Position numbers and translations under genes: made by a program. DNA of 45,936 nt from Cyclobacteriaceae bacterium (lineage in GTDB: Bacteria; Bacteroidota; Bacteroidia; Cytophagales; Cyclobacteriaceae): assembly GCA_029881895.1 (NCBI GenBank), contig JAOULS010000002.1, forward strand, positions 1 through 45,936, read 5' to 3'. A model generated the notes under the pieces. That model did not search any database. It was not told the DNA's origin and worked only from the letters and a program-made list of their open reading frames with translations. Position 1 is the stretch's first letter; every line of letters starts with the position of its first letter. Below, one piece after another: positions 1-45,936 of this stretch.

Positions 1-516
1 ACTTTCTCCTCCATGGTTAGGTAAAGTATGTTCCGTGTAATGAGGATTGATTTGAAAAGGGATTAGATGAAGTGCCTCAAATGTAGGTGGCTGTGAAATA
101 GGCATATCATTGGTAGTCATTAGTGTGGGACAAGACATATTACTCCCCGCACTCCACCCAATATATGGAGTGCCATTTTTTACTTTTTCTCGTATGGTCT
201 CAACAATATTATTATCATACAATTGCTTCAATAACTCGAAAGAATTTCCCCCTCCCACAGCAATGGCTTCTGCATTTTCAATGGCTTCAAGAGGGTTATT
301 AAACGTGTGAATTCCTTTAATCTCACATCCTACTTCTTCCAATGCATCACTTACTTTAGAGGTATACTCATCATAACTAATGGTGACGGCAGCGTAAGGA
401 ATAAATACTATTTTAGACACAGAGACACCTAAAAATTCAATTATTGTTCCTTTTGCATAATCAAAATATTTTTCACCAACATTAGTTGAGTTACTTAGTA
501 ATAACAGCTTATCCAT
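1..516 (-). CDS. pepE: Dipeptidase E (alpha-aspartyl dipeptidase), 3' end cut by window
   Basis: Reading the minus strand from the ATG at 516 gives 172 residues that run off the window edge without a stop. The start fits the family: it begins MDKLLLLSNST, like Salmonella PepE. The nucleophile motif GWSAGSN puts the catalytic serine at residue 122, and INPHY gives the conserved histidine at about 159. The family (peptidase S51) is a cytoplasmic serine peptidase that cleaves Asp-Xaa dipeptides, and is usually about 230 residues, so roughly the last quarter is missing here. A small membrane-protein ORF ends 4 bases upstream, so the two are probably co-transcribed. Confidence 0.93.
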   Translation of the reverse strand, partial: MDKLLLLSNSTNVGEKYFDYAKGTIIEFLGVSVSKIVFIPYAAVTISYDEYTSKVSDALEEVGCEIKGIHTFNNPLEAIENAEAIAVGGGNSFELLKQLYDNNIVETIREKVKNGTPYIGWSAGSNMSCPTLMTTNDMPISQPPTFEALHLIPFQINPHYTEHTLPNHGGES

Positions 517-520
517 ATTG

Positions 521-682
521 TTATTTAGAACTGATTAATAACAGAGAAGAGGCAATGACCATTAACCAAAATTTGTGTTGCATCAACGGTTTTATTACCA
601 CTATGTCCATGTGCATTAGTACCATCAGTACAACGATAATGACGGCTATCATTTTTATTATCGAACGAGTTTTATTATTCAT
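521..682 (-). CDS. Small two-helix membrane protein, unknown function
   Basis: This 53-residue ORF starts MNNKTRSIIK and ends LLLISSK. It has two hydrophobic stretches (about residues 11-30 and 36-51) with a short loop, so it would sit in the inner membrane. The frame extends upstream to an ATG at 736, which would add 18 residues of poor hydrophobic pattern; I prefer 682 because the basic stretch then directly precedes the first helix. It ends 4 bases before pepE, which suggests one transcript. I infer that it is real from its composition and placement; no function can be given. A plus-strand ORF overlaps it and looks like a shadow. Confidence 0.5.
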   Translation of the reverse strand: MNNKTRSIIKMIAVIIVVLMVLMHMDIVVIKPLMQHKFWLMVIASSLLLISSK

Positions 683-770
683 AATGAATTTTGTTAGTTG
701 AAACCCTAAATATAGCTGTTCATTATCAATCCACAAATCAAATTTTATTACCTTCGCACGAAATTAATTT

Positions 771-1715
771 ATGGCAGAATTTGGGTACGATATTGACTAT
801 GCAAAAAAGTTGTTAGAAAACGACAGTCTTGTGGCTATTCCTACAGAAACAGTTTATGGCTTAGCGGCAAATGCTACTAGCTCTATTGCGGTCACAAAAA
901 TTTTCAAAACCAAAGAACGTCCTTCATTCGATCCATTAATTATTCACACATATTCGCTTGATCGCTTAAACGATTATGTTACTTCTATACCCTATAAAGC
1001 TACGTTATTAACCAAACGGTTTTGGCCAGGGGCACTCACCTTATTGTTACCTAAAAAATCTAATATTCCAGACATTGTTACGTCTGGTTTAGATACTGTA
1101 GCCGTAAGAGTACCTAATCACCCACTTACGTTAGCTTTATTAAAATCACTTTCTTTCCCACTAGCAGCACCTAGTGCCAATCCTTTTGGGTATATCAGTC
1201 CAACTTTGGCACAACATGTAAACAATCAACTAGGTGATAAAATTGAGTACATACTTGATGGAGGAGCATGTGAAGTTGGTATAGAATCGACCATTATTGG
1301 TTTTGAAAATGCGTTACCCACCGTACATCGTTTAGGTGGGGTAAGTGTAGAAGACATTGAATCAATTATAGGGGAAGTAGATGTAAAACCTCATTCCTCG
1401 TCAAATCCAGTAGCACCCGGTATGCTTCAAAATCATTATGCTCCAAAAAAGAAACTCATCATTGGAAACATTGATAAGCTATTACAGCATCATGATAATG
1501 TAGGTATAATAAGTTTTCAAAAACAATATAACATTCAACATCAAATACAACTGTCAAAAAAGGGAGATTTAGATGAAGCAGCTCAAACTCTTTTTGGTGC
1601 TATGCGCCAATTAGATAATGAAGATATTTCCTTGATTATTTCTGAATATGTCCCAAATATAGGATTAGGAAGAGCCATCAACGATCGACTTAAGAGAGCA
1701 GCAATAAAACAATAA
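771..1715 (+). CDS. tsaC: Threonylcarbamoyl-AMP synthase (Sua5/TsaC family)
   Basis: This 314-residue cytoplasmic enzyme makes threonylcarbamoyl-AMP from threonine, bicarbonate and ATP, the first step of tRNA t6A37 formation. Residues 10-195 form the YrdC-type domain: TETVYGLAANA near the start, KTKERPSFDPL with the conserved Lys and Arg, and LAAPSANPFGYISPT. A linker with the VAPGMLQNHYAPKKKL signature leads to the C-terminal Sua5 domain (about 215-314), so this is the long Sua5 type rather than the short E. coli TsaC type. The sequence TACCTTCG at 750-757 resembles the Bacteroidota -7 box with one mismatch. Only 21 bases separate it from pgk, so the two are probably co-transcribed. Confidence 0.95.
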   Translation: MAEFGYDIDYAKKLLENDSLVAIPTETVYGLAANATSSIAVTKIFKTKERPSFDPLIIHTYSLDRLNDYVTSIPYKATLLTKRFWPGALTLLLPKKSNIPDIVTSGLDTVAVRVPNHPLTLALLKSLSFPLAAPSANPFGYISPTLAQHVNNQLGDKIEYILDGGACEVGIESTIIGFENALPTVHRLGGVSVEDIESIIGEVDVKPHSSSNPVAPGMLQNHYAPKKKLIIGNIDKLLQHHDNVGIISFQKQYNIQHQIQLSKKGDLDEAAQTLFGAMRQLDNEDISLIISEYVPNIGLGRAINDRLKRAAIKQ

Positions 1716-1736
1716 AGACAATAAAAAATAAAGACA

Positions 1737-2924
1737 ATGAAAACCATCGACAACATCAATTTTAGTGGAAAACGTGCATTAATCCGAGTTGATTTCAATG
1801 TGCCTCTTAACAGTAATTTTCAGATTACAGACGACACTAGAATCAAAGCGGCTGAGCCTACCATTAACAAAATTCTTAACGATGGTGGGTCTGTCATCAT
1901 TATGTCGCACTTAGGTCGACCAAAAAATGGTCCTGAAGACAAATTTTCATTAAAACACCTTGTTGCTGAACTTTCGAAACGTTTTGACCGTGAGGTGAAA
2001 TTTGGAGGTGACTGTATTGGAGAAGAAGCCTTTTCACTTTCATCATCCTTACAAAGTGGAGAAATTTTATTATTGGACAATGTAAGATTCTACAAAGAAG
2101 AAACTCAAGGAAACGAAGCGTTTGCAGCGAAACTGGCAAAACATGGAGATGTGTATGTAAACGATGCATTTGGCACTGCACACAGAGCACATGCATCTAC
2201 TACTATTGTTGCTAAATATTTTGAAGTAAAAGCTTCTGGATATGTAATGACATCGGAATTAGAAAATGCTAAAAAAGTTTTAGAAAATGCTGAAAGACCT
2301 TTTACAGCAATTATGGGAGGAGCTAAAATCTCCGACAAGATTATGATTATTGAACAACTACTTGACAAAGTAGATAACCTTATTATTGGAGGTGGAATGT
2401 CATACACTTTCTTTAAAGCAATGGGGGGTAGTATAGGTAACTCATTAGTAGAAGAAGATAAACTATCACTTGCGAAAGAACTTATTAAAAAGGCAAAGGA
2501 AAAAGGAGTAAATCTAGAATTACCAATTGACTCTAAAATTGCTGATGATTTTAACAATGAGGCAAATAATGACATTGCTATGAATGGTGCTATTCCAGAT
2601 GGGTGGATGGGTTTAGATATTGGCCCTCAAGCAATGGAAGTATTTTCTAAAATAATAGAAAACTCAAAAACTGTTCTCTGGAATGGCCCTATGGGTGTTT
2701 TTGAGATGAGTAATTTTTCAGGAGGAACAATAAAAGTAGCAGAAGCAGTAGTGATATCTACTGAAAAAGGAGGATTCTCTCTTATTGGAGGTGGTGATTC
2801 AGCAGCTGCGGTTAACACATTGGGATATGGAGACAAAGTTTCTTATGTATCTACAGGTGGTGGTGCATTATTGGAATATATGGAAGGAAAAACACTTCCT
2901 GGAGTGGCAGCGTTAGAAAATTAA
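1737..2924 (+). CDS. pgk: Phosphoglycerate kinase
   Basis: The enzyme transfers phosphate between 1,3-bisphosphoglycerate and ADP in glycolysis/gluconeogenesis, in the cytoplasm. The 395-residue length is standard. Visible signatures are RVDFNVPL near residue 17, SHLGRPK near 57, [14 protein letters not shown] near 140, GGAKISDKI near 195, the nucleotide-binding NGPMGVFE near 318, and IGGGDSAAA near 350. It follows sua5/tsaC by 21 bases on the same strand. No normal intrinsic terminator follows; instead a long palindrome lies about 85 bases downstream. Confidence 0.98.
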
Positions 2925-3009
2925 TAATTTCATAAATGATGTATCAATAATTTACTATATTAACTATTTAATTTGATGATAGAGAATACAGCTTTATTTA
3001 TACATTAGT

Positions 3010-3055
3010 TTTTTCACAGCTATTACTAATTTAGTATAGTAATAGCTGTGAAAAA
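3010..3055. repeat. 17-bp perfect inverted repeat, 12-base spacer
   Basis: Left arm 3010-3026 (TTTTTCACAGCTATTAC) and right arm 3039-3055 pair perfectly; two more TA/TA pairs inside the spacer could extend the stem to 19 bp. It lies between pgk and the TerB-like gene. The T-run is at the 5' side and the A-run at the 3' side on both strands, the reverse of a usual intrinsic terminator, so its role is open: transcript-end hairpin, operator, or remnant of a small mobile palindrome. Confidence 0.85.
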
Positions 3056-3105
3056 CTGAACTAGTGATAGTTAACGTTTATTATAATACCAATAATAAAT
3101 TTACC

Positions 3106-3459
3106 ATGTCGGATCAAATACAATTGGAACATTTCAGCAACCTTATTTCAATAGCATTAGCGGATGGAATAGTTAAAGAATCGGAACGTATAGCGTTATC
3201 AAAAATTGCTTTTGATAATGGTATTCACTTTGATAAAATGAATGATATGTTAGCAAGCTCCGAAGAATTTACCTACATAATCCCACAAAATGAAAAAGAT
3301 CGAAATAAACAACTGACTGATATGATTAAGTTGTCAATGATTGATGGAGAACTTGCAAAAGCAGAATTGGAGTTAATATTATCCGTTGGGAGCAAATTAC
3401 ATTTTACTCCTGATGAGATTAAAGCAAAAATAAAAAATCATCTAGATGAGCTATATTAA
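3106..3459 (+). CDS. TerB-family protein
   Basis: Reading from the ATG at 3106 gives 117 residues beginning MSDQIQLEHF. A GTG at 3064 would add 14 polar residues that do not look like part of the domain. The pattern of two helical halves with acidic positions (ALADGIVKESERIALSKIA, then LSMIDGELAKAELELILSVG) is that of the TerB/DjlA N-terminal fold: each half carries the D-G-x(n)-E arrangement that binds metal in TerB. The family was named from tellurite resistance but is widespread; no ter operon is nearby. Its job here is unknown. It converges on the methyltransferase gene downstream. Confidence 0.72.
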   Translation: MSDQIQLEHFSNLISIALADGIVKESERIALSKIAFDNGIHFDKMNDMLASSEEFTYIIPQNEKDRNKQLTDMIKLSMIDGELAKAELELILSVGSKLHFTPDEIKAKIKNHLDELY

Positions 3460-3471
3460 AAATGATTTTCA

Positions 3472-3511
3472 CTTCTAGCTACTTCAAAAAATAGAAGGTT
3501 ATTTTTTATTT
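3472..3511 (+). terminator. Weak candidate terminator between convergent genes
   Basis: CTTCTA (3472-3477) can pair with TAGAAG (3492-3497), followed by GTTATTTTTTATTTT. The 6-bp stem with a 14-base loop is weak; it is placed where a terminator for the TerB-like gene would be expected. Confidence 0.3.
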
Positions 3512-4243
3512 TCTTAAATTATCACAAACGATAGCTGTAGCAACAGCCACATTTAATGACTCCGCAACACCAAATTTAGGTATCGTGATTTTTTCTGTTA
3601 CAAATTTTTCAACTTCTTCACTAATTCCATTTGATTCATTGCCCATAATCACCAATCCTTCTCCTTTTATTCTATTTGTATGGATATTTTTCCCTTCCAT
3701 AAAAGTCCCAAACACATTACCATTATAATTTTCTAGGTAGCTTGGTAAGTGAGTATAAAAAATATTTACTCTACCAAATGAGCCCATAGTAGCATTGATC
3801 ACTTTTGGATTGTACATATCTGCTGTAGTCTCCGATACAATTATATTTTTGATGCCATACCAATCCGCTATTCGAATAATAGTACCCAAATTTCCAGGAT
3901 CTCGAACATCATCCAACACTAAAGACAATTCATTTGACCCAACTTGCAATTCTATGTTAGGTTTTATTTTAGCAACTGCTAGTGCTAACGAATTACTTTT
4001 AAAAGTCCCTATCGACACCAGTTGTTTTTCAGATACAACATGTATTTTGTCCCCTAGGTTACTTTCATTAAAATAATTTTTATCAAAAAATTCTTTAGTA
4101 CAAAGTAAATGTTCAATTTTAAAATCAGAATCTACCAGTTCTAAAACGCTTTTTGCTCCTTCTACCAAAAACCGTTGCTGTTGTGTTCTGTTTTTTTTTA
4201 ATTGCAATGACTTTATTTCTTTTAGTTGTGCGTTGGTAATCAT
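3506..4243 (-). CDS. TrmH/SpoU-family RNA 2'-O-methyltransferase
   Basis: This 245-residue cytoplasmic SAM-dependent methyltransferase has an N-terminal substrate-binding domain (KNRTQQQRFLVEGAKSVLEL, about residues 17-36). A C-terminal SPOUT domain follows with all three family motifs: DVRDPGNLGTIIRIADWYG near 112, LVIMGNESNGIS near 193, and IPKFGVAESLNVAVATAI near 217. The N-terminal domain points to the RlmB/YsgA-like 23S rRNA group rather than to tRNA TrmH, but the exact target nucleotide cannot be read from sequence. A second, distinct SpoU enzyme (trmH) lies at 28810-29490. The start is 16 bases from the divergent tamL start. Confidence 0.9.
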   Translation of the reverse strand: MITNAQLKEIKSLQLKKNRTQQQRFLVEGAKSVLELVDSDFKIEHLLCTKEFFDKNYFNESNLGDKIHVVSEKQLVSIGTFKSNSLALAVAKIKPNIELQVGSNELSLVLDDVRDPGNLGTIIRIADWYGIKNIIVSETTADMYNPKVINATMGSFGRVNIFYTHLPSYLENYNGNVFGTFMEGKNIHTNRIKGEGLVIMGNESNGISEEVEKFVTEKITIPKFGVAESLNVAVATAIVCDNLRK

Positions 4244-4259
4244 TGTTTAATTTAGTGCT

Positions 4260-6665
4260 GTGCGAATAGGCAAGCTATTTTTTTTATTTTATATACTTTC
4301 ATTTTTTATGTACGGGTGCATAGGCTCTCGCTACCTCAAAGATGATGAAAAGCTACTTTTTAAACAAAAAATTAAAGTAAGCCGCCATTTTGACAATTAC
4401 GAAATTGGTCAGTTACTTACTCAGCGACCTAACAGAAGGTTTCCTATAGTAAGGTTTTCCCCCTATGTATGGTTTTACCAGTCGGGTATAAAACAGTATA
4501 ACAAACCTCATCTTGAATTAGAAAAAAAAGAAATTGAAGAGTATTATGATTCACTCGCTAATATTACATCTAATCGACTAAAGGTATCACGATTAAACCG
4601 TAAAAAAAACAGAAAAATAACAAGAATAGATCTTAATCTAAAAGAGGGGAACTTATTAATGCGATGGGGAGAACCACTCGCCATTTATGACACAAATTCT
4701 ACCCTCTTATCTCTCAACAAACTCACGTTATATATGCATTCCATGGGATATTTCAATGCTGAAATAAAACATGAACAAAAAAACAAAAGAAAAAAAATAA
4801 CGTCTACCTTTTCGATAATTGAAAACACACCTTATACCATTGACACTGTATATGCCATTATAAAAGATAAGAAGATAGAGGATATTTTAAAAGAAAGAAA
4901 AAGTTTACTGAAAAAAGGGGAGAATTATAACCAAACCAAATTGAAAAATGAGCGAGATGACATTACTAATTATTTAAAAGACAGAGGGTATTATGATTTT
5001 AACAGACAATACATCCGTTTTGAAGTAGATTCAACAGTTGGGAACAAATTAATAGCCTTACGCTACTTCATACAAAATAAACAAAACAAACAAAATCATA
5101 AACAATTTGTTATTGACAGTGTGAATTTTACTACCGATGCACATATAAGTTCAATCCCCGACAGCCTACGACTAAACGAAAACTACAACAAAATCAATTA
5201 CCAGTCTTATGAAAAACTATATAAATCTAAAATATTAGATAGAAGAATATTTTTATACTCAGAGAATTTATACAGTCGATCGGAAACATATAGCACACAA
5301 AGACAACTTGCCAACCTTGATGTCTTTAAGTTCATCAACATCAATTACGACTCTACTGATGGTAAATTTATCGCTAATATATTTACTCGCCCTCTACCTC
5401 GCCACCAATGGGCAAATGAATTTGGAGTAAATGTAACTCAGAATTACCCAGGTCCTTTTTACAACACCTCATTTAAAAAAAGAAATGTATTTAAAGGTTT
5501 AGAGAATTTCGAAGTAAATGGTAGAATAGGTTTTGAAGGTGTTATCTCTGCTACAGATGCTAATGACACCTATAGTATAGAAGCAGGGTTAAATGCCTCG
5601 TTAATATTCCCTCAATTCGTCATGCCTTTTAGCAACCATTTACTTTCACGCATTGGTTCTCAAAATCCTAAGACTCGTTTTACAGTAGGTTATTCTTTAA
5701 CAGATCGGATAGAATATAAACGAAACAATTTGAATTTCAATTCAATATATACTTGGCAAAAGGAACAACACACTCTATTTAGTCTATCAGTAGCTGATAT
5801 AAGTTTAATAAACTCTGAATTAGATTCAGAGTTTGAGGGACGGTTAATAGAATTACGAAATGAGGGCAGTAATCTTTACAAAACTTTCCAGCCTTCATTT
5901 GTAAGTAGCATTACCATGCAAGCAAGTAAAAATTTTAATAATTACGGTTTTGACAAATCAAAATCGGCTTATTTACGAATATTAGCAGAGAGTGGTGGTG
6001 CATCACACTTTATAATTGATCAGAATATTTATGAAAATAAAAACCTAGAAACCTATCAATTTTTAAAATTCAACATAGACTTTAGGCGTAGCCGACCTTT
6101 AATTAACCAAGCTACATTAGCATTTCGAATAAATACAGGTATAGCCATTCCATACAGTGACAATAACACCTTACCTTATGAAAAATATTTTTTTGCTGGA
6201 GGTAGCAATGGCATACGAGGGTGGAGACCTCGAAGGTTGGGTCCTGGTTCATTCAACCATATTGACCCACAAACGAATTCGGTTTCTTATCAATCCGAGC
6301 AACAAGGTGAAATACTTCTTGAAGCAAGTATAGAATTTAGACAAAATTTATTTGGGTTTGTTGATTGGGCTTATTTTATAGATGCTGGAAACATATGGAC
6401 AATTGAAGAAGAGTCAAACCGGCTTGGGGGGGATTTTATAATTAACCGATTTTATAAAGAGATTGCTATAGCTTCTGGTTTTGGAATTAGATTTGATTTT
6501 AATTTTCTTATTATCCGATTTGATGCTGGTGTAAAAATAAACGATCCTGCACGACCTTTGGGTAAACGATTTGTTCTAAATGAAGGTCATACAGATTTCC
6601 CTTTTAATGACAATAAGAAAACTGAGCCTATCATCCTAAATATAGGTATTGGATATCCTTTTTAA
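4260..6665 (+). CDS. tamL: TamL-like BamA-superfamily outer-membrane lipoprotein
   Basis: This 801-residue protein begins at a GTG. Residues 1-20 form a lipoprotein signal, with a hydrophobic run ending FFMYGC, so Cys20 would be acylated. After the RYLKDDEKLLFKQKIKVS segment come POTRA-like repeats (about 30-370, for example LKDRGYYDFNRQYIRFEVD). The C-terminal 16-strand-type barrel (about 400-801) includes FFAGGSNGIRGWRPRRLGPG, the conserved loop-6 RGW/RGF region of BamA/TamA proteins. In Bacteroidota the lipidated member is called TamL and works with TamB in outer-membrane biogenesis; the exact substrate is not settled. No tamB lies beside it in this window. The GTG start is supported because it alone supplies the signal peptide. 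Confidence 0.88.
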   Translation: MRIGKLFFLFYILSFFMYGCIGSRYLKDDEKLLFKQKIKVSRHFDNYEIGQLLTQRPNRRFPIVRFSPYVWFYQSGIKQYNKPHLELEKKEIEEYYDSLANITSNRLKVSRLNRKKNRKITRIDLNLKEGNLLMRWGEPLAIYDTNSTLLSLNKLTLYMHSMGYFNAEIKHEQKNKRKKITSTFSIIENTPYTIDTVYAIIKDKKIEDILKERKSLLKKGENYNQTKLKNERDDITNYLKDRGYYDFNRQYIRFEVDSTVGNKLIALRYFIQNKQNKQNHKQFVIDSVNFTTDAHISSIPDSLRLNENYNKINYQSYEKLYKSKILDRRIFLYSENLYSRSETYSTQRQLANLDVFKFININYDSTDGKFIANIFTRPLPRHQWANEFGVNVTQNYPGPFYNTSFKKRNVFKGLENFEVNGRIGFEGVISATDANDTYSIEAGLNASLIFPQFVMPFSNHLLSRIGSQNPKTRFTVGYSLTDRIEYKRNNLNFNSIYTWQKEQHTLFSLSVADISLINSELDSEFEGRLIELRNEGSNLYKTFQPSFVSSITMQASKNFNNYGFDKSKSAYLRILAESGGASHFIIDQNIYENKNLETYQFLKFNIDFRRSRPLINQATLAFRINTGIAIPYSDNNTLPYEKYFFAGGSNGIRGWRPRRLGPGSFNHIDPQTNSVSYQSEQQGEILLEASIEFRQNLFGFVDWAYFIDAGNIWTIEEESNRLGGDFIINRFYKEIAIASGFGIRFDFNFLIIRFDAGVKINDPARPLGKRFVLNEGHTDFPFNDNKKTEPIILNIGIGYPF

Positions 6666-6666
6666 T

Positions 6667-8925
6667 TTATAGACTCGTGTAGATAAGCTGTAATTTAGCA
6701 TTTGTAAATACATATGCTAAATCTAAATCATACGACAATTCTTTACCCTCTCCAAGAGGGTTTAACACATCTTTTATCCCTATTAAACTGATGTTACTAT
6801 CATTCACTTTTGTGACATTAGCTAAATAAATAGAGCTTTCAGATTGAATCACACGCGTGTTACTTAGTTTTCCTCTAGAAGATACAAAATCAAGATAAAT
6901 ATTAGTATAATTTTCACTGACTTTTGTACGCTGGACATTGCCATTTTCATCTTTCTTAGAAGTGAAATTGCCTGCTAATAAATAACCTTTGTTCGTGTTT
7001 ACCACATTTTCTAATGTTCCTGAAAAAGAATATTTATAACTCCACAACAGGTCTCCAAAAACGTTAATATTTAATAACACCGTTTCTTTTTCATTTTTAA
7101 AATCTTGAATAGCATCATTATCTCTAAAAGAAATTACAAATGAATTGGTCTTTTCATTATAATTTATCGTACGAGGGTAATCAGTAACCTCTAATCTTTT
7201 TACTAAATCTTCATTTCCTTCCTCATCTAAATAAATTAAAGAGTTTAATACCGCCTTATTCGTTTTGTGTATTGACCGAACTACAAAGGCACAACCTGCT
7301 TGAGTAGGCCTCACCCCAACCACAATATTATCAGTATTAACATCAGCACTATCAATTTCAATCGTATATTCTTTATACCAGCTCACTTTGTTTTCAGGAG
7401 AAATTCGTACAGCGTAAACGATTGTGTTATGTGTTCCAGTTGTTGATTTATATATGCCAGCTAAATACTTACTGTTATCCGTATTTTCTAACAGATGGGT
7501 CGTAGTGAAAGCTCCTTGTTCTAAAGAATCAATTAAATAAGAGGTAGTAACCAGCATTGGGATTTTCTTCCTATTATAGATTAATTCTTCTATATTTTTC
7601 ACGCTATCCTGTTCAATGTCATCTATTATAGCATTTCTAAGTGTTTTCACATATTTCCTAAACCCATTATATATGTATTTTTTCTCTTGATTAAGGTAGG
7701 CATCAACTCCTCTATACCCCTTATAGTAGGTTTCCATAAATTCATTGTGCTTCATTACACTATGTGTATTCTGTTTAGACTTTACTACCTCCAGTACACT
7801 ATCTAATCGGTAATACGAATTAATCATTTCCCCATAATAAGTGTATTCACCGTGAGGTAATACATTTGTAGCTGTATCATAATATTTAATATTATGTGAT
7901 CGATGCACTACCGATTGCAAACTATGTTTGTATTGAAAGATTCCTGCTAATAATGAATTATTATCAAACTTTTTAAGATTAAAAAGTAATTCTTTATTTG
8001 GCTTTATTGGTTGGAAATTAGAGAATTTATCTGGATTTGAAGCCTCCTTCAACCCATCATTTAATGTTTTTTCATAATTTATGATTCCTTTACGCAATGA
8101 ATTAATATCCGCAGAAAATAATGAGTTTACTTCATCTACCCACTTCCCATAATTCCAAAGTTCAATAGTATTAATAAGAAAATCTGATTGTGTAATAAGA
8201 CCACTTAATCGGTACGTATCAATATCTTTTATTACGTAATCTTGGTTATACCCTTTTATAGGATAGTCTTTAATTTTTTGTTTGTATTCATCCAAATAAT
8301 AGGTTGTAGAATCAAATGATTGTTTTAAGAAAAATAAATCATTCTTCAATTCATCATCGTAGAGCAGATACAAATCATCAAGGCTATTATACTTACTATT
8401 TATTTTATAAAAAGTCTTTATGGATTTATCATACGTATTAACTGCTTTCACAAAGGTGTTGTATATCCCTGGCACTTTTTCCAAGTATGTGTTTACACTA
8501 TCATACTTGTTTACTAAAGCAGAATGTACCGTTTCATAATCTACTATTGTCCTTCCTTTACTGTCGATACCTGTTGAAAAAACACTATAATAGCCTTGAT
8601 TTTTTTTAACCTCTTTGTCATTCACCAACACCCTAGATTTTGTAAACCTTAATTTTGCACGATCTGCATTTGCTACTGCCTTTTCAAATTCCGTCAACAC
8701 ATCTGCTCCTTTGTACCTTCTTTCATATATCAGTGCTAATAATAAATTTGAATTAGGATGATCAGGCTCATCTTTCAAAAATTTTTTCAATATAGGCATT
8801 GACTCTTCATCGCTAGCTAAAGCAATGCTTGGATAAATGTCTTTATATTTCTGACCATATAATTGACTTGAAACCAACAAACACAATAGTATAAGTGAAA
8901 AAATATTTACGATTCTAGTTCTCAT
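6667..8925 (-). CDS. Exported protein of unknown function (TPR-like start, propeller-like C-terminal half)
   Basis: I do not recognise this 752-residue protein. Residues 1-24 are a Sec signal peptide (IFSLILLCLLVSSQLYGQ), so it is periplasmic or surface located. Residues 27-90 look like a TPR-type helical pair (DEPDHPNSNLLLALIYERRYKGADVLTEFEKA). The middle (about 100-460) is rich in Tyr, Lys, Asn and Asp and mostly helical-looking. From about 480 to the end, repeated strands such as KYLAGIYKSTTG, AGCAFVVRSIHK, NSFVISFRDND and KGYLLAGNFTSK look like beta-propeller blades. Its ATG overlaps the stop of the OmpA-family gene in an ATGA junction, so it is translationally linked to that protein and, through it, to the TPR-CHAT gene. 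Confidence 0.8.
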   Translation of the reverse strand: MRTRIVNIFSLILLCLLVSSQLYGQKYKDIYPSIALASDEESMPILKKFLKDEPDHPNSNLLLALIYERRYKGADVLTEFEKAVANADRAKLRFTKSRVLVNDKEVKKNQGYYSVFSTGIDSKGRTIVDYETVHSALVNKYDSVNTYLEKVPGIYNTFVKAVNTYDKSIKTFYKINSKYNSLDDLYLLYDDELKNDLFFLKQSFDSTTYYLDEYKQKIKDYPIKGYNQDYVIKDIDTYRLSGLITQSDFLINTIELWNYGKWVDEVNSLFSADINSLRKGIINYEKTLNDGLKEASNPDKFSNFQPIKPNKELLFNLKKFDNNSLLAGIFQYKHSLQSVVHRSHNIKYYDTATNVLPHGEYTYYGEMINSYYRLDSVLEVVKSKQNTHSVMKHNEFMETYYKGYRGVDAYLNQEKKYIYNGFRKYVKTLRNAIIDDIEQDSVKNIEELIYNRKKIPMLVTTSYLIDSLEQGAFTTTHLLENTDNSKYLAGIYKSTTGTHNTIVYAVRISPENKVSWYKEYTIEIDSADVNTDNIVVGVRPTQAGCAFVVRSIHKTNKAVLNSLIYLDEEGNEDLVKRLEVTDYPRTINYNEKTNSFVISFRDNDAIQDFKNEKETVLLNINVFGDLLWSYKYSFSGTLENVVNTNKGYLLAGNFTSKKDENGNVQRTKVSENYTNIYLDFVSSRGKLSNTRVIQSESSIYLANVTKVNDSNISLIGIKDVLNPLGEGKELSYDLDLAYVFTNAKLQLIYTSL

Positions 8926-10973
8926 ATTCCTAACACTTTAAGTTCAACTCTTCTATTCGCTGCTCGATTTTCTTCTGAGTCATTCGCTAATTTTGGTTGC
9001 TTTTCACCAAAACCTTTTGCTAAAAATCGATCTCTTTCAATGTCATTACTTACCAAATAAATCATCACACTTTCTGCTCTTTTATTCGAAAGCACCAAGT
9101 TATATCTATCGGAACCTACATCGTCTGTATGAGCATCAATTTCCACTTTTAATGATGGGTTTTCTTTCATCAATTGAATAACACGAGCAAGTTCGATAAA
9201 AGATATATCTGTTAAAGTAGCTGAATTAGATTCGAAAGTAATGTCTTTCAGAGCCAACCGAGCATCTTTTTCTAGTTTCAATAGCTTCATAGCAATTTCC
9301 TTTTTTCCTTTACCCACCTCTAAGGTAGTAGAATTAAAGGCATACCCGTTATCACTAGTTGCTTCTATTTCATACCTATCTCCTTTCCTCAAGGCCACCA
9401 TTTCATTTCCAACAATTTCTATATATTCATCTCTATTTTTATTCCTAAGAATAATTTTAGATTTCACTTTACTGTTATTCACTAAATCGGATACATTTAT
9501 CATAACATTTTCTTTCTCAGGAATGAGTTCTATTTCTTTTTCGAATTCTCTGTACATGACTAAACCCGATAAATCGAATGAAAAAAACTGACCTTTAAAA
9601 TTATCTGTATCAATGCTTATCTCATATTTCTGCCCTATTGGCAAGCTAATAATCGCTTCTCCTGTTCTAGGATTATTGACAATTTCTTTAAAATACTCCG
9701 TATGCCCTTGAACTTTAACCTTTACATCTGCACTAATTGGCTCAAAAAGTTCTATATCGTTAATGTTTACACTAAGGTTTATCGTTTTAAATAATTCAAT
9801 ATCTTTGCTCTTTTCTTGATATTTCTCTACATTTCGTAAATCATAAGACATGGTAAAGCTAGAATATCCTTCTTTTTTTACCTCTATATTAAAATTCCTG
9901 CCTACTGGAAGTACAATACTGTAATCTCCTGTAGAAGCATTATTTTCCAACGTCATTACTGTTTTAGATGTTAGTGCATCCGTAATAACCATTGTAGCAG
10001 CTATCCCATTTTTCGAGTCCTGATCTGTAATTTTTCCTTGCACGATATTATTCATGAACTGCCTTAAGTTGGGAGGTATTTCAACAGAATAGATATCCTC
10101 ATTATTATACACATAATACATCAAATCTCCTTGTGCAGAGATACAGGGTAATTGGTCACTTTTGTCTGTGTTTACATAGTTCAAAGGTTGTGGAGTTGAC
10201 CATTCACCTAATACATTAATTTTTGATTGATACATATCAAACCCTCCACTACCACCTGGCCTATTCGAAGAAAATATTAATGTTTTACCATCTGCCATTA
10301 TCTTAGGTGCTTTTTCGCAATCCTGATTTATCGGCAAGGGCAACTTCTCAGGTATTCCCCACTTGCCATTTTTATCCTTCATCGATCTATAAATAGAATA
10401 ACATATTTGATTAAGCTTTCTCAACTCTTTATCTTCAGGCCCTGTTTGGTTATTTGCCACAAAATAAATCGTACTTCCATCAGCAGAAATAGAAGGAAAC
10501 CCTTCATAATCATTCGTATTAATAGGTGCGCCCACACTTTTAGGAATTGACCATCCTTCTTCTGTTTTTGTTGACATATATATATCTGATAAGTTTCCCA
10601 TGCCTATCGAGCCACTAAAATAGAGCGTGTTACCATCAAAACTTATACTAGGTCCTGCAATTAAATCAGTACTATCTCCAAATGAGTTTATATTAGTTAA
10701 TGGAGAGGGAGGTGACCATTTTCCGCTTTCCAGCCTAGACTCATATAATTTAAAACCAGCCCCATTACTGGCTTCAAAAATCATGGTCTTGCCATCTGCA
10801 CTAATGGATGGAGCATACTCTACAACACCTTCTTTGCTTATCCCACTTACTATTTTTTGTGTACTAATATAATATGACAAACTATCATTTGAATTGATAG
10901 GAGGAGCGTCTTGAGCGACTATTCTCGTCAATGTCACTTGAATTAATAAAAGTGTTAAAATAAAGCCCTTCAT
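8922..10973 (-). CDS. PD40 propeller / carboxypeptidase-regulatory repeats / OmpA-family protein (PorE-like)
   Basis: This 683-residue exported protein has a signal peptide at 1-20. Residues about 50-300 carry at least five PD40/WD40-like blades (YAPSISADGKTMIFEAS, AGPSISFDGNTLYFSG, FPSISADGSTIYFVAN, APKIMADGKTLIFSSNRPGG, LPCISAQGDLMYYV). About 310-560 holds three carboxypeptidase-regulatory-like beta-sandwich modules (the first begins VQGKITDQDSKNG). The C-terminal OmpA domain (about 565-683) has ITFESNSATLTD, DAHTDDVGSDRYNLVLSNKRA and ENRAANRRVELKV, including the Asp and Arg that bind peptidoglycan. The order resembles PorE of the type IX secretion system, but without the TPR region, and there are three regulatory modules. 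It lies 6 bases after the TPR-CHAT gene and overlaps the next gene by 4 bases. Likely role (inference): a peptidoglycan-bound scaffold for its two partners. Confidence 0.9.
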   Translation of the reverse strand: MKGFILTLLLIQVTLTRIVAQDAPPINSNDSLSYYISTQKIVSGISKEGVVEYAPSISADGKTMIFEASNGAGFKLYESRLESGKWSPPSPLTNINSFGDSTDLIAGPSISFDGNTLYFSGSIGMGNLSDIYMSTKTEEGWSIPKSVGAPINTNDYEGFPSISADGSTIYFVANNQTGPEDKELRKLNQICYSIYRSMKDKNGKWGIPEKLPLPINQDCEKAPKIMADGKTLIFSSNRPGGSGGFDMYQSKINVLGEWSTPQPLNYVNTDKSDQLPCISAQGDLMYYVYNNEDIYSVEIPPNLRQFMNNIVQGKITDQDSKNGIAATMVITDALTSKTVMTLENNASTGDYSIVLPVGRNFNIEVKKEGYSSFTMSYDLRNVEKYQEKSKDIELFKTINLSVNINDIELFEPISADVKVKVQGHTEYFKEIVNNPRTGEAIISLPIGQKYEISIDTDNFKGQFFSFDLSGLVMYREFEKEIELIPEKENVMINVSDLVNNSKVKSKIILRNKNRDEYIEIVGNEMVALRKGDRYEIEATSDNGYAFNSTTLEVGKGKKEIAMKLLKLEKDARLALKDITFESNSATLTDISFIELARVIQLMKENPSLKVEIDAHTDDVGSDRYNLVLSNKRAESVMIYLVSNDIERDRFLAKGFGEKQPKLANDSEENRAANRRVELKVLGI

Positions 10974-10979
10974 ATAATC

Positions 10980-13900
10980 TTATTTACCCAGCAAAACAAA
11001 TGCTCCCCAATGATATGGATCATCGTATTTACTCTTTATTTCTAATTGTGCTTGCTTAAACGCTTCAAATTTATCCATACCTTCTAGCCAGTTAGAATAA
11101 AAGCTGGACATTAATTCTTGCGTAGTAACATCATTTACTTTCCATAGACTCATAATCACATTTTTTGCTCCAGCCACAATGAAGGAACGCTGTAATCCAT
11201 AAACACCTTCCCCATTTCTAACCTCTCCCAACCCTGTTTCACAAGCTGATAATACTACAAGTTCTGTATTATCAAGATTTAAATTCATTGCTTCATAAGC
11301 AGTAAGTATACCATCTTCTCCTGCTCCTCTTTCATTTAATATAATAGCTTTTGCACTTCCCGTTAATAATACCCCTGATCGCAACAATGGGTTCGAATTT
11401 AAATCATTATGATTTACTTCAAAAGATTGAGCCTGATCATCAAAAGAAATATCATTCATAAAAAAACCATGAGAAGCAATATGAAGCAACCTAGGGCTCA
11501 TTATACTTTTTATTTTTTCCTCACGAGCTTCTAATGCTGTATTCACATTATTTTCCCATTTATTATCAATCAGCATTTTTTGAATGCTTTCTACTTCAAC
11601 CTTTGTTCCTGGAAGTGGCGAAATACCTTTCTTAAAACCATACCCTGTTGTTCTATTGAGTGAATTTTCTGCTACTGTTTCAAAATCAATGTCTACATTA
11701 AAATCTGGAAAACCGAATATTTCCGCATTATTCGTTACCTCTGTCGAAACAAGTGATTCTTCTAGTAACTCACGGGTGTTACTAACAAACCTAACTTCAA
11801 GCTCATCAATTACTGATAACTGAGTAGTTGGATCCCAGAGGGTGTTTATATTGATTTTATTATAGATACCATCGGCAGAGAAATATAGTCGTTTAACTCC
11901 TTCTATTTTCTCTCTTATTTCTTTCCAATAATTATTATAAGAAATTTCATTACCTATAGAAAATTTTATCGCATTTCTATAATATTTATACAGCCTGTTT
12001 TCTAACTTATTCCCATCATTTAATATTATTACATCGGGTTCATTGTTTGATTTTTTTGTCACAATTAAACCTACATACAAAACAGAATCTGTCATAAATT
12101 TTTTATTGACCCTAATCATCTCTATTGCTGCTTCATCTTCTTTCAAATAATCTCTTACATCAGACCAACTATTTTTATTTTTTTCGAACTGTTGAGCGAA
12201 TAAATGAGATTGCGTAGACAGCTTTTTTTCCAATTCATTCGCTTCCAATTTTATTTTCCCAATATCAATATTATGACTTTGTAACTCTTCTTGAGTATAA
12301 TTCAAATATTTTACCAGCCTTTCTTTCATTGCCATCCATTCCCTGTAATTTTTTATAAGTTCCTGATTACCACTAGCCATAATTCTATTTCGAACTTTAT
12401 TACTCGCATTTAATAATAATGCTTTCGTGGATAGCTGTAAATTATACATATCGGCTATCGGAGAGATATTTGAAGATCGATTTTCGAAAAATTGATACTC
12501 TATACAAAAATCAAAAAATGCATCAAATACAGGTTTTATCTTGCTATAGAAAGCACTTTTTTCCTTTTCACTCATTGAGGGAAAATATTCGTCTATCTGC
12601 TCAGTGTATTTCTTAATCACTTGACTGTAATAGGTGTATGCTTCATTAAATTTTCTTGTGCCATGATAAAGAGAAGCTAACCCATAAAGTGAATAGGCAT
12701 AATCAGGGTGATTCTCTCCCAATAAAATTTTACGGATTTCTAGTGCTTCCTTAAATGCTTCCTCTGCCTCCTCATACTTACCCAAATCTTGATAAAGTGT
12801 GCCTAAATTATAGAGCGTATTCGCATACGATCGGTGATGTTTTCCATTTACGCGCTCGTCAATTTTTAATGCTTTAACAAAAAGAGGTTCGGATTCAGAG
12901 TATCTTTCAAGTTTTTGATATAATGATGCCAAATTATGTAGCGTTGTAGCAAATACAGGGTGATCTTCACCATACACCAATGCATCCATTTTAAGGGCTT
13001 CCTGAAGTAATGGCATTGCCTTATCATTCTCACCTTTCATCTGATATAACGATGATAAGTTCTCAATAGTGGTAATATATTCTGGATGTGATTTACCATA
13101 CATGTTTTCATATATATTGGCACTTTCTAACAGAAGCGGTTCAGCCTCACTAATATTACCTAATAACTGATAAAAAAGAGCCATGGCATTCAATGATCTA
13201 GCATATTCGGGATGTTGATCTCCAAAATTTTGTCTAGACAGCTCCATTGCTTCTTTAAAATGAGGCTCTGCAATTGGATACTGCCCCATGGATTGCTCCA
13301 ACCTACCAAAGTTCAAAACATTAGCAGCGTAAGAAGTCGAATTCTTTCCGTACTTTTTTTCTATTATTTTTTTAGATTTTTCTAGAATTGACCTTGCATT
13401 TTCATACTCCCCCAATTCAATATAAATAGCAGACAAGTTTTCGAGTGTACCTAAATAGGTATTACTAGTTGTTTTCCCTGAAGACTCACTTACCCCAAGC
13501 GATTCCTGAAGAAGATTGCGGGCTTGAAAATGTTCTCCTTTAATCTCCTTTAGTGCAGCTTGATTATTTAATACCAAAGCATAAAAATTACTGTTTCCTT
13601 GTGCTATTTTTTTTGCAGTACTAACAGTACTTGTAAATAAATCATCAGCCTCATTGTATCTGCCTAACTCTTTATATAGTACAGCTAGACCATTCGAACA
13701 TTGTAAGGAGAGCAAAGAAGTATTATCAGCCTTTGTTGTAATTTCAACAGCTCGTTTATAATATTCTTCTGCTTTTTCATAATTATGAAGCTGACGATCA
13801 ACAAGCGCCTGTTTTCTCAAGGTAGAAGCATAACGTTCATGTTCTTCTCCATATAATGAGACAATAATTCCATTTGATTCTACAAGATAATTCCTTGCCT

Positions 13901-15008
13901 CTTCCAGTCTTTCTGTGGTTGAATATAAAACAGCTATATTTTCTAATACCTCCGCATATTCATATGAACTTTTATCTTCTGCCACTTTCATCGCTTGTAA
14001 ATACAGTTCTTCTGCTTTTTTATTATCTCCTCTCTGTTGACTTAAAGCGGCTAAATTATTTAGAGAGGAGACATCCTTCTGTCCAGTTAATTGATCTTCA
14101 CCAATGCTACTCAATATTTTTTCTGCCTCTTGCGTTTTCCCTAGCTCTTGAAGGTTTACAGCTCTGTTGTTTAATAAATTTGTATACTCACTTGATGTTT
14201 TATTTCCTACCGACTCATATATATTTGTAGCAGATTCAAATAATCGTTCTGCCTCTTCTTTATCTACCTTGCGGTACACATTAGCCATACTAGAAACCAC
14301 ATTCAAATATTCTTCTGAATCTTCATAACCAGCATCTTCATAAATTGTTTTCACTGTACTTAAATACTGAATCGCTCCATTACTATCCCCTTGCTCCATC
14401 AGCAAATTGCCATAATAATAACAAGCTTGTAAATAGTCCATAGTGATTTCTTCTGGGCTGCCAAAAGCAGTAAAAGCATCATTAAATAGTTTTCCTGAAA
14501 CTTCGGCATTACCTTTCGAAAACTGAATAGTAGCGATTTTCCATTGGCAATTCACCATTTCTTCATCCCCAGACGAATAATATAACGTATAAATGGTCAA
14601 CGTTTGCTCTAACGTTTCTAATGCTTTATCATAATTTTCGAGTTGTTGATACATCACACCTAAATTATAGAGTGCTCCAGCATATGTTAAGTCCTTTGGT
14701 GAAGCCATTTGCTCTAAGACCGATATTTCTTTTTCAGCAAATTCAATTCCTTCATTGAATTGTGAAAGTTCAAAAGAAACCGTTGATAACAATCTAAGGA
14801 TGCTGCGATAATTAGCATCTATTTCTCCGCTCTGTTTAAGATATGTGTCAAGACATTGTTTTCCTAATGTAGATGCATTTTCCAATTCATCTGAGTTGTA
14901 TGCCTCCTGGGCTTGATTGTATTGATTCACCCAATCGTTTTGGGCTACTACTAGGTTGAAAATGCTAAGCTGAACTAAAAAAACGAGCGATATTCTTTTC
15001 ATTAACAT
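10980..15008 (-). CDS. Exported TPR-CHAT protein (caspase-like protease domain)
   Basis: This 1342-residue protein has a Sec signal (RISLVFLVQLSIFNLVVAQ), so it acts outside the cytoplasm. Residues about 45-790 are a long run of TPR repeats, including the 42-residue kinesin-light-chain/TPR_10 type (DHPVFATTLHNLASLYQKL and relatives). A coiled-coil linker follows (about 870-950). The CHAT domain (about 1030-1342) has the His motif ASHGFF with His1180 and the Cys motif SACETG with Cys1256, the caspase-like dyad, plus the usual end HWGAFVLLGK. The dyad is intact, so protease activity is plausible; substrate unknown. ATGs at 15008 and 15002 are both possible starts. It heads an operon with the OmpA-family and 752-residue proteins. 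Most characterised CHAT proteins (separase-like, TPR-CHAT of type III-E CRISPR) are cytosolic; the signal peptide sets this one apart. Confidence 0.92.
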   Translation of the reverse strand: MLMKRISLVFLVQLSIFNLVVAQNDWVNQYNQAQEAYNSDELENASTLGKQCLDTYLKQSGEIDANYRSILRLLSTVSFELSQFNEGIEFAEKEISVLEQMASPKDLTYAGALYNLGVMYQQLENYDKALETLEQTLTIYTLYYSSGDEEMVNCQWKIATIQFSKGNAEVSGKLFNDAFTAFGSPEEITMDYLQACYYYGNLLMEQGDSNGAIQYLSTVKTIYEDAGYEDSEEYLNVVSSMANVYRKVDKEEAERLFESATNIYESVGNKTSSEYTNLLNNRAVNLQELGKTQEAEKILSSIGEDQLTGQKDVSSLNNLAALSQQRGDNKKAEELYLQAMKVAEDKSSYEYAEVLENIAVLYSTTERLEEARNYLVESNGIIVSLYGEEHERYASTLRKQALVDRQLHNYEKAEEYYKRAVEITTKADNTSLLSLQCSNGLAVLYKELGRYNEADDLFTSTVSTAKKIAQGNSNFYALVLNNQAALKEIKGEHFQARNLLQESLGVSESSGKTTSNTYLGTLENLSAIYIELGEYENARSILEKSKKIIEKKYGKNSTSYAANVLNFGRLEQSMGQYPIAEPHFKEAMELSRQNFGDQHPEYARSLNAMALFYQLLGNISEAEPLLLESANIYENMYGKSHPEYITTIENLSSLYQMKGENDKAMPLLQEALKMDALVYGEDHPVFATTLHNLASLYQKLERYSESEPLFVKALKIDERVNGKHHRSYANTLYNLGTLYQDLGKYEEAEEAFKEALEIRKILLGENHPDYAYSLYGLASLYHGTRKFNEAYTYYSQVIKKYTEQIDEYFPSMSEKEKSAFYSKIKPVFDAFFDFCIEYQFFENRSSNISPIADMYNLQLSTKALLLNASNKVRNRIMASGNQELIKNYREWMAMKERLVKYLNYTQEELQSHNIDIGKIKLEANELEKKLSTQSHLFAQQFEKNKNSWSDVRDYLKEDEAAIEMIRVNKKFMTDSVLYVGLIVTKKSNNEPDVIILNDGNKLENRLYKYYRNAIKFSIGNEISYNNYWKEIREKIEGVKRLYFSADGIYNKININTLWDPTTQLSVIDELEVRFVSNTRELLEESLVSTEVTNNAEIFGFPDFNVDIDFETVAENSLNRTTGYGFKKGISPLPGTKVEVESIQKMLIDNKWENNVNTALEAREEKIKSIMSPRLLHIASHGFFMNDISFDDQAQSFEVNHNDLNSNPLLRSGVLLTGSAKAIILNERGAGEDGILTAYEAMNLNLDNTELVVLSACETGLGEVRNGEGVYGLQRSFIVAGAKNVIMSLWKVNDVTTQELMSSFYSNWLEGMDKFEAFKQAQLEIKSKYDDPYHWGAFVLLGK

Positions 15009-15083
15009 AATATAAATTAAATAAACTTTAAAATAAGCAAATTCTCACATTCCACAATGTATTAGTAAGATGTAAAAAAAATA

Positions 15084-15099
15084 TACCTAATATTAGGTA
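15084..15099. promoter_or_regulatory. 16-bp perfect palindrome upstream of the TPR-CHAT operon
   Basis: TACCTAATATTAGGTA is its own reverse complement and lies about 76 bases upstream of the CHAT start codon. Position and symmetry suit a dimeric repressor or activator site, but no regulator is encoded beside it. It is AT-rich, so chance is not excluded. Confidence 0.45.
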
Positions 15100-15184
15100 G
15101 TAATTGTTGTATTTTTAAATACCCTTATCAAATAATCTATAATTTCTTTATCTACTTTATTGGATAATTACAAAACACATGATC

Positions 15185-15203
15185 TATGAAGGAAAACTTC
15201 ATA
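15185..15203. repeat. Inverted repeat, 7-bp arms
   Basis: TATGAAG (15185-15191) and CTTCATA (15197-15203) flank GAAAA. It could form a small hairpin in the divergent spacer. Function unknown. Confidence 0.4.
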
Positions 15204-15523
15204 AATCTCATTATACGCATATACAAATCAAAAGACATAATCTATATTTCTTTGATTTTTTTACACATCAGTATGTAATAAATATTCGGTATAAGTAAAA
15301 TGACACCATCGTAGAATATTTATACTAATGAATATTACTATGGGTTATAGTGACTACAACATATTAATCACTTATTGAGTGAACGCCTTTATACCCTATT
15401 AGAACATATATCCTTATAAAACAACTATTTATTTTTTTCTGCAAAAACAATAATATGACATATATCATGAATTTAAAATCATATTTTATTGCAATAAACA
15501 CAAATGTACCATTTATTAAACTA

Positions 15524-15549
15524 GTCTATATTATCTCAATAATATAGAC
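15524..15549. promoter_or_regulatory. Candidate operator: 11-bp perfect inverted repeat ahead of the CheC-like gene
   Basis: GTCTATATTAT (15524-15534) and ATAATATAGAC (15539-15549) are perfect inverted arms around CTCA. The repeat ends two bases before the TAATTTTG -7 box, so it covers the spacer and -33 region. This is where a bound repressor or activator would control the gene at 15589. Confidence 0.55.
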
Positions 15550-15551
15550 AC

Positions 15552-15559
15552 TAATTTTG
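15552..15559 (+). promoter_or_regulatory. Bacteroidota-type -7 box for the CheC-like gene
   Basis: TAATTTTG matches the TAnnTTTG consensus. It lies 29 bases before the ATG, which fits a short leader. I see no clear TTG/TTTG -33 partner at the usual spacing; the inverted repeat occupies that region instead. Confidence 0.5.
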
Positions 15560-15588
15560 TGTTATTAAATTCGAGACAATAATAAGTA

Positions 15589-16224
15589 ATGTTAGAAAAT
15601 CTACATGAAAAAGAAAGGTTATTTGCTGAAGAATTAATTTCAGATAGCTTTTCAATGGCTAGTACATCATTGGGACAAATTCTTCAAGATACTACTATAC
15701 AAGTAAAAAATCTCGATTTCATGATTGATAAAGTTAATGGGGAACATGTATACAGTAACAAAAAAGGTAAGGGTGTACACGTGATAAAAACTGAATTTAA
15801 CGGAGAGTTAAGAGGTCTTTGTCACTTAATTTTTTCCGAAATCGAGGTAAAAACCGTACATAACACTTGTCTACCAGAAGACATCTTAAAAGATGACAAT
15901 CTTAAATCAAAAAAGATGAAATGGGCCATTCTTGTAGAAGTTGCTAATATGGTGAGTTCTGCTGTTCTCAATAAATTTAGTTATTCATTTGACACACATA
16001 TACAAGGAAAAGTCCCTACTTTAAAAGTGATTAGCAATGAAATGGTGAATGAATATATTGATAATGAAGCGAATGAATTCAGCAACCCAATCGTATTTAA
16101 AGCAATTTTTTATTCCCCCACACTCAATCTTTCGTTAGATTTTATTTGGTTATTAGATGACACTTTCATTTCAAAAATAAAAGAAATAGCACAGTACAGA
16201 ATCGAAGAAAAAAGATGCGCTTAA
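15589..16224 (+). CDS. CheC-like (CheC/CheX/FliY fold) protein, stand-alone
   Basis: This 211-residue cytoplasmic protein matches the pseudo-symmetric CheC fold. The second helix AILVEVANMVSSAVLNKF has the ExxN phosphatase motif (Glu117, Asn120). The first, around ELISDSFSMASTSLGQIL, aligns with the CheC helix but reads Glu15-x-x-Ser18, so its Asn is replaced. The strand GELRGLCHLIFSE (72-84) precedes the second helix as in CheC. CheC proteins dephosphorylate CheY-type receivers; whether this one still does depends on the intact second site. No che or other response-regulator gene is in the window, so its partner must be elsewhere. It has its own promoter-like region with an inverted repeat. 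The family call is from motif and fold pattern only. Confidence 0.65.
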   Translation: MLENLHEKERLFAEELISDSFSMASTSLGQILQDTTIQVKNLDFMIDKVNGEHVYSNKKGKGVHVIKTEFNGELRGLCHLIFSEIEVKTVHNTCLPEDILKDDNLKSKKMKWAILVEVANMVSSAVLNKFSYSFDTHIQGKVPTLKVISNEMVNEYIDNEANEFSNPIVFKAIFYSPTLNLSLDFIWLLDDTFISKIKEIAQYRIEEKRCA

Positions 16225-16275
16225 TAAGCTAATTTATTCTATAGACTTCATCTATTGAAAACACTATAAATAAGT

Positions 16276-17598
16276 TTATTTTTTTAGCGCATCAGCAGGT
16301 TTTGGAACATGATGTCCTGCACCTCCTGCCCTTTCATCGTCAAATGTTGTAGGTACATCTCCTGCCATTGTCTTTTCTTTCCAGGTGATTACTTCTTTCC
16401 CATTATCTTTTCTTTTCATAGTAATACACCCTTCTACAGGACAAACTAAAGAACACAAATTACAACCCACACAATTTTCTTCAATAATGTAGGGCACACG
16501 TGTTTCTTCTTTATTTATACCAATCGCTTGATGTGCACCATCTTCGCAGGCTGTATAGCATAGCTGACATTCAATACATTTACTGTTATTGATTTCGGCA
16601 ACTACTTTATGATTTAAATTAAGGTTCTCCCATGTTTTTATTTTTGGAAGGGCTTTTCCAACCATATCATCAATCGTTTTGAACCCTTTTTGATCCATAT
16701 ATTGCTCCAAACCAGCAATCATCTCTCTAATAATTCCAAATCCGTAATGCATTACAGCTGTACATACCTGTACTGAACCAGCTCCCAGCAAAATATATTC
16801 CACCGCATCTTTCCAGTTTTCAATACCTCCAATTCCTGAAATCGGCAAATTTATATAGGGGTGCTGCGCACAATTCTTCAACATATTTAATGCAATTGGC
16901 TTTACAGCAGGGCCACAATAACCACCATTAGTACTTTCACCCCCTACATTCGGGTAACTTACGAAGTTATCAATATCTACACCTATTATACTTTGTATGG
17001 TATTGATTAAAGATATCGCATCACCTCCTCCCTGAACCGATGCAAGTCCTGCAACGGTAATATCAGTAATATTAGGTGTTAACTTAACAATAACTGGAGT
17101 TTTTGCAACTTCTTTCACCCAACCAACAATCATTTTTATCACTTCAGGTTCTTGACCTACAGCTGATCCCATTCCACGCTCACACATGCCATGAGGGCAT
17201 CCAAAATTTAATTCTAGACCATCAGCACCAGCATTTTCAACATCCCTAACTATTTGATGCCACTCTTCCCTTGTTTCCACCATCAACGAAGCAATCACCG
17301 CATGATCGGGAAAATGTTTTTTCACCTCTTCTATTTCCTTTAGGTTGTCTTTTAGTGGTCGATCGGTAATAAGTTCTATATTGTTAAACCCCATCATCCT
17401 AGTACCTCTATAATCTAGCCCACCATATCTGCTCGATACATTTATCACAGGAACACCTAACGTTTTCCAAACGGCACCACCCCAGCCTTGGTCAAAAGCT
17501 TTCATGATTTGATAACCTGAGTTTGTAGGAGGAGCCGAAGCAAGCCAAAAGGGATTTGGAGCTTTTATTCCTGCGAAATTTATAGATAAATCAGACAT
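16276..17598 (-). CDS. preA: NAD-dependent dihydropyrimidine dehydrogenase subunit PreA
   Basis: This is the catalytic subunit of the PreTA complex, which reduces uracil and thymine to the 5,6-dihydro forms. Residues 1-310 form a dihydroorotate-dehydrogenase-like FMN barrel (NPFWLASAPPTNSGY, LELNFGCPHGMCERGMGSAVGQ, VIVKLTPNITDI, PISGIGGIENWKDA). Residues about 340-400 hold two 4Fe-4S motifs (CIECQLCYTAC and CVGCNLCSLVCP). Its 440 residues compare with about 411 in E. coli; the extra is a C-terminal tail. The position of the mammalian catalytic Cys (in GLACGQ) is Val here (SAVGQ), as I recall for E. coli PreA too. It follows preT by 9 bases and is the last gene of a pyrimidine-degradation operon. 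Confidence 0.95.
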   Translation of the reverse strand: MSDLSINFAGIKAPNPFWLASAPPTNSGYQIMKAFDQGWGGAVWKTLGVPVINVSSRYGGLDYRGTRMMGFNNIELITDRPLKDNLKEIEEVKKHFPDHAVIASLMVETREEWHQIVRDVENAGADGLELNFGCPHGMCERGMGSAVGQEPEVIKMIVGWVKEVAKTPVIVKLTPNITDITVAGLASVQGGGDAISLINTIQSIIGVDIDNFVSYPNVGGESTNGGYCGPAVKPIALNMLKNCAQHPYINLPISGIGGIENWKDAVEYILLGAGSVQVCTAVMHYGFGIIREMIAGLEQYMDQKGFKTIDDMVGKALPKIKTWENLNLNHKVVAEINNSKCIECQLCYTACEDGAHQAIGINKEETRVPYIIEENCVGCNLCSLVCPVEGCITMKRKDNGKEVITWKEKTMAGDVPTTFDDERAGGAGHHVPKPADALKK

Positions 17599-17607
17599 GT
17601 TTTCAAG

Positions 17608-18933
17608 TTATTTAGATAGGTACACTTTAATTTCCTGGGCTGCTCTTTTTGCATCTGAAACGGCATTTACTACTTCAGCTCCTCCATTTACAGCATCACC
17701 CGCAGCGAAATATTTTTTGTTTGTAGTTTGAAATTTTTCATTCACTTCTATTCTACTTTCTTTATCTAGCGACAAATGATCAATCCACGCAAGAAAATCA
17801 ACTTTTTTCGATTGACCTGTAGCCATAATCACCATATCGCACTCCTCTATAAATTCAGTACCAGAAATAGCAACCAATTCTCCATTCTCATACGCAGTAT
17901 TTATAAACCGAACTCCTACAAGTTTCCCTTTCTCTTCCAAAATCTCTACGGGCAAAGTGTTAAACAACCCTTTTACTCCAACAGCTTTAGCCAAGTCATA
18001 CTCGAAGGCATAAGCACTCATGTATTTCTCCGATCCACGATAAGCCAGCACGACAGAACCAACTCCCATGCGTGCGCACTCCGAAGCTGCGTCCATAGCC
18101 GTATTTCCTCCGCCTAATACAATTGCTTTCTTCCCTAAAAATACTTCCTGATGTTGCAGTTTTAACTTTTCGATAAATTCTACCGCTCCATATACATTTA
18201 TATTTGTTTCTCCTTTTATGGAAATACTTTTCGATTTCCCTAACCCAACACCAATAAAGATAGCATCGTACTTAGCTTCAAGTGCTGTAATTTTATCTTT
18301 CGAATCTATTGGAGTATTGTACAGCACTTTATACCCAAATTGATTTTTCAAATAATTCATTTCGGTTAGCACTTCTTTATTTGTGATTTTATAGGGTGCC
18401 ACACCGTGCAATGCTAACCCTGATGGCTGTGATTTCGCCTCATATATATCTACTTCAAAGCCTTCTTTCCTTAATTCACAAGCACAAGATATTCCTGAGG
18501 GACCTGCACCTATGATAGCTACTTTTTTATTTTTATCTTCCCTTACATAACATAATTCAACACCCCTTTCAATCGCATTGGTAGTAGAAAAACTTTGTAA
18601 CCTACCAATTTCTAATGGTTTTACATTTTGATGGTTAAATACACAAGCTCCTTCACATAATACTTCGGTAGGGCACACTTTACCGCATGTATTCCCAAGG
18701 TAATTAGCCTCATAAATAGTTTTAGCTGCCCCTGTAATGTTTTTTGTGTTTATTTGCCGAATAAACAAAGGGATGTCTATTCCAGATGGACAAGCAGTAA
18801 CACAAGGTGCATCATAACAAAATAAGCATCTAGAACTTTCTAGATATGCTTCTGTATCATTCATAATAGGTTTTATCTGAGAAAAATTCTCTTCAAATTC
18901 CTCCTTTGATAAAGGACGTACAAATTCACTCAT
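17608..18933 (-). CDS. preT: NAD-dependent dihydropyrimidine dehydrogenase subunit PreT
   Basis: This is the flavoprotein/electron-transfer subunit that passes NADH electrons to PreA. Residues about 30-110 carry the GltD/PreT-type Fe-S cysteines (CLFCYDAPCVTACPSGIDIP, then GNTCGKVCPTEVLCEGAC). An FAD-binding GAGPSGISCACELRKEG follows near 142, a NAD-binding GGGNTAMDAASECARMG near 273, and the closing FAD motif ATGQSKK...FAAGDAVNGGAEVVNAVSDAKRAA. At 441 residues it is slightly longer than E. coli PreT (about 412). It lies 32 bases after the beta-ureidopropionase gene and 9 bases before preA, so co-transcription is likely. Confidence 0.95.
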   Translation of the reverse strand: MSEFVRPLSKEEFEENFSQIKPIMNDTEAYLESSRCLFCYDAPCVTACPSGIDIPLFIRQINTKNITGAAKTIYEANYLGNTCGKVCPTEVLCEGACVFNHQNVKPLEIGRLQSFSTTNAIERGVELCYVREDKNKKVAIIGAGPSGISCACELRKEGFEVDIYEAKSQPSGLALHGVAPYKITNKEVLTEMNYLKNQFGYKVLYNTPIDSKDKITALEAKYDAIFIGVGLGKSKSISIKGETNINVYGAVEFIEKLKLQHQEVFLGKKAIVLGGGNTAMDAASECARMGVGSVVLAYRGSEKYMSAYAFEYDLAKAVGVKGLFNTLPVEILEEKGKLVGVRFINTAYENGELVAISGTEFIEECDMVIMATGQSKKVDFLAWIDHLSLDKESRIEVNEKFQTTNKKYFAAGDAVNGGAEVVNAVSDAKRAAQEIKVYLSK

Positions 18934-18965
18934 ACGGAAATGATTAATTTTTTTGATTTTTTGTA

Positions 18966-19832
18966 TTACAACTCTGTTAACTTCGAGTATGTCTCTGGTC
19001 TTCGGTCTCTAAAAAATTGCCAAGTAGAGCGCACTTCTTCAATTAAATCTAGATCGAAATCAGCAACCAACAACTCATCATTATCTTCAGATGCTTCTTT
19101 GAAGATTTGACCACGAGGATCCACAAAATATGAGGTGCCATAAAATTTACCAATATTCCAAGGCATTTCCGTTCCTACTCGATTGATACACCCCATAAAG
19201 TATCCATTAGCAGCTGAATGAGCAGGCTGTTCCAACTTCCATAAATACTGTGAAAGTCCTGCTACTGTTGCCGATGGGTTATATACGATTTCAGCCCCAT
19301 TAAGCCCTAGTGCTCTAGCTCCATCTGGAAAATGGCGGTCATAACATATGTAAACCCCTATTTTTGCATACTTTGTCTGAAAAACAGGATAGCCGAGATT
19401 CCCTGGCTTAAAAAAGAATTTTTCCCAAAATCCAGAGGTATGTGGTATATGATTTTTTCGATATTTCCCTAGGTATGTACCATCTGCATCAATCACAGCA
19501 GCCGTATTGTATAATACCCCTGCTTGTTCTTTTTCATAAATTGGTACTATGATGACCATATTGTACTTTTTAGCATATACCTGCATTTTTTCAGTAGTAG
19601 GGCCAGGTACCGTTTCGGCTGTTGCGTACCACTTATTATCCTGACTAGGACAAAAATAAGGAGTGGTAAATATTTCTTGTAAGCACAAAATCTGAACACC
19701 TTGCCTACCTGCTTCTTCAATATACGGAATATGCTTTTCATACATAGCATCACATATCTCTTGTATCGAACCCTCTCCCTCAGTCATGGGAAGACTCATT
19801 TGTATCAAACCTGATTTTACTATTCGTGGCAT
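18966..19832 (-). CDS. Beta-ureidopropionase, nitrilase-superfamily type
   Basis: The enzyme hydrolyses N-carbamoyl-beta-alanine (from uracil) or N-carbamoyl-beta-aminoisobutyrate (from thymine) to the beta-amino acid, CO2 and NH3. The nitrilase triad is visible: Glu53 in LCLQEIF, Lys126 in GKYRKNHIPH, Cys163 in YICYDRHFPDG. Segments such as GNLGYPVFQT, NGAEIVYNPSAT and CINRVGTE closely follow animal UPB1, which supports this call over N-carbamoylputrescine amidohydrolase. Its 288 residues lack the N-terminal extension of the animal enzyme (about 384). The neighbours, dihydropyrimidinase and PreTA, supply the preceding steps and strengthen the assignment. Many bacteria instead use an M20-type metal enzyme for this step. 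Confidence 0.9.
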   Translation of the reverse strand: MPRIVKSGLIQMSLPMTEGEGSIQEICDAMYEKHIPYIEEAGRQGVQILCLQEIFTTPYFCPSQDNKWYATAETVPGPTTEKMQVYAKKYNMVIIVPIYEKEQAGVLYNTAAVIDADGTYLGKYRKNHIPHTSGFWEKFFFKPGNLGYPVFQTKYAKIGVYICYDRHFPDGARALGLNGAEIVYNPSATVAGLSQYLWKLEQPAHSAANGYFMGCINRVGTEMPWNIGKFYGTSYFVDPRGQIFKEASEDNDELLVADFDLDLIEEVRSTWQFFRDRRPETYSKLTEL

Positions 19833-19925
19833 AATATTATTACATTTAATATACGGGACACAAAACTGAATAATTTATTTGAAAAAAATAACCAGTTATG
19901 CTCAACAATATTTTATTTAGTGTTT

Positions 19926-21305
19926 CTAAATTATCAGTGAACTTTTTCCTCTTGGAATAAATTTTCCATCGCCAGGTTTCAGCTTACATTCTTCATTTTC
20001 GATTGCTATTTTACCTCTTAAAAGTACGGCTTCCGTTTTTCCCGTCACTTCCCAACCTTCATAGGCTGAGTAATCACAATTCATATGGTGTGTTTTCGAA
20101 GAAATAGTATGCGTTTTATGAGGGTCAAATATTACAATGTCCGCATCAGTACCTACTGCAATTGTTCCTTTTTTAGGGTACATTCCAAAAATTTTAGCCG
20201 CATTAGTCGAACATATTTCAACAAATTTATTTAGGCTAATTTTTCCTTTCCTCACCCCTTCCGAATACATAAATTCTACTCTATGCTCTATCGCAGGGTG
20301 ACCATTAGGTATTTTAGAAAAATCATCTTTCCCCATCTGCTTTTGTTCCCAAGTAAATGGGCAATGGTCTGTCCCAACAACTTGTATTAACCCTTGGTTT
20401 ATACCTGCCCATAATGCTTCTTGATCTTTTTTCTCTCTCAACGGAGGGCTCATCACCCATTTAGCTCCATCCTCTTGATCATATTTCGAGGCATCTAACA
20501 TTAGATACTGAGAACACGTTTCCACAAATACCTTTTGGTTGCGGTGAGTCGCCTTTCTAACTGCATTTAAAGCTCCTTCGCAGGTCATATGTACGATATA
20601 GCCTGGACACCCTGTATAATGTAGCATGTCGGCAAATCTAGCCGATGCTTCTGCCTCTGTAACTTCAGGTTGTGATAAATAATGATATAATGGTTTTGTG
20701 TTTCCTTCGGAAAGGTTTTTAGATATAAGAGAATCAATCATGTCTCCATTTGTAGCATGTACCGTAACTAAACCGCCATGTTTTTTTACAATTTTCATAA
20801 GCTGTACCATCTGCCCATCATCAATCATCAAAGCTCCTTTGTAGGCCATAAACGTTTTGAAAGAAGTGATTCCCTCTTCTTCTATCATTTGGACTACTTC
20901 TTTAGCTACATCATCATTAAAGTCAGTAACTGCCATGTGGTACGAAAAATCTCCTACTGCTTTGTGCAACGATTTATCTTGCCACGTTTTCAAAGCATTA
21001 TGAAGTGTATCACCTTGAGTTTGAAGTATAAATTCTATTACAGAAGTAGTACCACCATGCAATGCTGCCCTAGTACCTGTTTCATAATCATCAGAAGAAT
21101 AGGTACCCATAAATGGCATATCTAAATGCACATGAGGATCAACACCACCGGGTAACACTAATTTTCCAGCAGCATCAATTTCCTTATCTGCAACCATCGA
21201 TAGGTTCTTTCCTATTACTGTGATGGTTTCGTTTTCAATAAATATATCGGCCTGATAATCATCAACGGCAGTAATTATTCGACCGTTCTTAATTAAAATT
21301 GACAT
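19926..21305 (-). CDS. hydA: Dihydropyrimidinase (hydantoinase family)
   Basis: This 459-residue cytoplasmic amidohydrolase opens dihydrouracil/dihydrothymine to the N-carbamoyl-beta-amino acid. All six ligands of the binuclear zinc site are visible: His58 and His60 (DPHVHLD), the carbamylated Lys150 (SFKTFMAYKG), His183 (TVHATNG), His239 (YIVHMTCEGA) and Asp313 (VVGTDHCPF). Tyr155 is the substrate-contacting tyrosine of the family. Length is normal. It is the first gene of the operon; a 93-base gap separates it from the beta-ureidopropionase gene, the largest gap inside the operon, so a second promoter there is possible, though I see no TAnnTTTG box. The divergent neighbour is yebC, 251 bases away. 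Confidence 0.95.
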   Translation of the reverse strand: MSILIKNGRIITAVDDYQADIFIENETITVIGKNLSMVADKEIDAAGKLVLPGGVDPHVHLDMPFMGTYSSDDYETGTRAALHGGTTSVIEFILQTQGDTLHNALKTWQDKSLHKAVGDFSYHMAVTDFNDDVAKEVVQMIEEEGITSFKTFMAYKGALMIDDGQMVQLMKIVKKHGGLVTVHATNGDMIDSLISKNLSEGNTKPLYHYLSQPEVTEAEASARFADMLHYTGCPGYIVHMTCEGALNAVRKATHRNQKVFVETCSQYLMLDASKYDQEDGAKWVMSPPLREKKDQEALWAGINQGLIQVVGTDHCPFTWEQKQMGKDDFSKIPNGHPAIEHRVEFMYSEGVRKGKISLNKFVEICSTNAAKIFGMYPKKGTIAVGTDADIVIFDPHKTHTISSKTHHMNCDYSAYEGWEVTGKTEAVLLRGKIAIENEECKLKPGDGKFIPRGKSSLII

Positions 21306-21524
21306 AGGAAATAAAGTTTAGTATATGTAAAGTAACAGCTATTGCATAAAATTTGAGTACTAAATTACATAATTTATCACACGATTTTCATTCTTAATGA
21401 TTGAAACATTACTATTTTATTAACTGCTAACATCAACGAGGTGAGTTGTAATTATTATCTGAGAATAATTTTTCTTAATGAAGCATTTTTTGTAATTAAT
21501 ACTGTCAGAATTTATTGAACTAGT

Positions 21525-21532
21525 TATATTTG
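21525..21532 (+). promoter_or_regulatory. -7 box for yebC
   Basis: TATATTTG matches TAnnTTTG and lies 24 bases before the yebC ATG. No -33 element at the usual spacing is obvious. Confidence 0.55.
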
Positions 21533-21556
21533 CAGTAAGTCATAATAAAACACACT

Positions 21557-22270
21557 ATGGGAAGAGCATTTGAATTTCGGAAAGCTAGAAAAATGAAACG
21601 TTGGGGGCAAATGGCTAAGACATTTACTCGCATTGGAAAAGACATTGTAATGGCAGTAAAAGCTAGTGGTCCCGATCCTGATTCTAATGCTCGACTACGT
21701 GCCATTATGCAAAATGCCAAGGCCGTAAATATGCCGAAAGACAATGTTGAACGTGCCATTAAAAGAGCTGTCTCTAAAGATCAGGGAGATTATAAGGAAG
21801 TGTTATTCGAAGGGTATGCACTTCATGGTATAGCTGTTTTAGTAGAAACCGCCACCGACAATAATAATAGAACAGTGGCTGATGTAAGAAGTTACTTTAC
21901 CAAATGTAACGGTAGTTTAGGCACTTCAGGATCAGTAGAATTCATGTTCGACCACACTTGCCATTTTAAGGTAAATAAGGAAGGGTTAGACGTTGAAGAG
22001 TTAGAATTAGAATTGATTGATTCTGGTGCTGAAGAAGTATTTGAAGAAGAAGACAGCATCATGATATACGGATCATTCGAAAGTTTCGGGGCTTTACAAA
22101 AAGAATTAGAAGAAAAAGGTATCGAAATTCTCTCCTCTGAATTTGAGAGAATACCCAATGTAACAAAAAAACTATCGGGCGAAGATATCCAAGATGTTGA
22201 GAAGCTTTTAGAAAAATTAGAAGAAAATGAAGATGTTCAAAACGTTTATCATAATATGATTACCGAGTAA
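21557..22270 (+). CDS. yebC: YebC/PmpR-family protein
   Basis: This 237-residue cytoplasmic protein starts MGRAFEFRKARKMKRW, the usual N-terminus of the family (GR-x-F-E-x-R-K-A). Conserved segments NARLRAIMQNAKAVNMPKDNVERAIKRA, YEGYALHG-like FEGYALHGIAVLVETATDN and the three-domain length are standard. YebC proteins were long annotated as transcription regulators (PmpR); several family members, including mitochondrial TACO1, act in translation, helping ribosomes through proline-rich stretches. Which role applies here cannot be read from sequence. It is transcribed alone, divergent from the pyrimidine operon and convergent with prc. Confidence 0.97.
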   Translation: MGRAFEFRKARKMKRWGQMAKTFTRIGKDIVMAVKASGPDPDSNARLRAIMQNAKAVNMPKDNVERAIKRAVSKDQGDYKEVLFEGYALHGIAVLVETATDNNNRTVADVRSYFTKCNGSLGTSGSVEFMFDHTCHFKVNKEGLDVEELELELIDSGAEEVFEEEDSIMIYGSFESFGALQKELEEKGIEILSSEFERIPNVTKKLSGEDIQDVEKLLEKLEENEDVQNVYHNMITE

Positions 22271-22339
22271 GTTTACAATAACGAAACGTATTGAAAAAAG
22301 TGATATAAAAGAGACTTTACGGGAACTATTACGATTTTT

Positions 22340-24388
22340 TCAACCAATCCTTGCAGTAATCATATCCGCTAATATCACTAACCCTTCACGCAAATATTTA
22401 TCCTCTACAGGAAAATGATCCGCCTTTTCTGCTCCTGACTCGGCATTCACTACTGTATCGTCAGGTTTATTATTTTTTTTCTTTTTCGCTTCAATACGAT
22501 CTCTCTCTTCTTGTCTTTTTACTTCGTTAAGTGATATTTCATTTGTATTGATAGTTTTAAATAGTTCATTTGTTTCTTCCACCAATACCATCAGGTCGGG
22601 GTCGTTCTTTAGTCGCTTATTAAAATCACTATTTAATTTCGTAATCAGTTTATCGGATACGCCATTCGAAATTTCAAATTGTGTAGAAGAAATTTGATCC
22701 CAAGGCAAAGCACTTTTCATAGAACTTTCTCCAAACTCTTCTGCGCTAAACGCTGAAGGCAGTTCGATATCTGGTGTTACCCCTTTGTGTTGAGTGCTAC
22801 TACCCGTTACTCTGTAAAATTTCTGAAGGGTCATTTTCAACTGCCCTACCTCTCCCCTCGCTTCAGGAATAAACCTACCCAAATCTATTACACTTTGCAC
22901 TGTTCCTTTACCAAAGGTTTGCTCACCTACAATCACCCCCCTCTTATAATCTTGTATGGCACCTGCGAAAATTTCTGAAGCTGATGCGCTAAATCGGTTA
23001 ATCAAAATAGTAAGAGGTCCTTCATATACTGCTCCAGAAATAGTGTCTTTCCCTATTTCAACCTGCCTTCTAGGGTCAGAAGGTCTCACTTGCACCACAG
23101 GACCTTTGTTTATAAATAAACCTGTCAATTCAATAGCTTCTGCCAGCGAACCTCCTCCATTATTCCTTAAATCAATCACAAGTCCATCTACTCCATCTAC
23201 TTCTAGTTCTTCTATTAATTTTTTTACGTCACGAGTGGTACTTTTGTAGTTTGGATTTCCTTTTTGGAAATCTTCCCAATCCATATAAAAGCTAGGTATT
23301 TTAATTACCCCAACATTCAAATCTTTTCCATTTCTCGTTACCGATACGATCTCTTTTTTTGCTGCTTGGTCTTCCAGTTTTACTTTATCTCTAACAATAT
23401 GAAGCGTTTTTGCTTCACCATGAAGTCCATCTTCAAAAGGAATAACACTCAATCGCACTGTTGTACCTTTTTTACCTCTAATTAAGGATACAACATCATC
23501 AATTCGCCACCCTATAACATCTTCCATTTCACCTTCTTCACCTTGGCCTACAGCAATTATCCGATCATCGGAATGCAGCATACCTGTTTTATCCGCAGGG
23601 CCTCCTGGTACAATACGCACTACTTTTGTGTAGTCATTATCAGTTTGCAATGTAGCTCCAATTCCCTCAAGAGAAAGGCTCATGTTTATTTTAAAATTAT
23701 CAGAAGTATGTTTGTTAAAATAATTTGTATGAGGATCATATGACTCTGCCAATGCATTCATATACGTTTGAAATACATCATCGCTTTTGTATTGTTCAAG
23801 CGTTCTACTATAGCGATCGTATCTTCCTTGTATAATTTTAACTATTTCTTCTTCAGTCTTTCCATTGATTTTTAGACTTAGTTTTTGATTTTTCACTGTT
23901 TTACGCCACAAATCGTTCAATTCTTTTTCATTTCTCACCCATTCATCGTCTTCACGATCCATGTCTTGGCTTTCCTCAAGACCATAATTAAATTCTTTTG
24001 TAATTAAATTTTGTTTTACATATTCCATTCGCTCAAAGTAGCGAGTTTGAAAAACTTGAAATATATCAAAAGCTGGATTCACATTTCCTTTTCTTGTTTC
24101 GTTATCTAGTTCGAACCGATATTTTTCGAATTCCTTAATGTCTTTTTCTGTAAAATAGCTTTTACTAGGATCCAATGCTCCAATATAGCTATCCAAAATA
24201 GCAGAGGAAAGAGAATCATCTAAGGTCAATTTTCGATAATGATGCATCTCTAAAAGTTGGACAATCAACATCGCTTCTTTCGTGTGCTTTACTTCAGGTT
24301 CGAGGTGATGTAATGAGTCTGTCTGCGCAGAAAATGATTGGAAAACAAACGTACAAACGACTAATAAAAGGGATGTCAATTTCTTCAT
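22340..24388 (-). CDS. prc: Tail-specific (C-terminal processing) periplasmic protease
   Basis: This 682-residue exported protease (signal peptide 1-21, ending SFSA) has the same overall length as E. coli Prc. A helical N-terminal domain precedes a PDZ domain (about 240-335, SLEGIGATLQTDNDYTKVVRIVPGG). Then comes the S41 core with DGLVIDLRNNGGG and the Ser-Lys dyad: Ser469 in FSASASEIF and Lys494 in FGKGTVQ. The C-terminal part (about 560-682) matches the extra domain of the Prc/Tsp subgroup rather than the shorter CtpA type. It degrades periplasmic proteins from apolar C-termini and trims lipoproteins or cell-wall enzymes in other bacteria. Convergent with yebC. Confidence 0.95.
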   Translation of the reverse strand: MKKLTSLLLVVCTFVFQSFSAQTDSLHHLEPEVKHTKEAMLIVQLLEMHHYRKLTLDDSLSSAILDSYIGALDPSKSYFTEKDIKEFEKYRFELDNETRKGNVNPAFDIFQVFQTRYFERMEYVKQNLITKEFNYGLEESQDMDREDDEWVRNEKELNDLWRKTVKNQKLSLKINGKTEEEIVKIIQGRYDRYSRTLEQYKSDDVFQTYMNALAESYDPHTNYFNKHTSDNFKINMSLSLEGIGATLQTDNDYTKVVRIVPGGPADKTGMLHSDDRIIAVGQGEEGEMEDVIGWRIDDVVSLIRGKKGTTVRLSVIPFEDGLHGEAKTLHIVRDKVKLEDQAAKKEIVSVTRNGKDLNVGVIKIPSFYMDWEDFQKGNPNYKSTTRDVKKLIEELEVDGVDGLVIDLRNNGGGSLAEAIELTGLFINKGPVVQVRPSDPRRQVEIGKDTISGAVYEGPLTILINRFSASASEIFAGAIQDYKRGVIVGEQTFGKGTVQSVIDLGRFIPEARGEVGQLKMTLQKFYRVTGSSTQHKGVTPDIELPSAFSAEEFGESSMKSALPWDQISSTQFEISNGVSDKLITKLNSDFNKRLKNDPDLMVLVEETNELFKTINTNEISLNEVKRQEERDRIEAKKKKNNKPDDTVVNAESGAEKADHFPVEDKYLREGLVILADMITARIG

Positions 24389-24449
24389 AGTTACTATTTC
24401 TTTCTACTCAATTATTTTACTTGTATTACGTATATTAATTATGATAGTT

Positions 24450-24457
24450 CAAAATTA
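24450..24457 (-). promoter_or_regulatory. Possible -7 box for prc
   Basis: On the minus strand this reads TAATTTTG, matching TAnnTTTG, about 60 bases upstream of the prc ATG. No -33 partner at normal spacing is visible. Confidence 0.35.
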
Positions 24458-24508
24458 ATGCCACAAAAATATCAGCATCTACGTTCAGTACAAATTTTAT
24501 TTATATAG

Positions 24509-25402
24509 CTATTTGTATTCTTTCAAAAAATTCTCTGCCTGTTCAATTTGTTGAAAATCAAAAGATTTAACATCTCCATCTGCACTAATAATTTGAATTT
24601 TAATCCTAGCTACCGTACTTACTTTTCCTGCCATAACCATATTTCTTATGTATTCTTCATTGTCGTTATTCGACAGACGAGAAATTTTATGTGCGGTAGT
24701 TCTTGTCGATTTGCAATACGAACAAACATAATTTTTCAATAATTCGCCATCTTTTTCTTCTGTAGCTGGCTCTAATATTTCTTCATTATTAACTTTTAAT
24801 GTCTGGAAACCACATGAGCCACATTTCAAAGCACTCATATATCCATCGTATTTTTCAATTTTAACATCCTGTGTTTCCTCATCAATCCACACATCATAAT
24901 CCACAGAAAACACCTCTTCCTCTGCTTGCATGCCTTCTCCCAAATGCACATCTTCTTCTTCTTCACTTAGTAATTTCATTTTATTACCCGTTTTAGGATT
25001 AATTCGAGGCATAAATCTCCACTTATCAAGTTTTTTCTGCATTTTTCCTGGGTAGTAATATTTTACTATTAGTATTGATACATACCCTACAAGGGTACCA
25101 ATACACATAGCAATAAAAAACCGAACGAAAAACCATGCATAGTTCAACATTACGGTTTCATTACTATACGTATTACAGATAAATGCAACAGCTATTCCTA
25201 TTAGGATGTAGGTAAACTTATACCATCGTATTTCATTTTTGTTAATATACTCGTATTTAAGCTTATAATCTTTTATGGATGAGACCTTTATATGATGTGT
25301 AATCACCACAGCCATCGCAATGAATAATAATGCAACAGCACCATAAACCATAATAAGTGACCATATTTCGATAAACTGTACGTAGGAAGAATTGTCAGAC
25401 AT
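24509..25402 (-). CDS. Inner-membrane protein with cytoplasmic zinc ribbon, unknown function
   Basis: I do not recognise this 297-residue protein. Three hydrophobic segments are visible at about 13-35, 62-78 and 88-115. After a basic stretch and an acidic linker (SEEEEDVHLGEGMQAEEE) comes a soluble domain with two CxxC pairs (Cys194/Cys197 in CGSCGF and Cys227/Cys230 in CSYC), which suit a zinc ribbon of about 30 residues' spacing. By the positive-inside rule the long C-terminal tail is probably cytoplasmic. It stands alone between prc and the divergent mini-protein gene, with gaps over 100 bases on both sides. A similar zinc-ribbon membrane protein family occurs in Bacteroidota, as far as I recall, without known function. 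Confidence 0.75.
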   Translation of the reverse strand: MSDNSSYVQFIEIWSLIMVYGAVALLFIAMAVVITHHIKVSSIKDYKLKYEYINKNEIRWYKFTYILIGIAVAFICNTYSNETVMLNYAWFFVRFFIAMCIGTLVGYVSILIVKYYYPGKMQKKLDKWRFMPRINPKTGNKMKLLSEEEEDVHLGEGMQAEEEVFSVDYDVWIDEETQDVKIEKYDGYMSALKCGSCGFQTLKVNNEEILEPATEEKDGELLKNYVCSYCKSTRTTAHKISRLSNNDNEEYIRNMVMAGKVSTVARIKIQIISADGDVKSFDFQQIEQAENFLKEYK

Positions 25403-25494
25403 GAGTAGTGATTTTTAAAGATTTGACTAATCAACGTTTAATAATCTTTTAAGATAAAAAACTGTTGTTTATTATTCAAACGATAATCATTATT

Positions 25495-25502
25495 TAAGTT
25501 TG
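25495..25502 (+). promoter_or_regulatory. -7 box for the 46-residue mini-protein
   Basis: TAAGTTTG matches TAnnTTTG, 28 bases before the ATG at 25531. A TTG occurs at 25465-25467, but the 27-base spacing is longer than usual. Confidence 0.5.
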
Positions 25503-25530
25503 TACTATATACTTACATAACCCACAATAC

Positions 25531-25671
25531 ATGAAAATAGTATTCAAAACTTTAGCTCGTATAAATAAGTTTATTCTACCTCGGTATAGTAAACGTAACA
25601 TCAACAACCTTTCTATGCTCGACAAAGCCATAGTGGGGTATCGATATTGGGTAACCAAAAATGCGTTATAA
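25531..25671 (+). CDS. 46-residue basic mini-protein (Bacteroidota type, often mislabelled SsrA-binding)
   Basis: The ATG at 25531 opens 46 codons ending TAA at 25671. The product starts MKIVFKTLARINKFILPRYS and ends GYRYWVTKNAL. From memory, many Bacteroidota carry a protein of this size with the same frame (a basic start, a Leu-Pro-Tyr/Ser segment, and an IxGWRYxVTxxAL end), frequently annotated as SsrA-binding protein although it is far too short to be SmpB. It has its own -7 box 28 bases upstream. It converges on the DUF5686 gene and overlaps its stop codon by 6 bases, so the 3' ends of the two transcripts are antisense. Function unknown. Confidence 0.7.
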   Translation: MKIVFKTLARINKFILPRYSKRNINNLSMLDKAIVGYRYWVTKNAL

Positions 25672-28170
25672 AATAAATTGAAAGCTTATTTTTATTCCAA
25701 AATTACTTGCTTCAGGGTTATCTAAGTAGGTTAATCTATGAATAAAATCAATTCTTCCAACTTTAAAGATATTTTCCACGCCATATCCTACTTCAACATA
25801 AGGGGTCGTTTTATTTAAAAAACCAGGTTCTTCCACAAGGTCTCCCTGCAAATCAAATTGAGGGATGATATTTTTATTTTGCTCACTCAAACTTCCATAA
25901 AGCACATTTCCTGTCGCTAATAGTCTCCACTTCAATTTTTTCATTACTGGGATACGATTTAACACAAACCCTTCGAAATGATGATTATACTTTAGTGTGA
26001 CATATTGATCACTTACAAATTCTGAAAACCGCATCAGGTTATATGCCGCTGTGGTATAAAAATTACTTTGATTTCCTATATGTACTTTCAGCAATGGGTA
26101 GGGCAGCTTTGAGAAAATATGTTCGCCAGAGATTGATAATTTAGAAGTTCCTAAAAATCCCATTTTGAAATTCTTTCTAACATTTAATGCCATTTTCTGA
26201 TAATTAAAATCACTACCTAAAGCACCTTTAACCCCTAATGTATAACGAGCGGTAATAGCAGGCCACTCTCCATAACTTATCACTAATCGTTCATTATTTG
26301 ATTGTAAATACAATTGACCTGGCGTAAAACTAGACTCCACAACAATTTCAGTTGAATTGAAATTAGTGGCGATTGTAGAGTTCACCTCTTCTGGGTTAGT
26401 ATAGTAGGCAAAATCAAAATGATTATCAATAGGTTGGAAATTTCTGTTCTTAAAAACTATTCTTTGAGTAAACCCTTTAAAAAGTTCTCTTTCAAAAAGA
26501 AACCTAGCTTCTTGATAATTATATGGTTTTACAAGCGTCCCAAATTTACTTGCTGCCAAAAATACTGAATTACCTAATAAATCAGCTTCTGTTAGCCCTA
26601 CCTGATCAATATCTTCTGTATAAGAAAGTCCTATTTTAGTCCATTTTTTTCTTGAAAGTATAGCGTCAGAAAAAATTCGATACTTAAATTTATCATCATT
26701 AATACCATAAGCCAACCTCCCTCCAAAAATCCATTTTTCATTAAAATTAGTTCTCATTCCTAATTGAAAACGATGCCCTTCTACTGTGTTATTTGCATAC
26801 ATCGATGAATAAGGGCCAATATCTATTTTACCTACACTATAATACCCTTCTACTGCAATTTTAATTATTTCCGTATACGTTTTTACAACTGGAATATTAA
26901 CCAATGTATCAATCATACTATACACATTTAGCTCACTTGTAGATAGTGGTTCATGTCTAATATTATCCCAATAGGCTACATTATTATCCATTTTATAATC
27001 CTCAGACACTTCTATAGGTATGTCGAAAAATGAAATGTCTTTTGGTTTGTTCACTACAATATTCTTATTAGAAGTATAGAATTTAGCTAACATCCCTGCT
27101 GTTTTTTTTGTTACCTCACCAATATCTAGTAATACTCTATTTTTAGAAGGTATCCATGCTCCCGATTCGGTGGGGCTTAACTCTTGTTGGATTTTAATCT
27201 TTTCTATATAATTAAGGTTTGCTGTTTTATTTACTGTTGCATCAATTTGTTTGAGTGCGAATTCATTTTTGGTTATCCACATTGTTCCAGTAAACGCTAA
27301 ATCTTGTTCACTTTTTGGATTAAAATCTAAACGATAACAAAAGTGACCATCAATATATACACTATCTGTAAGGTCATATTCATAATATAATTTCCACCCG
27401 TCTGCTATAGGTGAGACAAACTCTTTGGTGACGATATCGAGCCAATTATCATAAAAATTGTATTCTTGAAAAGAAGAGCCTATGTATTGAGATGAAAAAC
27501 TACCATCTTCTACACCTACCCCTGTCACCTTCGTTTTTAATATATGCTCTTTTTTTAGTTCAGGGGTTTTTCTATAATAATAATTGGAAATAGATTCTGA
27601 AATAAAAACAGGTAATACTGGTTTTCCATCTTCCCCCGCTAATTGTTCTACGCTATCCATCACTTGCGTGATTTTCTGCATTATTTTCCGATTTTTAAAT
27701 TTCTCGGAAATATTATCTACATCTAACTCTATTTTGGTATATGTTTCATATTCATAGCCCTCAAGTTTATTCTTATCATTATTCTTTTTATGTTTCACAA
27801 CATTTCTTAATATTTCAAAAGCTGGGTCCTCACCTGATAGGACTAACACTTCTTGTAAGCTCACTACATCCTCTTCCAACTGAAAGTTAATCACCTGGCT
27901 CTTATTAATGATGTATTTAATTTTTGTTTTATAACCAATATACGACACCATCAATGAATCAGAAGGGAATTTGTCTGTTGAAATGGAGAATTTACCAACA
28001 AAATCCGTAGTAGAACCTACAGTACTATTATAAAAAACAACATTAGCAAAAGGAACGGGATCTCCAGTTGCGGCATCGGTAACTTTACCTGTAATGGTTA
28101 ATTGCTGTGCTTCACAATAAAAGGTAATGAAGCTAAAAAATAGTGTTATTTGTAATGCTACTTTTCTCAT
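25666..28170 (-). CDS. Carboxypeptidase-regulatory/DUF5686 outer-membrane protein
   Basis: This 834-residue protein has a signal peptide (1-21). Next is a carboxypeptidase-regulatory-like beta sandwich (about 24-105; ITGKVTDAATGDPVPFANVVF, then VSYIGYKTK), the module also found at the start of SusC-type TonB-dependent receptors. The remainder (about 115-834) matches the DUF5686 pattern. Its second half has alternating, aromatic-rich strands ending NFGIKISFQFIL, a C-terminal phenylalanine/leucine strand typical of an outer-membrane barrel. It is not a TonB-dependent receptor: no plug domain is seen. Function unknown. Its start overlaps the stop of the SanA-like gene (ATGA), so it belongs to the same chain as trmH and possibly the pigment cluster. 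Confidence 0.85.
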   Translation of the reverse strand: MRKVALQITLFFSFITFYCEAQQLTITGKVTDAATGDPVPFANVVFYNSTVGSTTDFVGKFSISTDKFPSDSLMVSYIGYKTKIKYIINKSQVINFQLEEDVVSLQEVLVLSGEDPAFEILRNVVKHKKNNDKNKLEGYEYETYTKIELDVDNISEKFKNRKIMQKITQVMDSVEQLAGEDGKPVLPVFISESISNYYYRKTPELKKEHILKTKVTGVGVEDGSFSSQYIGSSFQEYNFYDNWLDIVTKEFVSPIADGWKLYYEYDLTDSVYIDGHFCYRLDFNPKSEQDLAFTGTMWITKNEFALKQIDATVNKTANLNYIEKIKIQQELSPTESGAWIPSKNRVLLDIGEVTKKTAGMLAKFYTSNKNIVVNKPKDISFFDIPIEVSEDYKMDNNVAYWDNIRHEPLSTSELNVYSMIDTLVNIPVVKTYTEIIKIAVEGYYSVGKIDIGPYSSMYANNTVEGHRFQLGMRTNFNEKWIFGGRLAYGINDDKFKYRIFSDAILSRKKWTKIGLSYTEDIDQVGLTEADLLGNSVFLAASKFGTLVKPYNYQEARFLFERELFKGFTQRIVFKNRNFQPIDNHFDFAYYTNPEEVNSTIATNFNSTEIVVESSFTPGQLYLQSNNERLVISYGEWPAITARYTLGVKGALGSDFNYQKMALNVRKNFKMGFLGTSKLSISGEHIFSKLPYPLLKVHIGNQSNFYTTAAYNLMRFSEFVSDQYVTLKYNHHFEGFVLNRIPVMKKLKWRLLATGNVLYGSLSEQNKNIIPQFDLQGDLVEEPGFLNKTTPYVEVGYGVENIFKVGRIDFIHRLTYLDNPEASNFGIKISFQFIL

Positions 28171-28823
28171 GCCTCAATAATAATCAATTCTTTTTCACCT
28201 AAGTGCTTAGGTGATTTATTTACAATATACGTATCCCAAATAGCTTTCGTTCGTGCAAAAATTTCGCGAAATATCGTTTTAAATGCTAACGACCTCGGAA
28301 CAGGAGCAGTAGCAATAGCAATAGCTTCAATATCATAATAATTACTAATAAAAAGTGCGCGGTAACAATGAAACTCCTGAGTAACGATAATGATATCATC
28401 TTGTCCAAATATTTCTTTAGAACGAACGATAGAGTCTAATGTTCTAAGTCCAGCATAATCCAATGATATAGCAGTCTCAGGAACTCCAAGCTCAATGAGT
28501 GCGTTTTTCATTTTCAAAGGCTCATTGTAATACTTTGACCTATTATCTCCACTCACCAACAAATGTTTAACAACACCTGATTTATACAAATTTGCAGCCA
28601 TCGAAATTCGTGTATGAAAAAATGGATTATCTTCTCCACTCAACAATTTATTACTTGTTCCCAATATCAATGCTACTTGTTTATGAGGTACATTTTCAAT
28701 ACTATAATAGATATTACTCTTAGTAGATTCGATAATCAAAGCATTTGAAAGTGTAATAACAACCAAAATACTTACAGAAGCAAAAGCTAAAATTTTAATG
28801 ATTTTTCTTTTATAGAATTTCAT
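28167..28823 (-). CDS. SanA/YdcF-family (DUF218) membrane-anchored protein
   Basis: This 218-residue protein has one N-terminal membrane helix (about 8-30, KILAFASVSILVVITLSNAL) and an extracytoplasmic DUF218 domain. Family marks are VALILGTSNKL near 50, the SGDNRSKYYNEPLKMKNALIELGVPETAI segment near 93, and IIIVTQEFHCYRALFI near 145. E. coli SanA, the closest named relative, affects envelope permeability (vancomycin sensitivity at high temperature); ElyC relates to envelope precursor recycling. The enzymatic activity is unknown. It overlaps trmH by 14 bases and the DUF5686 gene by 4, so the three are translationally coupled. Confidence 0.88.
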   Translation of the reverse strand: MKFYKRKIIKILAFASVSILVVITLSNALIIESTKSNIYYSIENVPHKQVALILGTSNKLLSGEDNPFFHTRISMAANLYKSGVVKHLLVSGDNRSKYYNEPLKMKNALIELGVPETAISLDYAGLRTLDSIVRSKEIFGQDDIIIVTQEFHCYRALFISNYYDIEAIAIATAPVPRSLAFKTIFREIFARTKAIWDTYIVNKSPKHLGEKELIIIEA

Positions 28824-29490
28824 TTTTTTTTCTTATTAAATAATTTTCAATAATACTTTCAGCCCTCTTTACATTTTTTTTATACCATTCAAGTTTCAAT
28901 TGACTATGTTCTTCTTTGCTCAATTTCCATTGAATAGTAGATTTTTGGAGATTTTTAGTGATGGTACTTAAACAAATGGCTGCACTAACAGATATATTAA
29001 GGCTTTCAGTAAACCCATACATAGGAATTGACACTTTTTCATCTGCCATATCCAATACATCTTTACTTACACCTGTTTGTTCTGTTCCAAACACCAAAGC
29101 TACTTTTTCATTTAGATTTAATTCATCAATTGGAATACTATTTTTATCAGGAGTAGTCACAACAACCTTATACCCCTTTTGCTTTAAATTTGTTATACAC
29201 GAAATAGTATTATTAACCGTTGGTATGCAATAATTAAACATATCTACCCATTTAGTAGCCCCCATCACAACTTTTGGATTTATGTTATATCTATTTTCAT
29301 TTTCTATGATGTGTAAATCTTGTATGCCAAAACAATCACACGTTCGTACTACTGCACTTGCATTATGCGATTGATATATATCTTCTAATACTACTGTAAC
29401 ATGCCTTGTCCTATTTCTCAACACTCTATCAATTTGTGATTTTTTATTTTCAGTTACAAATTCAGAAAGCATGTCTATTATTTCTTCCAT
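28810..29490 (-). CDS. trmH: tRNA (guanosine-18-2'-O)-methyltransferase
   Basis: This 226-residue SPOUT enzyme puts the 2'-O-methyl group on G18 in the tRNA D-loop. Signs are VLRNRTRHVTVVLEDIYQSHNASAVVRTCD near 20-50, NPKVVMGATKWVD near 72, VALVFGTEQTGVS near 130 and IPMYGFTESLNISVSAAICL near 155. It lacks the extra N-terminal substrate-binding domain seen in the other SpoU protein of this window (3506-4243), which supports TrmH proper. It starts 25 bases after the GT2-DUF2062 gene of the pigment cluster and overlaps the SanA-like gene by 14 bases. Confidence 0.92.
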   Translation of the reverse strand: MEEIIDMLSEFVTENKKSQIDRVLRNRTRHVTVVLEDIYQSHNASAVVRTCDCFGIQDLHIIENENRYNINPKVVMGATKWVDMFNYCIPTVNNTISCITNLKQKGYKVVVTTPDKNSIPIDELNLNEKVALVFGTEQTGVSKDVLDMADEKVSIPMYGFTESLNISVSAAICLSTITKNLQKSTIQWKLSKEEHSQLKLEWYKKNVKRAESIIENYLIRKKNEIL

Positions 29491-29515
29491 TAAATCATTG
29501 AAATTTAAAAATCAA

Positions 29516-30685
29516 TTAAACCTTTTTCCTCATCAAAAAATAGATATACGAAACGAGTGTAAATAAAACACCCATCACTACAGAAAGCAGCACTGCTCCA
29601 GCAAGGTATTGTACTAAATTGGATTTAACGGCTTCAATGGTTAATCCATCCTTAAAAAGGATGTCATTAGAAGGATTAGAAACAAAAAAATAACCTATTC
29701 GATAGCTACTATAAATGATTACAGGAATCATTGGAGGGATACTAATATTCGCTGCTAAAATAAATAATGCTTTATTAAGCTTGAAAAAATGAGCTAACGG
29801 TATTCCTATCAATAACTGATATCCCCAAACAGGAAAAATTCCCATAAAAACTCCAAACCCTATCGACATTGCTTTTACGTGTACTGGCTGAGTTTGATCA
29901 AAAAAATGCTTTTTTATAAATACTTTTATATTTTCCTTATTCAACAATTTAACAAATCGAAAAGGAATGTAGTACGCTAACGCCAAAATCACCAAATAAG
30001 TATTCAATATGCTTATTCTTGTAAAATCTTGAAATGGTCGAAAGTGAGAAATTCGTTTTTCTTCCGGATCGTAATGTACTTTTACAGGGATATTTTTCAC
30101 TGCTATTCCTTGCCAAGCAGCTTTGACAATTACCTCTACCTCAAATTCAAACCGATTGGTAAGATAGCTTGTATATTCCATTTTCTTTATAGGGTACAAA
30201 CGATAGCCCGACTGAGTATCTTCTAGTTTTATCCCTGTTTCGAATTGAAACCAAAAATTTGAAAACTTATTGCCAAAACTACTTTTACTAGGTACATTCT
30301 CTTGATTCATATTACGAGAACCAATCACCAATGTATGTGGGTTTTGTTCAATCTCACTAAGAAAAAATGGTAAATCTGATGAGTAATGTTGCCCATCACT
30401 ATCAATCGTAATCGCATACTCATAACCTTTCTGGAGGGCATATTTAAAAGCACTTCTTAATGATTTACCCTTTCCTTTATTAAAAGTATGTGTGATTATA
30501 TCTACTCTTTCTTGATAATCCAAAAGGATTTGAGAAGTAGTATCACTAGCTCCATCATTTACAATGATGATATTTTTTGTGTATAACAAAACATCATTTA
30601 CTACCTCTTTTAATGTTTTATCATTATTATATGTAGGGATTATAACACAGCAATGATACTTATCAAATTCTTCTTGAAGTTGCAT
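29516..30685 (-). CDS. Family 2 glycosyltransferase fused to DUF2062 membrane domain
   Basis: This 389-residue protein has residues 8-230 as a DPM1/PglK-like GT-A domain: CVIIPTYNNDKTLKEVV, IIVNDGASDTT, HTFNKGKGKSLRSAFKYA and the metal-binding ITIDSDGQHY. The C-terminal part (about 250-389) is DUF2062, with three or four hydrophobic segments (SIGFGVFMGIFPVWGYQLLIG, ALFILAANISIPPMIPVIIY, YLAGAVLLSVVMGVLFTLV). It probably transfers a sugar to a lipid or lipid-linked head group at the cytoplasmic face. It is the most distal gene of the pigment core, 3 bases after a hotdog dehydratase gene. Aryl-polyene loci often hold a glycosyl/acyltransferase protein, which fits lipid attachment of the pigment (inference). 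Confidence 0.9.
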   Translation of the reverse strand: MQLQEEFDKYHCCVIIPTYNNDKTLKEVVNDVLLYTKNIIIVNDGASDTTSQILLDYQERVDIITHTFNKGKGKSLRSAFKYALQKGYEYAITIDSDGQHYSSDLPFFLSEIEQNPHTLVIGSRNMNQENVPSKSSFGNKFSNFWFQFETGIKLEDTQSGYRLYPIKKMEYTSYLTNRFEFEVEVIVKAAWQGIAVKNIPVKVHYDPEEKRISHFRPFQDFTRISILNTYLVILALAYYIPFRFVKLLNKENIKVFIKKHFFDQTQPVHVKAMSIGFGVFMGIFPVWGYQLLIGIPLAHFFKLNKALFILAANISIPPMIPVIIYSSYRIGYFFVSNPSNDILFKDGLTIEAVKSNLVQYLAGAVLLSVVMGVLFTLVSYIYFLMRKKV

Positions 30686-30688
30686 ACG

Positions 30689-31051
30689 CTATACTAAAAC
30701 TCCCTTCACTTTGAATGTAATCGTGTCATCTTCTAGGCTAGCAGAAGCATTTATTTTCAACTCAGCTCGTTCTTCACTATAATCCACTTTAAAAAACAAT
30801 TTACTCGTTTTTGTAGGGTCTACCAAACTAAGGAATTTGATATTATGAGCTTCTCTAAGTTTATAGGTTTTCCCTTTAACATCAGAGATAATTTCTTTCA
30901 ATATTTCAATTGTACAAACCCCTGGTAAAACAGGCTGATCTGGAAAATGACCTTTAAATATATCATGTGCTGAATCAATTTCAATTTCAGCCACTATTTT
31001 ATCTTCCTCATGACTAAGAGAAGATACTGTATACAAATCGTTTTTTAGCAT
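30689..31051 (-). CDS. FabZ/ApeI-like hotdog 3-hydroxyacyl-ACP dehydratase
   Basis: This 120-residue single hotdog domain has the FabA/FabZ motif GHFPDQPVLPGVCTIEIL, with the catalytic-type His at about residue 37. A FabZ normally has its acidic partner in an E-x-x-A-Q helix after the motif; here the helix reads TIEILKEI, so Glu is present but the AQ is not. In aryl-polyene systems ApeI is the dehydratase that keeps GHFP and pairs with ApeP, which lacks it; the gene at 37686-38120 lacks GHFP and could be the partner. It removes water from the 3-hydroxyacyl-ACP to make the conjugated polyene. One base separates it from the exported protein upstream. Confidence 0.82.
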   Translation of the reverse strand: MLKNDLYTVSSLSHEEDKIVAEIEIDSAHDIFKGHFPDQPVLPGVCTIEILKEIISDVKGKTYKLREAHNIKFLSLVDPTKTSKLFFKVDYSEERAELKINASASLEDDTITFKVKGVLV

Positions 31052-31052
31052 T

Positions 31053-31661
31053 CTATTGTTCTAAAAGTTCTAATTGTAGTTTAACCTTGATTGCATTATG
31101 AGTCAAATTTAAGGATTTTGGTGTATTTTTCTCATAGTTATCAAACACAATCTTTGTTTTTGTTAAATTAAACCCTCCTCGATTTTCGATATATACAATA
31201 TTACTGTCATCAACCTCCAATAATAATTTTCGTGTTGACCACACTTTATACTTCATAACATCATTTTTCGTGGTTTTCTTTTTAATTCTTTCGGCACTTT
31301 CAACGTCTGACAACATCAGCATTGCAAAATCTCTTTCCATTATTTTTCGAACAGATTTCTTATCCAAATATTGTATCATCTTTTTCCAAACAAATACTCC
31401 ATCAATAATTTTAAACTCCATGAGTTTCAGTCCCATTTTAGACAAAAACACACCATGATAATTTGATTTAGATTGTCTTTTAAGCACTAGCAATCCACTG
31501 CCATAATATTTTTTATAGCTCATGGACATGTCATATATTACATTGGTATCATTAAACGACAAATAAGGTATTGGTAATTGTTCAACTTCTTGAGAAAATG
31601 AATGAAGTTGAATACTGATAAAAGCAATACTGAGAATTTTACTTTTTAGAAAAAATTTCAT
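31053..31661 (-). CDS. Exported protein of the pigment locus, possibly LolB-like
   Basis: This 202-residue protein has a signal peptide (about 1-23, ending SFSQ) without a lipobox cysteine. The strand-rich body (YGSGLLVLKRQSKSNYHGVFLSK, LKLMEFKIIDG, KLLLEVDDSNIVYIENRGGF, KTKIVFDNY) resembles the half-open barrel of LolA/LolB-type carriers. Aryl-polyene loci commonly pair a LolA-like protein with a LolB-like/DUF3261 protein, and here it overlaps the LolA-like gene by 23 bases. I infer a lipid-carrier role from position and strand pattern; the sequence alone does not name it. Confidence 0.7.
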   Translation of the reverse strand: MKFFLKSKILSIAFISIQLHSFSQEVEQLPIPYLSFNDTNVIYDMSMSYKKYYGSGLLVLKRQSKSNYHGVFLSKMGLKLMEFKIIDGVFVWKKMIQYLDKKSVRKIMERDFAMLMLSDVESAERIKKKTTKNDVMKYKVWSTRKLLLEVDDSNIVYIENRGGFNLTKTKIVFDNYEKNTPKSLNLTHNAIKVKLQLELLEQ

Positions 31662-32271
31662 CGGAAATTGCCTGATTGAATTGTTTATTAAAAAAAGTGA
31701 TTTGCGTATAATCTTCTTCTGGCTCTACTAATTTTAGGCGTGAAACCGAATAATCTTGTTTATCAAAATAAATCTCTATTTCAGACAAAAAAGCTCCTAA
31801 CTGTTTTTTATCAATGGGGGTCAAAACAGCTGCAAAATATTCCTTATTCTCTAAATAAGTAATGTTAAATTTAGTGGCATCGAGTACATTTCCTTGTACA
31901 CTATTTATTATCAGTTGATTCATTTCGGAAAAAAGTTTACTCGACCCTACAGAAAACTCATTTACCTTGCCTCCATCATCGATGATTATTCCATTACCAT
32001 TTAAGACTATGTCATACAAATAGGGCGTTGTATAACTCCACTTAACCATATTGGGCTGTTTAAATTTGATAGTGCCATTTGAGATTAGCTGCTGCGACAA
32101 AATACTCATGAATTTTTCTTGCTTAAATTCAGCAATGATACTATTCGTAATAGCCGTTTTTTCAGTAAGATTTTTTTTAAATGCCTCTACCTCTTTCATA
32201 ACTCTAAAGTCATTTTGAGCAAAAGAAATAAAAGTGATTATAAAGCATATAAAAGTAATAGTTGCCCTCAT
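31639..32271 (-). CDS. LolA-like outer-membrane lipoprotein carrier
   Basis: This 210-residue periplasmic protein has a signal peptide (1-18, FICFIITFISFAQ). Characteristic LolA-like strands are ITNSIIAEFKQEKFMSILSQQLISNGTIKF (residues about 41-70), PNMVKWSYTTPYLYDIVLNGNGIIID, and AVLTPIDKKQLGAFLSEIEIYFDKQDYSVSRLKLVEPEEDYTQITF. LolA carries lipid-modified cargo across the periplasm; the aryl-polyene member (ApeL) is thought to carry the lipid-linked pigment. It starts 11 bases after the deacetylase gene and overlaps the next gene, so it is part of the same operon and probably pigment-specific rather than the general LolA. Confidence 0.85.
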   Translation of the reverse strand: MRATITFICFIITFISFAQNDFRVMKEVEAFKKNLTEKTAITNSIIAEFKQEKFMSILSQQLISNGTIKFKQPNMVKWSYTTPYLYDIVLNGNGIIIDDGGKVNEFSVGSSKLFSEMNQLIINSVQGNVLDATKFNITYLENKEYFAAVLTPIDKKQLGAFLSEIEIYFDKQDYSVSRLKLVEPEEDYTQITFFNKQFNQAISDEIFSKK

Positions 32272-32282
32272 TTATATATAAA

Positions 32283-33041
32283 TTAAATTTTCAATAAATC
32301 TTCTACCTTCACACTCTTTAAATTTTGTTTTTTCATGAACTGCAAAATTCCCTCCAAAATCTGTACCACATCATCTCTATCATCATGAAGTAAGATGATT
32401 GCGCCACCTTTCATTTTTTTCATGACTCTTTGCACTACTTTTTCAGCACGATCTCCTATCGTATCATAAGAACGAACATTCCAACCAATAGTTTTCATTT
32501 TGGTTTTTTTTACCGCTCTTGCTATGCGTGGGTTGGTTATACCAAAAGGAGGACGAAATAAGCGCTTACCATTATTATTTTCAATAAGTATATTGGTCTT
32601 TTCTATTTCATCAATCATTTTATTTACAGAAAGAATAGGGAAATTGTGCTGATGTGCATATGAATGATTTCCGACACTATGTCCCTTATTAATAATTTCA
32701 TTCACTAATACCTGATTATACTTCACTTTTTTTCCAATGCAGAAAAACGTAGCCTTTGCATCGAATTCATCTAGTAATTTCAATACCTTAGGAGTCAAAG
32801 TTTCGTGAGGACCATCGTCAAAAGTAAGTGATATTTCATTACTATTGGGATTTCCGTTATTACTCGACTCTAAAAAAAAATTCCACTGAATAAAGTAAGA
32901 TCCCGTTGCCACAAATAGTAAAAAGAATAGCACGACTATACCATACCAATAATTTGAAAATGAAACTCCATACATGTCCAAGCCTAGCATTATTACTAAC
33001 AGTATAGCAAAAAACAACTTTACATGTATGTATTTTAACAT
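32283..33041 (-). CDS. Polysaccharide deacetylase (NodB homology domain), membrane anchored
   Basis: This 252-residue protein starts with two hydrophobic segments (about 7-24 and 33-50), followed by a NodB domain. The five family motifs are visible: SLTFDDGPHE (Asp75, Asp76), HSVGNHSYAH (metal-binding His126 and His130), FRPPFGITNPR, GWNVRSYDTIGD and IILLHDD. It deacetylates an N- or O-acetylated sugar, using a divalent metal. In this operon a plausible substrate is the sugar or lipid head group added by the GT2 protein, but that is inference; general peptidoglycan or glycan deacetylation is an alternative. Its start overlaps the upstream ketosynthase-like gene by 7 bases. Confidence 0.9.
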   Translation of the reverse strand: MLKYIHVKLFFAILLVIMLGLDMYGVSFSNYWYGIVVLFFLLFVATGSYFIQWNFFLESSNNGNPNSNEISLTFDDGPHETLTPKVLKLLDEFDAKATFFCIGKKVKYNQVLVNEIINKGHSVGNHSYAHQHNFPILSVNKMIDEIEKTNILIENNNGKRLFRPPFGITNPRIARAVKKTKMKTIGWNVRSYDTIGDRAEKVVQRVMKKMKGGAIILLHDDRDDVVQILEGILQFMKKQNLKSVKVEDLLKI

Positions 33042-34075
33042 TTACTAAGAAGGGTTACTGAGTGATAATCCGAATGAAAGTGATTATACACCACAATGTA
33101 TTCAAATTCTTTTTTAGAATCTCCACTAACCAAAGTCTGTGGATATTCCTTTTGGTAAGCAATCATTTTAGTAGCCAAGTGACATCCGAATGCACTAGCT
33201 GTGAAATATTCGCCTGAAATGTTTTTAAATTGATAAATGGACTTTCCTTGAAATATAGACGAAACTAATTGATCGTATTTATCATCGTCTTTTTTTGAAT
33301 TATTATACCCCATCAACACTCCATCAATTTGATTGATCTCTACTCCTACTTCTACTAATAGTCCATATATTGATTCTATTACTTCCTCTTCACTATTCGG
33401 TTTAAAAAGGGTTTTCATTCCTTGAATCACCGCCAATGAATTTTCTTTTTGATGAGACGACATTAAAAACATCGTTGCCCCTTCCCCTAGCGATGGGGAA
33501 CTCGTCACCCCCCCGTTATCACTTTGAAAGCAGCCTAATTTTTGTAAAATAACATTCGTTTCGGGGATTACTTCATCAATACCTCCCACTAAAATGTCAT
33601 TATTTCCCTCTTCAAGGTGTAATAATGCATCTCCTAAAGCATTCTCAAATGAAAACCCTCTGTTTGCATACGTGAAATTATGGTTTGTACAACCAATTAA
33701 TAGTGCTATTTGACCAGCAATAGTGTTATGAGTAGACTGGATAAACGCAGTAGGAGATAGTAACCCTTCTTCTGTTTCAACAATGTCTTTTAAAAACTTG
33801 GCCGTATCTTGTAAACATCCAAGACCTGTCCCTATTATAATGGCACCTGGGGAATTATTTTGCAATTCTTCCAAACATTTGCTAGACGTCACCACTCCCA
33901 TTTTAATTATTCTAGCCATTCTTCTCGCCATTTTAGGGTCTAGAAAATCACGATAATTTGGATCTACAGCTTTATGATAATCAGCCTCTATCGGTATCCA
34001 TTCTTCTAAATAATTCTCTTCATTTAAAGTAGACTGAGAAGAAATAGACGAAGTGGCGTTGATATATGCTTTCAT
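33035..34075 (-). CDS. Degenerate ketosynthase, probable chain-length-factor (ApeC-like)
   Basis: This 346-residue protein has the thiolase fold of beta-ketoacyl synthases (GAIIIGTGLGCLQDTAKFL, PTAFIQSTHNTIAGQIALLIG, ILVGGIDEVIP, GEGATMFLMS) but none of the active-site triad. The segment where the Cys should be reads TYANRGFSFENAL, the first His loop is replaced by GYNNSKKDDDK, and the second by SGEYFTASAFG. This is what a chain-length factor looks like. In described aryl-polyene systems ApeC is such a partner of the active KS ApeO. The active KS gene at 34077 lies one base upstream, so the two probably form the heterodimer. The absence of all three residues makes condensing activity by itself unlikely. 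Confidence 0.85.
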   Translation of the reverse strand: MKAYINATSSISSQSTLNEENYLEEWIPIEADYHKAVDPNYRDFLDPKMARRMARIIKMGVVTSSKCLEELQNNSPGAIIIGTGLGCLQDTAKFLKDIVETEEGLLSPTAFIQSTHNTIAGQIALLIGCTNHNFTYANRGFSFENALGDALLHLEEGNNDILVGGIDEVIPETNVILQKLGCFQSDNGGVTSSPSLGEGATMFLMSSHQKENSLAVIQGMKTLFKPNSEEEVIESIYGLLVEVGVEINQIDGVLMGYNNSKKDDDKYDQLVSSIFQGKSIYQFKNISGEYFTASAFGCHLATKMIAYQKEYPQTLVSGDSKKEFEYIVVYNHFHSDYHSVTLLSKC

Positions 34076-34076
34076 G

Positions 34077-35270
34077 TTATTTTTTAAAAATTAAAGCAGA
34101 ACAATTTCCTCCAAAACCAAGCGAGTTTGACATAACCGTATTTACCTCCTTTTCAACAACATCAAAAATTGGAGGTTGAGAGATAACATCCATAGGTGTA
34201 TCTACCCGCAAACAAGGGAATAGAAGATTATGACGTAAAGAAAGTAATGAAAACACTGCTTCTATAGCACCTGCAGCACCTAATGTATGCCCCGTATATG
34301 CCTTGGTAGAACTATACAAAGGCATATTTTCTTTAAACAATGAATTAACCGCCATACTTTCAGACATATCGTTATTTCCTGTACCAGTACCATGTACATT
34401 GATGTAATCAATTGAAATATCATCTGCCACGCTCATCGCTTTTCTCATTGCATTTAGTGCCCCTTCACCTTGAGGAGAAGATGCGGTTTGATGGTACGCA
34501 TCATTTGCATTTCCATACCCTATTACTTCACCTAATACATTCGCCCCTCTAGCACGAACCGACCTCTCTGACTCTAACACCAAATAAGCGGCTCCTTCAC
34601 CAAGGTTTAGTCCTTTTCTGTTTTTATCAAAAGGTTTGCAAGGGTGATCATCTAATATTTTTAGAGAATTAAATCCATTTAATGTGAATACCGAAAGTGC
34701 ATCGGTACCTCCTGCTATCGCCACCTCAGCTTTACCTCCTTTTATGGTTCTACATGCCTGCATAATTGTATTTGCAGACGATGAACAAGCGGTACTTATC
34801 GTACTTGTCTCTCCTAGAGCACCAATATAATTAGCGATGGTTTCAGTACTATGTCCACAGTCGTGACCCGAAAAAGCTTCTTTATAATTCACTTCCTCTC
34901 CCTCCAAAAAAGCTTTGTAATGTACTTCAGAAACATCCATTCCACCAACAGAAGTACCATTAAAAAAAAGTGCAGAATGTAATTCGTTAGATGATAAGCC
35001 ACTTAACCGAATTGATTCTTTGGCTGCGATCATCCCCAACAAAGCAGTTCTAGAAATCGTTTTCGATACCTCAAAACCTAATTGCTTTTTTAAGTCGTTA
35101 TTTGAAAGTTTTACCTCCCCTACTACTTTTTGATTCGCATAATTTGTTTTTAAGAAAAGAGGGCTTGAGATACCTGATTTTTTATTTTTTAGGGCATGTA
35201 GGTTTTCTTCAATATCATTCCCTAATGCTGAAATTATTCCCCAACCTGTAACATATACCCTTTCCGTCAT
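34077..35270 (-). CDS. Beta-ketoacyl-ACP synthase (FabF-like), active-site intact
   Basis: This 397-residue condensing enzyme has Cys162 in STACSSSANT, the first His in NVHGTGTGNNDMSES, the second in KAYTGHTLGAAGAIE, and the closing SNSLGFGGNCSALIF. It extends an ACP-bound chain by malonyl-ACP condensation. It starts directly after the ACP gene stop (adjacent bases) and sits one base ahead of the chain-length-factor-like gene, so it is the likely KS of a KS/CLF pair. Two more active KS genes lie in the same cluster (36133 and 39288), so they probably differ in chain length or starter unit. Confidence 0.95.
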   Translation of the reverse strand: MTERVYVTGWGIISALGNDIEENLHALKNKKSGISSPLFLKTNYANQKVVGEVKLSNNDLKKQLGFEVSKTISRTALLGMIAAKESIRLSGLSSNELHSALFFNGTSVGGMDVSEVHYKAFLEGEEVNYKEAFSGHDCGHSTETIANYIGALGETSTISTACSSSANTIMQACRTIKGGKAEVAIAGGTDALSVFTLNGFNSLKILDDHPCKPFDKNRKGLNLGEGAAYLVLESERSVRARGANVLGEVIGYGNANDAYHQTASSPQGEGALNAMRKAMSVADDISIDYINVHGTGTGNNDMSESMAVNSLFKENMPLYSSTKAYTGHTLGAAGAIEAVFSLLSLRHNLLFPCLRVDTPMDVISQPPIFDVVEKEVNTVMSNSLGFGGNCSALIFKK

Positions 35271-35525
35271 CTAAGCCTTGTTTTCTTGAATAAATTCAGC
35301 GATGCTTCTAACACTATTAAATACTTTTTTTCCAACTTCAGGATTATCAATTTTCACTTCATAGTTCTTTTCCAAAAGAACAATTAGCTCCAATGCATCA
35401 ATAGAATCTAAACCAATTTTTTCTCCGAAAAGCAATTCATCATCTGCAATATCATCAACTGTGAAATCTTCCAAATTGAGTTGTTCAATTATATCTTCCT
35501 TGAGTTGTTGTATTAATTTGTCCAT
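35271..35525 (-). CDS. Acyl carrier protein
   Basis: This 84-residue acidic four-helix protein has phosphopantetheine attachment at Ser41 in GLDSIDALEL. The residues around it are those of the type II ACP family. It carries the growing polyene chain or its starter. It lies 8 bases after the 200-residue ketosynthase-like gene and touches the next KS gene. A second ACP is encoded at 39020-39277; aryl-polyene loci commonly carry two (ApeE, ApeF). Confidence 0.95.
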   Translation of the reverse strand: MDKLIQQLKEDIIEQLNLEDFTVDDIADDELLFGEKIGLDSIDALELIVLLEKNYEVKIDNPEVGKKVFNSVRSIAEFIQENKA

Positions 35526-35533
35526 TATCTTTA

Positions 35534-36136
35534 TTATATTAAGTTTTTTATTTTATCGTTAAATATACTTATTGTATCCTTATTCTCATTTGAAATTAAA
35601 AACAAATGCGCTTGATAATCCTCCCCATCAAAATCTACCCACCCTGTAATACAATACGTGTACTTTTCTTTGTCAAATAAATAGGAAACATATTGATTTA
35701 AAAAGGAAGTGTCAAAATCCTTCATCTGAAAGCAGGAATTTTCACCAGTAATTTTATACTTGATACACATCTCACCAATCATGATATTGGGCAATGTGTA
35801 AACAAAAACAGCAGGGCTTGGTAATTCATCCATACTAGTTTGATGAATAGTATCTGAAACAATGGATGAACTACTGTTTCCTAAAATTATTGCTACTTCA
35901 CTAGAAGGAGTGTCAACTAATACTTGGCCATTATCAAGTAAAAATTCAGAAGTAAGAAGAGCGAGTTTACACAAATTATCCATTTTATGATATTTGCTAT
36001 ACCCGATTTCAAATTGTTTATATACTTTTAGTGCAAAATCATTAAAAGAAAGGTTTTGATTCAAAATAATAGGTTTTCCATTTTTAAAAATACCTTTTGA
36101 ATTAAAAGTGCAATATGATTGAATTCCTAAATTCAT
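35534..36136 (-). CDS. Truncated ketosynthase-like protein (N-terminal thiolase-fold half)
   Basis: This 200-residue protein has ketosynthase-like strands EVAIILGNSSSSIVSDTIHQ and PSPAVFVYTLPNIMIGEMCIKYKITGENSCF, which match the region just before the KS active-site Cys. Beyond that the GENSCF segment and the tail (QYVSYLFDKEKYTYCITGWVDFDG) replace the usual domain, and there is no His loop. So it is about half a KS, lacking any visible catalytic triad. Similar short proteins occur in flexirubin-type clusters, as far as I recall, often mislabelled 3-oxoacyl-ACP synthase. It could pair with an active KS or act as a scaffold. Its start overlaps the preceding KS stop in an ATGA junction. The product is intact in frame, so it is unlikely to be a recent pseudogene. 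Confidence 0.75.
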   Translation of the reverse strand: MNLGIQSYCTFNSKGIFKNGKPIILNQNLSFNDFALKVYKQFEIGYSKYHKMDNLCKLALLTSEFLLDNGQVLVDTPSSEVAIILGNSSSSIVSDTIHQTSMDELPSPAVFVYTLPNIMIGEMCIKYKITGENSCFQMKDFDTSFLNQYVSYLFDKEKYTYCITGWVDFDGEDYQAHLFLISNENKDTISIFNDKIKNLI

Positions 36137-37245
36137 GCTTTCTTAAAAATTATTGCAGCGTTACATCCTCCAAATCCCGACACCGTTTTAAGCGCAATAT
36201 CAATATTTTTCTTTTTCGTCTTTTCTATTACACTTATTTTTCTCGAAACCCCTAATTGATTGAACCCTTCTGATTTCATTAGTTGGTTTGCGTTCAATTG
36301 TCGGATTGTTAAAATGGATTCAATAATACCCGCAGCACCTAATGTATGGCCAAAATATCCTTTTAAACTATTTACTGGCGCCTTTCCTAAGCCTAGATCA
36401 TCAAAAGCAATGGACTCCATTTCGTCATTATACAAAGTTGCAGTACCATGTGCATTGATATAATCAATTTGATTTGCATGTATGCCTGATGCTTTAAATG
36501 ATTTAGTTACTGCCAAATTAAGCCCTGCTCCTGTTCTTGATGGGCCAGAAATGTGATTTGCATCGTTTGATTGCCCTCCTCCAATGATCTCACTATATGC
36601 CATTTTATCTCCTTTCAACTTTTCATCGTTGCTAATCACTATTGTGCCGACCCCTTCTCCGAGAGAAATTCCGTCCCGTCTGATATCATAGGGTTTACAA
36701 GGCGATTCGCTTACCGCTTTAAGTGAATTGAAACCAGATAAAGTGAACTTGGAAAGGATGTCACCTCCACTTACAATTGCATGATCATATGCTCCCATTT
36801 CGATTAGGTTACGAGCTACCAATATAGCCGAAACGCCTGAAATACATGCATTAGAGACTACTATTGGAGAATGCTTCAAATGAAAGTATTCATTTATCGC
36901 TTCAGCCATTTCCGCCAACTTTATTCTTTTACCTTTTTCCTTATCATTGAGTTGTTCTATATTTCCTTTTGTAGAGGATAGCACCAAAATGGTGCGGTTT
37001 AAATCAACATCGACCGAAGACAATGCTTGTTCGATAGAGTTGATCAATAAATTTTCTAAAAATGTATACTCATCAATAGATGGAAGGTCGTAATTAATTT
37101 TAGCACCATAAAAAAAATCATTTGACAATTCAGGGTTATTAATTTTAGTTATACCTGATTGTCCATTACCGATAGCAAGCACATTCGCCTCTGTAGTTGA
37201 TCCTAAAGGGCTTATAATATTATCAGAAATGGTGAAAATTTTCAT
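36133..37245 (-). CDS. Beta-ketoacyl-ACP synthase, active-site intact
   Basis: This 370-residue condensing enzyme has Cys134 in VSNACISGVSA, the first His in NAHGTATLYNDEMES, the second in KGYFGHTLGAAGIIES, and the end VSGFGGCNAAIIF. It is shorter than most FabF proteins (about 410), mainly at the N-terminus. The residues around the Cys (NACISG) differ from FabF (TACAAS/TACSSS), which suggests a distinct starter or chain. The gene lies 18 bases after the thioesterase gene and overlaps the truncated KS-like gene by 4 bases. In aryl-polyene nomenclature it is closest in layout to the ApeO/ApeR group, but which one cannot be settled by eye. Confidence 0.93.
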   Translation of the reverse strand: MKIFTISDNIISPLGSTTEANVLAIGNGQSGITKINNPELSNDFFYGAKINYDLPSIDEYTFLENLLINSIEQALSSVDVDLNRTILVLSSTKGNIEQLNDKEKGKRIKLAEMAEAINEYFHLKHSPIVVSNACISGVSAILVARNLIEMGAYDHAIVSGGDILSKFTLSGFNSLKAVSESPCKPYDIRRDGISLGEGVGTIVISNDEKLKGDKMAYSEIIGGGQSNDANHISGPSRTGAGLNLAVTKSFKASGIHANQIDYINAHGTATLYNDEMESIAFDDLGLGKAPVNSLKGYFGHTLGAAGIIESILTIRQLNANQLMKSEGFNQLGVSRKISVIEKTKKKNIDIALKTVSGFGGCNAAIIFKKA

Positions 37246-37263
37246 TTATTATCTTAATTGAAC

Positions 37264-37689
37264 TTATTGGTATACTCCATTTTTTTGTTTCCATTCAATG
37301 TAAAAATCTGGATTAGTAAGGTGAAGTTCTTTATTAGCATCCAAAAACACTTGTTCCGTTCTACCAATCGCTAATTTTTCTCCTGATGTTTTATCAATAA
37401 GAGTATACTCAAAAACAATTTTTGCCGCTTGAACAGGAATAAATACTACCTCAACGATGATATTTTTTTCATATTCAATAGGTCGTTTATAATCACAATG
37501 AATAGAAGTAATAGGCATAAGAAATCCTTTTCGATAAACCTCCATGTACCCTAATCCATATTGTTTTCCAAATTCTTCCCTGCCATCTTCAAAATATTTG
37601 ACATGATTTCCATGCCATACGATCCCAAGGCTATCTACTTCACTAAAGCGAATGGTGATTTCTCTAGTAGCTATTAATTGGTTATTCAT
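37264..37689 (-). CDS. Hotdog acyl-CoA/ACP thioesterase (4HBT/YbgC type)
   Basis: This 141-residue hotdog protein begins REITIRFSEVDSLGIVWHGNHVKYFEDGREEF, the 4HBT signature (Asp near residue 18, then the HGNxxxYFE segment). Family members hydrolyse acyl-CoA or acyl-ACP thioesters. In aryl-polyene loci a thioesterase of this type (ApeK-like) is standard and may release or edit the chain; its real substrate is not visible from sequence. It overlaps the dehydratase gene by 4 bases (ATGA). Confidence 0.88.
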   Translation of the reverse strand: MNNQLIATREITIRFSEVDSLGIVWHGNHVKYFEDGREEFGKQYGLGYMEVYRKGFLMPITSIHCDYKRPIEYEKNIIVEVVFIPVQAAKIVFEYTLIDKTSGEKLAIGRTEQVFLDANKELHLTNPDFYIEWKQKNGVYQ

Positions 37690-38120
37690 TTGTTAATAAA
37701 TATTCGTAACTCACAAGAAGCTAAAATTTCCTCTTTACTATTTTTCACCTCTCCTTTAACAATCTGAATATTCATCATCTCGTTTGTTAATGTAGTAGTA
37801 GTGAAAATATCACTACCTGTAGAAGGGTTTTGAAATATTTTTACATCCTTAATTCCAGCTATATATCCTAAAGGTATTTCTTTCCCAGCATCTTTAAATT
37901 TAGTTCCTGCAAATAATGCAGCCGTTTGGGCTATGTTTTCGATCAATCCTCCATCTTTAAACTCTCCATTTTCCACCATCACGTTATTCTCTTCAATGGT
38001 AAGCCCCGTCACTACATGATTTTCACCTTTTTCATATACAGCATCTACCATTACAAATGGAGGTCGTTGAGGGATATAATCCAAAACATCATCTCCTTGT
38101 ATAATTTTATTCATCATCAT
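37686..38120 (-). CDS. ApeP-like hotdog 3-hydroxyacyl-ACP dehydratase subunit
   Basis: This 144-residue hotdog domain has VLDYIPQRPPFVMVDAVYE at residues 12-30 and GGLIENIAQTAALFAGTKF at about 57-75. The helix keeps the E-N-I-A-Q acid motif but no GHFP histidine precedes it (the segment reads VENGEFKDGGLIEN). ApeP proteins of aryl-polyene systems have the same feature and work as a heterodimer with ApeI. The GHFP-bearing protein at 30689-31051 would be the complementary half, with Glu from this one and His from the other (inference). It starts 6 bases after the acyltransferase gene. Confidence 0.85.
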   Translation of the reverse strand: MMMNKIIQGDDVLDYIPQRPPFVMVDAVYEKGENHVVTGLTIEENNVMVENGEFKDGGLIENIAQTAALFAGTKFKDAGKEIPLGYIAGIKDVKIFQNPSTGSDIFTTTTLTNEMMNIQIVKGEVKNSKEEILASCELRIFINK

Positions 38121-38126
38121 TCTATT

Positions 38127-39020
38127 TTATTCAATTACAGCACCTTCTGCTTCATCATTCCAAAAATCAAAATAGTTAAACCATTGATTTGGAAATTGAT
38201 TAATTTTTTCTTCAAGCGATTTTACATAATCATCTAGAATATCCAAAGGAGAATCTTCTGGATATTTTATCGCTGTGGAAGAAAGTTTATAATGTTTAGC
38301 ATTTGGTTTTTCTTTCAAACAATATACAAAAGTATATGGAACGTTTAATTTATGTGCAATGGAAAATACACCCGTAGGAAAATACGCTTCTTTATTCATG
38401 AACGATTTTTTGCTCACCCTACTGCCCTTCACAAAACGATCGCCATGCATACAGATAATTTCGTTGTTTTTTAACGCTTTTTTAATAAGTATAATATGTG
38501 ACATATCTCCTTTAATCGGTATTATTGTCACTGTATTGTTTTGAACAATAGTTTCGAGGTAATTTTTTATCTTTTCATGCTCAGCTTCAAACATCACAAT
38601 ATTGATTTTTATATTAATCCGTTTCAATAAAAATCCTGCAATATCCCAATTTCCTAAATGAGCACTAATAAGCATACCACCTTTACCTCCTTCTCGTAAT
38701 TGATGTAAATGTTCTTCGCCATCAAAATCATAACTAAAATCAGATACTGCACCTGACATAATTGCAATTTTGTCAATTAACGTTTGTCCAAAAATAAAAT
38801 AATTAGAAAATACTGCTTTTAAGGAATTATAGGTAGAATAGCGTAGAATATCTTTATAATACCTATAAATCGCTTTTGAGGCTTTGGGTACAAAAAAAAC
38901 AAAGTAGGTTGATACTATACGTAAAAGAAAATAGGCAGCTTTAAGCCCCAGTTGGTTTAAGACAAATACAAAAATTTTATAGCCTAATAAACCTCCTCTG
39001 GTTTTGCCTTTCCATGACAT
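38127..39020 (-). CDS. LpxL/HtrB-like lysophospholipid acyltransferase
   Basis: This 297-residue membrane-associated acyltransferase has the HxxxxD catalytic motif in ISAHLGNWDIAGF (near residue 119), followed by NIVMFEAEHEKIKNYLE and IICMHGDRFVKGSR, which match the LpxL/LpxM family. In E. coli the family adds secondary acyl chains to lipid A. In aryl-polyene clusters the homologue (ApeD) is thought to place the polyene or a fatty acid on the lipid anchor. Its first codon overlaps the ACP stop by one base (TAATG junction), so both are translated together. Confidence 0.9.
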   Translation of the reverse strand: MSWKGKTRGGLLGYKIFVFVLNQLGLKAAYFLLRIVSTYFVFFVPKASKAIYRYYKDILRYSTYNSLKAVFSNYFIFGQTLIDKIAIMSGAVSDFSYDFDGEEHLHQLREGGKGGMLISAHLGNWDIAGFLLKRINIKINIVMFEAEHEKIKNYLETIVQNNTVTIIPIKGDMSHIILIKKALKNNEIICMHGDRFVKGSRVSKKSFMNKEAYFPTGVFSIAHKLNVPYTFVYCLKEKPNAKHYKLSSTAIKYPEDSPLDILDDYVKSLEEKINQFPNQWFNYFDFWNDEAEGAVIE

Positions 39021-39277
39021 TACTTGCTTTCTACTTTATTTATGATATAGTCGTAAAAATTTTGAAACGTAATGATTCCAGTAAAATCTTCTGGTTTTAC
39101 TTTAAAGCCAAAATTGCTTTCAATTTCAACCACCAAATCCACATAATCAAGACTATCTAAATCTAGTGTGTTTTTTAAGTCTGCATCTGGAGTTATTGCA
39201 TCAGCATCTACCTCAAATTCTTCTACTAAAAACTCATTTACCTTCTCAATAATCTCTTCCTTACTCATTACTTGCAT
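39020..39277 (-). CDS. Acyl carrier protein (second)
   Basis: This 85-residue protein has the attachment serine at 42 (Ser39 if translation begins at the fourth codon, MSKEEII) in LDLDSLDYVDLVVEIE. Both ATGs are plausible, since the second gives a more usual ACP N-terminus. The DSLDYVDL motif differs from the first ACP (DSIDALEL), so the two may serve different partners, for example one for the coumaroyl starter and one for chain extension. It lies 10 bases after the KS gene and overlaps the acyltransferase gene by one base. Confidence 0.95.
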   Translation of the reverse strand: MQVMSKEEIIEKVNEFLVEEFEVDADAITPDADLKNTLDLDSLDYVDLVVEIESNFGFKVKPEDFTGIITFQNFYDYIINKVESK

Positions 39278-39287
39278 AATTATTAAA

Positions 39288-40508
39288 TCAAAATTTTCTT
39301 ATTATAATCGATGAATTGGTTCCTCCAAATCCAAAAGAATTGGAAAGAAATGTATCAAATTCAGTTTCTACTGTTTCGTAGGCAAAGTTAATATCTTTAA
39401 TCTCATCATCAGGGGTATTCAAATTTATATTTGGAGCAATAAAACCATTTTTCATCATAAGTAATGAATAAACGATTTCACTCGATCCTGCCATCCACAT
39501 TTCGTGTCCTGTCATTGATTTCGTTGACGACAAATAAGGTCTTGAATTACCAAATATGCGTTGTATTGCTTTTGCTTCATTTAAATCACCTATTGGCGTT
39601 GAGGTAGCATGCGCATTAATATAATGAATATCTTTTGGTGTAAGTTGAGCTTGATTTAACACCATTTCCAATGATTTTGCAGGTCCTTCAATATTAGGTC
39701 TCGAAATATGTTCTCCATTAGATGAAAATCCATACCCCAATATTTCGCCAAAAATAGTAGCTCCTCTTTTTTGAGCAGATTCTAAACTTTCAATAATAAC
39801 AGTCGCTGCACCACCACTAGGAACAAGTCCATCTCTATCTTTATCAAAAGGTCTAGAGGCTTTTTCTGGAGCATCGGTACGCATAGAAAACGTACTCAGT
39901 CCATCAAAACTCCCCATAGATTGATAGTTTACTTCCTGCGCTCCTCCACAAATTACTTTATTTTGAAGTCCTTGTTTTACCAATAAATAACCTAGCCCTA
40001 TGGAATGCGAACCACTAGCGCAAGCAGCACTTACAGTAAAGTTAATCCCTCTCAATTTAAAAATTGTGGAGAGGTTCATCGTTACTGTAGAGTTCATTGA
40101 TTGAAAAATAGAACCACTACCTGTCAAGGTAGTGTCTTTTTTCAAGCGAATAGTGTCAGACGCTTCAATTACAGACTTTGCAGAGCTATCATTCCCAAAA
40201 ATAATCCCCACATCCTCTTTCAATAACATATCTTCATCAATACCCGCCTCTTTCAACGCCTCTAACGTTGATAAGTAGGCATACTCACCCTGATCTGGCA
40301 ATCCTACACGGTCTCTACGTTTTAAATATTCCTTCAAATTAGGTTTAGGGATTACACCTGTTAATGGTGATCTAAACCCAATCACTTCCCTTTCTGGATC
40401 TATTCCTATGCCTGATTTACCTGTATATAGCGAATTTCTAACTTCTTCTAGGTTTACACCTAACGTAGAATAAATACCGATTCCTGTAATAACTACTCTA
40501 TTATTCAT
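39288..40508 (-). CDS. Beta-ketoacyl-ACP synthase (ApeR/FabF-like), active-site intact
   Basis: This 406-residue condensing enzyme has Cys163 in SAACASGSHSIG, the first His in NAHATSTPIGDLNEAKA, the second in KSMTGHEMWMAGSSE, and the end SNSFGFGGTNSSIII. The HATSTPIGD loop is FabF/FabB-like. The E-M-W-M segment after the second His is unusual compared with the FabF consensus GHxLGAAG and may shape the substrate channel; similar residues occur in FabB (GHSLGAAG there), so the difference is notable. It follows the ketoreductase gene by 7 bases and precedes the second ACP gene by 10. Confidence 0.95.
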   Translation of the reverse strand: MNNRVVITGIGIYSTLGVNLEEVRNSLYTGKSGIGIDPEREVIGFRSPLTGVIPKPNLKEYLKRRDRVGLPDQGEYAYLSTLEALKEAGIDEDMLLKEDVGIIFGNDSSAKSVIEASDTIRLKKDTTLTGSGSIFQSMNSTVTMNLSTIFKLRGINFTVSAACASGSHSIGLGYLLVKQGLQNKVICGGAQEVNYQSMGSFDGLSTFSMRTDAPEKASRPFDKDRDGLVPSGGAATVIIESLESAQKRGATIFGEILGYGFSSNGEHISRPNIEGPAKSLEMVLNQAQLTPKDIHYINAHATSTPIGDLNEAKAIQRIFGNSRPYLSSTKSMTGHEMWMAGSSEIVYSLLMMKNGFIAPNINLNTPDDEIKDINFAYETVETEFDTFLSNSFGFGGTNSSIIIRKF

Positions 40509-40515
40509 ATACTAT

Positions 40516-41241
40516 TTAAAGCAAGCCTCCATTTATTGAAATCACCTCTCCTGTAATATAACTTGAGTGAGGAGAGGCTAAAAAACCGACCAAATGAGCC
40601 ACCTCTTCAGCCGTACCAAATCTTTTCAGCGGTATTAACCCCTTAAATTGTTTTTCATCTATATCTTCGGTCATATCTGTACTAATAAACCCTGGCGCAA
40701 CAGCATTTACTGTTATTTTTCTTCTACCAACTTCTTGCGCCAATGCTTTAGTAGCTCCAATTACAGCTGCCTTTGCTGCTGAATAATTAGTTTGGCCGGG
40801 CATTCCTTTTAATCCAGATAACGAAACAATATTGATTATTCTTCCACCTTTCTCCTTAATCATTTCACCAATCACCGCCTTTGTTACATTATAAAATCCT
40901 CCTAAACTAATATTTATAACATCGTCCCATTGTTCATCCTCCATCCACAACAATAAATTATCCTTCCGGATACCTGCATTATTTACTAATACTTCTATTT
41001 GGTCGTCAGGATTTTTTAAGAACCAATTTGACAAAGTCGATTTGGTTTGATCTCTGTCAGAAACATCGAATTTTATTGATTCAGCTTTCACACCTTTCTC
41101 TTCAATCAATTTTTTCACCTCTGCGGCAGCCACTTCATTAGAATTATAATTCAATAGGATATTAAATCCCATGTCTGCTAATTGTAAAGCAACTGCTTTA
41201 CCAATCCCTCGTGATCCTCCTGTAACTAATGCGTACTTCAT
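40516..41241 (-). CDS. fabG: 3-oxoacyl-ACP reductase (FabG/ApeQ-like)
   Basis: This 241-residue short-chain dehydrogenase reduces beta-ketoacyl-ACP with NADPH. The cofactor motif is TGGSRGIGKAVA (residues 7-18), NNAG at 87-90, and the catalytic Ser140-Tyr153-Lys157 set lies in NIVSLSG and NYSAAKA. The end ISTDMTEDI and TGEVISINGGLL are FabG-like. It is the second gene of the cluster, 89 bases after TAL, with a possible promoter of its own at 41270. In an aryl-polyene pathway it would reduce each beta-keto intermediate (ApeQ role). It could also be shared with fatty-acid synthesis; the context favours the pigment. Confidence 0.95.
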   Translation of the reverse strand: MKYALVTGGSRGIGKAVALQLADMGFNILLNYNSNEVAAAEVKKLIEEKGVKAESIKFDVSDRDQTKSTLSNWFLKNPDDQIEVLVNNAGIRKDNLLLWMEDEQWDDVINISLGGFYNVTKAVIGEMIKEKGGRIINIVSLSGLKGMPGQTNYSAAKAAVIGATKALAQEVGRRKITVNAVAPGFISTDMTEDIDEKQFKGLIPLKRFGTAEEVAHLVGFLASPHSSYITGEVISINGGLL

Positions 41242-41269
41242 GTAAAGGTTATTATAAAAAAAACGATTG

Positions 41270-41277
41270 CAAAATTA
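41270..41277 (-). promoter_or_regulatory. Possible internal -7 box ahead of fabG
   Basis: On the minus strand this reads TAATTTTG, 28 bases before the fabG ATG, in the largest gap inside the cluster. A CAA (TTG on the minus strand) lies at 41293-41295, 15 bases away, slightly closer than the usual 17-23. Confidence 0.42.
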
Positions 41278-41330
41278 ATTCAAAATGTACTTCAATCATA
41301 AAAAATTACCATAATAATTACAAACACCTA

Positions 41331-42869
41331 CTATATTTCTAAAGGGGAATTATTAAGCATGTATTCTTTAACTTTCTGTAAATCATTATATATTGGATAG
41401 TCATCTACAAATTTCGGAACTAACTTCCTGATTTTATTAAATGTATCTGTTGATTTTGGTGATAAACCATCTGTTTTACCTATCAAATCCAATGATTGTA
41501 CAATACTAATCATCTCAATCACCAAAACTTCAAAGGTATTGTCTATTACTTTTTTAGTACAAGTTGCAGCATTTGTACCCATACTTACAATATCCTGATT
41601 ATCATTATTATTTGGGATACTATGCACATACATGGGATTTGAAAGCATCTGGTTTTCTGCGGTAGTAGAGGTTGCCGTAAACTGAACACCTTGCATCCCA
41701 AAATTAAATCCTAATTTTCCTAAATTGGCAAATGGGGTGAGTAACCCATTTAATTGAGGGTTCATCAAGAAATTTAGCTGCCGCTCGGCTAACATCGATA
41801 ATTTAGTAATCGCAATTTTCAACTTATCCATTTCGAATGAAACATAATCACCATGAAAATTACCTCCATGCAACACGTTCTCTGCTTTTACATCAACTAT
41901 CGGATTATCATTTGCCGAATTAATCTCTTCAATCAGTACCTTTTGACTTTGATTTACTGTTTCTAATATAGTGCCTACAATTTGCGGCACACATCGCAAC
42001 GAATAATACTCTTGTACCTTATCTTCAAAATATTTTTCTTCTACTTCTCCATTATAAAGGCGCTGTTCTCTTTTTCGTATATAACTACTTTGTGTTATAT
42101 GCTCATACAACACTCTGGCCACTTCCTGTTGCCCTATATGTTTTTTTGATTGATTTAATTCTTTAGAGAAATAATCATCATACGAATCTACCATTTCGCA
42201 TATCATGATGGTACAAGTCAATGACCATTCGATGGCTCTCTTTGCATATATTGCATTAATAATGCCTATCCCCGTCATTACACTAGTCCCATTCATCACT
42301 GCCAACCCTTCTCTCAACTTCACTTTCATGGGCTTGATACCTAATTTATCAAACACCACGGACGTTTTTTGCACTTTATCCTCATACACCACCTCCCCTT
42401 CTCCTATCATTACCAATGCCAAATGTGCCAATTGCACCAAATCGCCACTTGCTCCAACACCACCATGCTCAAAAATAAGGGGAGTAATATTATTGTTTAT
42501 GAGTTCCTCTAATACCTCAATAGCTGTTATATTAACACCAGAATACCCTAAAGACAAGGTATTTAATCGAGCAATCATAGCTGCTTTCGCATATTCAGGA
42601 GACAGAGGCTGCCCAAATCCAGACGAGTGACTACGAATTAAATTATATTGTAATTTAATTTGGTCTGACTCGTCAATCTTGTATTGAGCCATAGGACCAA
42701 AGCCAGTATTAATGCCATATATGATTTTGTTCTTTGAGAATTCATTAAGAAAATGATAGCTTTCATTTACTTTTTGTTCTACATCATCTGATATTCTAAT
42801 CTTATCATCTTTAAAGATTAGTTTATTAATCTCTTCTAGATTTAAAGATGCATGTCTTATTTCTATCAT
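41331..42869 (-). CDS. Tyrosine ammonia-lyase (aromatic amino-acid lyase, MIO enzyme)
   Basis: The frame continues to an ATG at 42926, but the start at 42869 (MIEIRHASLNLEEINKLIF) fits the family better and leaves a hairpin outside the gene. The product is 512 residues. The MIO cofactor forms from Ala140-Ser141-Gly142 in GVGASGDLVQLAHLALVMIGEG. Segments YGINTGFGPMAQYKI, LQYNLIRSHSSGFGQPLSP, SANDNPIVDV, GGNFHGDYVSFEMDK and SIPNNNDNQDIVSMGTNAA track Flavobacterium johnsoniae TAL almost residue for residue, which supports tyrosine over histidine. It makes 4-coumarate and ammonia; in flexirubin/aryl-polyene pathways that is the aromatic starter unit. It is the first gene of the pigment operon. 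HAL activity remains an alternative. Confidence 0.9.
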   Translation of the reverse strand: MIEIRHASLNLEEINKLIFKDDKIRISDDVEQKVNESYHFLNEFSKNKIIYGINTGFGPMAQYKIDESDQIKLQYNLIRSHSSGFGQPLSPEYAKAAMIARLNTLSLGYSGVNITAIEVLEELINNNITPLIFEHGGVGASGDLVQLAHLALVMIGEGEVVYEDKVQKTSVVFDKLGIKPMKVKLREGLAVMNGTSVMTGIGIINAIYAKRAIEWSLTCTIMICEMVDSYDDYFSKELNQSKKHIGQQEVARVLYEHITQSSYIRKREQRLYNGEVEEKYFEDKVQEYYSLRCVPQIVGTILETVNQSQKVLIEEINSANDNPIVDVKAENVLHGGNFHGDYVSFEMDKLKIAITKLSMLAERQLNFLMNPQLNGLLTPFANLGKLGFNFGMQGVQFTATSTTAENQMLSNPMYVHSIPNNNDNQDIVSMGTNAATCTKKVIDNTFEVLVIEMISIVQSLDLIGKTDGLSPKSTDTFNKIRKLVPKFVDDYPIYNDLQKVKEYMLNNSPLEI

Positions 42870-43224
42870 ATTTTTCAACCAACTATTATAAAATTGTTTG
42901 TAAAAAACAAACAACAGTACTCGCAAAAAAAAAGATATTGAAACTATAAAGCAACATATTAGTTATTTAAATTCATTCTAATTGTTTTCGTTGACCAAAG
43001 TTTGATTATTTTTACTAATGAAAACCTGAATTCGATTAATTATTGTATTCCAAAATGTAGTTTCGTGTACATTGTGGGATTATTATTAGGTTCTGAGATA
43101 ATTTTTAAGTTTAATTTTTCTTAACCCTAATACTCGTAGTACACCGTTAAAATTAGTGGTTTTTACAGAACCGATTTCAGATAAATCAGTTACTCTATCA
43201 CATAATAAAGCAAAAAACTGTTCA
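42870..43224. other. Divergent control region between TAL operon and halogenase gene
   Basis: This 355-base gap holds no ORF I trust. Besides the inverted repeat at 42894-42914 I see only AT-rich sequence; no perfect TAnnTTTG box faces either gene. It must hold both promoters if each gene is expressed separately. Confidence 0.6.
42894..42914. promoter_or_regulatory. 7-bp inverted repeat 25 bases upstream of TAL
   Basis: TTGTTTG (42894-42900) and CAAACAA (42908-42914) flank a 7-base A-rich spacer. It lies in the leader/promoter region of the TAL start at 42869, so it could be an operator or an RNA hairpin. It is inside the coding region only if the upstream ATG (42926) is used. Confidence 0.4.
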
Positions 43225-44451
43225 ATGAATAATAGAAACGAAGAAATTGATGTGTTAATAATTGGAGCAGGTCCTTCTGGCACTGTGGCCGCAGGTGTGC
43301 TAAACAAGAATGGTGTTTCAACAAAAATTATTGAAAAGCAATCGTTTCCAAGATTTGTAATTGGAGAAAGTTTATTACCCCGGTGTATGGACAATTTAGA
43401 AAAAGCAGGTCTGTTGGAAGTGGTTAAACATCAAAATTTTCAAGAAAAATTTGGAGCTAAATTTATTGATAAAAGTAAAAATTGTGATTTTGATTTTTCA
43501 GAGCAATTTTCAGAAGGTTGGGGTTGGACATGGCAAGTAAAAAGAGCCCAATTCGACCAAGTACTCGCCCAAGAAATTGAAAAAAGAGGGGTGCCTATCG
43601 CCTACAATACTGAAGTAACAGATGTTCACTTTGACCAAAATGGCACCTCTACCACTACTATTAATCGTGAAGATGGTAGTTCAGATACAATTACAGCCAA
43701 GCATATTATTGACGCAAGTGGTTATGGTCGTGTTTTACCTCGCCTTCTACAACTTGATGTACCTTCTAATTTCCCTGTTCGAACTTCTTTATTTTGCCAT
43801 ATAAAAGATTTAAACCGACCTACAGGTGCTGACGGAAATAGAATCACAATAGTGGTGTATAAACAAGATGTATGGATATGGATTATCCCCTTCTCTGACA
43901 ACATTACCTCTGTGGGTGTAGTGGGCAGTCCTGAAGACATAAACCGCTTTAAGGGAGGTGCTACAGATCAATTTAAAAGTTGGATTTCAGAAGTTCCAGA
44001 ACTTGCTGATAGATTTAATAAAATGGATTACATTTTTGAACCCAAGCAAATCACAGGGTATTCATCTGCTGTATCTAAGTTATATGGTGATGGATATACA
44101 TTAACTGGAAACTCAACAGAATTTCTAGACCCTGTTTTCTCATCTGGAGTTACTTTTGCAACAGAATCAGGTGCATTGGCAGCAGAACTGATTACACGAA
44201 CATTAAAAGGAGAAAATGTAGATTGGGAAACAGAATATTCTGAGTACATAAAAAGAGGTGTTGACGTGTTTCGAAGTTTTATAATGGGTTGGTATGATGG
44301 TACACTTCAAAAAATATTTTTTACTAAAAAGGAGAATGAATTAATGAAAAAACAAATCTGCTCAGTACTAGCTGGGTATGTTTGGGACCTAGAAAATCCA
44401 TTCGTAAAACAACACGCTAGAGCGCTAAAAGCACTAGCAGATGTGCTGTAA
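43225..44451 (+). CDS. Flavin-dependent halogenase-like oxidoreductase
   Basis: The frame opens at 43156, but residues before the ATG at 43225 are unlike the family. From 43225 the protein starts MNNRNEEIDVLIIGAGPSG, with the FAD motif at 14-19, and has 408 residues. Halogenase marks are FPRFVIGESLLPRCMDNLE (near residue 40), GWGWTWQVKRAQFDQVL near 100, and the WxWxIP motif at 217-222 (WIWIIP). The FxxFxIGESLLP segment is that of the group that acts on phenolic, often carrier-bound substrates (PltA/CndH-like). It could chlorinate or brominate the coumaroyl ring, consistent with chlorinated flexirubins of Bacteroidota; hydroxylation by an FAD monooxygenase relative is the main alternative. Placement beside TAL, divergent, supports a pathway role. 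Confidence 0.85.
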   Translation: MNNRNEEIDVLIIGAGPSGTVAAGVLNKNGVSTKIIEKQSFPRFVIGESLLPRCMDNLEKAGLLEVVKHQNFQEKFGAKFIDKSKNCDFDFSEQFSEGWGWTWQVKRAQFDQVLAQEIEKRGVPIAYNTEVTDVHFDQNGTSTTTINREDGSSDTITAKHIIDASGYGRVLPRLLQLDVPSNFPVRTSLFCHIKDLNRPTGADGNRITIVVYKQDVWIWIIPFSDNITSVGVVGSPEDINRFKGGATDQFKSWISEVPELADRFNKMDYIFEPKQITGYSSAVSKLYGDGYTLTGNSTEFLDPVFSSGVTFATESGALAAELITRTLKGENVDWETEYSEYIKRGVDVFRSFIMGWYDGTLQKIFFTKKENELMKKQICSVLAGYVWDLENPFVKQHARALKALADVL

Positions 44452-44468
44452 ATATTACAGAAACACTC

Positions 44469-45242
44469 CTACAATTCTATATTCATCCCTACTGGGCAGT
44501 GATCTGACTCCATATAGTCAGGATAAATAGTAGCATCTGTAATTCCTGTTTTTATCACATCGCTCACCAAGAAGTAATCAATTCTCCATCCTACGTTATT
44601 GGCTCGGGCTTGCCCCATATAGCTCCACCAGCTATACTTTCCTGTTTCATCGGGGTATTTATATCTAAAAGAGTCCACTAACCCTGCCTTCACATAATTA
44701 TCCAACCCGTCTATTTCTTCTTGCATATAGCCCGCTGTTTTGTTATAGTTTGGCTTTGGACGTGCCAAGTCTATGGCTTTATGTGCTACATTAAAGTCAC
44801 CACACACCACCACAGGTTTCTTTTTTTCCAGTTCTATTAAAAAAGCTAAAAAAGCAGCATCCCAGGTTTGTCGATACTCCAAACGATGCAAATCCCTACT
44901 CGAATTGGGAACATACACGGTCACCATATAAAATTTTTCAAATTCCGCTGTTAGTACTCGTCCTTCCTGATCGTGTTCTTCAATACCGATATCAGGTGTT
45001 ACCTGTATAGGTTTTTCTTTTGACAGGATTGCCGTACCTGAGTACCCTTTTTTTACCGCTGAATTACTAAAAACATGATACCCTTCTACATGTTGAAGTG
45101 CTTCTGCCACTTGGTCGTCTTGGGCTTTGGTTTCCTGAAGACACAAAATATCAGGATTCAATGTTTTTAAAGAACTTTCAAAACCTTTTTTTACCGAGGC
45201 ACGAATGCCATTCACATTCCAGGATATTAAATTATAATTCAT
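44469..45242 (-). CDS. xth: Exodeoxyribonuclease III
   Basis: This 257-residue cytoplasmic exo/AP-endonuclease repairs abasic sites and 3'-blocked ends. The EEP-family motifs are visible: SWNVNGIRA near residue 7, the metal-binding Glu in LCLQETKAQ near 37, VVCGDFNVAH near 145 with catalytic Asp and Asn, WRIDYFLVS near 222, and SDHCPV with the catalytic His near the end. Length is as expected. It converges on the halogenase gene with a 17-base gap and lies 56 bases downstream of the TonB-domain gene. Confidence 0.96.
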   Translation of the reverse strand: MNYNLISWNVNGIRASVKKGFESSLKTLNPDILCLQETKAQDDQVAEALQHVEGYHVFSNSAVKKGYSGTAILSKEKPIQVTPDIGIEEHDQEGRVLTAEFEKFYMVTVYVPNSSRDLHRLEYRQTWDAAFLAFLIELEKKKPVVVCGDFNVAHKAIDLARPKPNYNKTAGYMQEEIDGLDNYVKAGLVDSFRYKYPDETGKYSWWSYMGQARANNVGWRIDYFLVSDVIKTGITDATIYPDYMESDHCPVGMNIEL

Positions 45243-45298
45243 TTTAATTAATCTAACTAGTATAAAAATTTAGGACATGGTTTACTCACAACACTAGG

Positions 45299-45936
45299 TT
45301 ATAGCTTAAAAATAAATTTTAAAGAAGCCGAGCGATACTCCACAAAATCATCGCCCACAAAAGGCTGCCACTTGGGGCCATTCTGAATAATATTTTTTAC
45401 TATATTGTCACACTCTTTCGACAAACCCGATACAATTTGTAAATCTGTGATTCTGCCATCAGTGGTCAGAGAAAACTGCACTAACACCTCTCCTTGCAGG
45501 TCAGACTGTAATGCCACATCAGGATACGTGTACCCATTTTTAATGTATTGATTTAAACCTGTAAAGCCTCCTTCTGGCGTAGCTTGTTTAGCAGAGGCAG
45601 CCATTACATTAATTATTCCTTTTTTTACAATTTCAGGCATTTCTTGTTCTTTCTTTTCAGGCTGAATATCATAAGTCTCTACTTTAGCTATCGTATTTTC
45701 TTTAGCCTGCACCACAGGGTCAATTATCACTTCATTATTAGTTTCAATAGGTGGTTTAGTAGCTATTTCAGCAGATTGTACTTGTTGAGTTCCGTCTATA
45801 TTCTTCTTAGGAAATACTGTTTTTTCAACCTTTTCTTCTTTTATCAAGCCTATTCCAAGGTCATTAGTAGCAGAATTGTCATTTTCAAGGGTGTCAGATT
45901 CAATAATTAATGAATCTACTAAAATAGTGTTTGCTG
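45299..45936 (-). CDS. TonB C-terminal-domain protein, 5' end cut by window
   Basis: The frame is open to the window edge: above the TTG-initiated reading at 45847 the sequence continues in frame with ANTILVDSLIIESDTLENDN, so the start lies outside. The last 80 residues are the TonB C-terminal domain (GLNQYIKNGYTYPDVALQSDLQGEVLVQFSLTTDGRITDLQIVSGLSKECDNIVKNII, ending FRSASLKFIFKL-like). Before it lies a Lys/Glu/Pro-rich linker (IPQ-, IATKPPIETNNEVIIDPVV). Such proteins transmit energy from the inner-membrane ExbBD complex to outer-membrane receptors, or are fused to BlaR1-type domains; the missing N-terminus decides which. No exbBD is in the window. Confidence 0.85.
   Translation of the reverse strand, partial: ANTILVDSLIIESDTLENDNSATNDLGIGLIKEEKVEKTVFPKKNIDGTQQVQSAEIATKPPIETNNEVIIDPVVQAKENTIAKVETYDIQPEKKEQEMPEIVKKGIINVMAASAKQATPEGGFTGLNQYIKNGYTYPDVALQSDLQGEVLVQFSLTTDGRITDLQIVSGLSKECDNIVKNIIQNGPKWQPFVGDDFVEYRSASLKFIFKL

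What the first reader, a model, noticed from the sequence alone, without database searches (positions are those of the whole stretch)
29516..44451. Aryl-polyene / flexirubin-type pigment cluster with tyrosine starter and putative halogenase
Seen: a gene chain of TAL, FabG, three active KS, two KS-like proteins, two ACPs, two hotdog dehydratases, thioesterase, LpxL-like acyltransferase, LolA-like and LolB-like exported proteins, NodB deacetylase and GT2-DUF2062, plus a divergent WxWxIP halogenase. Known: flexirubin and aryl-polyene loci share this set, with a tyrosine-derived aryl starter; chlorinated flexirubins are known in Bacteroidota. Inferred: a coumaroyl-primed, possibly halogenated polyene anchored to an envelope lipid, perhaps sugar-modified (GT2, deacetylase), which would be a less common variant.
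Basis: partly seen in the sequence, partly recalled or inferred. Interest (0 to 1): 0.78.

Follow-up and report, generated by a model that had tools for sequence, protein, structure and literature searches.

The report
Flexirubin pigment genes with halogenase
These genes make flexirubin, the well-known yellow-orange pigment of Bacteroidota bacteria; the neighbouring halogenase-like gene, which looked unusual, turns out to accompany most such pigment clusters in the genomes sampled, although what it does has not been tested.

Summary
Window 29516-42926 (minus strand) is a 17-gene flx operon, from tyrosine ammonia-lyase to GT2-DUF2062, with a divergent FAD halogenase-like gene at 43225-44448. 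Of 10 window proteins scanned with NCBIfam, three are flexirubin FlxA, LolA2 and LolB2 above cut-off. Pathway parts absent from the window lie on two other contigs of the genome: the exporter-to-FlxY block on C2, and a dialkylresorcinol locus with DarB, DarG and DarH above cut-off on C195. The product is therefore most likely a flexirubin (aryl-polyene acid esterified to a dialkylresorcinol), not a polyene on an envelope lipid. GT2 and the deacetylase are standard flx parts. The halogenase is not a rare extra: in 395 Bacteroidota genomes it occurs in 30, all among the 33 with FlxA; nearer relatives, 12 of 18. All 80 named relatives kept keep WxWxIP and the lysine column. Halogenase activity is unproven: the closest solved relative, 3NIX, is named only a flavoprotein/dehydrogenase, and the C. 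pinensis flexirubin examined in print carries methyl but no chlorine. Verdict: new member of a known kind; whether this enzyme is the flexirubin chlorinase is open.

The parts
41331..42926 (-). FlxA, tyrosine ammonia-lyase (likely start near 42869)
   Evidence: NF053541 844 bits > cut-off 700; PF00221 E=1.2e-154; MIO motif ASG at residue 159
40516..41241 (-). FlxB-like 3-ketoacyl-ACP reductase (FabG)
   Evidence: PF13561 E=3.2e-59
39288..40508 (-). FlxC-like ketosynthase, active-site motifs present (CASG, HATST, GHEMWMAG)
   Evidence: PF00109 and PF02801; first two motifs, third seen in the sequence
39020..39277 (-). acyl carrier protein 1 (DSL)
   Evidence: PF00550
38127..39020 (-). LpxL-like acyltransferase (HLGNWD)
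   Evidence: PF03279 E=1.3e-14
37686..38120 (-). FlxF-like hotdog dehydratase; FabZ-like, PQRPPF where FabZ has a His (FabZ motif recalled)
   Evidence: NCBIfam FabZ E=3.9e-9, below cut-off; no Pfam hit; motif
37264..37689 (-). 4HBT-type thioesterase
   Evidence: PF13279 E=2.5e-16
36133..37245 (-). FlxI-like ketosynthase, active-site motifs present (CISG, HGTAT, GHTLGAAG)
   Evidence: PF02801 E=1.5e-21; PRK09185 E=5.4e-68, below cut-off
35534..36136 (-). FlxL-like half-ketosynthase, likely chain-length-factor partner without KS Cys motif
   Evidence: PF00109 only E=0.029; AF2 pLDDT 85.6; Foldseek hits KS/CLF including ApeC 6qsp_B, E=2.9e-5
35271..35525 (-). acyl carrier protein 2 (DSI)
   Evidence: PF00550
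34077..35270 (-). FlxN-like ketosynthase, active-site motifs present (CSS, HGTGT, GHTLGAAG)
   Evidence: PF00109 and PF02801
33035..34075 (-). FlxO-like KS homologue lacking the active-site Cys motif
   Evidence: PF13723 E=1.1e-14; H.T.T motif absent; no KS Cys motif in the sequence
32283..33041 (-). FlxP-like polysaccharide-deacetylase-family protein (TFDDGP)
   Evidence: PF01522 E=4.6e-30
31639..32271 (-). LolA2 (FlxR-like) periplasmic carrier
   Evidence: NF053544 210 bits > cut-off 125
31053..31661 (-). LolB2 exported protein
   Evidence: NF053540 72.5 bits > cut-off 60
30689..31051 (-). FlxS-like FabA/ApeI-type hotdog dehydratase (GHFP)
   Evidence: PF07977 E=5.3e-8; ApeI-like E=1.7e-5, below its cut-off
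29516..30685 (-). FlxT-like GT2-DUF2062 protein
   Evidence: PF00535 E=8.9e-25, PF09835 E=1.7e-14
43225..44448 (+). CmlS/PltA-like FAD halogenase homologue (3NIX family), divergent from TAL; matches position K of the flxA-flxY order (inferred)
   Evidence: PF04820 E=2.4e-22; PDB 3nix_A 508 bits, then halogenases 5bul, 5bva, 3e1t, 3i3l, 7fco, 8zop, 5dbj, 5buk, 8gu0; WIWIIP; Lys75 column

Best explanation
The window holds the main operon of a flexirubin pathway that is split over three loci of one genome. FlxA deaminates tyrosine to 4-coumarate. FlxY (contig C2) activates it. The KS/CLF, ACP, KR and dehydratase set extends it to an aryl-polyene acid. The DAR locus (C195) makes a dialkylresorcinol, and the C45/FlxW-like or DarH acyltransferase forms the ester. 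LolA2, LolB2 and the MMPL exporter carry the pigment to the outer membrane. The divergent flavoprotein most likely chlorinates the phenol ring ortho to its hydroxyl, on a free or carrier-bound precursor. Shown here: gene content, order, curated family membership, co-occurrence, co-divergence and conserved catalytic-site residues. Shown elsewhere, for Chitinophaga pinensis: the FlxA and FlxY activities. Inferred: the product of this organism, every transport step, and halogenation. The confidence given is for the flexirubin assignment; for ring halogenation by the divergent gene I put about 0.55.
For: FlxA, LolA2 and LolB2 above cut-off. FlxY above cut-off on C2, next to the MMPL-acyltransferase-methyltransferase fusion, CrtI-like, C45 and AcpS proteins. 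DarB, DarG and DarH above cut-off on C195. The same separation is seen in the same-genus genome G001 as far as its contigs reach. Cluster gene content largely conserved in 17 other FlxA genomes. Halogenase homologue (E <= 1e-90) in 12 of 146 relatives, all 12 among the 18 FlxA genomes (hypergeometric 1.5e-13), and (E <= 1e-110) in 30 of 395 phylum genomes, all among the 33 FlxA genomes (5.7e-42; 13 of the 16 FlxA genera). In 25 of those 30 it is divergent within 3 kb of TAL. TAL-halogenase distance correlation r=0.93 over 53 loci, against 0.89 and 0.90 for TAL-LpxL and TAL-FabG. WxWxIP and Lys75 in 80 of 80 named homologues. The Lys75 column is Lys in CmlS, ChlB4, PltA and 5buk. Chlorinated flexirubins are known (PMC3992019 introduction).
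Against: 3NIX, the closest solved homologue, is labelled only 'Flavoprotein/dehydrogenase'. By gene order C. pinensis should carry this gene at position K (inferred, not seen), yet its flexirubin was C43H54O4, methylated and without chlorine. In 3 of 33 FlxA genomes of the phylum sample, and 6 of 18 among relatives, the homologue is absent at the thresholds used. The NCBIfam CmlS model is hit well below its cut-off (171 against 900). The own FlxJ-family methyltransferases score below the FlxJ cut-off, as in all 19 genomes searched, and DarA is recognised by position and by homology among loci only. The genome is a draft in 312 contigs (90.2% complete, 4.4% contaminated), so the three contigs are joined by bin only. 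The co-occurrence p-values ignore shared ancestry.
Confidence: 0.9

Rival explanations
1. The cluster makes a simple aryl polyene without dialkylresorcinol, esterified to an envelope lipid as in E. coli APE.
For: The window itself has no darA/darB; its proteins resemble ApeI- and ApeC-type parts; an LpxL-like acyltransferase is present.
Against: DarB, DarG and DarH above cut-off on contig C195, and a homologous locus in G001; the FlxA, LolA2 and LolB2 models are named as flexirubin models.
Confidence: 0.06
2. The divergent flavoprotein is not a halogenase but another FAD oxidoreductase of flexirubin maturation or redox protection (for example a dehydrogenase or hydroxylase).
For: C. pinensis flexirubin lacks chlorine although its flx letter order leaves position K for this gene (inferred); presence in 30 of 33 FlxA genomes of the phylum sample would suit an obligate step; 3NIX was named a dehydrogenase.
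Against: WxWxIP and Lys75 kept in 80 of 80; after 3NIX, the next nine PDB matches are chains named as halogenases or as CmlS, ChlB4, PltA or RadH; it is missing from 6 of 18 and 3 of 33 FlxA genomes, so it is not obligate; the part of the published scheme that I read names no oxidation step for it (PMC3992019; Figure 3 and the supplement not seen).
Confidence: 0.3
3. The halogenase acts on the dialkylresorcinol ring rather than on the coumaroyl/polyene ring.
For: Resorcinols are good flavin-halogenase substrates (RadH-type, recalled); another halogenase-like gene sits between the DarA-like and DarB-like genes in G037, one of four DAR loci looked at.
Against: In this window and in 25 of 30 phylum genomes (this one included) the gene is divergent from TAL; it was not in the own DAR locus; the 2014 paper describes known chlorination at the polyene ring.
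Confidence: 0.12

Closest known systems
Flexirubin cluster flxA-flxY plus darAB of Chitinophaga pinensis (Schoner et al. 2014, PMC3992019) and Flavobacterium johnsoniae UW101
   Same: Same kinds of enzymes in the same relative order for those whose letter roles the main text names (TAL A, reductase B, KS C/I/L/N/O, dehydratases F/S, deacetylase P, LolA R, GT and exporter up to U, ligase Y); DAR genes in a separate locus, as in C. pinensis.
   Different: Here flxU-flxY lie on a separate contig from flxA-flxT; no separate phospholipid/glycerol acyltransferase follows the deacetylase (the exporter on C2 is fused to an acyltransferase domain); a c6 homologue (position G) was not seen in the window or in the stretch of C2 read; the halogenase-like gene is divergent upstream of TAL; the FlxJ-family methyltransferase sits in the DAR locus and scores below the FlxJ cut-off (469 against 560).
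Aryl polyene (APE) clusters of E. coli/Xenorhabdus, xanthomonadin clusters, and the Azoarcus arcuflavin cluster
   Same: Type II FAS-like polyene machinery, a KS/CLF pair (fold match to ApeC), hotdog dehydratases, LpxL-like acyltransferase, LolA, exporter (APE gene list recalled); xanthomonadin clusters (PMC3691225, passages) and the Azoarcus polyene-dialkylresorcinol hybrid cluster (arcA, PMC3949708, passages) also list a halogenase.
   Different: Tyrosine/coumarate starter by TAL; APE, xanthomonadin and arcuflavin use hydroxybenzoate starters (passages, in part recalled); xanthomonadins lack the dialkylresorcinol, as does E. coli APE (recalled).
Flavin-dependent halogenases CmlS, PltA, ChlB4 and CndH (3e1t; the name CndH is recalled); structural homologue 3NIX
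   Same: Alignment over most of the length, GxGxxG, WxWxIP, Lys at column 75.
   Different: I found no member of this Bacteroidota subfamily with tested halogenase activity in my listings.

Membership tests
Flexirubin biosynthetic cluster | Flexirubin-type tyrosine ammonia-lyase (FlxA) | tested here: met
   NF053541 844 bits > 700. Control: of 14 well-known genomes the model passes its cut-off in 1; at E <= 1e-150 only Bacteroides ihuae rings
Flexirubin biosynthetic cluster | 4-coumarate ligase FlxY in the genome | tested here: met
   NF053551 645 bits > 520 at G000:C2:12111-13376; above cut-off in 18 of 19 genomes searched, and in 1 of 14 control genomes
Flexirubin biosynthetic cluster | Type II KS/ACP/KR/DH polyene machinery | tested here: met
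Flexirubin biosynthetic cluster | Dialkylresorcinol synthesis genes (DarA/DarB) | tested here: met
   DarB NF053539 594.7 > 550, DarG 184 > 170, DarH 443 > 300 on G000:C195. DarA itself is only inferred: the 306-aa neighbour hit no NCBIfam or Pfam model
Flexirubin biosynthetic cluster | LolA2/LolB2 pair | tested here: met
   both above cut-off; reported always within flexirubin-like pigment loci (PMC11885536, passages)
Flexirubin biosynthetic cluster | Ring methyltransferase FlxJ | tested here: inconclusive
   two FlxJ-family proteins in the genome (469 and 461 bits), both under the cut-off of 560, which none of the 19 genomes reached
Flexirubin biosynthetic cluster | Yellow pigment turning orange-red with KOH; polyene-DAR ester by MS | not testable with these tools
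   needs cells
Flavin-dependent halogenase | GxGxxG, WxWxIP and catalytic Lys (motif roles recalled) | tested here: met
Flavin-dependent halogenase | Score above a curated halogenase model | tested here: inconclusive
   Pfam Trp_halogenase 79.9 > 21; NCBIfam CmlS 171 < 900
Flavin-dependent halogenase | Chloride-dependent halogenation of a substrate | not testable with these tools
   no assay; no report seen for this subfamily
APE cluster with lipid anchor | Absence of a dialkylresorcinol partner | tested here: not met
   DAR locus present on C195

The most novel reading that the evidence does not exclude
The 3NIX-type flavoprotein is the so far unassigned flexirubin chlorinase (position flxK): a near-core component of flexirubin clusters across Bacteroidota that moved between at least three positions yet co-diverges with TAL, so most of the sampled flexirubin producers have the gene to chlorinate their pigment, and reported non-chlorinated flexirubins reflect culture conditions or competition with the FlxJ methyltransferase for the ring ortho positions.
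Probability: 0.5. Interest if true: 0.5.

Novelty: new member of a known kind. Interest (0 to 1): 0.3.

Why it matters
It places the window in a known, widespread pathway.

Tried and rejected
Envelope-lipid anchoring and sugar decoration: rejected, because DAR genes were found and because GT2 and the deacetylase are standard flx parts. Rare-variant reading: rejected by counts. Idea that this organism makes chlorinated flexirubin INSTEAD of methylated: dropped, since FlxJ-family methyltransferases exist on C195 and C245 (both below the model's cut-off). Single-protein scan of genome contigs for the halogenase found nothing; the alignment scan worked. Promoters of the divergent intergenic region: the sigma-70-type scan gave 7 sites where shuffles give 3.2 (sd 1.8), a mild excess for a consensus not meant for Bacteroidota; a Bacteroidota -7/-33 pattern (recalled) gave 27 matches in the window where shuffles give 35.7, one of them upstream of TAL at 42924-42954; no conclusion drawn. 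Literature on 3NIX as a halogenase: no paper held both terms. Searches that returned no paper. Of the 80 named halogenase loci, 57 had at least three core flx genes within 10 kb (script count); I read 5 more (L072, L080, L110, L133, L136) as carrying TAL beside the halogenase near a contig end, and 18 as unlinked within the fetched stretch, some of them short.
Full report
What is there. The window is a whole 45,936-bp contig (C152) of a 2.85-Mb, 312-contig draft genome, 90.2% complete and 4.4% contaminated. From 42926 down to 29516 on the minus strand run 17 closely packed genes: TAL, FabG, KS, ACP, LpxL-like acyltransferase, FabZ-like hotdog, 4HBT thioesterase, KS, a 200-aa KS-like protein, ACP, KS, a KS homologue without the Cys motif, NodB-type deacetylase, LolA, LolB, FabA-like hotdog and GT2-DUF2062. 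Divergent from TAL is a flavoprotein with WIWIIP; relatives align from its ATG at 43225, so the GTG at 43156 is probably not the start. The three full KS keep the Cys and both His motifs (the second His of KS406 was missed by my pattern and is read from the sequence). The 200-aa protein hit the KS Pfam model only at E=0.029. An AlphaFold2 model built on an alignment of 20 sequences (pLDDT 85.6) matched KS/chain-length-factor structures at modest TM-scores, the best being the ishigamide KS/CLF (E=6.4e-6) and among them ApeC of the Xenorhabdus APE system (6qsp_B, E=2.9e-5).

What it is. Ten of the 18 proteins (17 operon genes plus the flavoprotein) were scanned with NCBIfam; the TAL is flexirubin FlxA (844 bits, cut-off 700) and the Lol proteins are flexirubin LolA2 (210 > 125) and LolB2 (72.5 > 60). 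Among 146 related genomes including its own, 18 carry FlxA above cut-off. The 17 others have the gene set largely in the same order: G063 has it split in two pieces, G001 runs off the contig end after the KS370 homologue, G102 lacks the KS406 and ACP85 homologues, and several give no LolB hit. Many of these relatives also carry an MMPL-acyltransferase-methyltransferase fusion, a CrtI-like protein, a C45 acyltransferase, AcpS and the ligase FlxY close by, which the window lacks. In this genome these lie together on contig C2. DarB (594.7 > 550), DarG (184 > 170) and the BtrH-like acyltransferase DarH (443 > 300), with a DarA-like 306-aa protein, an ABC transporter, an ACP and a FlxJ-family methyltransferase, lie on contig C195. 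The DarA label is by position and homology among loci only. The same-genus genome G001 shows the same separation as far as its contigs reach (C186, C158 and C159), which speaks against bin contamination but does not exclude it. The pathway appears complete for a flexirubin. The product should be an aryl-polyene acid esterified to a dialkylresorcinol, as Schoner et al. describe (PMC3992019: first of five parts of the text, section 7 and passages read).

The named loci with the closest halogenase homologues are Marinigracilibium pacificum and a Cesiribacter (68 and 66% identity), both Cytophagales. I take the host to be an undescribed Cytophagales genus; this is inference, and very near genomes may be left out of that scan.

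The halogenase-like gene. Its best solved match is 3NIX ('Flavoprotein/dehydrogenase', 508 bits); the next nine matches are chains named as halogenases or as CmlS, ChlB4, PltA or RadH. A profile of nine homologues aligns invariant Lys75 with Lys in CmlS, ChlB4, PltA and 5buk, and in 3NIX itself (the five alignments printed); that this is the catalytic lysine, and that WxWxIP marks halogenases, is recalled. In 57 of the 80, at least three core flx genes lie within 10 kb.

Co-occurrence. In the 146 relatives the gene (E <= 1e-90) occurs in 12, all among the 18 FlxA genomes (hypergeometric 1.5e-13). In a phylum sample of 395 genomes FlxA occurs in 33 and the gene (E <= 1e-110) in 30, all 30 among the 33 (5.7e-42). 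Limits: the p-values ignore shared ancestry; the sample is rich in a few genera (16 FlxA genera, 13 with the gene, of 171); this genome is in both samples; only the best 12 or 4 first-look candidates per genome were scored; weaker paralogues below the thresholds are not counted; and the alignment searches carry no control genomes. For the FlxA model, 1 of 14 control genomes passed the cut-off, Bacteroides ihuae. In 25 of the 30 the gene is divergent within 3 kb of TAL, in 2 within 15 kb, in 3 farther away. Among the 17 other FlxA relatives it sits divergent upstream of TAL in 4, co-directional upstream in 1, inside the operon in 3, among the flxU-flxY genes in 1 (G068, 41% identity), unlinked in 2 (G102, G134) and absent at the threshold in 6. 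So it has moved but stays with the pathway. Its divergence follows that of TAL (r=0.932) at least as well as that of two core genes (0.887 and 0.900), over 53 loci: those, of the 80 named, 18 unnamed and the window, that hold all four proteins near full length. Vertical inheritance alone also gives such a correlation.

Which flx gene. In Chitinophagaceae loci such as L130 the order is TAL, FabG, KS, ACP, LpxL, FabZ-like, c6, 4HBT, KS, FlxJ, halogenase, KS-like, ACP, KS, KS, deacetylase. Laid on the published letters, of which A, B, C, F, I, L, N, O, P-U, V, W and Y have roles in the main text, the halogenase falls on K. FlxK is not mentioned in the main text and its supplement was not available, so this is inferred.

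For and against halogenation. For: family, motifs, known chlorinated flexirubins, the halogenase gene listed in the Azoarcus polyene-dialkylresorcinol cluster, and the halogenase of the related xanthomonadin clusters, whose absence in Lysobacter goes with non-brominated pigment (PMC3691225, passages). Against: the C. pinensis flexirubin was C43H54O4 without chlorine although the gene is expected there; 3NIX is named only as a flavoprotein/dehydrogenase; no curated NCBIfam halogenase cut-off is reached in the 25 of 91 hits shown. I put ring chlorination at about 0.55, another oxidation at about 0.3.

Literature limits. The searches 'flexirubin + gene cluster + halogenase', 'flexirubin + chlorinated', 'flexirubin + halogenat', 'flavin-dependent halogenase + 3NIX' and 'aryl polyene + halogenase' gave listings in which I saw no paper assigning a flexirubin halogenase. 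I opened passages of five papers from these listings (PMC3949708, PMC11187115, PMC8253772, PMC12565237, PMC3691225) and, from other listings, passages of PMC11885536 and PMC9606717 and parts of PMC3992019. The library is open-access only.

Verdict. Observation confirmed; interpretation partly right; a new member of a known kind, with one clean open question.

Noticed in passing
It may halogenate the resorcinol ring.
   Followed up: partly
G063 contig C9 (L033, L051): The flx cluster is split and rearranged: the ACP-to-FlxY half lies upstream of TAL instead of after the 200-aa KS-like gene.
   Followed up: partly
Bacteroides ihuae (control genome of the genome search): This control genome rings for the FlxA model at E <= 1e-150 and passes the FlxJ cut-off, so a Bacteroides may carry flexirubin-type genes.
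   Followed up: no
window 10980-15008 (-): 1342-aa TPR-CHAT protein next to an OmpA/PD40 protein (8922-10973) and a 752-aa protein without Pfam match at E <= 1e-5 (6667-8925).
   Followed up: no
G000:C245:2787-3833 (L198:2784-3842): A second FlxJ-family methyltransferase (61% identical to the one in the DAR locus) on a short contig, with no flx gene recognised beside it.
   Followed up: no
window 37686-38120 and 30689-31051: The two hotdog dehydratases look complementary: one has PQRPPF where FabZ has its catalytic His, the other has GHFP but lacks the N-terminal part; they may work as a heterodimer like ApeI:ApeP (recalled).
   Followed up: no
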